A stretch of DNA of 64,000 bases from Lactococcus allomyrinae (GTDB taxonomy: Bacteria > Bacillota > Bacilli > Lactobacillales > Streptococcaceae). The notes beneath the pieces are model-generated. The model did no database searches and was not told the origin of the DNA. It saw only the letters and a list, made by a program, of their open reading frames with translations. Within the stretch, counting starts at the first letter, position 1; every line of letters starts with the position of its first letter. The stretch is from assembly GCF_003627095.1 (NCBI RefSeq), contig NZ_CP032627.1, forward strand, positions 930,001 through 994,000, read 5' to 3'. The position numbers and the translations under genes are program-made. Of this stretch, positions 1 to 64,000 are shown one piece after another.

Positions 1-1409
1 GTGGGTGTAAGAGAGGGAGTCGCATAGACAATTCCTGTACCTGTACTAGTACTAATAGCTGTTGTACCTGGAGTTCCTCCAAGATATACTGATATAAATG
101 AAGCTGAAACTGTCGAAGGCTGATAATAAACATTTATCGTATTATTCACTGGGGTTATTAGCCCCGTACTAGTGTATGAATCATTATTAGAAACTAGTAC
201 TGTTCCTACTTGTGAAGTCGACGTTGTGTTTACCGTACTGCCTGTAGAAACTCCAGAAAATGTATAACCTGAACTACTTAAATCTGGGGCTCTATAGTCA
301 TAATCATCAGAGGCTATTGCTGAACTCGTTGGACTTACAACACCAATTTTATCTCCAACATTTGCTTTAATTGTAGTATAAGGTGCTGATTGAATGACTT
401 GACCAGTAACTGAATTGATATAATTTACTCTAATTGGTTGAGTTGCTTTAGTTGACTTCAGATATCCAGAAGAAGTTAAATAGCTCATCTTGGACCAATG
501 TCCTCCAGTAGAACCAACTACACCAATAGATAACATCTGGTTAAGCTCGCAATCATCAAAAATTTGTCCCGTTTGCCCTGTGATATTTCCACTCGCATCA
601 GCACCCGAACCATAGGTCATTGTTAATCTCCCTGACACTCTTCCGTTTGCTCCAACACCACTAGTTGGATTCCATTTGAGTTGAACATAGTCAGTATAAA
701 CATTCCTCCAGTTTAGTATTGAACCCGCCTGCCAATTCGCACCATTTACAGAAGCTGAAGCACTACTAGGAGCTGGAAGTAAAGTACCTCCCGAAGATGT
801 TTCTCGGATTGCAATCATATTAGAGACATTGGGCAGTAATATACCATCAACTCCCCGTCCCACATCAGGGTCGTTATAATCAGAATTGTAATAGAAATCT
901 CGTCCAGCAAAAATACTCTCTGGAAGCCCTGCGACTCCAAGACCTCCTCCAGTTTGTCCCCCGACTATATTCTGTGCATTTATTTTAGACAAAACAAAGC
1001 CCAAACTATCTCCAGCTGCATAATCATACGCCCAGTCAAGATCAACTTTGAACGCCCCCGTTAATATCAGACTTTGGCTGAAATCTACTCCATAATTGAA
1101 GATAGCTCCACCAGCTTGGCTAGCCTTGTCATTGATAATATTTAGCGCCCCAGCTGACCAAGATGGAGATGCTCCACCACGTCCGAAACTTGTCCAATTC
1201 CCTGCAACATCCATATCTGTTCTCGTAAATTCATGGTTCCCTGTGTCAACATTTGAATTTGGTAAAAGTGTTGTAGGAGTACCCGTCGCAGCTTTAACTG
1301 AGTAACTGCTAAAAATTAAACTTAGAGCAGGAGATAAAAAACCACCTACAAGAATAGTAAGCACACTAATGACTGTTATCTTTTTGAGTAAGTCTTTAAA
1401 TTTTATCAT
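1..1409 (-). CDS. Lectin-like surface protein of the csc/WxL cluster (C-terminus outside window)
   Basis: The frame is open from the ATG at 1409-1407 to the window edge, so at least 469 residues are visible and the C-terminus is missing. A GAGGAG ribosome binding site lies 8-10 bases upstream. Residues about 8-35 form a signal peptide (KDLLKK, then a hydrophobic stretch ending near SVKAA). The next ~250 residues look like an L-type lectin-like domain of surface proteins (NFGRGGASPSWS-like start, DYAAGDSLGFVL, later SGRLTMTYG). After that come Ser/Thr-rich bacterial-Ig or MucBP-like segments (QPIRVNYI, TINVYY). In csc clusters the large member usually ends in a WxL domain; that is inferred here because the end is not visible. 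Likely secreted and bound to the wall. Confidence 0.75.
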   Translation of the reverse strand, partial: MIKFKDLLKKITVISVLTILVGGFLSPALSLIFSSYSVKAATGTPTTLLPNSNVDTGNHEFTRTDMDVAGNWTSFGRGGASPSWSAGALNIINDKASQAGGAIFNYGVDFSQSLILTGAFKVDLDWAYDYAAGDSLGFVLSKINAQNIVGGQTGGGLGVAGLPESIFAGRDFYYNSDYNDPDVGRGVDGILLPNVSNMIAIRETSSGGTLLPAPSSASASVNGANWQAGSILNWRNVYTDYVQLKWNPTSGVGANGRVSGRLTMTYGSGADASGNITGQTGQIFDDCELNQMLSIGVVGSTGGHWSKMSYLTSSGYLKSTKATQPIRVNYINSVTGQVIQSAPYTTIKANVGDKIGVVSPTSSAIASDDYDYRAPDLSSSGYTFSGVSTGSTVNTTSTSQVGTVLVSNNDSYTSTGLITPVNNTINVYYQPSTVSASFISVYLGGTPGTTAISTSTGTGIVYATPSLTP

Positions 1410-1477
1410 TATCTTTTCTCCTCAAAAAGTAGTACTTCCTTCTTTAGATTTAAAAGGAAGTACTGTACTCTTATAAA

Positions 1478-2149
1478 TTAAATAGCGTTTGTCATTGTCC
1501 ATGTCACTGTTGCTGAATGAGCACCTGCTGTTTGTGAAGCTACTGGAACATAAAGCGATACTCCGCTAAATGCATCTACATAATGACCATCAAGGGCGCC
1601 CGTACTTGTGATAATTGTTTCAGGAGTGCCATCTTCTCCGAGTGTGGTATCTCCAGATGCTGTAACGCCTGTAGTACCTGTCACACCAGCACCTGATGTA
1701 TTCATTAATTCACCTCCACCATAAGTAACGGTTGCACCATCCATACCAAAAGGTGTAGTGACTGCTGCTGTAATTTCATAATTAACTGCTGGTGAAGTAC
1801 CATCAAGGTCATGCCAAGCAAGAATTGGAGTACCTGCATCTCCAGTTGTTCCTGCTGTCACTCCTCCTGTAAATGTAGTCGTTGCACCATCTAATGTGTG
1901 ACTTCCAAAATCAATTGCTGAAGCAAAGTCTACAGCTAAGGCACCTGGTTGTGAAGGGATAACTGTAGGTGGTTCTGATGGGTCTGTTGGATTTTCTACG
2001 TCGGGAACTTCAGTAGGAGCTGTAAAGGTCACCGTATTGTCTGAAGAAGCTGTATTAATTGTATCTGCCAAAACACTAAGTGGTGAAGCTGAAGCTGCTA
2101 ATACGAGAGTTGTAAGGGCTGTTGAAGATAAAGTAATAATTTTTTTCAT
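1478..2149 (-). CDS. WxL domain surface protein
   Basis: A 223-residue secreted protein. Residues 1-28 are a signal peptide (MKKIITLSS, hydrophobic core, cut near VLADT). A Pro/Glu-rich linker follows (TEVPDVENPTDPSEPP), then a WxL domain. The distal motif is visible as TVTWTMTNAI at the C-terminus, and the proximal one is probably AWHDLDG in the middle. WxL domains attach proteins non-covalently to peptidoglycan of Gram-positive cells. The gene lies between the lectin-like gene and the small LPXTG gene in one orientation, as in csc operons (CscB-like). An AAGGAA ribosome binding site precedes the ATG. The family is clear; its ligand is unknown. Confidence 0.88.
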   Translation of the reverse strand: MKKIITLSSTALTTLVLAASASPLSVLADTINTASSDNTVTFTAPTEVPDVENPTDPSEPPTVIPSQPGALAVDFASAIDFGSHTLDGATTTFTGGVTAGTTGDAGTPILAWHDLDGTSPAVNYEITAAVTTPFGMDGATVTYGGGELMNTSGAGVTGTTGVTASGDTTLGEDGTPETIITSTGALDGHYVDAFSGVSLYVPVASQTAGAHSATVTWTMTNAI

Positions 2150-2209
2150 GATATTTCTTCCTTTCTTAGTTGAAGAATATTTTATAGGGGTGTTTATTGA
2201 GAAGTAAAT

Positions 2210-2500
2210 TTAGATTACGTCTTTCTTCTTTTGCAAAAGAAGAAAAGCTGCTATAATCATGGTAACCATACCTAGAGGAAGTAAGCTAGACTGCTTTTCT
2301 CCAGTCTTAGGAAGGCTTCCTTTAGAAATTGTAACTTGCACAGGATTACCATCTGGGGGAATTCCTGGTGCTGGTGATTGAGGAAGATTGGGATTGGCGA
2401 TAAAGAACACCGACACCTGTTCTTCCACAGTACTAGCATCTGCTCTTACTGGCGGTGCTACCACAAATAAGAGAAAAGCTATAACAATAATCTTTTTCAT
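2210..2500 (-). CDS. Small LPXTG-anchored protein (CscD-like)
   Basis: A 96-residue protein with a signal peptide (about residues 1-21, MKKIIVIAFLLFVVAPPVRA) and a short Pro/Asn-rich middle. It ends in a sortase signal: LPKTG near residue 64, then a hydrophobic helix and the charged tail QKKKDV. It is therefore predicted to be covalently attached to peptidoglycan by sortase A. Small LPXTG proteins of this size are regular members of csc/WxL clusters (CscD), where they are thought to form part of a surface complex with WxL and DUF916 proteins. An AAGGAG-type site (GAAAGGAGC) stands just upstream of the ATG. Confidence 0.85.
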   Translation of the reverse strand: MKKIIVIAFLLFVVAPPVRADASTVEEQVSVFFIANPNLPQSPAPGIPPDGNPVQVTISKGSLPKTGEKQSSLLPLGMVTMIIAAFLLLQKKKDVI

Positions 2501-2596
2501 TTTGCTCCTTTCTACTGAGTTTTATGCTTGATACCAAATATTTGATGTCAAGCATAAAACTCAGTAAAATTTTAATATTATTTTGAAAAAGTTTTC

Positions 2597-3735
2597 TCAG
2601 TCCTCTCTTTCTTCAGCCTCTTTTGGTCTACGCTTAAGTAAAAGGATAAAAATGAAAATTGCCAAAGCCAAGATAATAAGAACTAAGCCATAGACAAGCC
2701 AATTACTATCTTGCGCATGCTCTATAGTGACATCTTTAGCATTCAACTCCTTGGCTTCTGTTTCTGTAATCGTAAAAACTTTTGAAAATGTCCACTTATA
2801 GTCATATTTTGTGACTTGTCCATCTACCATTGTTTGATATTTACCATCAGTACTTTTATTACCATAAACCACCATTTCAAGTTGATACCTTCCAGATTTT
2901 AATGGTACAGAAGTCTCTCCTTTTTTCAAGGCTCCTTGAATTGAAACTGGAATCCCTAGATTAAAATTTGAATTCGGCGCCATTTTTAACGTAGCACTAT
3001 CAAAACTGTATTTTATTGATTTGTCACCAAGGTGAATAACTTCTGCATTTGCATTCATGTCCAACAAATATGCCATTGCTGAATTTGTTAAGTTGGCACT
3101 AATCACATTACGGCCGTTAACTTGTGATGGTTCTACTTTATCCAAAGTCAAATTAGGAGAAACACTCTCTTTCGAGTTCTGCATAATTAAACCAATGACA
3201 TAGGTGTAATGATTCGTGATAGAAGCAGCAGATTTCGAAGTCTTTGAATTTTCAGTCGCTGAATCACTCTCTTGTTCACTGAAGTTGAACCCCCTGCAAT
3301 CACTCCTTTGAATGTCGTCTTAGGCATTGTCACTTCCGCTGAAACGGTCACTTTACTATGGGCAGGCACAGCCACTTCCGCTGGTAGATGAACATAATCT
3401 TTAATGTTAATTTTTAATGAAGGATCCATTTCTGTTTCGGTCGGTGTATAAAGAACATTTCCCGCATTACCAGTAAAAGCTGTCCCAAAACTTGTACTTA
3501 CTTTTATTTCTGAGTCACTGCTATTGGAGATATCAAATTTAAGTGTTTGATTTTGATTGGGTTTCAGCAAAAGATTAAAATATCCAAGCCCTGATTCAAT
3601 TTGATTTTCTTCAAGTACAGGTGTAACTGAAAAACCAACACTTTCTTCTGCCTGAGCACTTTTACTCTTCCCACCTATAATAAGCAAAAAAACAGATAAG
3701 CTGATAATTAGATATTTTACATACTTTTGTTTCAT
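2597..3735 (-). pseudogene. DUF916/DUF3324 WxL-interacting protein, broken by a one-base frameshift
   Basis: Two frames (3735-3187 and 3184-2597) together make one protein of about 379 residues. It has a signal peptide (residues 1-29), an N-terminal DUF916 domain (GFSVTPVLEENQ, GYFNLLLKPNQ), a DUF3324 domain (ANLTNSAMAYLLDMN), a C-terminal membrane helix and a basic tail (KRRPKEAEERED). This is the CscA/WxL-interacting protein architecture. The frame breaks at the five-C run 3290-3294: after GVIAGG the first frame runs into non-family sequence (STSVNKRVIQRL). One extra G on the coding strand restores GGFNFSEQESDSA and leads into the second frame. The downstream frame has no proper start of its own. 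It could be a real null allele, a slippage switch or a sequencing error; the last is most likely given two similar breaks elsewhere in the window. Confidence 0.85.
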
Positions 3736-3800
3736 GACTGTTATTCTTCTTTCTTTTCCATTTTTTTAATCTTTTACTAAGAGAATTGAAACGCTTTTTT

Positions 3801-4037
3801 TCATCTCACTCCTAAATTATCTTTTTTCACTACAATAGATTGTTCTTTTAAATACATATACCCATGACAATCTAACAGGCGGAGTAAGTCCTCTTCATTC
3901 ATTAAATTCTCAGTAAGGGGTAAAAATTGAGACAGCTCACGTAGAAATGTTTCCGAAATCTCCTTCCTAAAATAAAGAATATCTGAAACAATTGCAGAAT
4001 CCATATCCAAACTTTGGGAGAGATTGATAATTGTCAT
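3801..4037 (-). CDS. Small protein, possible degenerate HTH regulator
   Basis: A 78-residue protein of no recognised family. Residues 1-40 (LSQSLDMDSAIVSDILYFRK) have the spacing of a Cro/CI-type helix-turn-helix, in which a short helix, a turn with D-x-D, and a recognition-like helix precede ISETFLRELSQFL. The match is by eye and weak. Its ATG overlaps the TGA of the upstream gene (ATGA), so the two are translationally coupled. It lies 65 bases before the DUF916 gene in the same direction, so it may belong to the surface-protein transcript. No membrane segment or signal peptide is seen. Function unknown; a regulatory role is inferred from context only. Confidence 0.55.
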   Translation of the reverse strand: MTIINLSQSLDMDSAIVSDILYFRKEISETFLRELSQFLPLTENLMNEEDLLRLLDCHGYMYLKEQSIVVKKDNLGVR

Positions 4038-4288
4038 CCCCTCTCCCTTATCAGCCCCCTAATAAAGTAGAGCAGTGCTCGTGTCTGTGTTTTATTCAAA
4101 TTCACTTTAATTTGTTCATCTTCTCCTGTTTTATCTTCTGATATCATATCTATTCCTAAAACATTTAATATATTTTGTATTGTGTCCTCTTCTATATCTA
4201 CTCTTGTCGAAAGCTGATCGGAGAGTTTTACTGCTGTTATCCCTAATTCTGTAGATAATTTGATGTGCGAAATTTTTAATTCTTTCAT
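4034..4288 (-). CDS. Small protein, possible degenerate HTH regulator
   Basis: An 84-residue protein. Residues 4-45 (ISHIKLSTELGITAVKLSDQ) resemble the first helices of an XRE-type helix-turn-helix (LSTELGIT, then AVKLSDQLSTRVDIEE), followed by an acidic linker and a basic end (ALLYFIRGLIRERG). The downstream 78-residue protein has a similar layout, so the two may be diverged paralogues. The upstream intergenic region carries two copies of a palindrome (4360-4381, 4579-4600) suited to a dimeric repressor, which fits autoregulation by this pair. No family was recognised with certainty, and the DNA-binding role is inference. Confidence 0.55.
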   Translation of the reverse strand: MKELKISHIKLSTELGITAVKLSDQLSTRVDIEEDTIQNILNVLGIDMISEDKTGEDEQIKVNLNKTQTRALLYFIRGLIRERG

Positions 4289-4359
4289 TCTCTTCTTAAC
4301 AAGTTTTAATATTTTTTTATGGTTAGAAATTATTTTTCCTCTCCTTTCTCTTCATATCT

Positions 4360-4381
4360 CCGAAAAATATGAGTTTTTCGC
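4360..4381. promoter_or_regulatory. Candidate operator, palindrome copy 1
   Basis: The arms CCGAAAAA and TTTTTCGC flank the centre TATGAG, giving an almost perfect 8-bp dyad 72 bases upstream of the 84-residue putative regulator. The same 22-mer, in reverse orientation and with a fully perfect dyad, recurs at 4579-4600. The pair of dyads upstream of a small HTH-like gene is typical of an autoregulated repressor. Confidence 0.5.
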
Positions 4382-4479
4382 ATAGATGTATCAATAACAT
4401 AATGTTTCTTAATAATTAAATATCGTATTCACGAGAAACTTTTATACAATATTCTGTAAAATTAAAAAAGGTGTTTTTC

Positions 4480-4508
4480 TTGACATATTTTAGAAAAAAA
4501 GTTATCAT
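4480..4508 (+). promoter_or_regulatory. Orphan sigma-A-type promoter
   Basis: TTGACA at 4480-4485, a 17-base spacer and TATCAT at 4503-4508 form a good sigma-A promoter pointing rightward. No open frame of useful length follows on the plus strand before 5.7 kb. A small RNA, or chance in AT-rich DNA, are both possible. The perfect palindrome at 4579-4600 lies about 65 bases downstream of the predicted start site. Confidence 0.35.
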
Positions 4509-4578
4509 TTATATGTTTGATAATAAGATAAAAATTACAAAAACATTAGTTAATGTATTGTGAATATATGCTAACTTT

Positions 4579-4600
4579 CCGAAAAACTCATATTTTTCGG
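4579..4600. promoter_or_regulatory. Candidate operator, palindrome copy 2
   Basis: A perfect dyad with arms CCGAAAAA and TTTTTCGG around a six-base centre. It is the reverse complement of the copy at 4360-4381 with one end base different. The separation of about 219 bp would allow looping between the sites. The rest of 4289-5171 holds no gene that I can support; it is strongly AT-rich. Confidence 0.5.
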
Positions 4601-5171
4601 AAAATCGAAATTATATAAACCTTGCCAATACTGGATATAGATGCTTTAAGTTAGATATTTTTTAAAATAAATCACATTAAAAATAAATTATAACAATGAG
4701 AAGGTCTAACCATATTTTTGGCACAACTATGATAATTTAATGAGATTTCGAACACCTAAAAGTTACTGTAATTTATATATTTCTCTTTAAAAGTAGTAAA
4801 AAGTGCTATTGAAATAATGACATATATATTTGAAGCTATACCATTTTTACTCAGTATTTAGGAACAATTGAATCAACTCAGATATAAATTTTACTATCTA
4901 AATAATTAGCACACACATACTATATTAAAAATCAATGGAAATATGCATTTGGATATTAGCTCGTAAAAATTATTACAATGAGAATCACTCAAATCAAAAT
5001 TCAGAAAGAAAAGGATAGATTGTATTTGAGTGTTGTGTGTATTTCATCTCTTTAACTTGAAACCTAACATTCTGAGATTTTATTTCAAATTTTGTAAATC
5101 TCTTCCATTTTAAATATACCTAACAACAAAAATTTATAGGATATTTCCAACTTTAGATTTCACTAATCTCT

Positions 5172-5366
5172 TTATTTCTGCACTGCATTTCGTACAACAG
5201 TTTCCTCTTTCTTTTTCTTTAGATCTGCATAAAGTAAACCATTCACAGAAATAATATAACTAATGCCATAATCTCCAAGAGATCTATCTCGTGTTTCAAG
5301 TTCCTTTCTTTGACGATAATTGAAAACCAAACAATGTATCAACTGTTTGGTTTCTTTTTTATACAA
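5172..5366 (-). CDS. Hypothetical 64-residue protein
   Basis: An open frame of 64 residues with an ATG (MYKKETKQLIHC), many charged residues and no recognised family, membrane segment or signal peptide. It lies in AT-rich DNA beside an integrase fragment and a region of gene debris, so it may itself be the remnant of a longer gene. There is no convincing ribosome binding site. Weak candidate. Confidence 0.25.
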   Translation of the reverse strand: MYKKETKQLIHCLVFNYRQRKELETRDRSLGDYGISYIISVNGLLYADLKKKKEETVVRNAVQK

Positions 5367-5431
5367 TTTTTTCGATAGAGTTGATCATATTTTAACTCAA
5401 AAACTTTTATCAACCACTTAGAAATAGAATA

Positions 5432-5566
5432 TTATAATCGGTTAAGGATATCCATAATTTCTCTACTGCCGATATGGGCATATACTGCAATGGTAGATAA
5501 ATCTGTATGACCTAATTGTTGACTGACTATGGCTTTCTTTATAGAGCATTGAAGCAAGAGAGTGTC
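5432..5566 (-). pseudogene. Tyrosine recombinase (integrase) C-terminal remnant
   Basis: The minus strand encodes TLLLQ followed by a run containing SQQLGHTDLSTIAVYAHI and ending RL-stop at 5432-5434. LGHTDLST-x-x-x-YAHI is the C-terminal signature of phage/ICE-type tyrosine recombinases; GHTD holds the conserved His and YAHI the catalytic Tyr. Only about 40 residues remain. A stop lies in frame at 5567-5569, and the N-terminal and catalytic Arg parts are gone. It marks a past mobile element at this locus, next to the iron-uptake genes. Confidence 0.75.
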
Positions 5567-5717
5567 TTATATTCCCCTTAAAATCTCCTTTATACATACA
5601 ACAAAGTATCGTACAAAATTTCAGTCCTCCTTACTATGTAAAGTTTTTTTGGTATTTCATTGCAAAAGCTTTCACATCAATTTTTGACCCGGTTGTGTTG
5701 TTTTCTTCGATAAATCG

Positions 5718-5773
5718 TTGTATTCTTTTTTATGCTTTGCTATAATAGATAATGTAAAAAACATTTTACATTA
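5718..5773 (+). promoter_or_regulatory. Promoter with overlapping operator, upstream of feoA-like remnant
   Basis: TTGTAT at 5718-5723, a 17-base spacer and TATAAT at 5741-5746 form a strong promoter. A perfect dyad follows at the expected start site: arms TAATGTAAAA (5750-5759) and TTTTACATTA (5764-5773) around four bases. A palindrome over +1 suits repression, plausibly by a metal-responsive regulator given the iron genes downstream. The regulator is not identified, and the motif is not the classical Fur box. Confidence 0.7.
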
Positions 5774-5801
5774 TTATCAAAATTGTCAGATTGGAGGAAC
5801 T

Positions 5802-5903
5802 ATGAAAACACTTGATATCACCCATGCGGGACAAATTGACTATATAGATAAAATATTAGGTGCTAATCAATCAAAAGTGTACGAGATGGGATTTTTTTCA
5901 TAA
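5802..5903 (+). pseudogene. Truncated FeoA-like remnant
   Basis: An ATG behind a good GGAGG site starts 33 residues: MKTLDITHAGQIDYI, then a Gly-Ala turn and KVYEMGFFS before a stop. The spacing of the early Gly-Gln, the central Gly and the terminal E-M-G-F resembles the first half of FeoA, the small SH3-like partner of the FeoB ferrous-iron transporter (normally about 75 residues). The second half and feoB are absent. The iron ABC operon starts 51 bases later, so this piece may now serve as a translated leader carrying an iron-regulated promoter. The FeoA identity is by eye and moderate. Confidence 0.5.
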
Positions 5904-5954
5904 AATATAAATAAGAATGAAAATCCTTCTCAATTAGAACTGCAGAGTGAGTAT

Positions 5955-6902
5955 ATGAAAAAAATAGGCCTATTTGTCCTCTTGCTTCTTTTGAGTGTTT
6001 TATCAATTTTTGTAGGTGTTAAAGAACTTTCTTTGGCACAGTTATTTCAATGGGATGCCCAGCAAAAGTTGGTATTAGTGACAACAAGGATTCCTAGAAC
6101 AATTAGTTTATTGATTGCAGGAAGTACGCTAAGTATTTCTGGTTTGATTATGCAACATTTAACCCAAAATAAGTTTGTTTCTCCTAGTACAGCTGGTACG
6201 ATGGACAGTGCAAGGTTAGGTATTTTAGTGGTTATGATCTTTTTTCCTAGTGCACCGTTGTTATTTCGGTCATTCATTGCTTTTGTATTCGCTTTAGGTG
6301 GGACGTTATTTTTTATCTATTTAACCAGATTCTTACCAGCGAAAAATCAAGTAATGATCCCGTTAGTTGGGGTTATGTTCGGGAATATTATTGGGTCAAT
6401 CGCAACTTTTTTTGCATATCAATTTCAATTAGTGCAAAATATGTCTTCTTGGCTACAAGGTAATTTTTCAACCGTCATGAAAGGAGGCTATGAATTATTA
6501 TTTTTAACCGTTCCATTGCTAATTATGGTGTACTTGTATGCCTATCAATTTACGGTGGCAGGAATGGGAGAAGATATGGCGACCAATTTAGGCTTGAATT
6601 ACCAACGAATCCAATTACTTGGCTTGTTGATTGTGGCTTTGTCTAGTGCGGTAATCTTAATTATGGTGGGGAGTATTCCTTTCTTAGGCGTTATTGTTCC
6701 CAACTTAGTTTCATTGCGTTATGGCGATCACGTGAAAAATATCCTAGCTCTGACGGCTATTGGTGGCAGCATTTTTTTATTGATTTGCGATATTTTGGCA
6801 CGAGTAGTGATTGCGCCTTATGAAATTCCTGTGAGTGTCGTAGTAGGCGCTTTAGGAAGCCTCATTTTCATTACATTATTGATGAGGAGGCGATGGACAT
6901 GA
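5955..6902 (+). CDS. Siderophore ABC transporter permease (YclN-like, FecCD family)
   Basis: A 315-residue membrane protein with nine to ten hydrophobic segments. Family signatures of FecCD/BtuC permeases are visible: RIPRTISLLIAGSTLSISG near residues 45-65, VPLVG-like MIPLVGVMFGNIIGS near 135, and the coupling region VGSIPFLGVIVPNLVSLRYG near 237. One of two different permeases for an Fe3+-siderophore importer. It begins an operon: its end overlaps the next permease gene by 10 bases. It most resembles the YclN (petrobactin-type) or FatD branch by gene order. The ribosome binding site before this ATG is weak (GAGTGAG), which may mean coupling to the leader peptide upstream. Confidence 0.88.
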   Translation: MKKIGLFVLLLLLSVLSIFVGVKELSLAQLFQWDAQQKLVLVTTRIPRTISLLIAGSTLSISGLIMQHLTQNKFVSPSTAGTMDSARLGILVVMIFFPSAPLLFRSFIAFVFALGGTLFFIYLTRFLPAKNQVMIPLVGVMFGNIIGSIATFFAYQFQLVQNMSSWLQGNFSTVMKGGYELLFLTVPLLIMVYLYAYQFTVAGMGEDMATNLGLNYQRIQLLGLLIVALSSAVILIMVGSIPFLGVIVPNLVSLRYGDHVKNILALTAIGGSIFLLICDILARVVIAPYEIPVSVVVGALGSLIFITLLMRRRWT

Positions 6903-7867
6903 AAAAACAAGAACAGCGTTCTTCGGTTAAGGTGATGGTATTGTTATTGGCCGTTTTAGGGATTTGTTTCTTATATTTATCCTACAATACTTATGGCAAT
7001 TGGACTTTTGCGTTAGAGCTACGAGGGGAAAAAGTGCTTGCCTTTATTTTTGTAGGAATTGCTGGGGCTTTTTCAACAATTAGTTTTCAGACAATGACTC
7101 AAAATCATTTTTTAACCCCAAATATTTTAGGTTTGGATTCATTGTATGTGTTAGTGCAAACTTTGCTCTTTTTCTTTTTAGGTGGACACCAAATGTTAGA
7201 TGAAACTTCATTAACCACATTTCTAATGAATGTCCTGTTGATGGTGGGCCTCAGTGTCACATTGTCGTATTTTCTGTTGAAAAAAAGTGGTAATGATTTA
7301 TTCCTTTTGTTGATGGTTGGTATGATTTTAGGAACCTTTTTCAATAGTATCAGTACCTTTTTGCAAGTGGTAATGGATCCCAATGAATATGATTTACTAC
7401 AAGGGAGACTCTTTGCAAGCTTTGGGAATGTGGATAGTCAACATTTGTTGATTGCAGGGATTTTGATTGCGAGCTTAGTGCTTTTCCTATGGATAAAAAG
7501 TTATTCGTTGGATGTGTTACATTTGGGGAATAATCAGGCTAAAAATTTAGGAATAAATGTGCCAAGATTTCAATTAGTTTTACTGTTTGTTATCAGTGGT
7601 TTGGTGGGATTATCTACCGCCTTAGTCGGTCCGGTAACCTTCTTAGGATTTATTGTCGCCAATGTCAGTTACCAATGGATGAATACCTATCGCCACCGTG
7701 AATTATTTATTGCAGGGAGTCTATTGGCAATTTTCTTATTAGTTTTTGCCCAATTTTTGATTGAGCAAGTCTTCAAATTAAACACGACGTTAAGTATTGT
7801 GATTGAGTTTGTCGGTGGCTTGTATTTCATCCGTAAAATTGTAAGTGAAAGGAAACAGCGTAGATGA
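6893..7867 (+). CDS. Siderophore ABC transporter permease (YclO-like, FecCD family)
   Basis: A 324-residue second permease with about nine membrane segments. FecCD features include GIAGAFSTISFQTMTQNHF near residue 58, LTPNILGLDSLY, and VGPVTFLGFIVANVSYQ near 245, the cytoplasmic loop that docks on the ATPase. It pairs with the preceding permease to form the translocation channel. Its start overlaps the previous gene by 10 bases, and its end overlaps the ATPase gene by 4 (ATGA), indicating one transcript with translational coupling. FecCD permeases of this gene order are known for catecholate siderophores; the substrate here is inferred. Confidence 0.88.
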   Translation: MDMKKQEQRSSVKVMVLLLAVLGICFLYLSYNTYGNWTFALELRGEKVLAFIFVGIAGAFSTISFQTMTQNHFLTPNILGLDSLYVLVQTLLFFFLGGHQMLDETSLTTFLMNVLLMVGLSVTLSYFLLKKSGNDLFLLLMVGMILGTFFNSISTFLQVVMDPNEYDLLQGRLFASFGNVDSQHLLIAGILIASLVLFLWIKSYSLDVLHLGNNQAKNLGINVPRFQLVLLFVISGLVGLSTALVGPVTFLGFIVANVSYQWMNTYRHRELFIAGSLLAIFLLVFAQFLIEQVFKLNTTLSIVIEFVGGLYFIRKIVSERKQRR

Positions 7868-8622
7868 TTGAAATAAAAAATGTTTCAAAAAAATATGGTG
7901 AAAAAATTGTTGTCTCTGAAGTACAATTGCCTATTACAGAAAAGAAACTAACAGCTTTTATTGGCCCTAACGGTGCTGGGAAAAGTACGCTTTTATCTAT
8001 GATGAGTCGCCTGATACCCAAAGATACTGGGGAAATCTATCTTGACCATAATGAAGTGAAAACATGGAAACAAAATGATTTATCCAAAAAGTTATCGATT
8101 TTAAAACAGGCAAATGAGATTAACTTAAAATTGACAGTCAGAGAATTGGTTAATTTTGGGCGCTTTCCTTATTCAAAAGGTCACCTAAAAAAAGAAGACC
8201 ATGAAAAAGTGGACGAAGCAATGGAAAGTCTTGGTTTAATGATGCTTGCCAACGAGTTAATTGATACATTATCTGGTGGTCAATTGCAACGAGTTTATAT
8301 TGCGATGGTCTTAGCCCAAGATACGGATTACATTCTGTTGGACGAGCCATTAAATAACTTAGATATGAATTATGCCGTTCAAATGATGCAGACGTTACGG
8401 CGGCTAGTTGATGAATTTGATAAGACTGTTATTATTGTTTTACATGACATTAATTTTGCTGCAAGCTACGCAGATGAAATCGTCGCTATGAAAGAAGGGC
8501 GTCTTTATACACACGGAACTACAGATGAAGTTATCCAATCAGAACTTTTAAATAAGTTATATGATATGAATATCCGAATTTGTGAAATTGAAGGTAAACG
8601 TTTTTGTATGTATTTTACGTGA
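7864..8622 (+). CDS. Siderophore ABC transporter ATPase (YclP-like)
   Basis: A 252-residue ABC ATPase. Walker A GPNGAGKST lies at residues 34-42, the signature LSGGQLQR near 136, Walker B YILLDEP near 157 with D-loop NNLD, and the switch His in VLHDINFA near 190. These are the hallmarks of FepC/FhuC-type importers. It energises the two permeases encoded just upstream, and its ATG overlaps the preceding stop. All catalytic residues are present, so the protein should be active. The C-terminal RICEIEGKRFCMYF is short, as in YclP. Confidence 0.92.
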   Translation: MIEIKNVSKKYGEKIVVSEVQLPITEKKLTAFIGPNGAGKSTLLSMMSRLIPKDTGEIYLDHNEVKTWKQNDLSKKLSILKQANEINLKLTVRELVNFGRFPYSKGHLKKEDHEKVDEAMESLGLMMLANELIDTLSGGQLQRVYIAMVLAQDTDYILLDEPLNNLDMNYAVQMMQTLRRLVDEFDKTVIIVLHDINFAASYADEIVAMKEGRLYTHGTTDEVIQSELLNKLYDMNIRICEIEGKRFCMYFT

Positions 8623-8670
8623 TTTAGAGAAAAGTAGTTTAAATAAAATAACAGGTTTAATGGAGGAGTA

Positions 8671-9621
8671 ATGAAAAAGAAATTAATTGCATTAGTAGCA
8701 ATATCAATCGTGGGATTTTTCGGATTAAGTGCGTGTAACAACGGAACCAAGTCAGCAACAGATGGTGAAACTAGCATTGAAAGTAAGATTAAAGTAACTG
8801 ATTCAAATGGAAAAGTAGAAATTCCTAAAAATCCTAAAAAAGTCATTGTTTTTGACAATGGTTCATTAGATACAATTGATGCTATAGGCGCTGGTGATGC
8901 CGTTGTTGGAGCGCCCACTAAAAATTTACCAACTTACTTAGACACGTATAAAAAAGTTGAATCTGCAGGAGGCATTAAAGAACCGGATTTAGAAAAAATT
9001 AATCAATTAAAACCTGATTTAATCATCATTTCTGGTCGTCAACAAGATTTCCAAGAAAAGTTAAACAAAATCGCTCCAACGATTTACTTGTCAGTTGATA
9101 CTAAAAATACTTGGAACTCAACCAAACAAAATATTAAAACATTAGGTCAAATTTTTGATAAAGAAAAGATTGCTGACGAAAAAATTGCTGATCTAGAAAA
9201 AGAAATTGCCGCTATTAAAGAACAAGCTTCTTCTAGTGATAAAAAATCCTTAGTTGTTTTGGTTAATGAAGGTCAACTTTCTGCTTATGGTCAAGGTTCA
9301 CGTTTCGGAATTGTTCACGATACTTTTGGTTTCAAACAAGCCGATGAAAACATTGAAGTATCAACTCATGGACAAAGTGTTTCGTATGAGTATGTCCTAG
9401 AAAAAAATCCAGATATCTTATTTGTTGTTGACCGTACAAAAGCAATTGGTGGTGATGCTTCAAAAGATAACGTTGCTGACAACGAATTGATTAAACAAAC
9501 CAATGCTGGCCGTAGCAATAAAGTCATTTCACTACAACCAGATGTTTGGTATTTAAGCGGTGGTGGACTTGAATCTACTCATTTAATGATTAAAGATGTT
9601 CAAAAAGCATTAACGAAATAA
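8671..9621 (+). CDS. Siderophore-binding lipoprotein (YclQ-like)
   Basis: A 316-residue extracellular binding protein. It has a lipoprotein signal (MKKKLIALVAIS..., lipobox LSAC with Cys at about 22), so it is membrane-anchored through diacylglycerol. The mature part has the helical-backbone fold of cluster-A-II/PF01497 siderophore receptors: KVEIPKNPKKVIVFDNGSLD at the start, KPDLIIISGRQQD in the first lobe, a long charged backbone helix, then NPDILFVVDRT in the second lobe. Closest by style to YclQ/CeuE/FatB, which bind catecholate iron complexes. It is 48 bases after the ATPase gene with a GGAGG site and is followed by a strong terminator, closing the operon. Confidence 0.9.
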   Translation: MKKKLIALVAISIVGFFGLSACNNGTKSATDGETSIESKIKVTDSNGKVEIPKNPKKVIVFDNGSLDTIDAIGAGDAVVGAPTKNLPTYLDTYKKVESAGGIKEPDLEKINQLKPDLIIISGRQQDFQEKLNKIAPTIYLSVDTKNTWNSTKQNIKTLGQIFDKEKIADEKIADLEKEIAAIKEQASSSDKKSLVVLVNEGQLSAYGQGSRFGIVHDTFGFKQADENIEVSTHGQSVSYEYVLEKNPDILFVVDRTKAIGGDASKDNVADNELIKQTNAGRSNKVISLQPDVWYLSGGGLESTHLMIKDVQKALTK

Positions 9622-9628
9622 AGAACCA

Positions 9629-9687
9629 GAGTTAAAATAGAAAAACAAGTGCCAATCGTCCGAGCACTTATTTTTCTATTTTAACTC
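9629..9687 (+). terminator. Terminator of the siderophore transporter operon
   Basis: A long hairpin with 17-bp arms (GAGTTAAAATAGAAAAA at 9629-9645 and its complement at 9671-9687) and an inner stem AGTGC/GCACT. It starts 8 bases after the binding-protein stop. Beyond it, 9688-9969 holds no gene, only a smaller hairpin AAAGGCA/TGCCTTT at 9872-9897. Confidence 0.85.
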
Positions 9688-9969
9688 ATCTTCTTGCCAC
9701 TATCTCCCCTAGATGTATACTGTAAAAATGGACAACAAAATTGTATGTTATAATCTGTCTAACAAGGCACAAAAACTAAAAATCACTTTTTACTTGACTT
9801 GTAATATAGTTTGTCTTATTTATTAGTTCACTATTAGATAAATACCTTTGCGGTCAATCATTAAGATGATAAAAGGCACATCATTTGATATGCCTTTGGT
9901 ATTTCCTTTATAAAGGATAGTGTGAAAATTCTATCTTTATATCATTTACTCGTTTCTACATCTCTTCAT

Positions 9970-10179
9970 TTAACGTTTCCACCAAGCTTGTCCAATAACG
10001 TTTCCACCAAGCTTGTCCAAAACTTCTTTTACATCTTTTTGAAGAACTGTTGCATCAGGATACTTCCAATAGCTCAAATCACCAGCTTCTGAGTAAAAAA
10101 CATAGTCAGAATATAACATTTCTGAAGCGAGAGTATAAAATCTCCAATCAGAGTTATTATCAGACAAGTTTATAACCAA
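9970..10179 (-). CDS. Hypothetical protein fragment ending in a duplicated 25-mer
   Basis: An open frame of about 69 residues from a TTG, with protein-like composition (LASEMLYSDYVFYSEAGD, QKDVKEVLDKLGG). The open frame continues upstream of the TTG for some residues without a better start, so it may be the tail of a longer lost gene. Its last residues come from a 25-bp tandem duplication (9971-9995 and 9996-10020), which shifts the frame and adds GQAWWKR. No family recognised. It sits between the iron operon and a recA fragment, in a zone of decayed genes. Confidence 0.3.
   Translation of the reverse strand: MVINLSDNNSDWRFYTLASEMLYSDYVFYSEAGDLSYWKYPDATVLQKDVKEVLDKLGGNVIGQAWWKR
9971..10020. 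repeat. 25-bp perfect tandem duplication
   Basis: Two identical 25-base units (TAACGTTTCCACC...) lie directly next to each other. Because 25 is not a multiple of three, the duplication changes the reading frame of the overlapping small open frame. It looks like a recent slippage or duplication event. Confidence 0.9.
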
Positions 10180-10248
10180 AATTCCTAAATAGAAGAATAA
10201 ATGACAAAATTTTGTTCTGATTCAACTACAAAATGCGATCTAGTCTTT

Positions 10249-10459
10249 CCGCCCTTAAGGGTAACCACCAGCACTCAAAGCAATATCAAGGGCAAGAGAT
10301 CCTGAGCTGATGACAGATACTTTTCGATTGGCTACTTTACCAAGTCGCATCAAAGAACCTTTTCAAAAATCTTTTTCAATCAATGCTAGTGCATCCGCAA
10401 GTGCTTTATCATGTTCTTTCCCAAATTTTTTGGTAATGTCATCAAAGTTTGTTTTTTCT
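10249..10459 (-). pseudogene. recA: recA N-terminal fragment, decayed
   Basis: The minus strand reads KTNFDDITKKFGKEHDKALA, then DALALIEKDF[21 protein letters not shown] and [18 protein letters not shown]-stop-GR, which is unmistakably the first ~70 residues of RecA. Two in-frame stops (GGA to TGA after EKDF; a Lys codon to TAA after GGYP) and complete loss of the sequence from the Walker A region onward make it dead. Plasmid-borne recA-like genes are known in lactococci (recALP of pNP40), so this may be the relic of a plasmid or phage insertion rather than of the chromosomal gene. Sequence 10460-10620 contains no intact gene. Confidence 0.88.
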
Positions 10460-10620
10460 TAATTGCCAAATTGTTTCTCCCTAGTCTAATATCTGAGAAA
10501 TTATCTTTTTAAGCTTCTTATATCAGATTTTACTTAAAATAAATACTGATGACGCTCTGATATTTTATTGACGAGCTGATTTCTAATCGTTCTATTTCAT
10601 CAATAGCGGCTTGCGAATGT

Positions 10621-10836
10621 TCAGACTTTTGTCAATGAGCAGCTTTGCACTTTGGTTAGTTCCATGATTTTATCGTTAATGATTGGGAGCTTTTCAGATT
10701 CAACAAGGGCACTCATCGTCTTACTTTCCGTGTTGTTAAACTGAGTGCTTAAGGAATTTTCAGTAGGTAAGAGTTCTAAAAGGTCTTTTTTATCTTTTAA
10801 GTTCCATTGTTGTCTCGTAAAGTTCATTGTTGTCAA
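10621..10836 (-). CDS. Hypothetical 71-residue protein, possibly a fragment
   Basis: An open frame of 71 residues with an ATG at 10836 (MTTMNFTRQQWNLKDKKDLL). It is soluble and charged with no recognised domain. Just past its stop, another frame continues in a protein-like way (SEHSQAAIDEIERLEIS, about 10535-10625), so the gene may be frameshifted from a longer one. It lies between the recA fragment and a broken surface-protein gene. Function unknown. Confidence 0.3.
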   Translation of the reverse strand: MTTMNFTRQQWNLKDKKDLLELLPTENSLSTQFNNTESKTMSALVESEKLPIINDKIMELTKVQSCSLTKV

Positions 10837-10866
10837 GAATATTTACTTTATAATTTGTTTGTATAC

Positions 10867-10892
10867 AAAAAAGAGGACTAAGCCTCTTTTTT
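10867..10892. terminator. Bidirectional terminator
   Basis: The arms AAAAAAGAGG and CCTCTTTTTT around a short ACTAAG loop give a strong symmetrical terminator. It lies downstream of the broken LPXTG gene, which reads leftward. Confidence 0.8.
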
Positions 10893-10944
10893 GAGTTGAT
10901 TAGTTATTTTAACTGCTCATTACAAACTACAGTCACAACTTTTT

Positions 10945-11935
10945 TTAATTTTTTATTTTACGGTGAAATAAAAGCCAAGTAGCACCCAATAGTGAGAATA
11001 AACCAACCATGTATAAAAAGACCGATGAACTTTCTCCAGTCGTGGGTAATTCCCCCCCCTTTTCTGAGTTTACATTCGTATTTGCTTTATTATTTTTTGA
11101 CAAATCGGTTAGCGTTACATTTGCTGTGAGCCTACTATTACTCATGTTTTTATTAGAAGAGACCATAGTTGAGGTACTAGCATCGCCTGTATTAGACGAG
11201 ACCGTAGTTGAAGCACTAGCATTGCCAGTAGTGGTTGTTGAAGATGTTGGAATCCATTTTGCATAAAGTGTGTAGTCAGACATGATTGATAAAGTGAAAT
11301 CAAATTGATATATCAAACTTTTATCAGTATACCATCCATCAAAAGTATATCCTGATTTTTTAGGTGTCTTAGGTTCTGTTGAGGTTCCGAATAGATCAAC
11401 AGTCTGTGAAGGAATAAAATCACCACTATTACTATCAAAATTTATTGTAAATGTGACCGCAGGTTGTGTTACTGTCACTGTTCTTGTCAGTGTTACTATG
11501 TTTTGGAGGTGCGTAACCATAATAATCGACAGTAGGGTCATTTCCTAGGTAGAAGCTATATTCAATTGTGTAAGTTCCTGAAGCCTTAGGTGTCCAAACA
11601 GTATTCGAACTATTGTCACCATAACTATCATATCCAACGTAGAATACTGCATTAGTACTTCCATATCTTCGGGAGTTCTGAAATCAAAAGTTACTTCTTT
11701 GTCATTTTCTTTTTCTGTTAGTTGTAAAGTGGTATCTTGAGTTAGAACTAAAAACTAATCCAAACATTAAAAAGGCATAAAGTGTCAGAAGGACATAGAA
11801 CCAACCGACATAAGCTCTACTAATTTTTCCATTGACTACTCTCCGCGCTTTAATCTCCTTCCACAAATTCGATGGATTGGAGCTACTATCTTTAATATCA
11901 TATTTGTTTTGAGTTTCAATTTTTTCTTTTTAAGT
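10945..11935 (-). pseudogene. LPXTG surface protein with InlB/Flg_new repeat, broken
   Basis: The intact part (11541-10945) encodes one InlB-type repeat (SGYTFDGWYTD ... YTLYAKW), a Ser/Thr-rich stalk with a short repeated unit (STTVSSNTGDAST), LPTTG and a membrane helix ending in HRKIKN. This is a sortase-anchored adhesin tail. Upstream, protein-like sequence continues to about 11935 but in different frames: a hydrophobic signal segment (AYVGWFYVLLTLYAFLMFGL) in one, then LTQDTTLQLTEKEND and VTFDFRTPEDME in others. At least two frameshifts separate them. The composite looks like a decayed cell-wall adhesin with a YSIRK-like or long signal peptide. Confidence 0.75.
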
Positions 11936-12107
11936 TTTATGAAATATTTTTATTAATTGAATTGATTTACCACCTGTATAATAAAAAAACAATTTTCTGA
12001 TATAAGACACTATTACCCTGTAGCAGAGCAAGATAGGATGTAAATATTGCAATTTCTAAGGAAATATCAGAATGATTCGGCTATCAGATAGTATTAAATT
12101 CGGAAAG

Positions 12108-12281
12108 TCAATACTTACAAACTTTAAAAGTATACCTAACGAAAAAGCCAAAGAAAGAATAATGTTTTTTTAGAAGAACAGAAAAATTTTTGCTACGTTC
12201 CTCTTTATTTAATGCTTTTCTAAAAACGTCTAAGACAATTCCGAGAATTGCAGTAGCAAATACTACAGATATTGAACTCAT
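12108..12281 (-). CDS. Small 57-residue protein, uncertain
   Basis: A short ATG frame (MSSISVVFATAILGIVLDVF, then a charged RKALNKEERSK linker and a second hydrophobic, aromatic stretch KKHYSFFGFF). It begins 8 bases after the stop of the broken DUF4143 gene in the same direction and has no clear ribosome binding site. It could be a small membrane protein, a fragment or chance. The surrounding region 11936-12288 shows nothing else that I can support. Confidence 0.25.
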   Translation of the reverse strand: MSSISVVFATAILGIVLDVFRKALNKEERSKNFSVLLKKHYSFFGFFVRYTFKVCKY

Positions 12282-12288
12282 ACTCAAA

Positions 12289-12896
12289 TTATTCTTCTAT
12301 TCCTAATTTTTGTGATGCCTCCTCTTCTATCGGTTGTTCTGTTTCATCAATCATATAAAGAGGAATATTCAACAAATTTTCATACAAAGAAAGGTTCCTC
12401 AAGGAATATCGAATCACAGCTTGCTCTTATATTTTTCCGCAAAGAGTTGTAAGCTTTTTCCTCTTACATTCACGCCTACTTTGACTTCAATTGGATAAAT
12501 TATATTCTGATATTGAATTAAATAATCAACTTCACCCTTGAATTATAGGATGGTTGATAAATTTATAATAAAAATGGTTATACATAGTTTTTTTGCCAAT
12601 CTGCCACAAAACTCAATAAATAGGGTCTTTTTTTGTACAATAATTAAAGGCTCAACACCTGCGCTTGTTGTCAAAAATCCTACGTCAAGCAAGTAGATTT
12701 TGAAAATCGCCAAGTCATCAAATATCGAAATCGGCATTCCATTTCCAGCATTCCAATTTACTTTTTGAGCCAATCCCGCATTAATAATCCACTGCAGGTT
12801 CGTTTCAACCATTGGATTGTACTCATCTATTTCTTTCCTTTCATACTCACTATTAAACTTCTTTTCAGTTTTTATCGCTTCACCCTGTAGAATCAA
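12289..12896 (-). pseudogene. AAA-family ATPase/DUF4143 protein, C-terminal remnant
   Basis: Two pieces of one gene. The upstream frame (12896-12543, TTG start, no proper N-terminus) contains NLQWIINAGLAQKV and DDLAIFKIYLLDVGFL. After a frameshift the 3' piece reads FKGEVDYLIQYQNIIYPIEV, KVGVNVRGKSLQLF, a stop, then VIRYSLRNLSL and NIPLYMIDE. These are DUF4143 motifs, including the PD-(D/E)xK-like E-V-D-Y ... I-E-V-K core. The N-terminal AAA+ domain with Walker A is missing. Such ATPases are common accessory genes; this copy is dead. Confidence 0.82.
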
Positions 12897-13069
12897 TTTT
12901 CCGCTTTTTCTCGCAAAGTAATAAAGTGAGACAAAATAATAAATTATAATTTTATTCAGTACCCCATTTTATCATTTTTTTACCTTTATTTCTTGTCCTT
13001 AAAAAACCTTATTTTTCCAAAATAAAAAATTGTCTCTTAAATTTTTTACCCCTATGTATAAATAATCCC

Positions 13070-13098
13070 TTGACAAGTATTTAAAACAATTTTAAAAT
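13070..13098 (+). promoter_or_regulatory. Promoter of the Rgg-family gene
   Basis: TTGACA (13070-13075), exactly 17 bases, then TAAAAT (13093-13098), about 50 bases before the regulator's ATG. The upstream 12900-13069 is AT-rich and holds no gene. Confidence 0.75.
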
Positions 13099-13147
13099 AA
13101 AGAGCGTATTTTTTAATATGGATTATAGGGCAGTGAAAGGAATTTAA

Positions 13148-13963
13148 ATGATTTATAAAAAATATGGTGAGATTTTTAGAGCATTAAGACAACAAAAAAA
13201 GCTCTCTGTTTCGCATTTTGAAAGCATTGGTATCTCAAAAGCGACCTTAGCAAAATTTGAACGTGGAGAATCAATGATGGGATTTGACCGTGTCGTTCTA
13301 GCATTACAAGAGTTGAGCATCTCTCTTGAAGAATATGAACAAATTTTAAATAATTATACAAATAGTGACCAAGATGAATTAATTGAACGTGTCATCGTCG
13401 CAGACCTCTATAGTGACAAAAATGAATTATTAAAACTTATAAATGAACTTGAACAATCCGGACATTCTTTCCTCACTCTTGCTGCCAAAAGCACCTTGTT
13501 TTCCTTGAATGACATAGAAAGTGAACAAATTATTGATTATTTATTTTCAATCAGTATCTGGGGCTACATGGAGTTAAGTATTTTTTATCTCTTTCTACCA
13601 AATCTCAGCGCTCGAGAAACACAATTATTAATCAATTCTTTTTTAATCGAAAAACATCCTCTACTTTCTTCTTCCAAACATAGAAATAAGTTGCTTCAGA
13701 TTGCTTATAAATCTGTCATTCTTTTTTCATCACGTGGATACATAGACTCTGCAAAGTATGTTATAAATTGTATTGATAATTATCATCTAGAACATGATAT
13801 GTTCAATCAAAATTTGAGAAATTTGTCCGTAGGGTACTGGAATTTTTGTTTTAAAAACACCTCCGAAGGAAAACTACAAATACAAAAAGCAATTGATATT
13901 TTCAATAGTCTCAATCTCTCCGAAGTCTCAAAATATTATCAAAATATGCTTGATAGATTATAA
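13148..13963 (+). CDS. Rgg/GadR/MutR-family transcriptional regulator
   Basis: A 271-residue protein. An XRE-type helix-turn-helix occupies residues 1-60 (GEIFRALRQQKKLSVSHF, then ISKATLAKFERGESMMGFDR). A long all-helical C-terminal domain follows (about 70-271), as in Rgg proteins, where it forms TPR-like repeats that bind short hydrophobic pheromones. Length is close to the family's 280-290. An AAAGGA site precedes the ATG. Rgg proteins usually control adjacent genes. Here the 3' neighbour is a convergent gene for a 38-residue hydrophobic peptide (14042-14158), and the left neighbour is a dead ATPase gene. Whether it senses a peptide is inference. Confidence 0.88.
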   Translation: MIYKKYGEIFRALRQQKKLSVSHFESIGISKATLAKFERGESMMGFDRVVLALQELSISLEEYEQILNNYTNSDQDELIERVIVADLYSDKNELLKLINELEQSGHSFLTLAAKSTLFSLNDIESEQIIDYLFSISIWGYMELSIFYLFLPNLSARETQLLINSFLIEKHPLLSSSKHRNKLLQIAYKSVILFSSRGYIDSAKYVINCIDNYHLEHDMFNQNLRNLSVGYWNFCFKNTSEGKLQIQKAIDIFNSLNLSEVSKYYQNMLDRL

Positions 13964-13994
13964 ATATCTAATCCCTCTTTCTTATTTCTAATTA

Positions 13995-14028
13995 AAAATC
14001 TCCCCTTTTTTAACAAAGAGGAGATTTT
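13995..14028. terminator. Bidirectional terminator between rgg-like gene and small peptide gene
   Basis: The arms AAAATCTCC and GGAGATTTT with T-rich flanks lie 30 bases after the regulator stop and just past the stop of the convergent peptide gene, so they can end both transcripts. Confidence 0.75.
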
Positions 14029-14041
14029 ATATTCTATGTTT

Positions 14042-14158
14042 TTATATGCCAAAAATGAATTCACAGATAAAAATTATGATAAACGAAATAGAAACAATAA
14101 AAATAAAAATCATCATTAATAACGCAACAATAATTTCCATTTTCGATACATTTTTCAA
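14042..14158 (-). CDS. 38-residue hydrophobic peptide (SHP-like or small toxin-like)
   Basis: The frame starts at a TTG (14158-14156) preceded by a perfect GGAGG seven bases away, which decides the start. It reads MKNVSKMEIIVALLMMIF and continues hydrophobic through SISFIIIFI, ending CEFIFGI. It has a short basic N-terminus and one long membrane-spanning stretch. It is convergent with the Rgg gene and shares its terminator. Two readings are possible: a pheromone precursor of the short hydrophobic peptide type that partners Rgg regulators, or a small single-helix membrane peptide of the holin-like or type I toxin sort. It lacks the classical Ile-Ile-Val-Gly-Gly end of known SHPs. No homologue recognised. 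Confidence 0.55.
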   Translation of the reverse strand: MKNVSKMEIIVALLMMIFIFIVSISFIIIFICEFIFGI

Positions 14159-14333
14159 ATTTGTACCTCCTTATATTATTCTATGTTAACTTTATCATAA
14201 GCAATTACGATTTTTCGCCCCTTCTTTTATACGATAAATCTATCACTTTCTTCTCTTTTCATATCGCTCTATAAAATCTTATCTATTTTATGACACGTTC
14301 TGATTTTGACCAATATATTTAGTGTATAGTAAT

Positions 14334-14348
14334 TTATAATGATTATTC
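14334..14348. promoter_or_regulatory. PerR/Fur-like box
   Basis: TTATAATGATTATTC matches the PerR consensus TTATAATNATTATAA at 13 of 15 positions and overlaps a TATAAT element upstream of the YitT-family gene. Metal- or peroxide-dependent control is inferred; AT-rich chance matches occur. Confidence 0.4.
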
Positions 14349-14422
14349 AAAAATACCAGATTATACGTTTTCCACTACTTTTCACAAGTGTTTTTGAGAT
14401 TCTATAAATACCAATACCAAAG

Positions 14423-14450
14423 AAAGGACTTGCAAACTCAAAATTGCAAG
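14423..14450 (+). promoter_or_regulatory. Ribosome binding site followed by a hairpin before the start codon
   Basis: AAAGGA (14423-14428) is followed at once by a hairpin (CTTGCAA at 14429-14435, loop of eight, TTGCAAG at 14444-14450), then nine bases and the ATG at 14460. Unfolded, the ribosome site is 31 bases from the ATG, too far to work. Folded, the effective distance is about nine bases. This supports the ATG at 14460 and suggests structure-dependent translation. Confidence 0.5.
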
Positions 14451-14459
14451 TACATACTC

Positions 14460-15068
14460 ATGAAAAACAATATCAAAGAATATATACTAATCATGATTGG
14501 GTCTCTATCAATTGCTTTTTCTGTAAATTGTTTAGCAATTCCAAATCTTCTAGGTGAAGGGGGAGTACCTGGACTAATCGCTATGGGTACTTATTTATTT
14601 GACATCCCCTCCTATCTTACCAACTTTTTTCTTAACGGTTTACTTATAATATTTAGCTATCGTTACTTTAATAAAACTCTAATTTTTCGGACAGTTTTTG
14701 TTCTAATCCTTTCCACTATCTTTTTGCATCTTACAGCACATCTCCCTCTCAGGCTGCCCTATCCTATTCTTGCCGCTGTTTTAGCTGGTACTTTCATGGG
14801 AGGAGGGATTGGTCTCATTTATTTAGGGAAAGCAACGTCTGCAAGTGGTAGTCTAATTGCTAAAATATTGGAAAAAAAATTCAATATCCGAAAAAGTCTG
14901 GGCCTGCTTATATCTGACCTTTTTGTAATTCTTCCCTCTAGTATTTTTTTAGGAATTGAGCGTTCACTTCTCACCCTCCTCTCTGTTTATGTGTCCTCTA
15001 AAGTATTGGCTATAATTATCGAAACAGATTTATCCAAATACTTCAAAATTTCCAAGAATTTTTTATAA
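14460..15068 (+). CDS. YitT-family (DUF161) membrane protein, short form
   Basis: About 202 residues from the chosen ATG (MKNNIKEYILIMIGSLSIAF); the frame is open further upstream, but without a better start. Five or so membrane helices are visible, with YitT features: AIPNLLGEGGVPGLIAMGTYLFDIP near residues 27-50 and GTFMGGGIGLIYLGKATSASGS near 115-135, where the G-A-T-S-G-x-x-D-like motif is GKATSASGSLI. The usual C-terminal DUF2179 domain (total about 280 residues) is missing, so this is a short member. The molecular role of YitT proteins is not established. It is followed after 24 bases by an orphan gene, probably co-transcribed. Confidence 0.8.
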   Translation: MKNNIKEYILIMIGSLSIAFSVNCLAIPNLLGEGGVPGLIAMGTYLFDIPSYLTNFFLNGLLIIFSYRYFNKTLIFRTVFVLILSTIFLHLTAHLPLRLPYPILAAVLAGTFMGGGIGLIYLGKATSASGSLIAKILEKKFNIRKSLGLLISDLFVILPSSIFLGIERSLLTLLSVYVSSKVLAIIIETDLSKYFKISKNFL

Positions 15069-15092
15069 AATATCGTTCTACTAGGAATAATT

Positions 15093-15512
15093 ATGTTAAT
15101 CATTGATATCTACACAATACCAAATACTCTCAAAAATAAAAAAAGCCTTGCAAAACTTGTGGCTCGTATCGTTAAAAATGTAAAAAAAGATAAAACTCAC
15201 GGAAATGTCCTATGTCTCATCCATGAAACCGATGCTCTTTCTAACGACAACGGAGAAGACAATTATATCCACACCCATATTATCCATGGCTCTGGGAGAT
15301 TAATCGCTCTCAACAGTCAAAAATATTTGAAGAACTCACATATTTACTTCCAAGATTTTCTGAGCAAACCAATAGAATATCTATCTCTTTTAGCGAAACA
15401 ACACCCACTTATTTTAGTAGTTTTTGGTAAAGCTATTGACTTGCACTATCCACAATACGCAAGATTCAAATTACTAAAAAACGAGCTAGGATTAATGCCT
15501 AGCTCTACATAA
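15093..15512 (+). CDS. Hypothetical 139-residue protein
   Basis: A soluble protein that I do not recognise. It starts at an ATG with TAGGA seven bases upstream, 24 bases after the YitT-family gene. Features: a basic N-terminal half (TLKNKKSLAKLVARIVKNVK), a His-rich centre (NYIHTHIIHGSGRLIAL) and an aromatic C-terminal half ending ELGLMPSST. The His cluster (IHTHIIH) could bind a metal, but no enzyme motif is clear. Its tail faces the sugar operon, only five bases from the convergent lyxose-isomerase stop, with no obvious terminator between them. Confidence 0.6.
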   Translation: MLIIDIYTIPNTLKNKKSLAKLVARIVKNVKKDKTHGNVLCLIHETDALSNDNGEDNYIHTHIIHGSGRLIALNSQKYLKNSHIYFQDFLSKPIEYLSLLAKQHPLILVVFGKAIDLHYPQYARFKLLKNELGLMPSST

Positions 15513-15517
15513 ACTCA

Positions 15518-16033
15518 TTAACGTTTGATATTAGGATTAGTGAAAATATCCGATGAATCATCACTAGGCGATGAAAACTCTGAAATAATCGCTCCCTCTT
15601 CTGATGCTTGAAACCAATGCAAAGTATCAGGAATAATTGTATATTGTTCTCCTGCTTCAAGTACAATTTCATGTCGAATAGTATACCACTCTTTGCTCTT
15701 TTCTGGAATTTTAGCTGAGATTTCCTGCACATTTTCCTCACCTTCCACATAAAGATAGACTTTACCATAACGAACTCGAAAAGTTTCTTCTTTTCCTTCA
15801 ATTTCTAACTTTATTCCTCGTCGTGGATGGCGATGTTCTGGACAAGTTTGTCTAGGAAGTAAAACCATTTCTTTTGCACAATAGCGATCATTATTCACAT
15901 AAACAATGAGATTAAGTCCCTCTTCTTCAATGTTTTTCAATCCAAAATCAGCATACTCTATATTATCTAGTTCTTGCCCTGTAAAAGCAATACCTGAATT
16001 TTTGAATATTGCTCTAATTTTTCCTTGATACAT
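15518..16033 (-). CDS. D-lyxose ketol-isomerase-like sugar isomerase
   Basis: 171 residues from the ATG at 16033 (MYQGKIRAIFKNSG), chosen because AAGGAG lies nine bases upstream; the longer open frame would overlap the EIIC gene. It belongs to the D-lyxose isomerase cupin family: CPEHRHPRRGIKLEIEGKEE supplies the metal-binding His residues and Glu, and PDTLHWFQASEEGAIISEFS supplies the last His and the family's C-terminal motif. Such enzymes interconvert D-lyxose/D-xylulose or D-mannose/D-fructose in the cytoplasm, using Mn2+. It is the last gene of a PTS operon with an aldolase, so it probably acts on the transported sugar or a relative. The exact substrate is not shown by the sequence. Confidence 0.85.
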   Translation of the reverse strand: MYQGKIRAIFKNSGIAFTGQELDNIEYADFGLKNIEEEGLNLIVYVNNDRYCAKEMVLLPRQTCPEHRHPRRGIKLEIEGKEETFRVRYGKVYLYVEGEENVQEISAKIPEKSKEWYTIRHEIVLEAGEQYTIIPDTLHWFQASEEGAIISEFSSPSDDSSDIFTNPNIKR

Positions 16034-16046
16034 TAATTTACACTCC

Positions 16047-17150
16047 TTAAGAAATTTTAAGATCTCCAAACTCAATATCTTCCTCTTCTTTTTCCTCAAA
16101 CTCAGCCATTTCATTTGGATTAACAGGTTTCATTATGAGTACAAAGACAATAGCTTGTGCTAGTGAACCGATGATAAGAGCGATAACGAAGAGAAATCCA
16201 CGATTACCTGTCATAGTTGGCACAGCAAACATCCCTGATGCCGGAATATGACTATCACACCCCCAAAACATTGACAATGCCCCAAATATACCACCGCCAA
16301 TACCTGTTGCAATCATATTTTTTAACCAATTTTTGAAGATAATTGGAAAACACCCCTCGGTAATCTGACAAAATCCCATAGGAATAGCAGATTTTAATGT
16401 TTCAATATCCTGTTTATCAAAGACATTTTTCTTAAATATTTTCTGAAGGATTAAGGCAAGCCCGTAGCCAAATGGTGTAATCATGGATGCGCCAATCAAA
16501 ACGGTAAGCGGTGCATAAATATTTTCTGAAAACATAGCAAACACCACTGCAAATACTGTTTTATTAATAGGTCCGCCATAGTCAATAGAAGCAAGGACGC
16601 CAATAATCAAACCATAAATCAAAAGTTGTGAAGAATCAAGATGATTTAAATAATTTGTCAGCAAACTGACTAGATAGTTGATTGGCGTACCAAGTACATA
16701 ATACATCACCATTCCACCTAGAAAAGATGATACAAATGGCACAATTAAAGTTGGCATTAGACCTTCCATCCATTTTGGGACTTTGACATTAGCATAGAAA
16801 AGTAATGTAATAATCCCAACAACAAATCCTGATGCAATGCCGCCGATAAACCCAGTATTGATCCCATGAGCAACGAATCCAACAATCAATCCTGGTGCAA
16901 TACCTGGTTTATCTGCAATAGAGTAAGCAATCGCAGTAGAAACCACTATAGGAAGATAACCTAATCCATAACCTCCCATTGTTGTCATAGTATCCGCAAA
17001 ACTAAATCCTTTTGAAAAATCAGCAATTGATGCTCCTCCCATAATATTACCAATAGCGAGCAAGAAGCCTGCTGCACAAATGATTGGTAAAAAGAATGAG
17101 ATTGCCGTCATTAAATGTCTTTTAAAACCTAAATCTTTTAAAACACCCAT
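16047..17150 (-). CDS. PTS fructose-type EIIC permease
   Basis: A 367-residue integral membrane protein with about nine helices (LMTAISFFLPIICAAGFLLA, DKPGIAPGLIVGFVAHGINT). The segment FIGGIASGFVVG and the late GCDSHIPASGMFAVP fit the fructose/mannitol EIIC family, which has the conserved GI(T)E-like region here as CQITEGCFPI. It imports and phosphorylates the sugar together with the EIIB (2 bases upstream) and EIIA (encoded further upstream). It lacks fused A or B domains. The C-terminus is acidic (EFEEKEEEDIEFG). Substrate unknown; a ketose or lyxose-related sugar is suggested by the operon. Confidence 0.9.
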   Translation of the reverse strand: MGVLKDLGFKRHLMTAISFFLPIICAAGFLLAIGNIMGGASIADFSKGFSFADTMTTMGGYGLGYLPIVVSTAIAYSIADKPGIAPGLIVGFVAHGINTGFIGGIASGFVVGIITLLFYANVKVPKWMEGLMPTLIVPFVSSFLGGMVMYYVLGTPINYLVSLLTNYLNHLDSSQLLIYGLIIGVLASIDYGGPINKTVFAVVFAMFSENIYAPLTVLIGASMITPFGYGLALILQKIFKKNVFDKQDIETLKSAIPMGFCQITEGCFPIIFKNWLKNMIATGIGGGIFGALSMFWGCDSHIPASGMFAVPTMTGNRGFLFVIALIIGSLAQAIVFVLIMKPVNPNEMAEFEEKEEEDIEFGDLKIS

Positions 17151-17152
17151 TA

Positions 17153-17467
17153 TTATACTCCTTGATGTACTTCTTCGAGTTTTTCAACTAGTTTGTTTGG
17201 CGACTTGACAACCAGACTAGTTGGTACTTCGACAACTTTTTTACCTTCAAAGCGCTTGCGACCATTAATTTTTATATCTGCCGCAATAATAACAATATCA
17301 GCCTCAGCGATTTCTTCTGGTGTCAGCTTATCTTGTTGTCCAGCAAGTCCTTGTGTTTCGATATGGATGGTATGTCCATGTTCAATCCCTGCTTGTGTCA
17401 ACTTCTCCTTAGCAATATAGGTATGAGCGATACCTGCTGTGCATGCTGCAATTCCAACAATTTTCAT
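17153..17467 (-). CDS. PTS fructose-type EIIB
   Basis: A 104-residue cytoplasmic phosphocarrier. The phosphorylated Cys is Cys9 in MKIVGIAACTAGIAHTYIAK, the classic fructose-family EIIB P-loop. ADIVIIAADIKINGRKRFEG is the second family block. Length is normal for a free-standing EIIB. Its stop is two bases before the EIIC start, so the two are made together. AGGTGACG precedes the ATG. It receives phosphate from the EIIA of the same operon. Confidence 0.92.
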   Translation of the reverse strand: MKIVGIAACTAGIAHTYIAKEKLTQAGIEHGHTIHIETQGLAGQQDKLTPEEIAEADIVIIAADIKINGRKRFEGKKVVEVPTSLVVKSPNKLVEKLEEVHQGV

Positions 17468-17563
17468 ACGTCACCTCACATTTTTTTGTAACCGTTATCT
17501 TTTTCATTTTTTAAATTTCTCTTTGGATTTAACCAAAGAGAAATTTAGTTTATCAGTACCAAA

Positions 17564-18439
17564 TTACTGAAAATAATACTTAGCCGTATTACTAGCGCCA
17601 AAAAGTTGATTCTTTTGATGAACTACTTTTTCTGTTTCTTTCATAGGCGCTGGGAAGAGTACATTTGGTTCTCGTTTTTCGGTGTTACCATCATTTAACT
17701 CTTCTCTTAATCGTTCTGCAAAAACAATTTTAATATCTGATGAGATATTAACCTTATTGATTCCATGTGTAACTGCTGCTTTAATCTCGGAATCTAAGTT
17801 ATTGGACGCTCCATGCAATACTAGCGGAATACCTGTCTCTTTAACAATTTCTTCCAAAACATTAATCGCCAATTTGGGCTGAAGCCCTTTTGGATAAAGA
17901 CCGTGAGAAGTTCCAATACCTACAGCAAGTGAGTCACACCCTGTCCGCTCAACAAATTCTTTAGCTTGTGCTGGATCAGTATAAATTCCTTGTTGATTAC
18001 CTCCTTCAACATTATTACCAGTATTGCCAATTGTTCCAAGTTCAGCTTCAACTGATACCCCAACAGCATGCGCTGCTTCAACAACTTTTTTAGTAATTTC
18101 AATATTCTCTTCGAATGGAGCTAAAGATTTATCAATCATAACCGACGTCATTCCTAGTTGGATTGCATGAATGACTTGTTCATAACTTGCACCATGGTCC
18201 AAATGAATTGCGATTGGTAACTTAGTCTTATTTGCTGCATCAATACATGAAGCAACAAAGTTATCTTCCAAGAAGCTCAATTCATCTGGGTGAATTGCTA
18301 TGATGAATGGTGCTTGGTCTTCTTCACATGCTTTCAAAGTGGCGTTTAAGAGTTGTCCTGAGCCACAGTTATAAGCTGGAATTGCAAAGTTCTTTTCTTT
18401 TGCGACTGAAAGTAGCTCTTTACCTGTTACTAAAACCAT
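17564..18439 (-). CDS. Class II ketose-bisphosphate/ketose-phosphate aldolase
   Basis: A 291-residue Zn-dependent aldolase of the FbaA/GatY/KbaY family. Zn ligands are visible in IAIHLDHGASYE (near residue 82), GIGTSHGLYPKG (near 180) and LVLHGASNN (near 208). The DHAP-phosphate site is seen in KVNISSDIKI, and the acidic block VSVEAELGTIGN also belongs to the family. The sequence is nearer GatY/FbaA-like carbohydrate-operon aldolases than a housekeeping enzyme. It lies between EIIA and EIIB, and no ketose-1-phosphate kinase is present in the operon, so it may cleave the PTS product (a ketose 1-phosphate) directly to DHAP and an aldehyde. That last step is inference. Confidence 0.9.
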   Translation of the reverse strand: MVLVTGKELLSVAKEKNFAIPAYNCGSGQLLNATLKACEEDQAPFIIAIHPDELSFLEDNFVASCIDAANKTKLPIAIHLDHGASYEQVIHAIQLGMTSVMIDKSLAPFEENIEITKKVVEAAHAVGVSVEAELGTIGNTGNNVEGGNQQGIYTDPAQAKEFVERTGCDSLAVGIGTSHGLYPKGLQPKLAINVLEEIVKETGIPLVLHGASNNLDSEIKAAVTHGINKVNISSDIKIVFAERLREELNDGNTEKREPNVLFPAPMKETEKVVHQKNQLFGASNTAKYYFQ

Positions 18440-18493
18440 TGTGGTTCTCCTTTATAGAATATAATTTTTTATGACAAAATTTGTCTTGCAGAT

Positions 18494-18970
18494 TTAATTA
18501 GCAGTCGTCATCAGTTGATACAGCTCATCAACACTTGTGACTTTTTTGAGTTTATCAAGAAAATCACTATGTGCTAGTAATACAGCAATTTGCTGCAATA
18601 GTAGTATATGAGTTGTATTAGCATCCGTATCTTTGACAGCAAACATAATGACGACTTTGACAGGCTGTTCATCTAAAGTTTCCCACTCAATTTCTTCATC
18701 TAATACAGCAACTGCAATTGTGGTATTCTTGACGGCAATTGATTTTCCGTGTGGAATAGCAATACCTTGTCCTATCCCCGTCACTCCCTCTTTCTCTCTC
18801 AAATAAACATCATCAATAAATTCTTGAGCATCAAAGAGGTATCCTTTGGTCGCAAGCAAGTGACCTAGTTCATTAATTACCTCATCTTTAGTTTTGGATT
18901 TTGATGGTACAACTATCAAATTCTTATGAACGACTTTACCTAAATCAATGTCTGTCATTCGTTCTCTCAC
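18494..18970 (-). CDS. PTS fructose/mannitol-type EIIA
   Basis: A 158-residue EIIA (PTS_EIIA_2). The phosphorylated His is in GIGQGIAIPHGKS near residue 75; VVIMFAVKDTDANTTHILLLQ is the second conserved block. The listed start (MRERMTDIDLG) overlaps the regulator gene by 26 bases; the inner ATG at 18958 (MTDIDLG) is an alternative. In the MtlR/ManR regulators an EIIA-like domain is fused at the C-terminus. Here the regulator lacks it and this free EIIA follows with overlap. It passes phosphate from HPr to EIIB. Confidence 0.9.
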   Translation of the reverse strand: MRERMTDIDLGKVVHKNLIVVPSKSKTKDEVINELGHLLATKGYLFDAQEFIDDVYLREKEGVTGIGQGIAIPHGKSIAVKNTTIAVAVLDEEIEWETLDEQPVKVVIMFAVKDTDANTTHILLLQQIAVLLAHSDFLDKLKKVTSVDELYQLMTTAN

Positions 18971-20438
18971 TTTCTTCTAAAATATAATTTATTTTCTGAA
19001 CGTCTTTTTCTGTTAAAAGTGGACTAATCGTCAGAATTGGAACTTTGCCAATTTTTGTAACGGATACATCAAGTGTTGATAAAATCAAGTCAATATTTTC
19101 TTCAATAAATCCTTGACTTTTTCGTGCTTGACGATTGCTCATCGCTGCAATAACATTTAAGTTAGGAATTTTCTTTTGGAGCCTTGCTTTTAATAGCTCA
19201 CTGGTACCAATACCTGTGGCACAAACTAATAACACTCGTTTGTCAGTTGTCACTTCTAAATGATATTTCTCAAAATAAAGGGATAAATATCCAGTTTCTG
19301 CCTCATCTATCTTAGTTTCGAAGGCAAGTTCATGGTTAATTCCATCAATGATTTTTGACAATTTTTCAAAAGTTTTCGTGTACTTTAACTTCACTTCGTC
19401 TAGCAAATTGTTTTCAATCTTAATTCCTAATCGCAAACGAGAAAGCATAGGTAACACATGTTGATATAAATCTTCATATAATCTACGACTCTGTGGCAAT
19501 AGAGTAACATTAGCTATTTCAAATACATTGATTATCAGTGTTTTGGTAACTTCTTCTGCCAAACATTCATCTATTGCTTGACTTTCTTGTCTACTTAAAT
19601 TAATCGCATATAAGGTTTGAAACATTAATAACTGCTCTGTCTCTTTTAACTCAACATTGAGATAGTTTGAAAAGTTTTTCGTGATAATACTTGCGAGCCT
19701 TGCTAAAGACTTATTTTTCATCATAAGTTGCTTCTCTAATTCATTTATCTCATTTATGGTTGTTTGAATACTCCCTTTTCTAACACGCTTAACAAGAACA
19801 GAGAGATGAAGTCTGACGGTCCAATCATAAGGATAGCTTAGATATTGTTGCGTTTTCTCTTCTATTAATTCTACTTGTCTATCAATAAATTGATTATCTG
19901 CTGAAAAGAGATTAAGACCAATTTGTTTGAGACTGTTATTTTTGTTAATCGTCATAATTAAATCGTTAATCGCTCGTCTAATTTGAATTTCATCTCCTTC
20001 AATCCAAACATAATACTGATTTGTCTTGAAAATAAGATGAAAATCTTTAAATGCTTGTTTAATTTTATTTAGGCGCGTGTTCTTTGCACTATTTGATAGA
20101 TAATCTATTTTCAAAACATCGTATTGCCTTTTATTAGGATGACTGAATAAAATTGTCAGCATAATGTCATACAAGGTTTTGTCATCTTGTTCATCTACTG
20201 ATAGTTCAGCATAAACATCCTTATCTTTGAAGTAAGCTGATAGCCGAAATCCTTTTCCTGCCTGTGATAGAATTAGTGGTTCAGCATAATGTCCTGTATA
20301 CCGTTCATTGATTTTTTTTATCATCCGTCGAATCGTTTTATCCGATACGAGTAACTGTTTTGCTAAACTGGCAGCTTCAACGTAATACTCAAAATTTAGT
20401 AGGCTCATCACCTGTCGTTCATTCGCATTTAAATCCAC
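18945..20438 (-). CDS. PRD-type transcriptional activator of the PTS operon
   Basis: A 497-residue regulator with GTG start (AAGGA seven bases upstream). N-terminal HTH domains (residues 1-90: ASLAKQLLVSDKTIRRMIKK and a Mga-like second HTH) are followed by one or two PTS regulation domains in the middle (about 170-370). A C-terminal EIIB-like domain (VLLVCATGIGTSELLKARLQ, Cys near 400) is the last part. It lacks the EIIA-like domain of full-length MtlR/ManR/LicR regulators. It is the first gene of the operon and overlaps the EIIA gene, so it probably controls its own operon through phosphorylation by HPr and the EII proteins. Confidence 0.88.
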   Translation of the reverse strand: MDLNANERQVMSLLNFEYYVEAASLAKQLLVSDKTIRRMIKKINERYTGHYAEPLILSQAGKGFRLSAYFKDKDVYAELSVDEQDDKTLYDIMLTILFSHPNKRQYDVLKIDYLSNSAKNTRLNKIKQAFKDFHLIFKTNQYYVWIEGDEIQIRRAINDLIMTINKNNSLKQIGLNLFSADNQFIDRQVELIEEKTQQYLSYPYDWTVRLHLSVLVKRVRKGSIQTTINEINELEKQLMMKNKSLARLASIITKNFSNYLNVELKETEQLLMFQTLYAINLSRQESQAIDECLAEEVTKTLIINVFEIANVTLLPQSRRLYEDLYQHVLPMLSRLRLGIKIENNLLDEVKLKYTKTFEKLSKIIDGINHELAFETKIDEAETGYLSLYFEKYHLEVTTDKRVLLVCATGIGTSELLKARLQKKIPNLNVIAAMSNRQARKSQGFIEENIDLILSTLDVSVTKIGKVPILTISPLLTEKDVQKINYILEESERTNDRH

Positions 20439-20611
20439 AACTCCATCCTTTCTTTTTTTATCACGTTTCTATCTTTTTCTTCATAAGTCTATTTTATCTG
20501 TTTTCTATAGATTTACTCACTTTCCTGTGTCCACATATATGGACAATTTATAAAATAAAAATTTGTACGAAAAAGACCTCCATTTGTTTCTGGAAGTCTT
20601 ACTTTAAGAGT

Positions 20612-20731
20612 TTGCTACTAACGATGATCATCGTGGATAAATCTTTTCCATATTTTGAACGCGCATGGATTTATCCTTTGATGCGTGAGATGCTGGATAG
20701 TAAAACACTTGATTTTTTGTATACCCAATGA
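20612..20731 (+). other. Orphan coding-like stretch in the 320-base gap
   Basis: The gap 20439-20757 holds the leader of the sugar operon and, on the plus strand, an open stretch reading LLTMIIVDKSFPYFERAW and ending TLDFLYTQ-stop at 20731. The composition looks like protein, but there is no ribosome site for its internal ATG. Probably a gene-tail remnant; chance is possible. Confidence 0.25.
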
Positions 20732-20757
20732 TTTATCTCGACTCATGGCAGGCTAAC

Positions 20758-21183
20758 TTATTTTACAACCATGACATTACAAGGGGCATGACTTACTACA
20801 TATGTTGTTGTAGAGCCCACGAGCATACGATTGATTAGACCTTTGCTATTGGATCCGATAACGATTAAATCAATATTATTTTCCTTTGCAAATTTGACAA
20901 TCTCTTTTTTGGGATTACCCATGAAGCTGTGAAGTTCAAACTTTACTTCTTCATTGATACTGTTTGAGATATCTTCTGTAATTGTTCTTGATTTTTCTTC
21001 TAAATCTTCTAAACTAATTGTTAGGGCAAGTGGTGTCCCGCTAAGCATAGTTTCATCTTTAATATGCAGGACAAACAGCGACGATTTATTTCTTTTTGTA
21101 ATCGCTACTGCTTCATGAACCGCTTGTTTTGCTTGGTCTGAATCATCTACTGCAACTAAAATTCTTTTATATTCGTCTCTCAT
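20758..21183 (-). CDS. Universal stress protein (UspA family)
   Basis: A 141-residue cytoplasmic protein. It begins YKRILVAVDDSDQAKQAVHE (beta-1 with the Asp that contacts ATP) and carries the ATP-binding motif G-2x-G-9x-G-S/T as VIGSNSKGLINRMLVGSTTT near residues 108-127. This puts it in the ATP-binding Usp subclass. AGGCGC-type upstream sequence is present (GGAGGCGCTTAC). It is transcribed alone; neighbours point away or are separated by a hairpin element. Confidence 0.92.
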   Translation of the reverse strand: MRDEYKRILVAVDDSDQAKQAVHEAVAITKRNKSSLFVLHIKDETMLSGTPLALTISLEDLEEKSRTITEDISNSINEEVKFELHSFMGNPKKEIVKFAKENNIDLIVIGSNSKGLINRMLVGSTTTYVVSHAPCNVMVVK

Positions 21184-21274
21184 TGTAAGCGCCTCCTTTA
21201 CTCTATTTTATTATAAAATGTAGAAAAAGTCTATTTTTTAGAATATAAATTACACTAAACAAAAACAGGCAGTT

Positions 21275-21345
21275 ATGAAAAGAACCAAGTAAAATAGACA
21301 TTGTAAAAAAGCAGTGTAAAATCTATTTTAGGAGGTTCTTTTCAT
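21275..21345. repeat. Nested inverted-repeat element (71 bp)
   Basis: The outer arms ATGAAAAGAACC (21275-21286) and GGTTCTTTTCAT (21334-21345) are perfect. Inside, TAAAATAGA and TCTATTTTA form a second perfect pair. It could fold into one long hairpin. It lies between the usp gene and the small membrane protein gene, 18 bases past the latter's stop, so a terminator role on the minus strand is possible. A miniature repeat element is an alternative. Confidence 0.65.
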
Positions 21346-21362
21346 TATACCTTGCTTATTTT

Positions 21363-21560
21363 TTATTCTCTGTTTCTTCTTTTTCGCCGTAAATATTTGA
21401 TGATTACCCCCGTCAGACCACAAGTTAGTGCTCCCACTGCTCCAATGGCACCTGTAACTTCTAAAATGGGCTGATAAAAATATCGTCCTAAGATAAAAAT
21501 AATGACACTTGCTATGATAATAAATATCCAAGTTTTACTCATCGCAACCCTATCGTTCAT
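21363..21560 (-). CDS. Small membrane protein
   Basis: 65 residues from the ATG at 21560, which has GAAGGAA eight bases upstream (this decides it over the inner ATG of MSKTWIF). There are two membrane helices (WIFIIIASVIIFILGRYF and ITGAIGAVGALTCGLTGVII-like) with a Gly/Ala-rich second helix and a very basic C-terminus (KYLRRKRRNRE). The family is not recognised; small proteins of this plan are common and uncharacterised in lactococci and streptococci. Confidence 0.6.
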   Translation of the reverse strand: MNDRVAMSKTWIFIIIASVIIFILGRYFYQPILEVTGAIGAVGALTCGLTGVIIKYLRRKRRNRE

Positions 21561-21670
21561 AAATTATTTCCTTCTGAGCTTTTATTATAAATTATAGCAC
21601 AAAGCTATTCTTTAACGTATAGCTGAAAAAATGATATAATAAGCAAACTAACTATTGAGAGGACTCGCAA

Positions 21671-22210
21671 ATGTCTCATTTAGAAATTAGAAGATTAACC
21701 GAACATGATGAACAAGCTTTTTTAAATTATGTTGAAGCTTGCAAAAATGATTTTACAACATTTGGTCATTTTGCAAGACATCGTTATGCCAACTTTAAAA
21801 CAGGGAATTATAAACAATTGCTTAGAGAGCTGGAGCAAGTTGAAACTTCTCCGAAAAACTGGAACCAGTCACGACAAATCAGTTATTTTGCTTTTAAAGC
21901 TGGAAAAATAGTTGGAAGTATTCGTTGTCGATTTGACTTGGAAAAAGATGACTTACTTTTGTATGGTGGACATATTGGTTACGATGTTCCTGAATTTGCT
22001 AGAGGACAACATATTGCTGAAGAAATGTGTCAATTCGCCTTTGAGCACTATCTTTCCGTTAATATCACCTCTATTTTAGTTACGATTGATGAAAATAATT
22101 TTGCAAGTCGGCATATTATTGAGAAGTTAGGAGGTCAGTTAAATAACTGGGTTTATGATTCAGAAGACCAAGCCATTCTAGCACGATATTGGATTAATCT
22201 TTTAAAATAA
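21671..22210 (+). CDS. GNAT-family N-acetyltransferase
   Basis: A 179-residue protein of the GNAT fold: SHLEIRRLTEHDEQAFLNYV at the start, VGSIRCRFDLEKD (beta-4) near 78, then GYDVPEFARGQHIAEEMCQF near 100-125, where R/Q-x-x-G/A-like ARGQHIAEEM is the acetyl-CoA pyrophosphate loop. The end DENNFASRHIIEKLGGQLN is the usual beta-5/alpha-4 motif. The substrate is unknown. GAGAGGA precedes the ATG, and a small GCACC/GGTGC hairpin follows the stop. Monocistronic. Confidence 0.88.
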   Translation: MSHLEIRRLTEHDEQAFLNYVEACKNDFTTFGHFARHRYANFKTGNYKQLLRELEQVETSPKNWNQSRQISYFAFKAGKIVGSIRCRFDLEKDDLLLYGGHIGYDVPEFARGQHIAEEMCQFAFEHYLSVNITSILVTIDENNFASRHIIEKLGGQLNNWVYDSEDQAILARYWINLLK

Positions 22211-22385
22211 AAAGCACCTTTTCAGGTGCAATGTAAAATTAGATGAGATATAGGTAAATTACCTACTATCATTTTACTTTTATATTTGAAATAGGTCAAA
22301 AGAATTGTTTACAAAATCAAAATAAACTCTGTCAGCGTACTGACAGAGTTTTGTCAATTCATTTTAGTTTTTGTCAGTAACTCTT

Positions 22386-23060
22386 TTATCTTTCATGTTC
22401 ACGGAAACTAAAATAATTCCCACCACCGACAATGACATGGTCAATAAACGAAATACCTAAATTATCACAAGAAATTTTTATTTTGTCAGTAAAAGTTCGG
22501 TCTGCGCTACTTGGTTGCAAACTTCCAGAAGGATGATTATGCGCGACAAGTAGACCAACTGCAAGATTTTTTACAGCATGATAAAGAATTTCTCTTGGAT
22601 TAGCCAAGGCATGATTTACAGCCCCTATAAAAATGGTTCGTTTCTCGATAATTTTGTTTTGACCATCAAGATATATGGCAAGGAGATGTTCCTGTTCATA
22701 GTCACGCATCTCAAATGCCAAATTCAAACCAAACTCTTGAGCACTCATCACTTGTCCATGCCTATGGTGTTCTGCGGTCTGAATCCTTTTTCCAAGCTCC
22801 ATCATCGCACGAATTTCGATTGCTTTAGCTTGACCAATTCCTGAAATTTCTTTCAACTCTAAAATAGAAGCATGGCAAAAACGCTCCATCGTCTGAAAAT
22901 GCTGTAAAATTTTTGCGGCAAGTTCAAGCGCTGATAACTTTTTTGTTCCTGTTCGTAGCAAAATAGCAAGTAATTCGCTATCCGACAACTTCTCTGGTCC
23001 TAATAGCTCTAGTCTTTCTCTTGGCAACATGGGATAAGGATTCTCTTTTACTTCGTACAT
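22386..23060 (-). CDS. radC: RadC-family JAB-domain protein
   Basis: A 224-residue protein with N-terminal UPF0758 helices and a helix-hairpin-helix (LKEISGIGQAKAIEIRAM near 65-82), then a C-terminal JAB/MPN domain. The metal motif is H-x-H-P-S-G-x(n)-D, visible as LLVAHNHPSGSLQPSSAD near 172-189, with the upstream Glu-bearing strand. The family is conserved. The DNA-repair role given by the name is doubtful, and its activity is uncertain. It lies between stretches rich in CTGTCAG motifs. Confidence 0.93.
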   Translation of the reverse strand: MYEVKENPYPMLPRERLELLGPEKLSDSELLAILLRTGTKKLSALELAAKILQHFQTMERFCHASILELKEISGIGQAKAIEIRAMMELGKRIQTAEHHRHGQVMSAQEFGLNLAFEMRDYEQEHLLAIYLDGQNKIIEKRTIFIGAVNHALANPREILYHAVKNLAVGLLVAHNHPSGSLQPSSADRTFTDKIKISCDNLGISFIDHVIVGGGNYFSFREHER

Positions 23061-23180
23061 ATCTATTTATACGAGAAATAATATCTTTTGTCACTGACAG
23101 ACTCAAAAATTTACTGACAAAAATCCTGTCAGCACATTCTGACAGGATTCTCTTACTGACAGAAATTCTGTCAGTAATTT

Positions 23181-24994
23181 TTATTCAACGGTAACAGCTT
23201 TTGCGAGATTACGTGGTTTGTCAACGTCAAGTCCACGTTGCATTGAAGCAAAATAAGCAATCAGTTGCGTAGGAATAACCATCGAAATTGCTGATAAGAA
23301 TGGATGGACATTATTGACAACAATTGTATCATCTTGACGTGCTACGCCTTCTTCAACAATGGTAATTGCTGAAGCGCCACGTGCTACTGTCTCCATCACA
23401 TTTCCACGTGTATGCGCTGCAACTTCTTCATTATTAGAAATCAGAGCAAGAACTGGGGTATCTTTTTCAATCAGCGAAATGGTCCCATGCTTTAGTTCAC
23501 CTGCAGCGAAACCTTCACATTGGATATATGAGATTTCTTTAAGTTTAAGCGAAGCCTCCATTGCAACGAAATAATCTTGTTTACGTCCAATATAAAAAGC
23601 ATTTCTTGTAGTTGGCAAGAGTTTAGCTACAACTTCAGCGATTTCTTCTTTTTCAGAAAGCGTAGACTCAATCGACTGAGCAACCAGTGAGAGTTCCTTA
23701 ACAAGCTCAAAGTCGCTCGCCGCCTTATTTCCATCAGCTTCTCCAACCGCTTTAGCAAGAAAAGCGAGTGTTGCAATTTGTCCTGTGTAAGCTTTAGTTG
23801 AAGCCACGGCGATTTCAGGTCCTGCACCAATCAACATCGTGTAAGTCGCTTCACGTGATAAAGTTGAACCTGGAACATTTGTCACGGTCAATGAAGGAAG
23901 ACCAAGCTCATTGACTTTAACCAAAACTTGACGGCTGTCTGCTGTTTCTCCAGATTGAGACAGAAAGATAAAGAATGGCTTTTTAGACAGCAATGGCATA
24001 CCATAACCCCATTCACTGGCAACACCAAGCTCGACTGGCGTAGAAGTCAAAGCTTCCAACATCATTTTTGCACCAAAACCTGCATTATACGATGTTCCAG
24101 CAGCAATGATATAAATACGGTCTGCTTCTTGCACGGCCTTAACGATATTTTCATCAACTTTCATTGCCCCATTTTCATCGGCATAAGTCGCAATCAATTT
24201 GCGCATAACAGCAGGTTGTTCGTCGATTTCTTTGAGCATGTAGAAAGGATAAGTCCCTTTACCAATATCAGAAAGATCAAGCTCTGCTGTGTATCTTTCA
24301 CGTTCGATATGATTTCCCTCATAGTCTGCAACTTCTACATTATCCTTAGTCAAAATAACCAACTCTTTATCATGAATTTCCATGAATTCTGAAGTTTCGC
24401 GAATCATTGCCATCGCGTCAGAGCAGACCATATTGTAGCCTTCTCCCAAACCAATCAGGAGTGGTGATTTATTTTTCGCAACATAGATGATATCAGGTGT
24501 TTCAACATCCATTAGCGCAAAAGCGTAAGAACCTTTAATCACATTCAACGCTTTTTTAAAAGCTTCAAGTGTTGTGAAACCTTCTTCTTCAGCAAATTTT
24601 GCAATCAAATGTACTGCAATTTCTGTGTCAGTTTGCCCCTTGAACACATCACTTGCTACATATTCTTCTTTTAGTTCAACAAAATTTTCAATCACACCGT
24701 TATGGACAAGGACAAAACGACCAGATGTTGAAGTATGGGGTGTGCATTATCCTCTGTTGGTTTACCATGTGTCGCCCAACGTGTATGACCAATTCCTGAT
24801 GTTCCTGCAACATCAATGCCGATTTTACTACGCAAATCTGCAATGCGACCTACTGATTTCACAAGACTACTATTTTTGCTTCCCGTTACAAAAATTCCTG
24901 CTGAATCATAGCCACGATATTCCAGCTTTTCAAGTCCTTGCATCAAAATATCTGTTGCATTACGTGAACCCACAACACCTACGATACCACACAT
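23181..24994 (-). CDS. glmS: Glucosamine-6-phosphate synthase, frame broken by a missing base
   Basis: It makes glucosamine 6-phosphate from fructose 6-phosphate and glutamine, the first step to UDP-GlcNAc and peptidoglycan. The true start is the ATG at 24994 ([12 protein letters not shown]) with AAAGGAG upstream; Cys2 is the glutaminase nucleophile. After EDNAHP the frame fails at the GGGG run 24737-24740 (plus strand). One more C on the coding strand restores [19 protein letters not shown]. The rest is intact: the second frame has SIS domains ([38 protein letters not shown]) and the end [11 protein letters not shown] normal GlmS of about 604 residues results. As the enzyme is normally essential, sequencing error is likely. 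Confidence 0.93.
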
Positions 24995-25036
24995 ATGATT
25001 TTCTCCTTTAAATACCAAATTCATAAATTATACAAA

Positions 25037-25157
25037 ATTGGTATATTCATTTAATTTATCGTTTTTTGAATTACAAATAGCATTATAATATAACTTTATC
25101 ATCATGTCAAGGATTTATACATAAAATTGGTATAACTATTGCAGAAAGATTGGTATA
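25037..25157. promoter_or_regulatory. Three NagR-like operator half-sites around the glmS promoter
   Basis: ATTGGTATA occurs at 25037-25045, 25126-25134 and 25149-25157. AATTGGTATA-type sites are bound by the GntR-family regulator NagR, which controls glmS and nag genes in Firmicutes. One lies in the leader and two lie upstream of the -35 element, suggesting control by glucosamine 6-phosphate levels. The regulator is not encoded in this window. Confidence 0.6.
25082..25110 (-). promoter_or_regulatory. glmS promoter
   Basis: On the minus strand, TTGACA (25110-25105), exactly 17 bases, then TATAAT (25087-25082): a full-consensus sigma-A promoter about 88 bases before the glmS ATG. NagR-like sites lie on both sides. 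Confidence 0.88.
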
Positions 25158-25227
25158 GTTGTTAATTTTATCACAATAAAACCTAGATTCTACAAGGAAA
25201 CTAAGTACTTTTTTTATTTTAAAATTT

Positions 25228-25613
25228 TTAACTTAGTAAGTGCTTGCTGTCTCCGCCCTTTGGGCTACGTTATCGATGCTCGGTCAATGCTCGCTACGCC
25301 ACTAAATAGCAAGCTCTGCTTTTGTTCTACTGCCCTAGGGTCTTAGCGCTTTAGCGATTGCGATTTGAACTTCCGACTTTAGTCGGTTGCCACTGCGACT
25401 AGGTGCTTTGCCTTTTGCTCTTTTTGCTTTAGCACAGCGGGAGCAATGAAGTTGCGAAGAACGTTTGTAGAATGGCATGCAAAGCACGTAGCACCATAGC
25501 AAGCATGGACAACGTAGCGAAGCGGAGGTGTGGCCTCATATCTTTGATGTGAGGTTGTACCCTAACCTTGGCGGAGAAAAAAGAATTCCCCACCAATGAA
25601 GTAATCACTTCAA
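25228..25613. repeat. Intergenic repeat element, long copy 1
   Basis: About 386 bp. The left end is TTAACTTAG followed by a near-palindrome (AGTAAGTGCTTGCT). The right end is the palindrome TGAAGTAATCACTTCA plus A. Inside are short hairpins such as CCGACTTTAGTCGG and CTCATA-TGTGAG. Long copies recur at 30006-30341 and 33082-33532, and short ones at 41717-41769 and 53325-53374. The right end overlaps the stop of the restored PAP2 gene. No coding potential is evident. Confidence 0.85.
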
Positions 25614-26260
25614 CGTATATTCTTTATTGTTCCTTTTGACAAAGCTAGGATAAGTCAACATTAAGAAAGTTAGTCCTTCAAGAAATCCACCAATAGTATC
25701 ACTTGGATAATGTACCCCACAAATACCCTTGAGAACATCACAAGAACAGTTAATAACAACGCTAATCCTGCTAAACCAAGCTTCGCGCTTCGTGTTTTCA
25801 ACTTAGTGAAATAAATCAAAAAAAGACTTCCAAATAAAATTGTCGCAAAAACAGAATGACCACTTGCAAAACTTTTCCCACTTTGATTAGCAAAAGCTAC
25901 AAGACGATGGATATCTGGTCTGCTTCGACCAATTACCTCTTTAACAAGTGTATTAAATCCTGTTCCAAACACAGTCAATCCAGCAAACCATAAGCCACCT
26001 ATTTTTTGTTTGAACAAGAAAAATAAAAGTAAAGCGACGAGAGCAGCTGTAATAATCCCACCTGTATCACCAAATAAATTGGTATAAGCAGTAAAAAAAT
26101 GTGTTAAAATTGACGAATTTTGGAGTTGGAAAGCAAAATTCTGTATTGGCTTATCAAAGTTTAGCGGTGTCTGTGTATGGCTCAATTTTACCCAGACCGC
26201 CAGAATTACAAATAAAATCCCTGTTATGGTACCAATGGAGTAAGATATTTTTTTGTTCAT
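25605..26260 (-). CDS. PAP2-family phosphatase, frame broken by a missing base
   Basis: A membrane lipid-phosphatase-like protein with about six helices. Motif 1 is KEVIGRSRPD near 108-117, motif 2 SGKSFASGHS near 127-136, motif 3 SRVFVG(V)HYPSD. The last motif is split: after FSRVFVG the present frame ends at 25670 with IIQVILLVDFLKD. One added G at the run 25715-25718 restores VHYPSDTIGGFLEGLTF and a stop at 25605-25607, within the repeat's terminal palindrome. Without it the catalytic His is lost. The restored length is about 218. Likely role: undecaprenyl- or phosphatidylglycerol-phosphate dephosphorylation. Confidence 0.85.
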
Positions 26261-26471
26261 TTTTTTCTTTCTAATCTTGTTTAATTTATACTAGTTTCAT
26301 TTTAAAATCAGGTAGAATTTTATACCACGGATCCCCCTTTTCAAGTCGCAGGGAGAAACGGCTACTTAACGTGCCCTTGCTTGGCTGATTTTACAGCCTG
26401 TGGCATGAAACGAAACAGACCACGCAAACAGAGTGTGTGCCATGACATTGTTCTTTCATCCTGAAGATCAA

Positions 26472-27926
26472 TTACTCAATATGAGAATTCATAATTGACA
26501 CTTTCTCAAAATGCTCAATCAATGAATAGACCCCTACAAAAAATAAAAGTCCAAAAGTCATAAATTGATAACGTGTCTTTACTTCCCAAATCAATGTATG
26601 AAATAAACTTATACCAAATATGGTCAACAACGCGAATAAGAGGGAATCTTTAGCTAGCATTTTATTGCTCAAAAATCTTAATCCTACGGCAATGAGAAAT
26701 AAAGCTATTAAAGCTTTCGAAAACACTTGAAAAATAAGTCTAATCGCACTGATGTGTTCCAAATAAAACTTTGGTGCAAAAATATAGGTTTTTTGGTAAT
26801 CTGTCAATGTTTGAAAGGTTCCTTCTCGCCACAAAACACCATATTTGACAAACAAATGAAAAATAAAAGTCTCTGGATTATAGCTTGCAAGTCGTGTTGC
26901 AATTCCTGAAACATCTGCACTTTGCGCAGAAGAAAAACCGATATGATGTAGTGTATAACTACGGTCGCAACGATTATACTCTCCAAATTTTTGTTGATTT
27001 AAGCCCATATAAATCCAATGTGCTATCGGAAATTCGTCTGGATTTGTACTATTATAGTGATAGTTTGCATCAAGAACTTTCCCAGCTCCTATCGCTAACA
27101 AAAGTCCTACAATAGATGCAATAAAAAGTTGAACAACTTTTCTATAAACATTTCTCTGTGTTTTATAAGTGAATAGTCCAATTATCACTAATGCGACAAG
27201 AGCAATAATAAGATTTGGTCTCATAAGATAACCATACGCAAAAACTAATGCAATAATCAATAACTTCCACCAGTTCAATCTCCCACATTCGAGGAAAAAC
27301 AATAGAAGCGCTAGAGCAAAAATACTAGCTCCATCAGTATAACCAACTTGAATAGTAAAGCCATAAAATGATGGAACAATGATTGATAATAAAGCCGCAA
27401 AAGCCGCAGCGCGTGGATTCTTATGCCATAAAGTTGCAATAATCAATATTATACTTCCCAAAAGCAAAGCGATATTGTAAGCAAGAAAAATCGGATTAAA
27501 ACCTAGATGTAAAAACTGTCCCACTCTCATGAAGACACTATACAAAATCGTTAATGGAACAAGATTTTTATATTGTAAAATCCATTCACTCCAATTAAAA
27601 TTACCTTGCACGAGCTGTCGAGCCATCGTTATACATATCTGGACATCCCCAAATAATTGCACTCGTATCAGAATGACATTCAATAATGCGCTGACAGCGA
27701 CACCTATTACTGACAGAGCAATGATTCCCTTTAGCTGCCTCACTGACAGCTTTCGCAATCCTCTATCAATGACTCGGAAGAATAAATATAATACGAATAT
27801 TGTTAGAATCACATCAATCGGATTAACAAATCCTGTATCAGTATATGTAACAAAGACCATCATCAAGAGTGAAAGCAACACAAAACCTAATAAGACATAA
27901 CGAGTTACTCTTTCAAATTTAAACAC
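26472..27926 (-). CDS. Polytopic GT-C-type membrane glycosyltransferase (GT39-like)
   Basis: 484 residues from a GTG with GGGA upstream (the in-phase ATG one base off reads into a stop). There are about 11 membrane helices. The early extracellular loop contains LFGDVQICITMARQLVQGNF, matching the D-x-D/E-type acidic loop of GT-C enzymes, and later YGYLMRPNLIIALVAL. Such proteins transfer sugars from polyprenyl-phosphate carriers to cell-wall polymers outside the membrane. It shares the loop pattern HWIYMGLNQQKFGEYNR with the similar gene at 33529 (HWIAMSWSPTNKTGGFNK), so the two are paralogues. It follows the sensor kinase gene in the same direction. Specificity unknown. Confidence 0.7.
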   Translation of the reverse strand: MFKFERVTRYVLLGFVLLSLLMMVFVTYTDTGFVNPIDVILTIFVLYLFFRVIDRGLRKLSVRQLKGIIALSVIGVAVSALLNVILIRVQLFGDVQICITMARQLVQGNFNWSEWILQYKNLVPLTILYSVFMRVGQFLHLGFNPIFLAYNIALLLGSIILIIATLWHKNPRAAAFAALLSIIVPSFYGFTIQVGYTDGASIFALALLLFFLECGRLNWWKLLIIALVFAYGYLMRPNLIIALVALVIIGLFTYKTQRNVYRKVVQLFIASIVGLLLAIGAGKVLDANYHYNSTNPDEFPIAHWIYMGLNQQKFGEYNRCDRSYTLHHIGFSSAQSADVSGIATRLASYNPETFIFHLFVKYGVLWREGTFQTLTDYQKTYIFAPKFYLEHISAIRLIFQVFSKALIALFLIAVGLRFLSNKMLAKDSLLFALLTIFGISLFHTLIWEVKTRYQFMTFGLLFFVGVYSLIEHFEKVSIMNSHIE

Positions 27927-27961
27927 ATCTGCTGTTTCCCTTCAAGCTCTTTTATCATCAA

Positions 27962-27992
27962 AAATTACTGACAGAAATTCTGTCAGTAATTT
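27962..27992 (-). terminator. Terminator built from paired CTGTCAG motifs
   Basis: The arms AAATTACTGACAGAA and TTCTGTCAGTAATTT are perfect (15 bp) around a single A. It lies 8 bases after the sensor-kinase stop, and a T run follows on the minus strand. It is one of many CTGTCAG pairs in the window. Confidence 0.8.
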
Positions 27993-27999
27993 CTCTATA

Positions 28000-29331
28000 C
28001 TATTTTGGACCAAAAACAAGGTGGAAAACAGAACCCTGTGGTAAATTATCAGACACGAAAATCCACGCACCACAAGCCTCAGCATATTGTTTAGCAATCG
28101 CAAGCCCTAGACCAGTTCCAGGAATTTCACTTGACCTTGACTTATCAACGCGATAAAAACGCTCAAATATCTTTTCTTTTTCTTCATCAGCAATTCCTAT
28201 CCCTTCATCAGCTACTGACAAATCAATACTATCGCCTTGTTCTCTCAACCGAACAATAATTTTACTGTCAGCAGGTGAATATTTTCCCGCATTTTCCAAA
28301 AATGCAACGAGAATTTTTTGAATGGCTGCTCTGTCAGCATTGACAGAAAATGATAAATCATTTTCAAAAATAACTTTCTGTGTCAGCGCAGGTTGAATTT
28401 CTTTCACAGTTCTGTCAGTAAATTCGCTTAAATCAAATCTTTCATTTTCCATACTAAAGTGATTCCCTCGTGATATTGTCAATAATTCTTCAATCATTCG
28501 CTTCATCCGTAAAGATTCTTCATCAATATAATTCAATGAATCCTCAACAATTTCTGGATGTTCACGCCAACGCCGTTTTAAAAGCGTGACATGACCACGA
28601 ATCGCTGCAACCGGTGTCCTCAACTCATGTGAAGCATCTGATACAAATTGCTGCTCTTGCTCAATCTTTTGATTAAGTCTTCCTAAAAGTTGATTAAAAC
28701 TCTTTGCTAATCGCTCTACTTCCACTGGAAAATCAGGAACTATAAGTTCACTTTTTTCCATATTTGTCGCCTTAGCAAGCGCTTCAATAGGTTGACTAAT
28801 TCGTTTTGCAGAACGCTTCAAAGCAATCATTGCACCAACATAGACTACAAGCATCGTGATAACAATCGCCACAATTGTCCGCAAAACCATATTCAAAACA
28901 ATAGTAATATCAAGCCATAACTCCGTTTTTATCCCATGAGAAGTGACCGAACTATACCAAAAAACATCGTCGTCCGACAAACTAAAATAGCCCCAGCGCA
29001 AACTTCTGCTCTTTAAAAATTGAGTTGTACCATGACTTTCATCAACGGCTCCTGATGGACGAGTCACTCGAATAAAATCAGAACGCTCTCCATCTTCTTC
29101 ACCAAGCTCAAATTCTTTCCAGTTAATATTTCCGTTTTGAGCCGCTTCATGAACAGAGCTCAATATAGAAGCTCCCTCCGACTCACGAATTTGTAAACTG
29201 CTGAAAGCAACAACAGCAGAAATAACTAGTACATTTAGGAGAGTAAATATCAAGAAAATCCGAGTGGACACTTTAGTGATTAAACTAGCACTTGTTTTTG
29301 ATTTATTATTAACTATTTTTTTTCTGTTCAT
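28000..29331 (-). CDS. Sensor histidine kinase
   Basis: About 443 residues from the ATG at 29331 (MNRKKIVNN), 10 bases after the DUF2127 stop; a GTG further up would overlap that gene. Order: TM1 (about 26-45), an extracellular sensor of about 100 residues, TM2 (about 143-170), a HAMP linker (AKRISQPIEALAKATN), HisKA with the phospho-His in SDASHELRTPVAAIRGH (near 235), and HATPase_c with FLENAGKYSP (N box), DEGIGI (G1) and GTGLGLAIAK (G2). It probably pairs with the OmpR-type regulator at 30338, from which it is separated by a repeat element and the DUF2127 gene. Its signal is unknown; the gene set suggests the cell envelope. Confidence 0.92.
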   Translation of the reverse strand: MNRKKIVNNKSKTSASLITKVSTRIFLIFTLLNVLVISAVVAFSSLQIRESEGASILSSVHEAAQNGNINWKEFELGEEDGERSDFIRVTRPSGAVDESHGTTQFLKSRSLRWGYFSLSDDDVFWYSSVTSHGIKTELWLDITIVLNMVLRTIVAIVITMLVVYVGAMIALKRSAKRISQPIEALAKATNMEKSELIVPDFPVEVERLAKSFNQLLGRLNQKIEQEQQFVSDASHELRTPVAAIRGHVTLLKRRWREHPEIVEDSLNYIDEESLRMKRMIEELLTISRGNHFSMENERFDLSEFTDRTVKEIQPALTQKVIFENDLSFSVNADRAAIQKILVAFLENAGKYSPADSKIIVRLREQGDSIDLSVADEGIGIADEEKEKIFERFYRVDKSRSSEIPGTGLGLAIAKQYAEACGAWIFVSDNLPQGSVFHLVFGPK

Positions 29332-29341
29332 TTTTAAATGA

Positions 29342-29962
29342 TTAAACAACAAAACGTACACTCACAAACACTGCTACAAGAACAATAATATTAAACACTA
29401 CAATAACAAGGTTATAGTTTTCAATAGTTTTCTTCATTTGTGAAATCCTTTCATAAGACTTTTTCAAATTTTGAAAATTTCTGCTCAACTTTCTATATTC
29501 GAGCAAGGTCAAAACCATCATAAGTAAATCAATCACAGTTAATGCAATCATTGACCACGCCCCAGTCTTAGAGAATTCAGCCATTTGATACCCAATGAAC
29601 CCCGAAAGTAAAACCAGTGACAAAGGATATGCCCAAAGCACTCTCTTCCACAGCAAAGCCAGAGAAACTAATTTAAGCAAACCGTGAGCAAGTAAATAGA
29701 TTACTGCAAATAATGTCATATCACTTGTCAAATTTTGTGCCGTATGATTAAATAACTGAACCAAAACTGGTAAAGGTGCTTCTTTTGCCAACTGATTAAG
29801 CAAAGTTCTGAGAACCGTCATTGGAACCAAAAACAAAGCTACTCCACCAATTACCTCCAATAAAGCAAACAGGCTTTTGAACAAAACTACAATATCAAAA
29901 CTTGCATCAAGCCATCCAGCTCTCATATTTAATTTTCTCATCCATTTTCCCTCGCTTCTCAT
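29342..29962 (-). CDS. DUF2127-like membrane protein
   Basis: 206 residues from the listed ATG; the ATG at 29941 (MRKLNMRAG) with GAGGGA upstream is an alternative start. Four or more helices: DIVVLFKSLFALLEVIGGVALFL, SDMTLFAVIYLLAHGLLKLVSL, VLWAYPLSLVLLSGFIGYQM and MIALTVIDLLMMVLTLLEYR, the DUF2127 pattern (predicted membrane protein). After it comes an extra C-terminal part with a further helix (YNLVIVVFNIIVLVAVFVSV), which may be a fusion. It sits between the response regulator and kinase genes and ends 10 bases before the kinase start, so it is probably a partner of the two-component system. Confidence 0.72.
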   Translation of the reverse strand: MRSEGKWMRKLNMRAGWLDASFDIVVLFKSLFALLEVIGGVALFLVPMTVLRTLLNQLAKEAPLPVLVQLFNHTAQNLTSDMTLFAVIYLLAHGLLKLVSLALLWKRVLWAYPLSLVLLSGFIGYQMAEFSKTGAWSMIALTVIDLLMMVLTLLEYRKLSRNFQNLKKSYERISQMKKTIENYNLVIVVFNIIVLVAVFVSVRFVV

Positions 29963-30005
29963 CTTTTCCAGTTCTCACACTGTGGCTAATTCGTTGTAAT
30001 ACTGT

Positions 30006-30341
30006 TTAACTTAGCAAGCACTTGCTAAGTTAAACAGCACTATCTCCACTTTACTCCGCTGTCGATTCTCGCTATGGCACAAAAGTGCCTTGTCAAAGTC
30101 GCACAACTCGCTAATGGCAGACTCTGCTTTCGTTCTACTGCCCTAGGGTTTTAGCGACTTCAAGGACAGGACCATTTCGCCTTGCGACTTTTAGTCGATT
30201 GCGATTTGAACTTCCGACTTTAGTCGGTTAGTGAAATCGACAACGTAGCGAAGCGGAGGTGTGAGCTCATATCTTTGATGTGAGGTTGTGCCCTAACATT
30301 GGTGGAGGAAAAGAATCCCATCAATGAAGCAATCACTTCAA
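30006..30341. repeat. Intergenic repeat element, long copy 2
   Basis: About 336 bp, same ends as copy 1 (TTAACTTAGCAAGCACTTGCT on the left; TGAAGCAATCACTTCAA on the right). It splits the response-regulator gene from the DUF2127/kinase genes. The response-regulator stop codon (30338-30340) lies inside the right-end palindrome. Confidence 0.85.
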
Positions 30342-31033
30342 CTCCCAAACGTATCACTCCGAAGTCGATATCCCACACCACGCACCGTTTCGATTAACGA
30401 AGGCTCATCATCCAAATCAATTTTTGATCTTAAATAACGAACATAGGCATCTACCGTATTTTCCTGACCATCAAAATCCATGCCCCAAACATCATCTAAA
30501 ATATCTGCCCGACTTATCGCAACACCTTGATGTTCTAAAAAATACGTCAGTAAAGCAAATTCACGTTGTGTCAAATTAACAGATTCTCCTGATACCCAAG
30601 CAGTGTGAGCTGAAGTATCTACTTTTAAATGTTCCACTGCGTAAACTGTCGTTCGTACCGTTGACCATTTTCTAAAAATTAGCCTCAACCGAGCCAACAA
30701 CTCCTCAATCTCAAAAGGTTTCGTGATATAGTCATCCGCACCAGCATCCAAGCCAGCAACTTTATCCCCGATATAATCACGCGCAGTAAGAAATATAATA
30801 GGTGTATTGGGCTGAATTTTTTTCATCCGTCTTAGAACGGTTAGACCATCTAATTTTGGAATCATCCAATCTAATAACACTACATCTATCGCTGGTTGAG
30901 CCTTCTCAAAAAGTTCGAGCGCTTCTTCACCATCAAAAGCTGCTGTTACTTGGTAATCTTCAAAAGTCAATTCTTTTTTTACATAATCTGAAATACTTCT
31001 CTCATCTTCAACAACTAATACATGATACTTCAT
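30338..31033 (-). CDS. OmpR/PhoB-type response regulator
   Basis: 231 residues from the ATG at 31033 (MKYHVLVVEDERS), chosen because GGGGAAG lies six bases upstream; an upstream ATG adds five residues. The receiver domain has the acidic pair ED near 9-10, phospho-Asp in VVLLDWMIPK (Asp55) and the switch Lys in ITKPFE (near 106). The C-terminal winged helix (SVNLTQREFALLTYFLEHQG, NTVDAYVRYLRSKID, TVRGVGYRL) binds DNA. Partner of the histidine kinase at 28000. Its last codons (TFGS) and the TGA come from the adjoining repeat element. Confidence 0.93.
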   Translation of the reverse strand: MKYHVLVVEDERSISDYVKKELTFEDYQVTAAFDGEEALELFEKAQPAIDVVLLDWMIPKLDGLTVLRRMKKIQPNTPIIFLTARDYIGDKVAGLDAGADDYITKPFEIEELLARLRLIFRKWSTVRTTVYAVEHLKVDTSAHTAWVSGESVNLTQREFALLTYFLEHQGVAISRADILDDVWGMDFDGQENTVDAYVRYLRSKIDLDDEPSLIETVRGVGYRLRSDTFGS

Positions 31034-31084
31034 TAAATACTTCCCCATTTATTTTTACGTGCTAATATTGTCTAAGTTTAAATA

Positions 31085-31939
31085 TCACTCTGTAGGATAA
31101 GCAAGAGCTACATGTTTTTCACGGATATATTTTACAACAATCGCCACTAATACACTAGCAAACAAAACAATGAAAACCATTGACATTTCTCGATTACCTA
31201 GCACCCCATTATCCCAACGGTAACAGAAATAATCTGAGAAACTTGCTCCAATAGGCCGTGTCAAAACATAGGCTATCCAAAAGGTCAAAATTTCCATTAC
31301 TCCATTTTCACGAGGATGTCCCATCAAGCGATAAACCAACACTCCAAGAAAAATTGCGCCTAAGACGTAACCTGCAGTCAGATAACCGAGCCCCAAGTCA
31401 AAAGTTGAATGATCCCCCATCCAATCTCCCATCAAAGTTCCGAGTGCGAAGCTCACCGCCACTGTTATCCAATAATAAGTTTCTCTTTTTGAATTTCTAA
31501 TTTGGTGAATGGATAAATTTTGGGTTGCACGATACCACAGAAAGAAACACAGCCCCATTAACACTGTTGTAATACCTACAAGATAAATGATTGGAACACC
31601 CAAAGCTGCAGTCAGAGAGTCTGCGATGACCGTACCAAAGACCGCTAAAAGCGCAACGGCTCCCCAGTAGTAAATGGGATGATATCTTTTTGCGCGTTTT
31701 TGCTTAAATAAGAATACTCCAAATAAACCTCCTGACCAAAGAATAGTCAATAGGGCACCAATCACTTGGTTGCCTCCAAACATTCCTTTTAATATATTAT
31801 TGGATGCATCAGACACGGACTCCCCCATACCTGTCGAAATAAGTTTTGCTATCCAGAAAAGTAGACCAACTGCTGGCACTTTATTCCACTCATAATTACT
31901 TATATGTTTTTCTTGCATCATCTTTATTTTTCCCATCAT
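31085..31939 (-). CDS. COG4705-like membrane protein with internal duplication
   Basis: A 284-residue polytopic protein with about eight helices. It has internally similar segments: WIAKLISTGMGESVSDA, VFGTVIADSLTAALG, LGTLMGDWMGDHS and WIAYVLTRPIGASFSDYF, each with a helix ending in a Gly/Asp-rich turn, as in the uncharacterised membrane-anchored family COG4705. It lies just upstream of the response regulator (gap of 51) in the same direction, so it may be co-transcribed with the two-component system. The family's molecular function is unknown. Start uncertain among the first Met residues (MMGKIKMMQEK). Confidence 0.75.
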   Translation of the reverse strand: MMGKIKMMQEKHISNYEWNKVPAVGLLFWIAKLISTGMGESVSDASNNILKGMFGGNQVIGALLTILWSGGLFGVFLFKQKRAKRYHPIYYWGAVALLAVFGTVIADSLTAALGVPIIYLVGITTVLMGLCFFLWYRATQNLSIHQIRNSKRETYYWITVAVSFALGTLMGDWMGDHSTFDLGLGYLTAGYVLGAIFLGVLVYRLMGHPRENGVMEILTFWIAYVLTRPIGASFSDYFCYRWDNGVLGNREMSMVFIVLFASVLVAIVVKYIREKHVALAYPTE

Positions 31940-32070
31940 ATTATTTTTATCACTTTATTCTACTAGAAAAAATTGACTAAAAAAACAAGTTTTAAAGAGA
32001 ATTTTATGATAAATTATCAGAGAAAAATGTAGAGTTGTGTCTATATTTATTTGAGTAGGCTTAAACGATG

Positions 32071-33039
32071 CTAGCCTTTATTTTCTTCTTGATTAATAAA
32101 TTCTTCAATGATATAACGTGGACGATGTTTTACTTCAATGAATATTTTTCCAATGTATTCACCGATAATCCCAACTGCAAGGAGATTTAATCCACCAAAT
32201 CCAATAATAGCAATCATGGTAGAGGCCCATCCTGATACATCAGGTGCTCCAATAAAATGTCTACCAACAATGTAGATTGCTCCAATGATAGCAAAAATAA
32301 AGAAAAAGAAACCTATCCATAAAATAAATCGCATTGGTGTGGCTGATGTCGAAGTAATTCCATCCACTGCAAAACTAAGCATTCTTTTAAGTGGATATTT
32401 GCTCTCACCAGCAAAACGCTCACCACGCTTGTAATAAACAACAGCTGATTTATAACCCACTAGTGGAACTAACCCTCTCAAAAAGAGATTTTCTTCTGGA
32501 AATTGTGATAATCCTTCCAAGGCTCGCCTAGACATCAATCTAAAGTCGGCATGGTTAGGAATGCTTTGACTCCCCAAAAGCTCCATTGTCTTATAAAAAG
32601 CCCCTGCCGTTCTGCGTTTAAAAACAGTATCAGTATCTCGATTATCTCGCACACCATAAACAATATCACAAGCTTCATCTTCAAACTTTTCAATCATCGC
32701 ATCAATCGTGTCAATATCATCTTGAAGATCTGCATCCATTGAAATTGCACAGTCGCAGAGTTCTTTAACTGTCATCAATCCCGCTAATAGAGCATTTTGA
32801 TGTCCTCGATTTCTTGAAAGATTGATTCCACTAAATACTGAATCTTCATGATGTTTTTCTTGAATTTTTTCCCAAGTCTTATCTTTTGAACCATCGTTAA
32901 CGTACACGATACGGCTTTTTGGGCTAATTTTTTCATTTTCTATCAGTTGACTATATTTTTCTTTCAACCGTTTTGATGTTTCATCAATGACTAATTCTTC
33001 GTTGTAACAAGGAATGACCATATATAAAATCGTTGTCAT
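32071..33039 (-). CDS. GT2 polyprenyl-phosphate glycosyltransferase (GtrB-like)
   Basis: 322 residues. An N-terminal GT-A domain has YMVIPCYNEE (residue 5 on), VYVNDGSKDKTW, and the D-x-D motif in ISMDADLQDDIDTID near 96-110. The pattern ends in two membrane helices (FILWIGFFFFIFAIIGAIYI; IIGFGGLNLLAVGIIGEYIG) and the basic tail KHRPRYIIEE, typical of GtrB/YkoT enzymes. It loads a sugar from a nucleotide donor onto undecaprenyl phosphate at the inner face, probably for the GT-C-like transferases encoded at 33529 and 26472. Together they would glycosylate a wall polymer. The sugar is not determinable. Confidence 0.9.
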   Translation of the reverse strand: MTTILYMVIPCYNEELVIDETSKRLKEKYSQLIENEKISPKSRIVYVNDGSKDKTWEKIQEKHHEDSVFSGINLSRNRGHQNALLAGLMTVKELCDCAISMDADLQDDIDTIDAMIEKFEDEACDIVYGVRDNRDTDTVFKRRTAGAFYKTMELLGSQSIPNHADFRLMSRRALEGLSQFPEENLFLRGLVPLVGYKSAVVYYKRGERFAGESKYPLKRMLSFAVDGITSTSATPMRFILWIGFFFFIFAIIGAIYIVGRHFIGAPDVSGWASTMIAIIGFGGLNLLAVGIIGEYIGKIFIEVKHRPRYIIEEFINQEENKG

Positions 33040-33081
33040 AACTGTTCCTTTCTTGAATGTTTGTGATTCTATTAATTTATC

Positions 33082-33532
33082 TTTAACTTAGCAAGTGCGT
33101 GCTATCTCCGCTCTTTGGGCTACACTGTCGATGCTCGGCACGAAAGTGCCAACTCGCTACGTGCTTCGCACGCCGTTCTCCAAACGATCTACGCAACTCC
33201 GTTGCTCCGCTATCCTCTATTCGTATGCAAGCAGAGCTTGCAACGATAGAGGCAAAGCGATAAGATGAAATGGCAAGCTCTGCTTTCGCTCTACTGCTCT
33301 AGGGTATTAGCGACTTCAGGGACAGGATCATTTCGCCTTGCAACTTTTAGTCGATTGCGATTTGAACTTCCGACTTTAGTCGGTTAGTGAAATCGACAAC
33401 GTAGCGAAGCGGAGATAGAGCGAATGGATAACGTAGCAAAGCGGAGGTGTGACCTCATATCTTTGATGTGAAGTTTTGCCCTAACATTGGTGGGGAAGAA
33501 AGAATTCCTCACCAATGGAGTAACCCCTTCAA
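33082..33532. repeat. Intergenic repeat element, long copy 3
   Basis: About 451 bp, the longest copy, with the same ends and inner blocks as copies 1 and 2. It has an extra ~100-bp insert around 33160-33270 and an inner duplication of ACGTAGC[G/A]AAGCGGAG. The stop codon of the GT-C gene (33529-33531) lies in its right end (AATGGAGTAACCCCTTCAA). Confidence 0.85.
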
Positions 33533-35193
33533 TTTTTCGTTAGAATATTATTATGAGTTTTGGACTCAGAAACTATTTTTACTAGATTTACTGTGGCTAA
33601 AGCAATCATGAGTGGAGCAAAATGGTAGAGATAGCGTGAATTTGCTTCCCAAAGAATAAGGAAGATACTTAATCCTACAACAGATAAAGCTGGTACAAAC
33701 CACGGGTTTTTCCAATTTTTCTTATGTGCAAGTAGGAACCAGATTTCTTTCCACATTAGAACGACTAGTGCAATCCAATATAAGGTTTGAGCAGCTTTTA
33801 ACATGAACCAACCTGTGACATTTCCTTCATGATTCGCTCCTATGTCAAGATAATCGAAGTAACGATGAATCATCTGATTTTCATGATAATAAGTATAGTA
33901 AGAACTATTCAAGTCACTGAAAGTCCAAGTGTAGCCGAGTTTTCTACCAATCTGTCTAATAATTCCTAGTGGTCCCATTTTTTTAATATTGTTTAGAAAA
34001 AGCTGAGTATCCGCTTCTTTTTTCGCTTCATAGGTAGGGAAAGATTCTGAGTAAAGACGGATTTTTTTATTAAATCCTCCTGTTTTATTGGTGGGTGACC
34101 ATGACATCGCAATCCAATGCATTAATGGCAAATTATGTCGCTCATTGGCTTGTTCAGAAAATGCAGGCTCGCTTGCAATTGTTGTTTTTACTAACTCATG
34201 TCCTCCTGCAAACAAAACAATAAATAGGGGTAAAACAATGAGAAGCTGCTTCCATTTTTTATTAACTGCAAGAAAGATAAATCCGGCAATAATAACAATT
34301 ACTGCGGTTGGTTTAAACTCATATCCGACTACTCCGATTAAACTTGCAAAGAAATACCATAAAATTTGTTTGGATAAGCGACTTGATTTTACAGCATAGA
34401 TGAAAAATAGTGCTGCAAGTGCAACGAGAGGCAGTGTCAGTGTGTCACTATAAAGCTGAGCTCCATAAAAATAAAAAGGAATGAAACCAACAGCTACAAA
34501 ATTGTAAAGAAGGGCTTGTCTTTTGCCACTCAAATTTTTGACCAACAGAGAAGTACTGCTTATTCCCACTGATGTAAACAATGCTGATACAGCTGTCACT
34601 GCCCAAACTTTTAGTTGGAGGTTGTCAGCAAAAGGTGCAAAAACACGATTGAATAAAATTCCTAAAAACTGATTATTTGGATATCGTAAAAAATATCCTA
34701 ATCTGGAAGCTGTGTTTGGCAGACTAGCAAAAGAATGACCTTGTAATTCTGTTGTTGAATTAAAAATTACAAAATAATCCCAAGCGTGCGGACTATCAGG
34801 TACATGAATCATAAACAGAAATGGAAGAGCAAAAGTAATGACAGCCATCCCCCAAAAACTGATACGATAAAATTTATCTACTTTATTTTCTGTCAGTATA
34901 CTGACAGAAACGTCGTGGACGGTTTTTTTATCTGTCGATTCACCGATTTGCGTTGGACGCTTTGAACTGACAGAATAATCAGTGGAAAACAGGTGTTTTG
35001 CCAGTTTAAAAATACCTACTAAATAAAAAACTGTAATTAAAAAAATAATATTCCCGAGTAATAACCCTCCCCATTGATTGGCTCCCCATTCTGTTGTTAA
35101 AGCAACTGCTATTCCATTTGCGACTAAAAAAGCCACTCCAAAAATAATCAACCAAAGTTTTTTCTTGATAATATTCATTTTTTTGTTTTCCAT
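33529..35193 (-). CDS. Polytopic GT-C-type membrane glycosyltransferase
   Basis: A 554-residue protein with about 12 helices. Features: an early extracellular loop (PHAWDYFVIFNSTTELQGHS) with the acidic residue expected in GT-C enzymes, RYPNNQFLGILFNRVF, YEFKPTAVIVIIAGFIFLAV, and a long extracellular loop before the last helices (HWIAMSWSPTNKTGG). Similar in plan to the gene at 26472. It probably takes the sugar from the polyprenyl phosphate made by the GT2 enzyme downstream. Near residue 95 the coding sequence contains a perfect CTGTCAG palindrome (34887-34910) that encodes part of VSVSILTENK in a cytoplasmic loop, apparently an in-frame insertion. Confidence 0.75.
   Translation of the reverse strand: MENKKMNIIKKKLWLIIFGVAFLVANGIAVALTTEWGANQWGGLLLGNIIFLITVFYLVGIFKLAKHLFSTDYSVSSKRPTQIGESTDKKTVHDVSVSILTENKVDKFYRISFWGMAVITFALPFLFMIHVPDSPHAWDYFVIFNSTTELQGHSFASLPNTASRLGYFLRYPNNQFLGILFNRVFAPFADNLQLKVWAVTAVSALFTSVGISSTSLLVKNLSGKRQALLYNFVAVGFIPFYFYGAQLYSDTLTLPLVALAALFFIYAVKSSRLSKQILWYFFASLIGVVGYEFKPTAVIVIIAGFIFLAVNKKWKQLLIVLPLFIVLFAGGHELVKTTIASEPAFSEQANERHNLPLMHWIAMSWSPTNKTGGFNKKIRLYSESFPTYEAKKEADTQLFLNNIKKMGPLGIIRQIGRKLGYTWTFSDLNSSYYTYYHENQMIHRYFDYLDIGANHEGNVTGWFMLKAAQTLYWIALVVLMWKEIWFLLAHKKNWKNPWFVPALSVVGLSIFLILWEANSRYLYHFAPLMIALATVNLVKIVSESKTHNNILTKN
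34887..34910. repeat. Perfect 24-bp CTGTCAG palindrome inside a coding sequence
   Basis: TTTCTGTCAGTA followed by its exact complement TACTGACAGAAA. It is read through as codons within the GT-C gene. The same palindrome (ATTCTGTCAGTA core) stands between genes at 36755-36778. Confidence 0.9.
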
Positions 35194-35289
35194 ATTTCCA
35201 TTTTAACATATTAGCATACTAATTTTTGATGGAGGATTGGTGAAGGTTTTATGAGAGTTTATCATAATTTTAATTGTCAATGTCATAAA

Positions 35290-35316
35290 AAGAGAGCAAG
35301 TCAACCTTGCTCTCTT
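35290..35316 (-). terminator. rluD terminator overlapping the gene end
   Basis: The arms AAGAGAGCAAG and CTTGCTCTCTT around TCAAC, followed on the minus strand by TTTTTA. The rluD stop codon (35301-35303) lies in the loop. Confidence 0.85.
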
Positions 35317-36206
35317 AATTTTTTAAGTTGTTTTTCAAATATCTCTGGTACCGCAACTTGAAATTCTAAACTTTCACCTGTTATCGGATGCACAAATCCC
35401 AATGTTTCAGCATGGAGAAATTGACCGTGATTAGGTGTAAGTGTTTGTTTTGGACCATATAAGGGGTCTCCAGCAACAGGATGGCCGATATAATTCATAT
35501 GTACACGAATCTGATGTGTCCGCCCTGTTTCCAAGCGCAATGCGACAAGTGTATATCCATGAAAACGTTCCAAAACTTCAAAATGGGTCACAGCTGGTTT
35601 ACCACCAGCAACTACCGCTTGTTTTTTCCTGTCTTTTGGATGACGTCCAATTGGTGCTTCAATTGTTCCACGATTATTATCAAACTCGCCATGAACAATT
35701 GCGAGATAACGCCGTTTACTTGATTTATCTTTCAATTGTTTGGCTAATGATTCATGAGCCTTGTCATTTTTAGCAATCATCAGAAGACCACTTGTGTCTT
35801 TATCAATGCGATGCACAATTCCTGGACGAATGACTCCATTAATACTTGAAAGATCACGAATCCCGTACATAATTGCATTGACAAGCGTTCCGCTACTATG
35901 TCCAGCCGCTGGATGAACTACCATTCCTTGAGGTTTATTTACCACTGCGACATCGCCGTCTTCATAAATAATTTCAAGTGGAATATCCTCAGCAACGATA
36001 TCCAACTCTTGCACAGGAGGAAGTTCAAACTCAACAACATCTCCTGTTTTTACTTTATATTTTGCCTTTGTCGTGATGCCATTGACTGTCATTTTTTCAC
36101 TACGAATCAACTCAGTGACAAGCGTTCTTGAAAGCTCTGTTTGATTCGCAAGCGCTTTGTCAAGACGAAGCAGATTATTTTCTTCTTTGATAATTACTTT
36201 TGTCAA
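35301..36206 (-). CDS. rluD: RluD-family 23S rRNA pseudouridine synthase
   Basis: A 301-residue RNA-modifying enzyme. An N-terminal S4 RNA-binding domain (LRLDKALANQTELSRTLVTE, about 12-75) is followed by the synthase domain with the catalytic Asp in GIVHRIDKDTSGLLMIAKN near 135-153, and the late motif LRLETGRTHQIRVHMNYIGH. It converts specific uridines in large-subunit rRNA helix 69-type sites to pseudouridine; site specificity is inferred from the family. It follows lspA with 53 bases between, the usual order in Lactobacillales (lspA-rluD). Confidence 0.93.
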   Translation of the reverse strand: MTKVIIKEENNLLRLDKALANQTELSRTLVTELIRSEKMTVNGITTKAKYKVKTGDVVEFELPPVQELDIVAEDIPLEIIYEDGDVAVVNKPQGMVVHPAAGHSSGTLVNAIMYGIRDLSSINGVIRPGIVHRIDKDTSGLLMIAKNDKAHESLAKQLKDKSSKRRYLAIVHGEFDNNRGTIEAPIGRHPKDRKKQAVVAGGKPAVTHFEVLERFHGYTLVALRLETGRTHQIRVHMNYIGHPVAGDPLYGPKQTLTPNHGQFLHAETLGFVHPITGESLEFQVAVPEIFEKQLKKLREQG

Positions 36207-36259
36207 ATTTTTCTCTTTCTTTTAGAAAATTAATCCTGTCAGTACAGACAGAAGATTTG

Positions 36260-36727
36260 TCAGTTCGTCCTATTTGTTTTCTCATCTTTATCAAGCAAAA
36301 TAGCGACAAACAAGACAACAAAACCTACTGACAAAAGACTGTCAGCAATATTAAAAATTGGAAAATTCATAAAATCTGTTTGAAACATATCTACGACAAA
36401 TCCTTGTCGAACACGGTCAATGAAATTTCCTAAAGCACCTGAAATAATCAGAGTCAGACCAAAAAAATACCAATTTTGCTCCATTTTTTTCCACAAAAAA
36501 TAAGCAGCTACAATCAATACAATTGGTGTCAAAATCAGAAAAAACCATTGCTGCCCCTCAAACGAAGACCAAGCTGCTCCATTATTTTGCAGATAAGTCA
36601 AACTCATAATCCCAGGTAAAAAATTTTTAACATGTCCCAAAGGAATATTTGTGACAACCCAATGTTTAAAAAGTTGGTCCAACAAAATGCCAACTGCAAT
36701 AATGACAAGTGAAAGTATTTTTTTCAT
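36260..36727 (-). CDS. lspA: Lipoprotein signal peptidase II
   Basis: A 155-residue integral membrane aspartic peptidase with four helices. The two catalytic Asp are in GALGNFIDRVRQG (near 112) and FPIFNIADSLLS (near 130). LLDQLFKHWVVTNIP (near 17) and LTYLQNNGAAW are the other conserved blocks. It cleaves the signal peptides of prolipoproteins such as the siderophore-binding protein in this window. It is upstream of rluD. A perfect CTGTCAG palindrome (36755-36778) precedes the gene. Confidence 0.94.
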   Translation of the reverse strand: MKKILSLVIIAVGILLDQLFKHWVVTNIPLGHVKNFLPGIMSLTYLQNNGAAWSSFEGQQWFFLILTPIVLIVAAYFLWKKMEQNWYFFGLTLIISGALGNFIDRVRQGFVVDMFQTDFMNFPIFNIADSLLSVGFVVLFVAILLDKDEKTNRTN

Positions 36728-36768
36728 AAGTTATATTGTACCATAACAACGTCCATTCTGTCAGTATA

Positions 36769-36910
36769 CTGACAGAATGATTAGCATAGCTAATCATTCT
36801 TTTATCCGCTGATTCAACGCTCAATTCAATCGCGTTGAACTGACAGAATGATTAGCACAGCTATTCATTTTTTTACCCGCTGATTAAATATTCATTTCAA
36901 TCGCGTTGAA
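36769..36910. repeat. 71-bp imperfect tandem repeat (two units)
   Basis: Unit 1 (36769-36839) and unit 2 (36840-36910) both begin CTGACAGAATGATTAGCA and end TCAATCGCGTTGAA, with some changes between them. A third CTGACAG starts right after. It fills the gap between lspA and the alkyltransferase-like gene and ties the CTGTCAG motif to a duplicating unit. Confidence 0.85.
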
Positions 36911-36950
36911 CTGACAGAATTTTCCTTCAAAAAATACTGACAGGAAACTG

Positions 36951-37421
36951 TCAGTATGATTTTATCAGTGATTTCTCATATTCCAAAATAGAAGCTTTAA
37001 TATCTTGGCGATTATTTTTTCCCATAAATCCACCGAGTGTCCCGTCTTTTCTTGTCACTCGATGACAAGGTAAAATCACAGGTAGCGGATTCCGCGCTAA
37101 TGCCTGTCCAACAGCTTGTTGAGCGCCTTTTGATCCTACACGTTCAGCCATTTCCTGATAAGTAATTGTTGTTCCAGCTGGAATTTTGGGAAGTTCTAAC
37201 CACACTTTTTGTTGAAATTCTGTTCCAAAAGTCAACCGAAAATCAGCATCATCTGTTTCGTCAGTGCTGACAGAATCCTTTAACTTTTCTGTCAGTGCTG
37301 ATAACTGTTCGTAAGAGACGACTTCATGTTCATCATCAAAAAATACTTCAATAATTTTTCCACCAACATCTCGTTCTACCGATAATTTAAACTTTTCTTT
37401 CATTTTTGAACTCACTTTCAT
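36951..37421 (-). CDS. Alkylated-DNA cysteine alkyltransferase family protein (copy 1)
   Basis: A 156-residue protein of the MGMT family. The methyl-acceptor Cys is in PVILPCHRVTRKDGTLGGF; the DNA-recognition helix region is FQQKVWLELPKIPAGTTITY and AVGQALARNPLP. Such enzymes take a methyl or alkyl group from O6 of guanine onto their Cys and are used up. The start overlaps the end of the second family member upstream by 35 bases (an inner Met at 37403 would shorten this), so both are on one transcript. The N-terminal part is diverged from the standard enzyme. Confidence 0.82.
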   Translation of the reverse strand: MKVSSKMKEKFKLSVERDVGGKIIEVFFDDEHEVVSYEQLSALTEKLKDSVSTDETDDADFRLTFGTEFQQKVWLELPKIPAGTTITYQEMAERVGSKGAQQAVGQALARNPLPVILPCHRVTRKDGTLGGFMGKNNRQDIKASILEYEKSLIKSY

Positions 37422-37914
37422 GATTTAATAACCATCTTTTTTTATCAAGACCTCCAGCATATCCTGCTAACTCACCATCTGTTCTGACCAACCGATGGCA
37501 AGGTACAATAAGTGCCAGTTGATTCGCACCATTTGCCGCACCCACAGCAAAGCTCGCCTGTGGTTTATTGATTTTCTCTGCAATCGCTTTGTAAGTCCAG
37601 CGCTCACCACTAGGAATCTGTAAAACCGCCTGCCACACTAGCTTTTGAAACTCTGTTCCAACCAACTCAAAAGGAACCGTAAAAACTTGCAGCTTTCCCT
37701 GAAAGTATCCATCCAATTCCCTTGCAAGTTGTTTAGAAATAATTGTCTCTCCATATTCAATTTTGGCAGAAAGTCGCTTTTTTAATCGTTCAATCTCTCT
37801 ATCCAAAAACTTGCGATGTTCAAATTCTAACAAATACAAAGCTTCATCATCCGACAAAGACAACATCCGTCCCAGAGGGGTATCATACCAGAACTCAAGC
37901 AAAATTTTATCCAT
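37387..37914 (-). CDS. ogt: Methylated-DNA--protein-cysteine methyltransferase (copy 2)
   Basis: 175 residues from the ATG at 37914 (MDKILLEFWYDTPLG); the longer open frame runs through the promoter and is rejected. Active Cys in LALIVPCHRLVRTDGELAGYA, with FQKLVWQAVLQIPSGERWTY and SFAVGAANGANQ. It directly repairs O6-methylguanine. There is no ribosome binding site. Instead a TTGCCA-18-TATAAT promoter ends six bases before the ATG, so the message is probably leaderless. It is followed by the overlapping second family member. Confidence 0.9.
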   Translation of the reverse strand: MDKILLEFWYDTPLGRMLSLSDDEALYLLEFEHRKFLDREIERLKKRLSAKIEYGETIISKQLARELDGYFQGKLQVFTVPFELVGTEFQKLVWQAVLQIPSGERWTYKAIAEKINKPQASFAVGAANGANQLALIVPCHRLVRTDGELAGYAGGLDKKRWLLNHESEFKNERKV

Positions 37915-37920
37915 GAGTAT

Positions 37921-37950
37921 ATTATAACAAGATATGAGTACGATTGGCAA
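37921..37950 (-). promoter_or_regulatory. Promoter for a leaderless ogt message
   Basis: On the minus strand TTGCCA (37950-37945), 18 bases, then extended -10 TGTTATAAT (TATAAT at 37926-37921). Six bases separate TATAAT from the ATG, so transcription should start at or next to the start codon. The region up to 38216 holds only a diverged direct repeat (about 37931-37963 and 38151-38183, both starting GAT[A/G]TGA[G/A]TACGATT). Confidence 0.72.
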
Positions 37951-38216
37951 GAAATGATGAAAAATGCCATTTGGCTCTTTGTGCTTTAGTGCATAAGCCA
38001 ATGGACAGCGTAGTGCTGAAAGCACGGAGATAGAAAATCTCGGAGAGAAAAGGAGTTTCTTGGAGAGATTTATCTTTTTTCACTCATTTCTAATCGTACA
38101 AACTCAGTTACATCAAAATATGAGACGGCTTGTCCAGAACTCAATTATAAGATGTGAATACGATTCCCAAGATATGATAAAAACATAAAATATTGATATC
38201 GTCAAAAATACTAACA

Positions 38217-39086
38217 CTAAATCTCACGTCTTACTGTACCACTTTCAAAAAGTTCAGCCCAAGTCATATCACCTAAAACCTTCTCGTTTATTATCTCATT
38301 TAATCGGCTCACTGCCACCCCATTTGTACTCGTTGAGTCATGCAAAATGAATCCATTTCCCAGATAAATAGCAACGTGCTGCTCATCTTCAGAAGCATTA
38401 CTTGCCGTTACTAATAAATCACCCCTACTCTTATTTGACCAGTTAACAGCCGTTCCAGTCTCAGCTAACAAAGTCGTTGACGCCGCATATTGATAAACTA
38501 AGGGCAATCCCGCCTTACGATACATATAAGCCACAAAACTTGAACAATCAAACTCATTTTTTGCAACACTAGCGTCTGTCCGACCTCCACCATAGACATA
38601 AGGACTTTTACCCACTAACTTTAACCCTTTACTTATCGCTCCTTCAATGGATGAATTACCACTATCAAGTGTTTTTGCCACTGCTTCGTAGGCCTTCAGC
38701 ACGTTATCCGTACCATCTGACTCAAAATAATAGTAATAACCGTTAATCTCATGCAATCCAGTCTCCATCTTTCCAGTTGATAAGTCAAAATACACGGTTT
38801 TTCCATTTACCGTTTGAAAACCTGTTTTCATCGCTCCTGTTTCCAAATCAAAATCATACTTTTCTCCCGAAATCGTCTGCAATCCTTTCAATTTTTCCTT
38901 ACCAGAAATATAATAAGTTGCTCCATTCTCCTGAACAAATTTCCCATCTGCTCTTTTTAACATCTCTGTGACCCGTGGAATAATCAAAAAACAAAGAATC
39001 ATTCCTAAAACAACCAAGCCAATAATGAACAAACCCAATTGATATTTTTTTAATTTTTTACGTCTAGCACGTTTTGTTCTCTCCAT
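38217..39086 (-). CDS. Membrane-anchored NlpC/P60 hydrolase with wall-binding repeats
   Basis: 289 residues. A basic N-terminus (ERTKRARRKKLKKYQ) precedes one membrane helix (about 18-38), so the protein is an extracellular type II membrane protein. Residues about 50-125 contain glucan/choline-binding-type repeats (YDFDLETGAMKTGFQTVNG, VYFDLSTGKMETGLHEING). The C-terminal NlpC/P60 domain has the catalytic Cys in NEFDCSSFVAYMYRKAGLP (near 180) and His in DEQHVAIYLGNGF (near 238). It probably cuts peptide stems of peptidoglycan. GAGGAG precedes the ATG. Monocistronic. Confidence 0.88.
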   Translation of the reverse strand: MERTKRARRKKLKKYQLGLFIIGLVVLGMILCFLIIPRVTEMLKRADGKFVQENGATYYISGKEKLKGLQTISGEKYDFDLETGAMKTGFQTVNGKTVYFDLSTGKMETGLHEINGYYYYFESDGTDNVLKAYEAVAKTLDSGNSSIEGAISKGLKLVGKSPYVYGGGRTDASVAKNEFDCSSFVAYMYRKAGLPLVYQYAASTTLLAETGTAVNWSNKSRGDLLVTASNASEDEQHVAIYLGNGFILHDSTSTNGVAVSRLNEIINEKVLGDMTWAELFESGTVRREI

Positions 39087-39264
39087 AAGAGCTCCTCTAA
39101 CATATGAGCTCGGCTGTTGGAATATGCGAACTCCGTCAATTTTTCATTTAGATTTATCTATAAAGAGTGTAGTCTTATCGGCTTATTTTCTCCTTATCTC
39201 AAACTTATTTATTTCTTATCATGTTCGCAATTTTTATAATGCTATTATTCATTTAGTTAATAAA

Positions 39265-39291
39265 ATAGCATGAGAAATCTTCTCATGCTAT
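39265..39291 (-). terminator. Terminator of the CHY zinc-finger gene
   Basis: Perfect 11-bp arms ATAGCATGAGA and TCTCATGCTAT with a five-base loop, 13 bases after the stop, followed by T-rich sequence on the minus strand. The remainder of 39087-39303 has no gene. Confidence 0.82.
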
Positions 39292-39303
39292 CTTTACTCA
39301 CTT

Positions 39304-39609
39304 TTAATTTTCTGTAAAATAAATCTCCCAGTGTAAATGACAATTAGGATTAAATACCGTATGACACTGAGGGCAACATCCTTTGGCATAATCATCAAAG
39401 TTACTTATCGTCCCACACTGACCACAAATCACTGGATGGCTATTTTTGTCACAAGCTGCAAAATTATGATCCATCATCTCATCATGACATTTATAACAAG
39501 CAAAATATTTTTGACAAGTTGAACACTTTAGTCCAACGATGTCATTATCCTGATGGTAGTGATAACAGCGTCCGCTCTTATCTAACCCTTTTCCATAAAT
39601 CTTATACAA
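39304..39609 (-). CDS. CHY zinc-finger protein
   Basis: A 101-residue Zn-binding protein. Cys/His pairs are spread as in the CHY family: RCYHYHQDNDIVGLKCSTC, ACYKCHDEMMDHNF, VICGQCGTISNF and CCPQCHTVFNPNCHLH. Three Zn sites are expected. The bacterial short form resembles the yeast Hot13 domain; its bacterial role is not established. The first residues (MYKIYGKGLDKSGRCYHYH) match the family start, which supports the ATG. Monocistronic with a good terminator. Gap 39610-39759 holds no gene. Confidence 0.88.
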   Translation of the reverse strand: MYKIYGKGLDKSGRCYHYHQDNDIVGLKCSTCQKYFACYKCHDEMMDHNFAACDKNSHPVICGQCGTISNFDDYAKGCCPQCHTVFNPNCHLHWEIYFTEN

Positions 39610-39759
39610 ATTTAACCTCCCATTTGCAGTTATGACTAGCTCTTTAACATCGGTGCTTCAGCAGATTGTGACTCGACAACTTTAGCCTATAAGCAAACGG
39701 ATTGCATAGTGCTGATAGAACGACAGAACACCTGAGCGGAACCCATCTATATCTGGTCG

Positions 39760-40734
39760 TTAATTCCAATCCACTTTAATTACTTCTCCACTCTTAAAAG
39801 TTCGTAATTTTCCTTGATTATCTTTAATAACCAAACCTCCATCTTCTCCAATTTGTTGCGCTAATCCTTGAATAGAATTGCTCCCCAACTGTAATGTGAC
39901 CTGTCTTTCTAAAATAAGCGAACGCCTACGATACTCACTAAGCAACTTCGGATTAGTGTAATCTGATGCATTTTTAATCACTTGTTGAATCAGCGTCGCT
40001 GCCAACTGATTACGATTTATTTCAGCATTTGGTTCAATACCCCGTGCCACAGTAGATAAATCTGTCGGAAATTTTTGAGTTGTCAAATTTATCCCTACGC
40101 CCATAATAAAATTTGCTGCAGAATTTGATTCAAGATCTAGGACAGCTTCAGTGATGATTCCCGCTACTTTATGGTTATCTAAATAGATGTCATTCACCCA
40201 TTTTAGCTGAAATTCCTTATCAGGATAGAAGCTTTCAAGAACCTTAGCAATAATCACCGACATACTTGTAGTTAATAACCCGACCTGAAATAACTCGCTA
40301 GTAGGATTAGGCAAAATCACACTAAAGTAAAGCCCTGTCTCTGGAGGTGAGTAGAATGAACGACCACGCCGGCCATATCCTTTTGTTTGATGATTTGCTA
40401 TAAAAATCACAGGTTCAGTAACATGATGTGTACTTAAAAACTCTTTAGCAATATCTTGTGTAGATGTCGTTTCGTTGAATACATGAATATTATCTTCAAA
40501 CTGTTGGTTGCTATAAAAGTTAATAGTATCAGCATCCAAAAAGGAATTTCCAAGATATTTATATCCCAAATTTTTACGACTAATGATTTGATTACCATTG
40601 CGCTTTAAAGTATTAATCGCTTTCCAAATACTTTCTCTACTCACTTCTAATTGACTAGCTAAATAGTCACCAGAAACCCAATTATCCTGCTTTCGGATAA
40701 GTTGTTGCAGCACGTATTGTTTTGTTGAATTCAT
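39760..40734 (-). CDS. birA: Bifunctional biotin--protein ligase and biotin repressor
   Basis: A 324-residue class II BirA. Residues 1-62 form a winged helix-turn-helix (ASQLEVSRESIWKAINTLKR). The ligase domain has the biotinyl-AMP loop GYGRRGRSFYSPPETGLYFS near 120-140 and the catalytic Lys in KVAGIITEAVLDLE near 185. A C-terminal SH3-like domain ends LRTFKSGEVIKVDW. It attaches biotin to carboxylase subunits and can repress biotin genes; bioY is the next gene upstream. AAGGTGA precedes the ATG. The region 40735-40966 between the two holds a GTTTGGGTAAACC-type hairpin-rich stretch and no gene. Confidence 0.93.
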   Translation of the reverse strand: MNSTKQYVLQQLIRKQDNWVSGDYLASQLEVSRESIWKAINTLKRNGNQIISRKNLGYKYLGNSFLDADTINFYSNQQFEDNIHVFNETTSTQDIAKEFLSTHHVTEPVIFIANHQTKGYGRRGRSFYSPPETGLYFSVILPNPTSELFQVGLLTTSMSVIIAKVLESFYPDKEFQLKWVNDIYLDNHKVAGIITEAVLDLESNSAANFIMGVGINLTTQKFPTDLSTVARGIEPNAEINRNQLAATLIQQVIKNASDYTNPKLLSEYRRRSLILERQVTLQLGSNSIQGLAQQIGEDGGLVIKDNQGKLRTFKSGEVIKVDWN

Positions 40735-40966
40735 CGCTAATCACCTTCTAATACTGTTTAATTTCTGAGAGGAACTTTTAGAAATTAAAGTTTGGGTAAA
40801 CCGCCTTGCTTAAGCGCAAAACAGTATACCCACAGTTCGTCTACTAAATCTACAATAGCAGATTTAGGGGTAAACTAGTATAACCATTATCTGTTCTTCA
40901 AATATTTCACTTAAAAATTGCTCTACTATAATTATCAAAAATATTTTTTACTCTAAAATATTATAA

Positions 40967-41545
40967 TTAAAACTTGGATAATATAAACATATCATCAAAT
41001 CCTAGACTACGTCTAAGACGCCGAGTAATCATTACTGATAACACCGCCTTGATAAAATCTCCAGGAATAAAAACTAAATTTGAACTCAAAGCTGTAAAAA
41101 GTGGCAAATGTGATTGCCAAGAAAGCCATAATGCACCAGCAACATCCACAAAAATAATACCCGCTACAACAACTACAATGAGTTCCCACCACCAACTATT
41201 TAAATGCAGAGCCTGAATTCTTCTCAGCAATAATCCTATTAGCAGTGGAGTAAATAACCATGCAATCAAATAACCCCCAGTAGGTCCCATAAAGCTAGCT
41301 GCACCACCATTACCTCCTGTTAATATTGGAAGCCCAATAAATGCCAATAATAGAAACAAACCTACCGAAATTGTCCCATATTTTGGTCCAAGTAATCCGC
41401 CAGACATCATCACTCCCATATTTTGCAGGACAATGGGAACTGGAATAAACCCCAAAGGAATTGCAGGAAAAAATCCTAAAACAATGATAAATGTTGTCAT
41501 CATCGCTGAAAAAGTTATTACTTTAATTTTTTGATTATTAGTCAC
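40967..41545 (-). CDS. bioY: Biotin ECF transporter substrate-binding protein BioY
   Basis: 192 residues from a GTG with AGGAG upstream. Six helices; S-component BioY features: LGFFPAIPLGFIPVPIVLQN near residues 24-43, GGLLGPKYGTISVGLFLLLAFIGLP, and GGNGGAASFMGPTGGYLIAW near 78-98. It binds biotin in the membrane and works with the general EcfA-A'-T energising module encoded elsewhere. Upstream stands a perfect 12-bp palindrome (41570-41595), a probable operator. Confidence 0.94.
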   Translation of the reverse strand: MTNNQKIKVITFSAMMTTFIIVLGFFPAIPLGFIPVPIVLQNMGVMMSGGLLGPKYGTISVGLFLLLAFIGLPILTGGNGGAASFMGPTGGYLIAWLFTPLLIGLLLRRIQALHLNSWWWELIVVVVAGIIFVDVAGALWLSWQSHLPLFTALSSNLVFIPGDFIKAVLSVMITRRLRRSLGFDDMFILSKF

Positions 41546-41569
41546 AAAAATTACTCCTAAAATATATTT

Positions 41570-41595
41570 TACAATAAAAAATTTTTTTTATTGTA
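41570..41595. promoter_or_regulatory. Candidate operator upstream of bioY
   Basis: The arms TACAATAAAAAA and TTTTTTATTGTA around TT form a perfect 12-bp dyad about 25 bases before the bioY start. It is AT-only in the middle, so a structural or terminator role is possible, but no gene end is near. It differs from the TTGTTAAC-type BirA consensus of bacilli. Confidence 0.5.
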
Positions 41596-41670
41596 CTAAT
41601 AGAATATCAAATAGTAACCCTAAAATCAATTATAAGGTTACTATTGTGTGTTTTTATTGATAAACAAAGA

Positions 41671-41705
41671 AAAAGCGCAGAGAATTTAAGCATTCTTTGC
41701 GCTTT
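41671..41705 (-). terminator. parC terminator
   Basis: The arms AAAAGCGCA-AGAAT and ATTCT-TGCGCTTTT pair around TTAAGC with one bulged base. On the minus strand T-rich sequence follows. It is 55 bases past the parC stop; the short repeat copy 4 lies between. Confidence 0.8.
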
Positions 41706-41716
41706 TATTTATTATT

Positions 41717-41769
41717 TTAACCTAGAACGTGTGTGCTAAATTACCCCATCAATGAAGTAATCACTTCAA
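41717..41769. repeat. Intergenic repeat element, short copy 4
   Basis: 53 bp: only the left end (TTAACCTAGAACGTGTGTGCT) and right end (TGAAGTAATCACTTCAA) of the element, joined directly. The parC stop codon (41761-41763) is inside the right-end palindrome. Confidence 0.8.
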
Positions 41770-44229
41770 TTTCACACTGACGACTTGCGTGACATCTTCT
41801 GAAACTGGATGACCATTACTTGTTCGTTCAGATAATGATAAATCAGTAAGCACTACTTCGTAACTCTTATCACCAGTACTAATTTCTAAGATTTGTTTTT
41901 CGTTTTCATTATTTGTATCAAGAGGTGCACTAAATAAATCAAGTTCCTCTTTTGCAATCAATGCAGCATCACTTGCATACACTAGACCAGCAGCAAAAAC
42001 AGTATGATTATTTGTTTTTAGTGTCCGCAACACTTGTAATCCACGATTTGCACGACTTGTTGCTGGAATATCTTCGGTACGCACTCGCTTGATGAAAGCT
42101 CTTTGAGTCAATAAATACCAACTGTTTGTTGTCACAAAAAAGGCCGCTTTTATCTTATCTCCATCTTTAAGATTCATTGCTTTAACTCCAGCAGCTTTGG
42201 CACCTAAAATCGGAACATCATCAAGATTAAATCGAAGGGCGTATCCATGTTCAGAAATTAACATCATATCTGCAAACTCAACTGGTGCGATCAAGACAAC
42301 TTCATCCTCTGTACCTTTAAGTTTTGCATAGGCTGTTGATTTTGAACGATAAGTTCGCCAAGGCATGAAAGCAGCACACTCAACCTGTTTGATTTGTCCA
42401 TTCTTTGTCACGACAACAAAGTTTTCTCCAGAAAATTCGTCAACAATTTTTACAAAAATTACTTTTTCACTTGAAGCAAAATTGGATAGACTTTGTGACA
42501 AATGTTCTCCAATGTCTTTCCATCGAATATCGGAAAGCTCATGGACTGGACGATAAATCACATTGCCAAGATTGGTAAAAATCAAAAGATGTTGCGTTGT
42601 CTTTGCATTTGAGAAGAACAAAAGCTCATCGTCATCACGTTTACCGATTTCTGAAATTTGTGAAGAAGCAAAAGAACGTGGTGACGTACGTTTAATATAG
42701 CCAGAACGTGTTACTGAAACAACTGTTTCTTCTTCAACAATCAACTCATGTGCCTCAATCTCAATCGTCTGAACATCTGCTTGTAACTCACTTCTGCGGG
42801 CTTTCGAAAATTTCTTCTTAACCTCTCTCAATTCACGTTTCATGAGATTAAACAATGTTCGTTCGTCATTGATAATTGCCTTTAGTTCCAAAATCTTAGC
42901 TTTTAGGTCTGCTTGTTCATTTTGTAAAGTGACAATATCCGTGTTTGTCAGACGGTAAAGTTGTAAAGTGACAATTGCTTCGGCTTGTTCTTCACTAAAT
43001 TGGTATGAAATCTTAAGATTTTCTTTTGCATCTGCCTTATTTTCAGAGGCACGAATCAATGCGACCACTTCGTCCAAAATTGAAACCATACGAATCAATC
43101 CTTCGACCAAATGCAAACGTTTCTCAGCTTTCGTCAGATCGAATTGTGAACGTTTGACAATAACTTCCTCTCGGTGTGCGATGTAAGCGCGTAAAATCTG
43201 CAAGATTCCTACTTGTTGAGGTGTCATATTATCAATAGCAACCATATTGAAATTATAATTGACTTGCAAATCTGTATTTTTGAGCAAATAATTCAGGACA
43301 AGCTGGCTATCAGCTTCTTTTTTTAATTCAATAGCAATGCGCAATCCCTCTCGGTCAGATTCATCCCTTACTTCTGAAATTCCTGGCACTTTGCTATTCA
43401 CACGCACATCATCAATTTTCTTGACAAGGGTTGCTTTGTTGATTTCATAAGGAATTTCGCTGACAATCAAACTTTCTCTGCCACCTTTTAATTGTTCAAT
43501 ATCAACTTTTGAGCGAACGACAATGCGTCCTTTACCTGTTTCATAAGCTTTACGAATCTCTGCTTTACCTTGAATAATCCCTCCTGTCGGGAAATCTGGA
43601 CCAGGTAAAAATTCCATCAATTTTGGCACATCAGCTGTTGGATGGTCAATCATATAGATTGTAGCATCGATGACCTCACTCAGATTATGAGGTGGAATAT
43701 CTGTGGCATATCCTGCCGAAATTCCAGTTGAACCATTAACCAATAGATTAGGAAAACTTGCAGGAAGCACTGTCGGCTCTTTTTCTGTATCGTCAAAGTT
43801 CCATGCGTGAGTCACGGTATCCTTCTCAATATCTGCAAGTAAAAATCCTGATATTTCTGATAACCTTGCTTCTGTATAACGCATGGCTGCTGGTGGGTCA
43901 CCGTCCATAGAACCATTGTTCCCATGCATCTCAATCAGAGGTTCACCCATTTTCCAATCTTGCGAAAGACGAATCATAGCTTCATAAATTGAACTATCAC
44001 CATGTGGGTGGAAATTACCCATAACATTTCCGACAGATTTTGCTGATTTACGATAGGCTTTATCAAAAGTATTACCATCTTTATTCATACTATAGAGGAT
44101 ACGACGCTGCACAGGTTTTAGTCCATCGCGAATATCTGGAAGCGCTCTTTCCTGAATAATATATTTTGAATAGCGCCCAAAGCGCTCACCCATAATATCT
44201 TCTAAGGGCAATTTTTGAATGTTTGACAT
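41761..44229 (-). CDS. parC: DNA topoisomerase IV subunit A
   Basis: An 822-residue subunit. The catalytic Tyr118 is in AAMRYTEARLS. The quinolone-resistance region is wild-type-like (HPHGDSSIYEAM, Ser79, Ser80 and Glu83 intact), suggesting no ParC resistance mutation. The GyrA/ParC N-terminal domain (to ~480) is followed by a coiled-coil segment and C-terminal blades starting near 495 (SVTRSGYIKRTSPRSF). With ParE it forms A2B2 and separates linked daughter chromosomes. It is the last of the leftward series that starts with parE. The final residues KLK and the stop come from the adjoining short repeat. Confidence 0.96.
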   Translation of the reverse strand: MSNIQKLPLEDIMGERFGRYSKYIIQERALPDIRDGLKPVQRRILYSMNKDGNTFDKAYRKSAKSVGNVMGNFHPHGDSSIYEAMIRLSQDWKMGEPLIEMHGNNGSMDGDPPAAMRYTEARLSEISGFLLADIEKDTVTHAWNFDDTEKEPTVLPASFPNLLVNGSTGISAGYATDIPPHNLSEVIDATIYMIDHPTADVPKLMEFLPGPDFPTGGIIQGKAEIRKAYETGKGRIVVRSKVDIEQLKGGRESLIVSEIPYEINKATLVKKIDDVRVNSKVPGISEVRDESDREGLRIAIELKKEADSQLVLNYLLKNTDLQVNYNFNMVAIDNMTPQQVGILQILRAYIAHREEVIVKRSQFDLTKAEKRLHLVEGLIRMVSILDEVVALIRASENKADAKENLKISYQFSEEQAEAIVTLQLYRLTNTDIVTLQNEQADLKAKILELKAIINDERTLFNLMKRELREVKKKFSKARRSELQADVQTIEIEAHELIVEEETVVSVTRSGYIKRTSPRSFASSQISEIGKRDDDELLFFSNAKTTQHLLIFTNLGNVIYRPVHELSDIRWKDIGEHLSQSLSNFASSEKVIFVKIVDEFSGENFVVVTKNGQIKQVECAAFMPWRTYRSKSTAYAKLKGTEDEVVLIAPVEFADMMLISEHGYALRFNLDDVPILGAKAAGVKAMNLKDGDKIKAAFFVTTNSWYLLTQRAFIKRVRTEDIPATSRANRGLQVLRTLKTNNHTVFAAGLVYASDAALIAKEELDLFSAPLDTNNENEKQILEISTGDKSYEVVLTDLSLSERTSNGHPVSEDVTQVVSVKLK

Positions 44230-44419
44230 TATTTTTTCTCTTTACTTGTAAATTTTCTGCTGACAGAATTGTTGTCAATAGATTTTTTATCCTTGATTTT
44301 GTGGTAAGTACTAACAAAATCACTTTTCTATTCTATCACATTTTTCAACTTAAAAAAACCGTAAAAAATTACTGACAGATTGCTGTCAGTAAACTAAACA
44401 TTATGATTTGAACATAATA

Positions 44420-44866
44420 TTAAAACTTCAAAAGCATATTAATATGCTTTATCCCATCTTCATAAAAGGGTTCGGAATCTGCTACAAAGCCAAGCGAAGC
44501 ATAAAAGTCTTTAAGATAATATTGCGCTTCAATTTTGACGGCAGACTTACCAACTTTCTGTAAGTAATCTAAAACTTCTGTCAGTAACTGACGTCCTAAA
44601 TGCTGATGGCGAAAATCTGGATGGACAAGGACGCGTCCAATAGATGCCTCTGCAAATGAAACACCTTCAGGCAACAAACGACAAAGTGCTAAAATTTCCC
44701 CTGCTTCATTTTCAAGCCACAAATGTTTTGCAACTTGGTCTTTTCCATCAAGCTCCTGATAAGGACAATTTTGTTCAACCACAAAAACGGCCGTTCGCAG
44801 ACTCAACAATTGATAAAGCTCTGTCGTTGACAGTTCATCAAAAGTTTTTATTTTCCATTCCATCAT
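44420..44866 (-). CDS. ElaA-like GNAT acetyltransferase
   Basis: 148 residues. The ElaA family starts WKIKTFDELSTTELYQLLSL, RTAVFVVEQNCPYQELDGKD (near 27-46, a strongly conserved block). The acetyl-CoA loop is SIGRVLVHPDFRHQHLGRQL near 86-105. The end DFYASLGFVADSEPFYEDGI matches the family. Acetyl acceptor not established. GGAGGAGA precedes the ATG. It is followed (44230-44400) by CTGTCAG pairs and no gene. Confidence 0.9.
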   Translation of the reverse strand: MMEWKIKTFDELSTTELYQLLSLRTAVFVVEQNCPYQELDGKDQVAKHLWLENEAGEILALCRLLPEGVSFAEASIGRVLVHPDFRHQHLGRQLLTEVLDYLQKVGKSAVKIEAQYYLKDFYASLGFVADSEPFYEDGIKHINMLLKF

Positions 44867-44916
44867 TCTCCTCCAATTCTGTCAGCACTGACAGCGTGCT
44901 AAAAACTTATACTGAG

Positions 44917-44995
44917 ATAATCCGTTGTAGACACCGATAACGGATTGACGTGCGGTCTAACTTTATGGCGCAAATTTGGCACCACAACTACAATA
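44917..44995. repeat. CCGTTGT repeat, copy 1
   Basis: It starts with the inverted pair CCGTTGT...AACGG, then TCTAACTTTATGGCGCAAA. About 80 bp, similar along its length to 50677-50757. It lies between the ElaA-like gene and the exonuclease gene. No coding potential. Confidence 0.7.
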
Positions 44996-45041
44996 CTGCC
45001 TTGCGTTTCGGTAAACATCACTTTCTGAAAGTTAACTGGTA

Positions 45042-45881
45042 TTAGTTCTTACCATTCGACTGATTCTCGTCCAAATCCGTCAGAAAATTTGCTTTTTGCA
45101 TTTCCTTCAGAAAATCTGAATGAATCGCCAACTTTTCATCATTATATAAGGTAATACTCAAGCTTGAGCCTGTTGAGTATTCACGCTCTATCCGAATTCC
45201 TGAAATATCAAACTGCTGCCATATTCGTTCTGAATCTTGACGATAATAAACCAAGTTTTTTGTAATTGGCAAATTTAATTTCCTACGAAGTGTGTCAGTG
45301 ATTTCATCTGAAATATCACCAAATAAATCCATTTGCTCAGGCTCTGTCAGCATACTGACAGCTTTAGGTTGTTCAATTTCTTGAAGATATTGATACAATT
45401 TTGCTGTCACTAAACAATCGTTTAAAGCGTCATGCGAACGTAAATCATTCATTTCTAAAAAGTCTTTAAAACTTTCCAGAGCATAACTTTTCATCTGTAG
45501 AAGTCGCTTGCTCTCAGCTAAAGTATCATAAACGCGAAATGCCTCAACATCAGTAATTGCGCAGTCAATAATTGCTTGATAGAGAAAGCTGATATCAAAA
45601 GGAGCGTTGTGTGCTACCAATAGATGACCTTTGATAAAATCTAAAAACTTCGGTAAAACCTGTTCAATCACTGGCTGACTCAACAAATCTGCTGGTCTGA
45701 TTCCTGTCAGTTGTGTAATCTCTGACGATACATAAGAACGCTGATTTTTAACCAATTGATTGAAGCGGGCTAACTCAACATCATTTTCGTCATATTTTAC
45801 TGCGCCAATTTGAATAATCTCATTTTTCTGAGCAGAGAAACCCGTCGTTTCAAAGTCAAAAACAACATATTTTTCAGACAT
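45042..45881 (-). CDS. DnaQ-like DEDDh 3'-5' exonuclease
   Basis: 279 residues. The ExoI motif is YVVFDFETTGFS (residues 5-16), ExoII HNAPFDISFLYQ (near 88), and ExoIII with the catalytic His LRSHDALNDCLVT (near 150). The nuclease domain occupies about 1-175, and a C-terminal ~100 residues of unknown fold (NLVYYRQDSERIWQQFD) follow. This layout matches the stand-alone epsilon-like exonucleases of lactobacillales rather than PolC. Probable role: nucleic-acid processing or proofreading; not shown by the sequence. It is in the parE-to-parC series. Confidence 0.88.
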   Translation of the reverse strand: MSEKYVVFDFETTGFSAQKNEIIQIGAVKYDENDVELARFNQLVKNQRSYVSSEITQLTGIRPADLLSQPVIEQVLPKFLDFIKGHLLVAHNAPFDISFLYQAIIDCAITDVEAFRVYDTLAESKRLLQMKSYALESFKDFLEMNDLRSHDALNDCLVTAKLYQYLQEIEQPKAVSMLTEPEQMDLFGDISDEITDTLRRKLNLPITKNLVYYRQDSERIWQQFDISGIRIEREYSTGSSLSITLYNDEKLAIHSDFLKEMQKANFLTDLDENQSNGKN

Positions 45882-45919
45882 TTTTCCCCTTTAATTATTT
45901 TTTTCTTTTCACTTTTATG

Positions 45920-46426
45920 TTAGTGCTTCTTATCGAAAACTCCTATTTTTTGATTGAGCGCAAGCTCCAAAGAAGATAGATTTACGCTGCAACCGTTCAA
46001 CTTTTCAAGCGACAGCACCGTGATAGGAATCACATAATTTTTGTACACTCTAAAATATCGTCCCTGATAAGTTTTCAAGTTTTTGATTTGAACCGTAAGC
46101 ACTGAACTTCTTGAACTTACAAGATTGAACATTTGAATATCCTTGTAAAAGACTATAATCTGTTCACTTGAAAATAGTCCTCTTATGTCATAAATCAGCC
46201 GTTCATCAAGCAAAGTAAGACAACTTTTATCTTTTACGGTACGATAAAGCAGTCCGTAATAACCAATGCCAAGCAAACAAACAAGCCAAAAAAGAATCAA
46301 AAGCGATAAACGATTTATAAAAAGCAGAGATAATCCAATCGCCAATACAAAAATCCACCAACTCCACCAGAAAGTCATGATTGAATAATTAATCGTATAA
46401 GGAAAAGTAATTTCGTCTTTTTTCAT
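45920..46426 (-). CDS. EbsA-like membrane protein
   Basis: About 168 residues from the ATG at 46426 (MKKDEITFPYTINYS); the longer frame has no better start. Two membrane helices near 17-60 (IMTFWWSWWIFVLAIGLSLL; LLILFWLVCLLGIGYYGLL) are followed by a soluble PH-like C-terminal part (SCLTLLDERLIYDIRG, FYKDIQMFNLVSSRSS). This resembles EbsA of streptococci and enterococci, a protein of unclear role. Family assignment is by layout and moderate. It lies between parE and the exonuclease gene in the same orientation. Confidence 0.55.
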   Translation of the reverse strand: MKKDEITFPYTINYSIMTFWWSWWIFVLAIGLSLLFINRLSLLILFWLVCLLGIGYYGLLYRTVKDKSCLTLLDERLIYDIRGLFSSEQIIVFYKDIQMFNLVSSRSSVLTVQIKNLKTYQGRYFRVYKNYVIPITVLSLEKLNGCSVNLSSLELALNQKIGVFDKKH

Positions 46427-46533
46427 CAGTTGTTTCACTTTCTTGGTTACTGAACAATGCATTTTTTGACCAAAAATAAGTCTGTCAGTACTGACAGAAG
46501 GTCATTCGTGATGATGACCGCTAAAAAACTCCC

Positions 46534-48468
46534 TTAAAACACCGTTTCTTCTTCCATAGTAAATTTAACATTGTTTTCAATCCATTTTCTACGTGGCTCA
46601 ACTTTGTCACCCATCAAAACAGACACACGTTTCTCTGCTTGAGCGGCATCATCAATTGTCACTTGAATTAATGTTCTTGTGTCAGGATTCATCGTCGTTT
46701 CCCACAGCTGGTCTGCGTTCATTTCGCCCAACCCTTTATAACGCTGTAGGTTCGCGCCACGACCAAATTTAGCTCGAAGTTCTGCGAGTTCCCCATCTGT
46801 CCAGGCATACTCTATTTTCTCTTTTTTACCTTTCCCCTCACTCATTTTATAAAGTGGTGGAAGTGCGATATACACATGACCATTCTCCACCAAAGGTTTC
46901 ATATAACGATAAAAGAAAGTCAACAAAAGTGTTTGAATATGAGCACCGTCAGTATCCGCGTCGGTCATAATAATAATTTTATCGTAATTTCGGTCTTCAA
47001 GCTGAAAATCAGCGCCAACACCTGCTCCAATGGTGTAAATCATCGTATTGATTTCCTCATTTTTGAGAATATCTTGCATTTTAGCCTTTTCAGTATTGAT
47101 GACTTTACCACGCAAAGGCAAAATCGCTTGGAATTTACGGTCACGCCCTTGTTTAGCAGAGCCACCAGCCGAATCTCCTTCGACGAGATAAAGTTCATTT
47201 TTATTAGGATTCTTCGTTTGGGCAGGTGTTAATTTTCCAGAAAGTAATCCCTTATCTTTCTTCGTTTTCTTACCATTTCTTGAATCTTCGCGCGCTTTTC
47301 TGGCAGCTTCACGCGCTTCACGCGCCTTAATCGCTTTACGAATCAGATTTTGAGCTAACTCTCCATTTTCCATCAGATAAAAGCTCAATTTTTCCGCCAC
47401 AATACTATCCACAATGGGCCGCGCCAAAGGCGATCCTAGTTTATCTTTGGTTTGTCCTTCAAACTGCAAATGCTCCTCTGGCACCAAAATAGACAAAACA
47501 GCAGTCAGTCCCTCGCGATAATCTGAACCTTCAAGATTTTTGTCCTTCTCTTTTAATAGATTCGTTTTTCTTGCATAGTCATTCATCGCTTTGGTTATCG
47601 CCGTTTTCAGTCCAGACTCATGTGTTCCGCCATCTTTCGTACGAACATTATTAACAAACGATAAAATATTTTCTGAGTATCCATCATTGTATTGCATCGC
47701 AACTTCAACCTGAAACTCATCTTGTTCTCCTGCAAAATAAAGTACAGGAGTCAGCGAATCTTTGTCTTCGTTAAGATAGGAAACAAAATCTTGTACCCCG
47801 TTTTCATAGTGAAACTCTGCTGAATCATCTGAACGCTTATCTTCAAGCGAAATCGTCACATCTTTCAGCAAAAATGCTGATTCGTTCAATCTTTCCGAAA
47901 TAATACTATATTTGAATTCCGTTGTCGAAAAAATCGTTGAATCCGGCATAAATGTAACTTTTGTTCCCGTCTTCGACTTTGGAGCCTTACCTACTTTTTC
48001 CAATGTTGTAGCTGGATGACCTCCATTTTCAAAGCGTTGACGATAGACTACGCCATCACGTGTAATCTCCACTTCAAGCCAGCTGGACAGGGCATTAACC
48101 ACACTAGATCCAACTCCGTGCAAACCACCAGAGGTCTTATAGCCTCCTTGCCCAAACTTGCCTCCCGCATGAAGAATTGTAAAAATAACTTCAACTGTAG
48201 GTATTCCCATAGCGTGCATCCCGACTGGCATTCCACGTCCTTCATCCTCAACAGTCATCGAACCATCTTTGTTAATGATAACAGAAATTTTATTACCAAA
48301 TCCTGAAAGTGCCTCATCGACTGCATTATCTACAATTTCCCAAACCATATGATGCAGTCCTGTACCATCAGTCGATCCAATATACATCCCAGGTCTTTTC
48401 CTTACCGCATCAAGTCCTTCTAAAACTTGAATTGCATCATCACCATAATGATTAATATCTACAGCCAT
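46534..48468 (-). CDS. parE: DNA topoisomerase IV subunit B
   Basis: A 644-residue GHKL ATPase. The ATP site motifs are VWEIVDNAVDEA (near 43, catalytic Glu, Asn), GRGMPVG and GLHGVGSSVVNALS. The Toprim domain has ELYLVEGDSAGGSAKQGRDR near 430 and TDADTDGAHIQTLLL near 505. The resistance-region motif ILPLRGKVINTEKA is wild-type-like. Partner of ParC. It is the first gene of the leftward parE-to-parC series. TGACAG palindromes (46481-46498) follow its stop. Confidence 0.96.
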   Translation of the reverse strand: MAVDINHYGDDAIQVLEGLDAVRKRPGMYIGSTDGTGLHHMVWEIVDNAVDEALSGFGNKISVIINKDGSMTVEDEGRGMPVGMHAMGIPTVEVIFTILHAGGKFGQGGYKTSGGLHGVGSSVVNALSSWLEVEITRDGVVYRQRFENGGHPATTLEKVGKAPKSKTGTKVTFMPDSTIFSTTEFKYSIISERLNESAFLLKDVTISLEDKRSDDSAEFHYENGVQDFVSYLNEDKDSLTPVLYFAGEQDEFQVEVAMQYNDGYSENILSFVNNVRTKDGGTHESGLKTAITKAMNDYARKTNLLKEKDKNLEGSDYREGLTAVLSILVPEEHLQFEGQTKDKLGSPLARPIVDSIVAEKLSFYLMENGELAQNLIRKAIKAREAREAARKAREDSRNGKKTKKDKGLLSGKLTPAQTKNPNKNELYLVEGDSAGGSAKQGRDRKFQAILPLRGKVINTEKAKMQDILKNEEINTMIYTIGAGVGADFQLEDRNYDKIIIMTDADTDGAHIQTLLLTFFYRYMKPLVENGHVYIALPPLYKMSEGKGKKEKIEYAWTDGELAELRAKFGRGANLQRYKGLGEMNADQLWETTMNPDTRTLIQVTIDDAAQAEKRVSVLMGDKVEPRRKWIENNVKFTMEEETVF

Positions 48469-48900
48469 TCTTTCCTCTTATCCTTATCACAATTTTTTAT
48501 CAATATTTTTGTTGATTTTATTGACTTTCAAAAGTCATTTTATTTTTCTGTCACTTTTATAAATCCTATGTCGTTAACCAAACTTTTAGTGCAATATCAG
48601 CAACATGACACACACTTCGTGTACCGTTCTTCAAAAGCTAATATATTTATAAGTTCAGAAAAATATTTACCTTGATTATTGTACCTTGTTCAGAAAGCTT
48701 TGTCAAAACCCCGTTATCAATTAATAAATGTCTCTTCATTTTATACTATATCGAACTTATTCAATAAACGATCCATTTTATCAAACAATATAGAGAACTC
48801 TAAAAATTGAATTACACAAAGTTGCAATATGAAATACATAAAATCGCAGTAAAAGCTCCACTCTTGATAGCAGCATTGTCATTATTCTTTACCAAAAATA

Positions 48901-48909
48901 TGATATAAT
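48901..48909 (+). promoter_or_regulatory. plsY promoter, extended -10
   Basis: TGATATAAT is an extended -10 (TGN-TATAAT) about 75 bases before the plsY ATG; no good -35 is at 17 bases. The divergent gap 48469-48983 (515 bases) shows nothing else I can support except AT-rich sequence and presumably the parE promoter. Confidence 0.55.
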
Positions 48910-48983
48910 TATACAGTTAAAAGAGTTAGTATCTGATTTGAAATCAATCATACATTTTAAACGAAATAAACTTCGGAGAACTT

Positions 48984-49622
48984 ATGCTTATTTTTATTCT
49001 TCTCATTGTCAGTTATCTTTTGGGAGCTATTCCTGCTGGTCTATGGGTCGGAAAGATTTTCTTTAAAAAAAATCTCCACGACTACGGTTCTGGAAATACA
49101 GGAACAACTAATACTTTTCGGATTTTAGGCATTAAAGCTGGAATTGCAGTCTTTATGTTCGATTTACTCAAAGGTACTTTAGCCACTTTATTGCCACTAT
49201 TCTTTCATGTTCACGGCATATCTCCTCTAATTTTTGGACTTATCGCTGTGTTAGGACATACTTTTTCTATCTTTGACCACTTCAAAGGAGGAAAGGCTGT
49301 TGCAACTTCTGGGGGTGTTGTTCTCGGGTTTAGCCCGCTATTTCTTCTCTATCTCCTCCTTGTTTTTCTTATTGTTCTCTTCTTATTCAGTATGATTAGT
49401 CTATCAAGCATTGCAGCAGCAATTGCAGCAATTATTGGTATCCTCATTTTTCCTAGTATTAATTTTATTCTGCCAAATTATGATTTATTATTTTCAATAA
49501 TAATTTTTGTCCTCGCAATAATAATTATTGTTCGACATAAATCTAATATAAAACGAATTAAAAATCATACAGAATCCCTTGTCCCCTTTGGTTTTAACTT
49601 ATCTAAACAAATAAAAAAATAG
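48984..49622 (+). CDS. plsY: Acyl-phosphate:glycerol-3-phosphate acyltransferase
   Basis: A 212-residue membrane enzyme with about five helices, making lysophosphatidic acid from acyl phosphate and glycerol 3-phosphate, the first step of phospholipid synthesis. Motif 1: [20 protein letters not shown] (near 12), with [20 protein letters not shown] near 33. Motif 2: [20 protein letters not shown] near 92-111. Motif 3 near 195 (SLVPFGF). GGAGAAC precedes the ATG. In many Lactobacillales plsY is divergent from parE, as here. Confidence 0.95.
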
Positions 49623-49623
49623 G

Positions 49624-49677
49624 ACTATATCTTGTGTCCATCTAATATTTTTTACATAATTCAACACAATATCTAGT
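49624..49677 (+). promoter_or_regulatory. Pair of NrdR boxes upstream of nrdH
   Basis: ACTATATCTTGTGT (49624-49637) and ACACAATATCTAGT (49664-49677) match the NrdR consensus (ACACWATATATWGTGT-like). Their start-to-start distance is 40 bases, about four helical turns. NrdR represses ribonucleotide reductase genes when (d)ATP is bound. They begin two bases after the plsY stop and stand 100 bases before nrdH. Confidence 0.72.
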
Positions 49678-49776
49678 AGTAATCATTTGACTAGATATTT
49701 TTTTTACGCTAAAATAAGACTATAAAAATAACGAGAAAAGTAAAATAACTTTTACTCACATAAATGGGGGACTATA

Positions 49777-49995
49777 ATGGTTACAGTATATTCAAAAAAT
49801 AACTGCATGCAATGCAAAATGGTCAAAAAATGGCTTGGAGAACACAATGTTTCTTTCAACGAAATCAATATCGATGAACAGCCTGAATTTGTAGAAAAGG
49901 TTATTGAAATGGGTTTTCGTGCCGCACCTGTTATCACTAAAGGTGAGTTAGCTTTCTCAGGATTTCGTCCATCAGAATTAGCAAAGTTGGCTTAA
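49777..49995 (+). CDS. nrdH: NrdH glutaredoxin-like redoxin
   Basis: A 72-residue thioredoxin-fold electron donor for class Ib ribonucleotide reductase. The redox pair is C10-M-Q-C13 in [15 protein letters not shown]. The family C-terminal motif [20 protein letters not shown] is present. GGGGGA precedes the ATG. Its stop is separated by one base from nrdI, so the two are one operon under the NrdR boxes. Confidence 0.95.
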
Positions 49996-49996
49996 T

Positions 49997-50419
49997 ATGA
50001 AACTTGTTTACTTCAGCTTGACGGGTCAAACCCGCCGCTTCGTGAACAAAACAGGCTTACCTCACGAAGAAATATTGGCAGATAGTGACTTAGAAATGAA
50101 TGAAGATTTTATTCTTATCACACCAAGTTATGCCGAAGAATCACCAACTGTATCAAAATCAATTGAAGTCATGGATCCAGTATTTGATTTTATGGCCTAC
50201 AATGATAACTATAAATTCTGTCGTGGAATCATCGGTACAGGCAATCGTAATTTTGCTGGAATTTATATTTTTACTGCAAAGGAAATTTCCGCTAAGTACC
50301 AAATTCCTATTTTATATGATTTTGAGTTCAACGGAACACCCTCTGATGTTGAAATGGTCGAAAAATTAGCTAAAAAGCTTGATCAAGGAGCAAGTGTCAC
50401 TTACAAAAAGCCCTTTTGA
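49997..50419 (+). CDS. nrdI: NrdI flavodoxin-like protein
   Basis: A 140-residue flavoprotein that supplies the oxidant for assembling the Mn-tyrosyl radical in NrdF. The FMN loop is [12 protein letters not shown] (4-15), and other family blocks are [15 protein letters not shown] and [14 protein letters not shown] (near 75). It starts one base after nrdH. A hairpin terminator follows (50436), so nrdE must have its own promoter or depend on readthrough. Confidence 0.94.
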
Positions 50420-50435
50420 TTAACTTTATTCTTCT

Positions 50436-50453
50436 GCTTCACATCTGTGAAGC
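50436..50453 (+). terminator. Terminator after nrdI
   Basis: GCTTCACA-TC-TGTGAAGC, a perfect 8-bp stem with a two-base centre, followed by a T-rich run (CTCCTTTAATTTTTATTT). It stands 16 bases after the nrdI stop and separates nrdHI from nrdE. Confidence 0.75.
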
Positions 50454-50676
50454 TCCTTTAATTTTTATTTAAAACTTACAAGCCTTTTATTATGTAATTA
50501 ATTTTATAATTCAACGAGTTTGTTTTTTACTTTAAAGGAAAGCGCTTCCTGATACAGCGGTTAATTTGTTGCTACGCAACTCCATACCCATTGGGAATGC
50601 TTCGCAGTCGCCTTGGGCTAACCAATAAAATATACCATTTTAAAAGTTAGTTTAGTAAATGTCCCATTTCTATAGT

Positions 50677-50757
50677 TAACCCGTTGTAAAAACCCACAAC
50701 GGATTTATGTTGCGTTCTAACTTCATGGCGCAAAAATGGCGTCATGATACGTCAATT
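50677..50757. repeat. CCGTTGT repeat, copy 2
   Basis: It starts with a clean dyad (CCGTTGT, eight bases, ACAACGG), then TCTAACTTCATGGCGCAAAAA. It matches 44917-44995. It lies 65 bases before nrdE within a 400-base gap that also holds a hairpin-rich stretch (50540-50640, TGCTACGCAACTCC...). Confidence 0.7.
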
Positions 50758-50821
50758 GCAGTTACCACTAATAAAATTCGATTGGATTTTAAAGTGAAAC
50801 TAGTGTATTAAAAGGAGTAAT

Positions 50822-52990
50822 ATGTCTCTTAAAAATCTCAAAGATGTTACTTATTTCAAACTCAATAATGAAATCAATATTCCTGTTAATGGTGCGATTC
50901 CATTAGCCAAAGATAAAGAAGCGATTGCTGCTTTCTTCAAAGAAAACGTTGAGCCTAATCGCTTTACTGCCGAAACTTACACGGATAAGCTCAACTGGCT
51001 TGTCCAAGAAGAATATCTAGAATCTGATTTTTTATCAAAATATGATTCAACATTTATTACGACACTTCGAAAAGAATTGACTGATTTTGGTTTCCGTTTT
51101 GATTCGTTCATGGCAGCATATAAATTCTATAATCAATATGCTATGAAAAACAATGATGGTTCTCTTTATCTTGAAGACTTTGAAGACCGTGTATTGATGA
51201 ATGCCCTTTACATGGGAGCTGGTGATGAAAGTTTAGCACGAAATCTCGCTTTTTCAATGATTAACCGGAGATATCAACCAGCTACACCTACATTTCTTAA
51301 TGCTGGTCGCAAACGCCGCGGAGAATTTGTTTCTTGCTTCTTATTGCAATTAACAGATGATATGAACTCTATCGGACGAACGATTAATTCCGCCTTACAA
51401 CTTTCTAAAAATGGTGGTGGTGTTGGTCTTAATTTGACAAATCTACGTGCTGCTGGTGCTCCAATCAAAGGATACGATGGTGTTGCAGCAGGTGTTGTGC
51501 CTGTCATGAAACTTTTTGAAGATTCTTTCTCATATGCTAACCAATTGGGACAACGTCAAGGTGCGGGAGTTGTTTATCTCTCTATCTTCCACCCAGATAT
51601 TATGGAATTTCTTTCAACAAAAAAAGAGAATGCTGACGAAAAAATCCGTGTAAAAACGCTATCTCTAGGTGTAACTGTTCCTGATAAATTTTATGAATTA
51701 GTCAAAAAAGGTGAAACAATGTATCTTTTCGAGCCTTATTTTGTCGAAAAATATTATGGTAAGCCTTTCGCTGAGGTTGACATCACTGCGGAATATAACA
51801 ACATGGTTGCAAATCCAGAAATTCGTAAAACACCGATAAGTGCTCGTGAGCTTGAACAAGAACTTTCTAAACTTCAACAAGAATCTGGCTACCCTTATAT
51901 CGTCAATGTTGACACTGTTAATCGGGCTAACCCTGTTGATGGTGTGATTTCAATGTCAAATCTTTGTTCTGAAATTCTCCAAGTGCAAACTGCCTCAGTT
52001 TTAAATGATGATCAAACCTACAAAGTCGTGGGAACAGATGTTGCCTGTAATTTAGGCTCTACTAATATTATCAATATGATGATTTCAGGTAAAGAGTTTG
52101 GAACTTCTGTCGAGGCGATGGTTCGTGCTTTGACCTATATTTCTGAAACAACAAATTTGGATACTGTTCCTACTGTTCGTAAAGGTAACGATGAGATGCA
52201 CGCGATTGGACTTGGAGCAATGGGATTGCATAGTTTCCTTGCTAATCAGCATATTCATTATGACAGTAAAGAGGCTGTTGAATTTACGAGTGTCTATTTC
52301 ATGTTGATTAATTACTACACACTGCTTGCTTCAAATAAACTTGCCGTTGAAAAAGGCACTTCTTTCAAAACTTTTGAAAAATCGGCTTATGCTGACGGAA
52401 GCTATTTTGATAAGTATCTGAACCATGATTTCTTTGGTGTGGTTAGTGATAAAGTTCAGGCATTGTTTTATGGTATCAAAGTTCCTTCACTTGAAGATTG
52501 GTCAGCGTTAAAAGAGGCTGTCATGACTTCTGGATTATACAATTCTTACCGTATGGCAGTAGCTCCAAATGGCTCAATTTCTTACATCAATGACTGTTCT
52601 TCTTCTATTCATCCAATTGTCAATCGAATCGAAGAACGCCAAGAAAAGAAAGTCGGTAAGATTTATTATCCAGCCGCTGGGCTTTCAACGGATACGATTC
52701 CTTTTTATAAGTCTGCTTATGATACTGATATGCGTGCTGTCATTGATGTTTATGCTGCCGCAACTGAACACGTTGACCAAGGATTGTCACTGACACTCTT
52801 TATGCGTTCAACATTGCCAGAAGGACTCTATGAATGGAAATCTACAACAAGCAAAATGACCACTAGAGATCTTAGTATTTTGCGAAATTATGCTTACAAA
52901 AAGGGAATAAAAACAATCTATTACATTCGTACCTTCACAGATGATGAAGAGGAAGTCGGAGCAAACCAATGTGAAAGTTGTGTCATATAA
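50822..52990 (+). CDS. nrdE: Class Ib ribonucleotide reductase alpha subunit
   Basis: A 722-residue catalytic subunit. The substrate-site Cys residues are in RRRGEFVSCFLLQ-like KRRGEFVSCFLLQLTDDMNS (near 170) and VACNLGSTNIINM (near 410). The radical-site cluster NLCSEILQ (near 382) supplies the active-site Cys and Glu. The C-terminal shuttle pair is in the final NQCESCVI. The effector site matches NrdE (no ATP cone at the N-terminus). AAAGGAG precedes the ATG. It is normally right after nrdI; here 400 bases of repeats intervene. Confidence 0.96.
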   Translation: MSLKNLKDVTYFKLNNEINIPVNGAIPLAKDKEAIAAFFKENVEPNRFTAETYTDKLNWLVQEEYLESDFLSKYDSTFITTLRKELTDFGFRFDSFMAAYKFYNQYAMKNNDGSLYLEDFEDRVLMNALYMGAGDESLARNLAFSMINRRYQPATPTFLNAGRKRRGEFVSCFLLQLTDDMNSIGRTINSALQLSKNGGGVGLNLTNLRAAGAPIKGYDGVAAGVVPVMKLFEDSFSYANQLGQRQGAGVVYLSIFHPDIMEFLSTKKENADEKIRVKTLSLGVTVPDKFYELVKKGETMYLFEPYFVEKYYGKPFAEVDITAEYNNMVANPEIRKTPISARELEQELSKLQQESGYPYIVNVDTVNRANPVDGVISMSNLCSEILQVQTASVLNDDQTYKVVGTDVACNLGSTNIINMMISGKEFGTSVEAMVRALTYISETTNLDTVPTVRKGNDEMHAIGLGAMGLHSFLANQHIHYDSKEAVEFTSVYFMLINYYTLLASNKLAVEKGTSFKTFEKSAYADGSYFDKYLNHDFFGVVSDKVQALFYGIKVPSLEDWSALKEAVMTSGLYNSYRMAVAPNGSISYINDCSSSIHPIVNRIEERQEKKVGKIYYPAAGLSTDTIPFYKSAYDTDMRAVIDVYAAATEHVDQGLSLTLFMRSTLPEGLYEWKSTTSKMTTRDLSILRNYAYKKGIKTIYYIRTFTDDEEEVGANQCESCVI

Positions 52991-52994
52991 ATGA

Positions 52995-53024
52995 GTTCTG
53001 TCAGTAAATATTTACTGACAGAAC
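52995..53024 (+). terminator. nrdE terminator, perfect CTGTCAG palindrome
   Basis: GTTCTGTCAGTAAAT followed by its exact complement: a 30-base perfect palindrome starting 5 bases after the nrdE stop. Further CTGACAG motifs follow to 53130. The 350-base gap to nrdF also contains a short GATTGT-type microsatellite (about 53205-53232) and a TATACT element near 53300. Confidence 0.7.
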
Positions 53025-53324
53025 TTAAATCTTTTACTGACAGAATTAACATTTAAAACTTATCCCTGAAACTCATTTACAAATTAAGCGACAATAAAAA
53101 TTACTGATAGATTTCTGTCAGTAAAAAAAAAGAAAGGAACTAAGTTCGTCATCTCTACTCAAAGGATTTATACAAGTTCTCCTAATAAAATCTTATTGAT
53201 TTTTATTAATTGTAATTGTGATTGTGATTGCTATATCTTTATAATCAATTAAACAAAATCCTATGAAAAAGAGTAACCTAAAACGTTAGACATTAGGTTA
53301 TACTATGGACTTCAAAATATCATT

Positions 53325-53374
53325 TTAACTTAGCAAGTATGTGCTAATATCCACAGATAAAATAATCACTTCAA
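53325..53374. repeat. Intergenic repeat element, short copy 5
   Basis: 50 bp with the left end (TTAACTTAGCAAGTATGTGCT) and a degenerate right end (AAAATAATCACTTCAA). It stands 42 bases before the chosen nrdF start. No gene ends here, unlike the other copies. Confidence 0.7.
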
Positions 53375-53415
53375 TATATTTTGAACTTCATAAAAGTCGG
53401 ACTTACATTTTCATT

Positions 53416-54393
53416 ATGTCTGAAACTGAAAATCTTACTGTACCTACCTATTACAGTGCAATTGACTGGAATTCCATTGAGGATTCTATTGACAAATATA
53501 CTTGGGAAAAACTGACAAGCCAATTTTGGTTGGACACGCGCGTTCCTGTTTCCAACGACTTAGATGACTGGCGCAAACTTCCTCAGATTGAACGCGATAC
53601 ATTTGCAAAAGCTTTTGCTGGACTTACTTTGCTAGACACTTTACAGTCTGTAGACGGTGCCGAAGTCCTCAAGCATGACTCACGTACACCGCAGGAAATT
53701 GCTTGTTTCAATAATATCCAATTTATGGAGTCTGTCCATGCAAAATCCTACTCAACTATTTTTTCAACTTTAAACACAAAAAAAGAAATCACAGAACTGT
53801 TCGATTGGGTTGATACAAATGTTTATATGCAAAAAAAGGCCAAAATCATCAATGGTATTTACGAAAATGGTACTCCTCTCCAAAAGAAAGTAGCCTCTGT
53901 ATTTCTCGAAACTTGCCTCTTCTACTCCGGTTTCTATACACCATTACGCTATTTAGGTAACAACAAAATGATAAATTCAGCGGAAATTATCAAATTGATT
54001 ATTCGTGACGAGAGTGTTCATGGAACTTATATCGGTTATAAGTTCCAACTCGGCTTTAACGAACTTTCAGAAGCAGAACAAAGTGAGTTTCGTGAGTGGA
54101 TGTACGAACTCCTCTATCAACTCTATGAAAATGAAGAAAAATACTCTGCTCTTCTTTACGACAAGATTGGATGGACTGATGAAGTTTTAACTTTTGTTCG
54201 CTATAATGCAAACAAGGCTCTGATGAATCTTGGTCAAGACCCATTATTTCCAGATACTGCAGCAGATGTCAACCCAGTAGTAATGAATGGCATTTCAACT
54301 TCTTCATCAAACCATGATTTCTTCTCACAAGTCGGTAATTCTTATCTCCTTGGTGAAGTCGAAGCCATGTCTGACGATGATTACAATATCTAA
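53416..54393 (+). CDS. nrdF: Class Ib ribonucleotide reductase beta subunit
   Basis: About 325 residues from the ATG at 53416 (MSETENLTVPTYYSAIDWN); the frame is open further upstream but through the repeat element, so the longer form is rejected. The ribosome site is poor. It holds the dimetal-tyrosyl radical: ligands in LLDTLQSVDGAEVL (Asp), CFNNIQFMESVHAKSYS (Glu, His), VFLETCLFYSGFY (Glu), and IRDESVHGTYIG (Glu, His), with the radical Tyr just after the first His (AKSYSTIF). It ends in the acidic tail MSDDDYNI, which docks on NrdE. Confidence 0.95.
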   Translation: MSETENLTVPTYYSAIDWNSIEDSIDKYTWEKLTSQFWLDTRVPVSNDLDDWRKLPQIERDTFAKAFAGLTLLDTLQSVDGAEVLKHDSRTPQEIACFNNIQFMESVHAKSYSTIFSTLNTKKEITELFDWVDTNVYMQKKAKIINGIYENGTPLQKKVASVFLETCLFYSGFYTPLRYLGNNKMINSAEIIKLIIRDESVHGTYIGYKFQLGFNELSEAEQSEFREWMYELLYQLYENEEKYSALLYDKIGWTDEVLTFVRYNANKALMNLGQDPLFPDTAADVNPVVMNGISTSSSNHDFFSQVGNSYLLGEVEAMSDDDYNI

Positions 54394-54402
54394 AAAATCC
54401 TC

Positions 54403-54444
54403 ATAATATAAAAAACTTACCCTAGAGTAAGTTTTTTATATTAT
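54403..54444. terminator. Bidirectional terminator between nrdF and the glycosyltransferase
   Basis: Perfect 18-bp arms (ATAATATAAAAAACTTAC and its complement) around CCTAGA, with A and T runs on both sides, so it serves both convergent genes. Confidence 0.92.
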
Positions 54445-54452
54445 CATCTTCT

Positions 54453-55736
54453 TTAATCTTTTTTCATTTTTGTTCGCTCAGGGCTTACCCATGTTCCTGA
54501 CGCTTCACCCTTAACTACTCCTTGAATCGCTGCTTTAAAGCTAGTAATAACTGTAATAGGTCCAACAATCCAATACCATAACAAGTAAAGTGGAGAAAAA
54601 ATAATATATTTCATCTTAGATTCATGGCTTTCCAAAGCAAGTGAAGAAAAAAGTTGAAAAAAACCAACAAGACTAACATAAGAGTAAAAAATAAAAAATC
54701 GTTCCAAATGAATATTCAAATCCAAATAATTATTTGTTAAAACATCAATAATAAATTGTACTAGCATAATAATCGTCCCTATAACATAGTAAAATGCCCA
54801 GACAATACTCAGAGTCTGATCAATAAGAAGGATAACCTTAGGCAAATAATGCAACGGATGTTTAAAAATACGTCCAAAATTAGTAAACCACGACTCTGTT
54901 CCACCCTTAGCCCATCTTTTACGCTGTTTATACAGTGCATCAAAAGTATTCGGAACATTCATATAAGCAATAATATCCGGAGTGTAAACTGCCTGCCACC
55001 CATGAAATTGTTGATCCCAAGCAATGGAGATATCTTCAGTCGCTCTATCCTGCCTAAAAATCCCTACATCAAACAAAGCTTTCTTACGATACATGGTATT
55101 TGCTCCACTGTAAGCATAAATTGCTCCTAAAACCCCCATCTGTGTCCGTTTGATAATTCCAGCAATACTTGAAAACTCTACCGTTTGTGATTTTTCAACT
55201 AAAAGAGAGCGATTTTGAACCGTCATATTGACTGTAACCGCCCCAGTATTTTGAAACTTATCTCCAACAAAATAATTCATATACCGCCAAAGTGCATCAC
55301 GTTCCGGCATAATATCCGCATCATTGCTTAAAATGAATTCCCCTTTCGCAAATGAAACACCAATATTAAAAGCGTGTGCCTTTCCCTTATTTGCAGTAAT
55401 TCGGACAACACGAAGTCTGGGATATTTGAGCATCAATCTTTGCAATATATTTGGTGTCAAATCTGTAGAACCATCATCACAAACTAAAACCTCAAAATTA
55501 TGATAATCTAATTCCGTAAATAGATATTCAATAGTATCTTCAATGACCAATTCTTCATTATGTGCTGGAATCATAATCGTAATCATTGGCTCATCTTCAG
55601 GCGCAACTCTCTGGAAAGTTTTGAGCCTTCCTTTGTAAAAAAAGCGATAAAAAATACCGCCAACAGTCCATGCAATAGCTCCAATCATTGGATAGTAAAA
55701 TAATACTGAAGATAGTAATCCAAATATATTTGACAA
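54453..55736 (-). CDS. PgaC/IcaA-like processive glycosyltransferase (GT2)
   Basis: 427 residues from a TTG six bases after the partner gene; AAAGGA is a little distant. An N-terminal helix (1-25) is followed by a GT-A domain: IMIPAHNEELVI, CDDGSTDLTPN, the D-x-D in ILSNDADIMPE (near 137), the acceptor-site TEDISIAWD (near 235) and Q-x-x-R-W as QRKRWAKGG (near 275). Three C-terminal helices complete it. This is the architecture of poly-beta-1,6-N-acetylglucosamine synthases and hyaluronan/cellulose relatives. With the small membrane protein encoded upstream it probably makes a surface polysaccharide. No IcaB/PgaB deacetylase gene is visible. Confidence 0.86.
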   Translation of the reverse strand: MSNIFGLLSSVLFYYPMIGAIAWTVGGIFYRFFYKGRLKTFQRVAPEDEPMITIMIPAHNEELVIEDTIEYLFTELDYHNFEVLVCDDGSTDLTPNILQRLMLKYPRLRVVRITANKGKAHAFNIGVSFAKGEFILSNDADIMPERDALWRYMNYFVGDKFQNTGAVTVNMTVQNRSLLVEKSQTVEFSSIAGIIKRTQMGVLGAIYAYSGANTMYRKKALFDVGIFRQDRATEDISIAWDQQFHGWQAVYTPDIIAYMNVPNTFDALYKQRKRWAKGGTESWFTNFGRIFKHPLHYLPKVILLIDQTLSIVWAFYYVIGTIIMLVQFIIDVLTNNYLDLNIHLERFFIFYSYVSLVGFFQLFSSLALESHESKMKYIIFSPLYLLWYWIVGPITVITSFKAAIQGVVKGEASGTWVSPERTKMKKD

Positions 55737-55742
55737 ATTAAA

Positions 55743-56264
55743 TCAGCATCCTTTTTTCTTAAATTCCTCCTCTATCAAATGGTTTGGGAGATTTTGTTCT
55801 GGTGCAACGATGTAATATTGTATGCTTTCACGAAATTCTTGTTTCCCAAAGCGTGCTGTATAAATCTCATTCAACACTTTTGTACGATTTTCAGCCTGAA
55901 ACTCGTTATATAATTTCTTCTTAGCAAAGACGTGCTCTTCCATATAATTATTATGAATAAGAAACATTGTACTAATAAGAATAACTCCAAGCCCACCTTT
56001 GAGCAGTACGGAAAATACAATGTGTTCAAATACACGTCCTTCCGCAAAACTCCAATGAAAAATAAAATCCCAAAAAGGCTTAGAAGTAGAGGAATTTATT
56101 GCAACCAAGATCGGATAAATCAATATTATCCATGAAAAAAGAACAGCCAAAGTTTGTCGAATTTTCAAACCCCAGTTTCCTTCCTCAAAGTATCTATCTT
56201 CAATCAATTCCATATTTAATAGATCTTTTTTTGATTTATTTAGCATATTATGATTAACTTTCAC
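55743..56264 (-). CDS. PgaD/IcaD-like partner membrane protein
   Basis: 173 residues from a GTG; Met7 and Met18 are other possible starts. Two helices (IRQTLAVLFSWIILIYPILVA near 36-56; LLKGGLGVILISTMFLIH near 87-105), then a long soluble tail (AKKKLYNEFQAENRTKVLNE). Two helices plus a short cytoplasmic tail is the layout of PgaD/IcaD accessory subunits, which enhance the PgaC/IcaA synthase, and the gene sits six bases before that synthase. Sequence similarity to PgaD is not evident by eye, so this is inferred from context and topology. Confidence 0.6.
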   Translation of the reverse strand: MKVNHNMLNKSKKDLLNMELIEDRYFEEGNWGLKIRQTLAVLFSWIILIYPILVAINSSTSKPFWDFIFHWSFAEGRVFEHIVFSVLLKGGLGVILISTMFLIHNNYMEEHVFAKKKLYNEFQAENRTKVLNEIYTARFGKQEFRESIQYYIVAPEQNLPNHLIEEEFKKKGC

Positions 56265-56406
56265 TACACTTTTTATTCTACAACTCTATACAAATATCTA
56301 TTTTTACTATTTTACAAAACAGTATTTTACAAGTTTATTATACTTCTTTTGAAATCATTTTGCAACATTATGGCAAATAACATAATTTAAGTATGCGTTT
56401 TAGACA

Positions 56407-56446
56407 CAAAAAAAACAGATAAGTCATTTGACTTTCTGTTTTTTAT
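56407..56446 (-). terminator. ftsX terminator
   Basis: The arms AAAAACAG-AAGTCA and TGACTT-CTGTTTTT pair just past the ftsX stop (56452), with a T-rich run on the minus strand. The preceding gap 56265-56400 shows no gene. Confidence 0.78.
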
Positions 56447-56451
56447 TTTTA

Positions 56452-57387
56452 TTAGATTTTAAGGAAACGTCTCATTGACAAGAGCGCTCCGAATGACCCA
56501 ATGAGTACACCAATAACAACCATAATACCAACAATTTGTGGAATAAAAGTTGATGGTGGAAGCATTGATAAATCTTGCGTTTTAAGGCTTGGTGTGAAGC
56601 TCACAAACGCGAGTCTATAAAGCCAGATAATCAAAATACTTGGTACGATTGACCCGAGCAATCCAACCCAAGCTCCTTCTAAGAAGAAAGGCCAGCGAAT
56701 ATAGCCGTTTTTAGCTCCCACTAAACGCATAATCTGAATTTCTCTTTGACGCGACATAATCGTAATTCGAATCGTATTCGATATCAGGAATACAGCAACA
56801 AATAGCAAGAGTCCAGCAGCTGCAAGTCCCCAAGTCCGAACTACTCCAGCAATGTCAAAAATACGATTTGTATTTGCACCACCGTAGGTTGCTTTTTCAA
56901 TTCCTGAAATCTTCGATATTGCTGCTGTCACGGATTTTACATGCGCAGGCTTATCTGCTTCAACAATATAAGCATCATACAATGGATTGGCATCACCTTG
57001 GAAAAGATTCCAAGTTTTACCGAGTGTCGCAGTAAGTTGTTTTAACTGCTCTTCTTTACTTGAGAACGTAATTTTTTTAACATTTGGTACTTCTTTGATT
57101 GCGTTGTAAACCTTTAAATGAGCAGGGTTTTCAATCATTTTCCCTTTATCTTTAGGGTCCTGAATCTTAGCTTCTTGGTCATGAACATCCAATTTCATAT
57201 ATGCTACAACACGAACATTATTTTCAATATCTGAAGCTAATTTCGTCGTGTTCATAATCAGTGAGAGGAAAAGCCCCACTAAAACAAGGGTAATCATAAC
57301 TGATGATACCGCTGCAACGGTCATCCAACCATTACGCTTTAAGTTTTTTAATGACTCACCAAGGTGCTTGAAGAAATTTCTAATCAT
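56452..57387 (-). CDS. ftsX: Cell division protein FtsX
   Basis: 311 residues from the ATG at 57387 (MIRNFFKHLGESLKNLKRNG), which overlaps the ftsE stop; the longer open frame would run deep into ftsE and is rejected. Four helices: the first near 22-45 (VAAVSSVMITLVLVGLFLS), then an extracellular domain of about 130 residues (ECL1), then three C-terminal helices (AAAGLLLFVAVFLISNTIRI). The MacB-like fold lacks ATPase. With FtsE it forms a complex that activates peptidoglycan hydrolases at the septum. Confidence 0.95.
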   Translation of the reverse strand: MIRNFFKHLGESLKNLKRNGWMTVAAVSSVMITLVLVGLFLSLIMNTTKLASDIENNVRVVAYMKLDVHDQEAKIQDPKDKGKMIENPAHLKVYNAIKEVPNVKKITFSSKEEQLKQLTATLGKTWNLFQGDANPLYDAYIVEADKPAHVKSVTAAISKISGIEKATYGGANTNRIFDIAGVVRTWGLAAAGLLLFVAVFLISNTIRITIMSRQREIQIMRLVGAKNGYIRWPFFLEGAWVGLLGSIVPSILIIWLYRLAFVSFTPSLKTQDLSMLPPSTFIPQIVGIMVVIGVLIGSFGALLSMRRFLKI

Positions 57388-58072
57388 CGTAGCCGTAAAC
57401 TCCTTCCTCTTGGTCGCGGACAATACGTCCGTTTTCAATCGCAATAACACGGTGTTTCAATGTATTAACGATTTGGCTATTGTGAGTTGCCATCAAAATG
57501 GTTGTCCCTTGAAGATTAATTTTTTCAAGCAAATTCATGATTTCCCAAGAATTTTCAGGGTCTAGGTTCCCTGTTGGTTCATCGGCAATCAATACTTTTG
57601 GTGCATTAGCAATTGACCTTGCAATCGCGACACGTTGTTGTTCCCCACCAGAAAGTTCATTGGGAAATGAACGAATCTTATGTTTCAATCCGACAAGGTC
57701 AAGCACTTCATTGACACGTTTCTTGATTTCACGTGGACGTTTTCCGATAACTTCCATCGCATAGGCGATATTTTCATAAACTGTTTTCTTAGGCAAAAGT
57801 TTATAGTCTTGGAATACAACACCAACAGAACGACGCAACATTGGTACATCACGACGTCTTAATTTTGCTAAATCATATTGCGCAACTTTTCCAGAACCTC
57901 GGTCAATCTTCAACTCACGATAGAGAAGTTTAATAAATGTAGATTTCCCAGCTCCCGAGGGTCCAACAATATAGGTAAATTCTCCTGGCTCAATTTCGAG
58001 AGAGATATTACGCAAAGCTGTTGTCCCATTAGAATATTTCTTGGAAACATTACTTAGTTTTATAATACTCAT
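57380..58072 (-). CDS. ftsE: Cell division ATP-binding protein FtsE
   Basis: A 230-residue ABC ATPase. Walker A VGPSGAGKSTFIKLLYRE near 37, signature NELSGGEQQRVAIARSIA near 137, Walker B VLIADEPTGNLDPE near 159, switch His in ILMATHNS. All residues are intact. It overlaps ftsX by eight bases (GATGATTAG arrangement). Pairs with FtsX in cell division. About 230 bases separate it from prfB; the gap includes a CTGTCAG pair near 58145 and 58262-58283. Confidence 0.96.
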   Translation of the reverse strand: MSIIKLSNVSKKYSNGTTALRNISLEIEPGEFTYIVGPSGAGKSTFIKLLYRELKIDRGSGKVAQYDLAKLRRRDVPMLRRSVGVVFQDYKLLPKKTVYENIAYAMEVIGKRPREIKKRVNEVLDLVGLKHKIRSFPNELSGGEQQRVAIARSIANAPKVLIADEPTGNLDPENSWEIMNLLEKINLQGTTILMATHNSQIVNTLKHRVIAIENGRIVRDQEEGVYGYDD

Positions 58073-58305
58073 AGTACCTTTCCTGTATAAGATTTGATTG
58101 ATTAGTTACCATCTCGTAAGAAAAATGATTATCTTGCGATGCTGTCAGCAACTGACAAACAAAAATATATTTTAATCACTATGGACGTTCTAATTATATC
58201 AAATAAAGAACGCTTTTGGTAGCTCTTTTTTTATCTAAAATTTACTTTGATAACAAAAAAGTTACTGACAGATTTCTGTCAGCACTTACAGAGCATTGTT
58301 CACTT

Positions 58306-59403
58306 TCATAAGTTCCATCTCAAGTATGCATTGATGAAACCGTCAATATCTCCATCCATAACATTTGCGATTTGCCCTGTTTCATAACCTGTGCGAGTAT
58401 CTTTGACTAATTGATAAGGCATGAAAACGTAAGAACGGATTTGACTTCCCCAAGAAATCTCAGACTGATCACCACGAAGTTCATCAACCTCTGCTTGTTT
58501 TTTCTCCATTTCCATTTGATACAATTTCGATTTCAACATTGCCATTGCTTTATCTCGGTTGCCATACTGCGTACGGTCCATTGTAGATTGGACGACAATA
58601 CCTGTTGGAATATGAGTTAAACGTACCCCTGTGCTGACCTTGTTAACGTTTTGTCCACCAGCTCCACCAGATCGGAAAGTATCCATCTTAATATCTGCAT
58701 CACGGACCTCTACCTCAATAGTATCATCCAATTCTGGCATAACATCTACTGAAGTAAATGAAGTATGGCGACGATTTGCCGAATCAAACGGAGAAATACG
58801 TACTAAGCGATGCACACCTTTTTCACCTCGTAAAAATCCATATGCATTGCGACCTACAAACCGAATTGTTACAGACTTCAAACCAGCGACATCACCATCT
58901 TGATAGTCCAAAATTTCAACCTTAAAACCATGTGCTTCACCCCAGCGCGTATACATCCGCATCAACATTGAACCCCAGTCTTGTGACTCAGTTCCACCAG
59001 ACCCTGGGTGAATTTCAAGTACAGCATTCATATGGTCATAGGGTTGATTCAACATGATTTCTAACTCATAAGACTCTATTTTTTGACCTAATGCTATCGT
59101 CAGTTCTTCAAGCTCGACTTGCATTTCTTCATCAGCTTCTTCTTGTAGCATCTCCAGCATCATCTGAGCTTCTTCGAGCATGCTATTCATCGCCATGAAG
59201 TTATCATATTTTGCCTTTAGACCATTTGACTCATCAATTACTTTTTGCGCAGCCACTTGGTCATTCCAAAAATCTGGCTGTGCCATATCATTGTCTAAAA
59301 GAGCTATTTCTTCTTCGAGGCGTTCAAGATCCAATGAGCTTCTAAAATCCTCTATTTTCTCATTGTATCCTTCTAGTAAATTTCTAATTTCAGATAGTTC
59401 CAT
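58306..59403 (-). CDS. prfB: Peptide chain release factor 2, single frame
   Basis: 365 residues. The anticodon-like SPF motif is in [16 protein letters not shown], and the GGQ of the peptidyl-transferase centre is in [14 protein letters not shown] (near 245). It recognises UGA and UAA. The gene reads without any programmed frameshift: the sequence runs [20 protein letters not shown] into [15 protein letters not shown] in one frame with no early TGA. Many bacteria, including E. coli, autoregulate RF2 by a frameshift at an early UGA. That control appears absent here. Confidence 0.94.
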
Positions 59404-59457
59404 AACCTTTATTTTATCACATTTTTAGACAAATTAACATTTCTGTCAAGAAAAATG

Positions 59458-61578
59458 CTATCTTCGATTAAATAATCGTTTAAAAAAACTTACTCTCTTT
59501 GTCGCATACACTTCTTCTTGTACTTCGACTAAACATTTCTCCGCTTCTTTTACAAAATACGTTTGAGGACTCAACTCGCTATGAATCAAGTGAGTTTGAT
59601 AAAGTTCATCTGAATTCAAAAAGAAAGTTTTCTTATCATACTTGGTAAATGCTTGGATAATTTCACGCGCTTGATTTACGACTTGCTTGTCATACAAACG
59701 TGCTGCAATCTCGATACGATTATCCATATTGCGTGTCATCGTATCAGCCGACGAAATCCATATCTCCTGATGTTTTCCGCTCCCAAAAGCATAAATTCGA
59801 CTATGCTCTAAAAATCTTCCAACAATTGACCTTACCTCTATTGTTTCACTCTGTCCTTTATTTCCCACTTTCAAAACACAAGCACCACGAACGATAAGTT
59901 GAATTTTTACTCCTTTTTGCGAAGCCTCATAAAGTTTATCAATAATAAGCTTACTCGTAATTGCATTAACCTTCAGAAAAATATAACCATCCTGACGTGT
60001 CATTTGTCGCCCAATTTGTTCGTCAATCTTTTTCATAATCATCATACTGATACCAAAAGGAGAAACGACAATTCGCTCATAATTTGGTAATTCAGAATAG
60101 CCCGCAACAAAATTAAAGAAACTCACTAAATCACGACCATAGGCGGGATTGGCAGACAGCAAACTAATATCTGTATACATTTTTGAAGTGCTCTCATTAT
60201 AGTTTCCCGTTCCGAGGTGAACATAAGATTTCGTTCCCTCACCAACTTTCTTTACAACAAGTAAAGCTTTTGAATGTGTTTTTAAATCCGGCACCCCATA
60301 AATGACATAAACACCTGCCTCTTCAAGTACTTTTACCCACTTCAGATTATTTTCTTCATCAAATCTTGCCTTTAATTCTACAACTGCTGTAACCTGTTTG
60401 CCAGCCTTACTTGCAGCACACAATGCCTCAATAACACGCGAATCCTCGGCAACGCGGTACAATGTTTGCTTAATCGCAATAGTATCTGGACTTTTAGCAG
60501 CTGCAGATAAGAAATTAAGCACGGGTAGATAAGAATCATAAGGATGATGAAGCAAAATATCTCCCGAATCAATTGTAGAGAAAATATTGCTTTCTGACCA
60601 ATCGTCTGACTGATTGGGAACAAATGGACTAAATAGCCATTCCGAATGTTGTACTTTTACTTGTGAAATAAATCCAAAAAGTATTGTCAGATCTAATGGA
60701 CCTTTAATAAAATAAAAATCTCTTTTTTTCAAACAAAGTTCATGCTCAAATTTTTCTAAGTCATGTTTAAATTCATCAAAGTTACCATCACGAATAGAAA
60801 TTTCAATTCGTGATGGTAATCCACGTCTTCTCTCTACCAGATAATCTTCAATCTGTTCAATAATATCATCATCTGGATCTTCCTCAAAGTCAGGATTCTG
60901 ATCTAAGGTCACTCTAAACGTGAAATAACGTTTTAGTTGCCACCCCAAAAATATCTTATCAAAATTCCCTTGAATGACTTCCTCTAAATTAATGAAAGTT
61001 TCTGTTCCCGCCAAAGCAACCAAACGATTAAGCTGCACAGGTAAAGGCAATATCACTCGTGTATCTTCTTTTCCTTCCTTTTGTAAATGCAAAAAGAGAT
61101 GAATTAATTGATTTTCTATCTTTGGTGTTGCATGATAAGAATCTAAACCAATTGGTGTTAAAGCTGGTAAAACTATTCGCTCAAAATAATTGTCAGCAAG
61201 TGCACGCTCTACTTCATTTAAGTCATCATAACGTTTGAAATAAACCTTCTTCTCTTTTAAATGCTCAAGAAGTTCCTGAAACCTAAGATATTGCAAATCA
61301 AGATTTTTTTGATTTCTCCGATTTAACTCTTCTAATATTTCTTCATGATTCATTCCTGTTCCAGCAACTTGTTTATGTGCTTCACTTCTAAGACGCGCGT
61401 TAGATTGTATAGCAGGCACTCTGACCATAAAAAACTCATCTAAGTTATTAGAAGCAATCGCCAAAAATTTTAGCTGCTCTAAAATGGGGTAATCCTCATC
61501 ATAACTTTTTTCAATCACACGACGATTAAACAAAAGCCAGCTTAAATCTCTATGAAAATATTTTATTTCCTCACCCAT
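59458..61578 (-). CDS. ppk: Polyphosphate kinase
   Basis: A 706-residue PPK1. N domain FHRDLSWLLFNRRVIEKS (1-110), head domain LTPIGLDSYH region, then two phospholipase-D-like catalytic domains. The autophosphorylated His is in the region DLKTHSKALLVVKKVGEGTK (near 433), and YVHLGTGNYNESTSKMYTDI is the second block; RNMDNRIEIAARLYDKQVV is late. It makes polyphosphate from ATP reversibly. The start is 13 bases from the ppx stop, so the two form one operon with opposing activities. Confidence 0.95.
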   Translation of the reverse strand: MGEEIKYFHRDLSWLLFNRRVIEKSYDEDYPILEQLKFLAIASNNLDEFFMVRVPAIQSNARLRSEAHKQVAGTGMNHEEILEELNRRNQKNLDLQYLRFQELLEHLKEKKVYFKRYDDLNEVERALADNYFERIVLPALTPIGLDSYHATPKIENQLIHLFLHLQKEGKEDTRVILPLPVQLNRLVALAGTETFINLEEVIQGNFDKIFLGWQLKRYFTFRVTLDQNPDFEEDPDDDIIEQIEDYLVERRRGLPSRIEISIRDGNFDEFKHDLEKFEHELCLKKRDFYFIKGPLDLTILFGFISQVKVQHSEWLFSPFVPNQSDDWSESNIFSTIDSGDILLHHPYDSYLPVLNFLSAAAKSPDTIAIKQTLYRVAEDSRVIEALCAASKAGKQVTAVVELKARFDEENNLKWVKVLEEAGVYVIYGVPDLKTHSKALLVVKKVGEGTKSYVHLGTGNYNESTSKMYTDISLLSANPAYGRDLVSFFNFVAGYSELPNYERIVVSPFGISMMIMKKIDEQIGRQMTRQDGYIFLKVNAITSKLIIDKLYEASQKGVKIQLIVRGACVLKVGNKGQSETIEVRSIVGRFLEHSRIYAFGSGKHQEIWISSADTMTRNMDNRIEIAARLYDKQVVNQAREIIQAFTKYDKKTFFLNSDELYQTHLIHSELSPQTYFVKEAEKCLVEVQEEVYATKRVSFFKRLFNRR

Positions 61579-61590
61579 TCTAATTTACCC

Positions 61591-63123
61591 CTAATTATAA
61601 AAATCTAAAATTACTTTTTTTCCTAAAATATATTCTATCTTTTTCTTCTGTCGTTCCGCACGTGAAAGTTCACCATAAGGCGTAAGACTCCATTTTATCC
61701 GAAGTCTGTACTTTGCTCCTTCTTTAAGTAGCTCCGCTTTCTCTATTTTATTCATTGGGATTACATTTAACGCATCACAAAAGCGGACAAGGTTTCCCGC
61801 TTTTAAGATTAATTCAATCTCCGAATCCTCAAACCAATCATGAAAGGGCGTAAGGTACTGGTTAAACAAAGACTTGTTCTTATAAGAAGCAAGAAGTGCA
61901 ATAATAATTCTATCTCGATGTTTAAAACCAGAAATATTACTATTTGCTAGTAGATAAAAAGTGTGCATTGAACTGTCATCAGCTTCAATATAAGACCCTG
62001 CCAAATAAAGCATTGAAGCATAATATAAATAATCATTTAACTGCTCAGAGGGTATCACAAGACCTGCTCGAATCATCAAATCCTGAAAAAGCCGTACACG
62101 TTTCAAGCGTTGCTTTGCATTCTCTGGATCAATCCCATAATTAACAAGTAAACGCGCTATTGATGTTTTACGGATTCCTGACACTGGATAGGTTTCAGGC
62201 ACCTCTGCATTAATCATATTAATGAGTAACCCTTCACGTAATCCTTCTTTGACAAAATACATTCGCTCCGCAGAAGTCGTTTCTGTTAAAGCTTGGAACG
62301 TTATTGTTGCGGGAATAATAATATCTGCTCGGTCACGTGAAAGACCATCTAAATCCCGAAGTTGTTTTAAAGATTTAGCAGCCAAGAAAAACTTCGTACT
62401 CTTTATATTTTCAACGGTCATTGAGTATCCATGTAGACCTGTAATCGGATAATTCACCATCCGTTGATGAACTGAAGCCATATTACGACTTGAGCCGCCC
62501 ATCGCTACAATAGGAACATTGCGAGCATGAATCCAATCCTGTGTCTTAAATTGCAACTTAACATAGCGCTCACACGCTGCCATCGCCTCCAAATCACCTG
62601 GTTCCTTACCTTGAAAAAACATCTCCATCAACCGAACTACTCCAAATGGAAAACTATGTGAATGTATAAGTTCGTTACCTCTATAATAAGTGACTTCTGT
62701 AGAGCCGCCACCCATATCTACCGTATATGCTTCTTCAAAAGTGGTTAAATGACTTACCGCATATTGCCCATAAGCCGCCTCTTCTTTTTCCGATAAAAGT
62801 CTAATTTTAAAGTTTGAACGTTGTTCTAGCTCTTTAAGAACATCCGAAGAATTCCTTGCTTGCCTTATGACAGCTGTAGCAGTTGCTATTGTTTTTTTAG
62901 GACGATAAAGCTTGATAATATCTTCAAATATTCTCAAAGTTTTGATTAACTCATCTATTCCTATTTGCGAGAGATTACCATATTCATCCAAATACTGATA
63001 AAGGCGAATTGGCATCTTTATGTCTTGAATTTCTTTATAAGTATATTCTTTTTGAATATCATGGATAACCAATCTAACGCTATTTGAACCTATATCTATA
63101 AGTGCTATTTTATGTCTTTTCAT
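61591..63123 (-). CDS. ppx: Exopolyphosphatase/GppA-type phosphatase
   Basis: 510 residues of the Ppx/GppA family. The ATPase-like fold has phosphate-binding loops IALIDIGSNSVRLVIHDIQK (7-26) and YTVDMGGGSTEVTYYRGNEL (near 145), and the catalytic Glu near 122 (EEAAYGQYAV). A C-terminal HD-like helical domain is present (YLAGSYIEADDSSMHTFYLL, GFKHRDRIIIALLA). It hydrolyses polyphosphate ends or pppGpp; which is not decided by sequence. It is the first gene of the ppx-ppk operon. Confidence 0.92.
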   Translation of the reverse strand: MKRHKIALIDIGSNSVRLVIHDIQKEYTYKEIQDIKMPIRLYQYLDEYGNLSQIGIDELIKTLRIFEDIIKLYRPKKTIATATAVIRQARNSSDVLKELEQRSNFKIRLLSEKEEAAYGQYAVSHLTTFEEAYTVDMGGGSTEVTYYRGNELIHSHSFPFGVVRLMEMFFQGKEPGDLEAMAACERYVKLQFKTQDWIHARNVPIVAMGGSSRNMASVHQRMVNYPITGLHGYSMTVENIKSTKFFLAAKSLKQLRDLDGLSRDRADIIIPATITFQALTETTSAERMYFVKEGLREGLLINMINAEVPETYPVSGIRKTSIARLLVNYGIDPENAKQRLKRVRLFQDLMIRAGLVIPSEQLNDYLYYASMLYLAGSYIEADDSSMHTFYLLANSNISGFKHRDRIIIALLASYKNKSLFNQYLTPFHDWFEDSEIELILKAGNLVRFCDALNVIPMNKIEKAELLKEGAKYRLRIKWSLTPYGELSRAERQKKKIEYILGKKVILDFYN

Positions 63124-63210
63124 CCACGCTCTCCATTTTTAATTTTATCATGATTGATATTGATTGTTTGTAAATATTGCGTAAATATGTATTGATGATA
63201 GATAAATGTT

Positions 63211-63249
63211 CGGAAATAAAAAGAGCCAACTCTAGCTCCCTTATTTCCG
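63211..63249. terminator. queG terminator overlapping its last codons
   Basis: The arms CGGAAATAA (63211-63219) and TTATTTCCG (63241-63249) with an inner AGAGC/GCTCC-like stem. The queG stop (63241-63243) is part of the stem. T-rich sequence follows on the minus strand. Confidence 0.75.
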
Positions 63250-64000
63250 AGGACGAATTCGTGTTTTACCATTTTCCAAGCGTTCGATTGCCCATTCAGC
63301 AGCATCAACCATATAATCTCGAACATCATTCTTCTTAATTTCTTGGAGCTTGGGAAGAGCTGTTTTATCATTGCTATTTGCTAAGGCGTAAATAGCATTA
63401 CGTTGCAAAGGATTTTTCCCCCGCCAAGAACCCGCCATTGAACCAAATTTATTGATAAACTGTTTATTAGAAAGATCAAGTAAGGGCAGAAGCTCGGGAT
63501 TAGTGAGCTCAGGGTCTGGTTCCATTTCTGGATGAAAATGGCTGTTAATCCCTTTATTATAGGGACAAACAACTTGGCAAATATCACAACCATAGATAAC
63601 AGTTTTAATTTTTTCACGAAATTCTTCTGGCATTTTCCCTTTAGCTTGTGTCTGAAAGCTCAAACAACGAGAAGCATTAAGTCTACCGTCACCAAGAAGC
63701 GCTGAGGTTGGACAAAAATCTACACAACGCGTACAGTCACCACAACCATAATCAACAGGATGGTCAGGAGTAATTTCAAGATTGGTGACAAGCTCACCTA
63801 AAAACATCCATGAACCAAATTCCTTGTTAATCAATAAACCATTTTTCCCGATAAAGCCGAGTCCTGCTCTAGCTGCAACTGCAACATCAACGAGTGCTCC
63901 TGTATCAACCATCGCTTTATAATGAAACTCACCTGCAAGTTTTTCAATCCCTTCAGCTAAGAATTTGAGTTTGCGTTGCAAAACAAAATGATAATCTTCC
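63241..64000 (-). CDS. queG: Epoxyqueuosine reductase, N-terminus outside window
   Basis: 253 residues visible, open to the window edge (EDYHFVLQRKLKFLAEGI at the border, a family block); the full protein is about 380. Two [4Fe-4S] motifs: YGCGDCTRCVDFCPTSALL (near 84) and VIYGCDICQVVCPYNKGI (near 133). A HEAT-like C-terminal repeat follows (RNAIYALANSNDKTALPKLQ). It uses cobalamin and iron-sulfur centres to reduce epoxyqueuosine to queuosine in tRNA. The queG stop lies 117 bases beyond the ppx start on the same strand. Confidence 0.94.
   Translation of the reverse strand, partial: EDYHFVLQRKLKFLAEGIEKLAGEFHYKAMVDTGALVDVAVAARAGLGFIGKNGLLINKEFGSWMFLGELVTNLEITPDHPVDYGCGDCTRCVDFCPTSALLGDGRLNASRCLSFQTQAKGKMPEEFREKIKTVIYGCDICQVVCPYNKGINSHFHPEMEPDPELTNPELLPLLDLSNKQFINKFGSMAGSWRGKNPLQRNAIYALANSNDKTALPKLQEIKKNDVRDYMVDAAEWAIERLENGKTRIRPRK

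Follow-up and report, generated by a model that had tools for sequence, protein, structure and literature searches.

The question raised by this locus is why the heptamer CTGTCAG recurs so densely within one part of a stretch of 64,000 nucleotides of the Lactococcus allomyrinae chromosome (hereafter the window). The window was found to contain 46 exact copies, both strands counted, against an expectation of 4.2 (sd 2.0), and none of 100 shuffles reached this number. All of the copies were located between positions 22329 and 58282, in agreement with the preliminary description, which had given about 45 copies at 22.3-58.3 kb (about three expected) and none in 1-22 kb or beyond 58.3 kb; chance would predict 1.5 copies in 1-22 kb. 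Genome-wide counts near expectation had been named beforehand as a result that would refute that description. The whole genome instead contained 1,065 forward and 1,136 reverse copies, 2,201 in total, against 171 (94 + 77) for a reversed-word control. A 464 kb sample of the genome contained 402 copies against 39.9 expected. The strand totals gave no overall strand excess, the strands were mostly mixed in the sampled 20-kb stretches, and the usual context was found to be TT-CTGTCAG-YR. The explanation put forward here, to which we give about an even chance, is that CTGTCAG marks the whole chromosome as self, in the manner of a DNA uptake sequence (DUS), that it spread via natural transformation and that it presumably serves uptake.

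In the window, a head-to-head pair of the form CTGTCAG-N4-CTGACAG was found in intergenic DNA (22329-22346), followed by a cluster of five copies in the interval between a 224-aa ORF and glmS (23094-23174), which contained a palindrome at 23156-23174 (TTACTGACAGAAATTCTGTCAGTAA with flanks). The ORF 26472-27926 contained three copies on the minus strand (27691-27749), followed by a tail-to-tail pair between ORFs with a terminator-like hairpin of -17.0 kcal/mol (27968-27986) and by three plus-strand copies in a histidine-kinase gene (28265-28418). A head-to-head pair and one further copy flanked a single two-hairpin unit at 34890-34973; these copies fall in the 5′ part of the minus-strand ORF 33529-35193 as called, the true start of which may be further in, and this ORF gave no NCBIfam match. 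A cluster of eight copies (36236-36954) contained a palindrome at 36758-36775 and two tandem CTGTCAG-bounded two-hairpin units at 36764-36917, followed by a tail-to-tail pair within an ORF (37267-37295), the starts of which were 22 bp, or about two helical turns, apart. Eleven copies were found between parC and parE (44260-46497), in and around small genes including one for a DnaQ-like exonuclease, with pairs at 44372-44389, 44879-44894, 45344-45361 and 46482-46497. Four copies after nrdE (52998-53121) included a long palindrome at 52998-53021 (-22.5 kcal/mol), and three copies at 58142-58282 included a tail-to-tail pair at 58265-58282. Altogether, 28 of the 46 copies formed inverted pairs, 14 in number, in which the two starts were separated by no more than 22 bp, and the five palindromes named earlier were all found, at the positions given for them or a few bases away. 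The motif-free stretch (1-22000) contained FecCD iron-uptake genes, an Rgg-like regulator, and PTS and aldolase genes. A comparison of about 2.2-22 kb with the sampled stretch of the sister genome gave no alignment for about 2.2-12.8 kb and an alignment for 12.8-22 kb. A phage search using 1-12.8 kb of the window gave no match, and an Rfam scan of the window gave 0 matches.

Both genes and intergenic DNA were found to carry CTGTCAG, with a higher density in the intergenic DNA. Copies within coding sequences had been claimed before, and 236 of the 402 sampled sites were indeed located in ORFs. The coding copies occurred on the sense strand in both orientations (103 and 125), and residues such as Leu-Thr-Glu were fixed by 49 of these 228. 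The divergent intergenic regions contained 9 copies in 13.8 kb (0.65/kb), the co-directional regions 121 in 46.9 kb and the convergent regions 30 in 15.7 kb; the low density in the divergent regions speaks against the word being the site of a promoter regulator.

Neighbouring copies, those in coding DNA included, were found to be spaced at multiples of 10.4 bp (158 pairs in both orientations, p about 2e-19), and under a frame-keeping null the phasing of 40 de-duplicated coding pairs was reached in 0 of 20,000 trials. The close pairs numbered 159 against 32 expected at random. Such phasing points to a protein that reads double-stranded DNA from one face. The 10.4-bp phasing recurred with one variant word, and the pair geometry differed by species. 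Weak phasing was found in L. nasutitermitis (word CTGTCAA; p 0.013 for all pairs, 0.089 de-duplicated), in dk101 (p 0.033 and 0.044), in L. taiwanensis (p 0.03, 6 pairs) and in the MAG L041 (p 0.005, 8 pairs). The L. fujiensis word CAGCACC and the L. termiticola words CTGGTCA and GACCGTC had 0 or 1 close pair, too few for phasing. A lineage-specific nucleoid or chromosome-organising protein, binding the phased arrays cooperatively and kept for folding, segregation or the marking of core DNA, would agree with a phasing that holds for either orientation and extends to coding DNA, with the clustering of the pairs and with their species-specific geometry, as well as with the occurrence of competence genes where the motif is absent. 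This alternative from the preliminary description stands as the main rival and fits well with the helical phasing. Some 2,000 sites would have to be under selection, many of them in genes and fixing residues, and for the dialects described below to arise, the protein and most of its sites would have to change in concert; an uptake receptor would face the same demand, though drive would help there. We regard a nucleoid site as possible and, on balance, unlikely. Were the reader a nucleoid protein, the word would belong to a very dense and specific chromosome-marking system, none of which was found described in an incomplete search.

The inverted pairs at gene ends look terminator-like in their sequence. 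A run of four or more T, no further than 14 bases away on one side or both, was found at 35 of 47 close intergenic pairs and at 1,863 of 6,300 random intergenic places (30%), and the folding energies of four CTGTCAG pairs were between -8.5 and -22.5 kcal/mol. Both results would be expected if the word were merely a favoured intrinsic-terminator or RNA-hairpin stem, whereas the location of 88 of 126 isolated sites in ORFs (464 kb sample), the use of both sense-strand orientations and a phasing that extends across several helical turns and into coding DNA would not; this explanation, already disfavoured, is the least probable of those considered.

The sister genome used for comparison was 95% identical. 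Of 52 coding sites compared, 47 kept CTGTCAG in it, as did 35 of the 41 sites in intergenic DNA, against 62% of 3,623 coding and 46% of 334 intergenic control words of the same composition. Within aligned segments, 75 of the 85 own sites were identical, the changed sites contained substitutions or a one-base gap, and no whole-site insertions or deletions were found; larger insertions break the alignment and so fall outside this comparison. The DNA near the sites was more divergent (93.1% vs 94.8% identity), as are the surroundings of the Neisseria DUS according to the available part of one report (PMC2397512). A two-hairpin unit of 66-71 bp, bounded by CTGTCAG, was found in tandem arrays that differed between the own and sister genomes, with some larger insertions seen for this unit; one pattern for it gave 4 matches in 464 kb of the own genome and 6 in 400 kb of the sister, and a looser pattern gave 19 lines, in which other sites were caught too. 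The unit and its varying arrays lend something to the suggestion that the short mobile palindrome of the preliminary description, or an element of the REP/MITE kind, was copied around the genome. This suggestion fared worse than the uptake reading, since the unit accounts for only a small part of the sites, the changes in aligned segments are small, more than half of the sampled sites lie in ORFs, and the main dialects differ by one or two bases; it is already disfavoured and very improbable.

The sampled plasmids, phages and mobile-looking island, 397 kb together, contained 34 copies where 27.5 were expected, which is about the chance level, in a sum that omits 20 kb of contig C2 of a motif-less genome (G003; 2 copies). 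Two phages were found to contain 6 copies each against 2.7-2.8 expected, which counts against the uptake reading. A restriction-modification, defence or recombination signal, such as an orphan methylase site or a Chi-like protection site, could likewise enrich the word in self DNA; the near-palindromic core CTGWCAG would suit it, and GCGCGTG, which we take to be the lactococcal Chi word, was also enriched in the same sample (57 vs 13). Chi is a one-strand directional signal. Unlike Chi, CTGTCAG showed no overall strand excess and was about seven times more frequent (402 vs 57); moreover, phages and plasmids were at or slightly above expectation, without avoidance, and arrays in helical register would not be expected of such a signal. 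The Chi-like alternative of the preliminary description thus fared worse than the DUS likeness, and signals of this class are improbable here.

Among 335 genomes of the family, a more than five-fold excess of CTGTCAG was found only in seven Lactococcus genomes and one MAG. The words of the relatives were CTGTCAG, YCGTCAG, YTGTCAG and CTGTCAA, differing by one or two bases, with a shared core of GTCAG in most dialects and of CTGTCA in the CTGTCAA of L. nasutitermitis; the standing of CTGGTCA in L. termiticola as a dialect is uncertain. Dialects are also described for the uptake words of Neisseriaceae in the part of the source available (PMC3630211). An excess of CTCAAGG in the MAG locus L043 was rejected as a dialect, being a period-9 tandem repeat, and six rpsL loci with 0 to 4 copies each were uninformative. 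In the alignment with one relative (G012), CTGTCAG was kept at 2 of 28 sites, below the 16% of the control, so a change of dialect is accompanied by turnover of places. The garvieae-group alignment kept 0 of 5 sites against 9% of the control, and no abundant dialect word was found in the garvieae-clade samples.

If CTGTCAG is an uptake signature, double-stranded DNA carrying it would be bound by a surface or membrane protein belonging to the competence machinery, a ComG minor pilin or ComEA being the first candidates. Copies a whole number of helical turns apart would face the same side, and several receptor heads could then hold one fragment. DNA carrying the word would be taken up and recombined more often; by such preferential uptake, the word could have spread through molecular drive, selection for kin DNA or both, and some inverted pairs would later have been reused as intrinsic terminators. 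The likeness to DUS noted in the preliminary description held for copy number, self against mobile DNA, conservation, gain and loss by small changes, dialects and terminator-like pairs; the competence genes were uninformative, and uptake itself is a step that we infer. All 18 genus genomes contained comGB and CoiA, and 17 of the 18 contained comEC, which was open in the own genome. Several observations count against the uptake reading. In the own genome comGB read as two frames (one frame in the sister). The garvieae clade contained comGB and CoiA, with full-length comEC in 4 of 5 genomes, and the motif was absent from its samples; the presence of competence genes is thus no guide to the presence of the motif. 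The comG locus of the motif-rich L. hircilactis was rearranged, with a recombinase-like ORF after comGB and no ComGD, GF or GG match within 8 kb, and the comEC frame of L. cremoris was short (473 aa). No receptor was found among the ComEA and ComG genes inspected, and the ComEA sequences of 6 of 10 genomes, compared by eye, contained nothing telling. Next to comG, an additional ORF of some 150 aa was found in 8 of 11 inspected genomes, all 8 with the motif or a dialect, and was not seen in two garvieae-clade genomes and in the rearranged locus of L. hircilactis; it was dropped as a receptor because it reads, by eye, as a MarR/ZitR-type regulator. The status of the competence genes is of no help for or against uptake. 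Both L. lactis and L. cremoris can be transformed, according to the part of the report available (PMC11244767), and if plasmids without CTGTCAG entered well in the published ComX-induced transformations, the word is a preference at most.

The wider proposal, held tentatively and at somewhat less than an even chance, is that lactococci perform sequence-specific uptake of self DNA through a membrane or pilus array reading the phased words, the first such case in Gram-positives to our knowledge, with dialects of word and geometry limiting gene exchange. No report of a CTGTCAG motif in Lactococcus was found in the literature searched, the search being incomplete. Neisseria was called an outlier among transformable microbes in 2025, in the part of the source available (PMC12040237). 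A comparable signature with dialects in a dairy and laboratory genus would offer an approach to the choice of kin DNA and to the identity of the reader, with helical register as an unusual clue to the architecture of the latter. It could account for the patchy transformation of lactococci and could supply a tag for genome editing, and absence of the word may mark acquired islands.

Sequence-specific DNA uptake is best described in Neisseriaceae and Pasteurellaceae. The uptake signal USS resembles CTGTCAG in its high copy number, as in H. influenzae. USS copies are evenly spaced, unlike the clumped copies of CTGTCAG (CV of cluster gaps 1.44), which counts against the uptake reading. Repeats of the RUP/BOX/REP type are palindromic, intergenic and hairpin-forming; CTGTCAG shares palindromes, intergenic copies and hairpins with them and differs in being a 7-bp word that changes by small mutations, occurs in ORFs and has dialects. 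The Pasteurellaceae USS, with ComN/PpdA as candidate receptor, has in common with CTGTCAG an excess of close opposite-strand copies (PMC1852404) and dialects (PMC12616744), and forms terminators (PMC1852404) where the CTGTCAG pairs look terminator-like, whereas its word and phylum are different and no phased arrays are mentioned in the available parts of these sources (PMC1852404, PMC12616744). Helical phasing and clustering and such pair geometry were not found described for DUS or USS in the incomplete literature search, a further point against the uptake reading. Compared with the Neisseriaceae DUS, which the minor pilin ComP recognises, CTGTCAG differs in its Gram-positive host, its 7-bp near-palindromic core (10-12 bp in DUS), its helically phased clusters and its species-specific pair geometry, and the uptake preference is one that we infer here. 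As far as the available parts of the sources go, the two have in common thousands of copies, location in the self chromosome, conservation, atypical occurrence in integrated elements, permissive flanks, dialects with a shared core and inverted pairs, which form terminators in DUS and look terminator-like here (PMC3630211, PMC2397512, PMC1852404, PMC7371117).

CTGTCAG, counted with its reverse complement CTGACAG, was found at 46 exact sites in the window, against 4.2 expected from dinucleotide shuffles, and all sites were confined to 22329-58282; the over-representation noticed in the preliminary description, with its absence of copies before 22.3 kb and after 58.3 kb, was thus borne out. The CTGTCAG-free start of the window was found to contain iron-uptake and PTS genes. 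The excess is a genome-wide feature, because the genome-wide count proposed in that description gave 1,065 forward and 1,136 reverse copies in the 2.76-Mb genome (chromosome 2.70 Mb, of which the window is 930001-994000), against 94 and 77 of the reversed word as control. A 464-kb sample (some 17% of the genome: the window with twenty further stretches, each 20 kb long) contained 402 copies against 39.9 expected, and the most enriched one-base variants were CCGTCAG (3.6-fold) and TTGTCAG (2.7-fold). The same sample contained 57 copies of CACGCGC/GCGCGTG against 13 expected, GCGCGTG being what we take to be the lactococcal Chi word.

Among 335 Streptococcaceae genomes, eight were found to contain CTGTCAG at more than five times the control, namely seven Lactococcus and one Streptococcaceae MAG, and in the Lactobacillales sample this held for 1/295, L. 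allomyrinae itself. In samples of 10.6 to 464 kb per genome, the word was enriched in L. allomyrinae, its sister genome G011, G007 (probably L. lactis; the ParE tree places it as sister to L. cremoris), L. cremoris, L. hircilactis, L. taiwanensis and the MAG. A CTCAAGG tandem array of 9-bp period was found in a Streptococcaceae MAG (L043). Related words were abundant in other Lactococcus: CCGTCAG (57 vs 6.2) and TCGTCAG (75 vs 9.7) in G012, TTGTCAG (75 vs 19.0) with CTGTCAG and CCGTCAG in dk101, CTGTCAA (114 vs 17.7) in L. nasutitermitis and, less surely, CTGGTCA (60 vs 13.2) in L. termiticola. Enrichment was weak in L. fujiensis (2.7-fold), and no such word was enriched in five samples (16-120 kb) of the garvieae clade, which is monophyletic in the ParE tree.

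With genes called mechanically as ORFs of at least 80 aa, 236 of the 402 sampled copies were found inside ORFs (0.61/kb) and 166 outside (2.15/kb). Intergenic density was 2.58/kb between co-directional genes (121 copies), 1.91/kb between convergent genes (30 copies) and 0.65/kb between divergent genes (9 copies), so promoter-only regions are poor in the word. The in-gene copies were in both orientations (125 and 103), and their commonest translation was Leu-Thr-Glu (49/228), followed by LSV and SVS (23 each) and LTG and LSA (21 each). Isolated copies preferred T or TT 5' of the word and T/C then A/G 3' of it. Head-to-head neighbours within 60 bp (n=75) were found with a start distance of 9 bp in 30 cases and 11 bp in 31, giving 16- and 18-bp palindromes, and 14 of 47 tail-to-tail neighbours were 11-12 bp apart. 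A run of at least four T within 14 bases, on one side or both, was present at 35 of 47 close intergenic inverted pairs against 1,863 of 6,300 random intergenic places, and hairpins of -8.5 to -22.5 kcal/mol were predicted for four folded pairs. Head-to-head pairs with a 2-4 bp gap numbered 341 in L. allomyrinae, 351 in G011, 343 in L. hircilactis and 173 in dk101, with 16 in G007, 10 in L. cremoris and 13 in L. taiwanensis; tail-to-tail pairs (2-5 bp gap) numbered 111, 124, 2 and 0, followed by 94, 46 and 144, in the same order. Pair geometry is lineage-specific, as the word dialects are.

Two kinds of longer repeat were found as well. A two-hairpin unit of 66-71 bp (window 34890-34973 and 36764-36917; also sampled stretches L130, L142 and L146) contained TTCAATGCG...CATTGAATCGGCGGATAAAAG followed by a varying second hairpin; it is flanked by CTGTCAG, terminates in CTGTCAGTATACTGACAG and occurs singly or in tandem. 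Copies differ in the second stem with pairing kept, as judged by eye, and an Rfam scan of the window gave no match. Mosaic intergenic repeats free of CTGTCAG (window 25236-25608, 30014-30281 and 33090-33526; many gaps in L129-L131), with modules including CTATCTCCGCCCTTTGGGCTACG and GAAGTCAAGACTTATTCAGTGGGAG, were present or absent between the sister genomes, and some look like carrying short target duplications.

The nearest genome was G011 (DNA identity about 95%); ParC identity to L. taiwanensis was 85%. Over the 95.8 kb of sample alignable to fetched G011 stretches (5.3% substitutions), 75 of 85 sites were identical in G011, a count blind to insertions large enough to break the alignment, and the other ten contained one-base (5) or two-to-four-base (4) changes or a shifted gap (1). 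Viewed from G011, 75 of 87 were identical, followed by 11 one-base changes and 1 one-base gap, both totals excluding sites close to block ends; transitions made up 14 of the 16 single changes. Without the block-end cut, 47 of 52 coding sites were retained against 62% of 3,623 same-composition control words, and 35 of 41 intergenic sites against 46% of 334, so the conservation in related species that had been proposed as a check was found in the sister. Identity within 60 bp of sites was 93.1% against 94.8% elsewhere, the surroundings being slightly more divergent. In the window gaps against G011, read separately, most inserts were mosaic intergenic repeats of other kinds that lack the word, and some inserts contained it, with two-hairpin units and one paired set of copies in G011. 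Site positions turn over at species scale, since 11 of 28 were retained against G007 (79% identity; control words 16%).

Where copies (TTGTCAG counted too) are 16-75 bp apart, the spacing was found to follow multiples of about 10.4 bp. Rayleigh p was about 2e-19 in own coding DNA (158 pairs, resultant 0.52), about 1e-13 in non-coding DNA (104 pairs), about 2e-17 and 5e-13 (coding and non-coding) in sixteen G011 stretches, four window-covering ones excluded and some others homologous to own stretches, and 6e-10 in G007 (47 pairs), all generous values, as 60 periods were tried and the best one kept, and every pair within a cluster was counted. With the period fixed at 10.4 bp, the exact word gave p 4e-17 in L. 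allomyrinae (159 pairs, 16-106 bp). A de-duplicated test used adjacent pairs without shared 12-mers and a null of distances shifted by multiples of three bases (20,000 draws): 0/20,000 draws for own coding (n=40) and G011 coding pairs (n=32), 24 for G011 non-coding (n=17), 405 for own non-coding with the exact word (n=19) and 0 with two variants added (n=31), and 172 for G007 (n=12). Mean phase was close to a whole turn in either orientation in both coding sets. Among nine other words checked in L. allomyrinae, the register was absent from the five with at least 15 pairs each, the remaining four having 0 to 5. The G012 dialect shares it (69 pairs, p 1e-10; de-duplicated, 29 pairs, 2/20,000; coding alone, 14 pairs, 83/20,000). 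The simplest meaning is that the reader of the word recognises double-stranded DNA from one face and is able to hold several copies simultaneously. That CTGTCAG is a nucleoid-type site is a tentative and less likely reading, and all remaining explanations together carry small weights; an uptake-type self-signature, putative as it is, we judge evenly balanced between right and wrong.

CTGTCAG was about as frequent as expected in own contig C3 and in the 20 kb sampled of own contig C2 (54.9 kb), in two small G007 contigs, in three lactococcal plasmids (50-kb parts), and likewise in the phage and chromosomal samples given next. Four Lactococcus phages together contained 17 copies against 9.3 expected, with 6 each in TP901-1 and Tuc2009 (2.7-2.8 expected). 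Three samples of 20 kb each, from 200-280 kb of the L. allomyrinae chromosome, contained 2 copies against 4.6 expected, and this region looks like an integrated element because of its genes for an IS605-type TnpB, an AAA_10 ATPase, a SpaA-fold protein and an intein-like helicase. In the latter (L156:16671-20000, chromosome about 246.7-250 kb), ResIII/SNF2-type helicase, Hint and LAGLIDADG-like domains were found, the Hint/LAGLIDADG-like part being an insertion of intein-like character, located within this mobile-looking island.

Across the 18 genus genomes, comEC was found in 17 (an open frame in L. allomyrinae) and CoiA and comGB in all 18. Short frames were found for comEC in L. cremoris NBRC 100676 (473 aa) and for comEC (386 aa) and CoiA (184 aa) in genome G003, and own comGB was split into two frames (G000:C1:1910402-1911324), against one 376-aa frame in G011. 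ComGD, GF and GG matches followed comGB in 10 of 11 fetched regions. In the fetched L. hircilactis region, a 503-aa serine-recombinase-like ORF (L239:2918-4429) directly after comGB occupied the ComGC-GG place of other regions, and this comG operon looks like carrying an integrated element. The comG region was dense in CTGTCAG, with 10 copies per 8 kb in L. allomyrinae and 12 in the sister (L230, L231). The com genes can exist without the word, since the garvieae clade has them without it. According to the introductory text of PMC11244767, ComX production makes L. lactis and L. cremoris transformable, and transformation attempts with starvation and linear plasmid DNA failed in one strain; these findings are compatible with a putative sequence preference, being no test of it.

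Function is the weakest link of the putative uptake-type reading, the garvieae clade with its com genes and no such word being part of this weakness. Literature titles and abstracts, incomplete in coverage and leaving an earlier report possible, contained no CTGTCAG motif in Lactococcus and no helical phasing of uptake sequences. To our knowledge, no Gram-positive bacterium has an established uptake sequence. Text in PMC12040237 and PMC12236230 agrees with this. The combination of features found for CTGTCAG matches the published description of the Neisseriaceae DNA uptake sequence, as given in extracts of PMC3630211, PMC2397512, PMC1852404 and PMC7371117.
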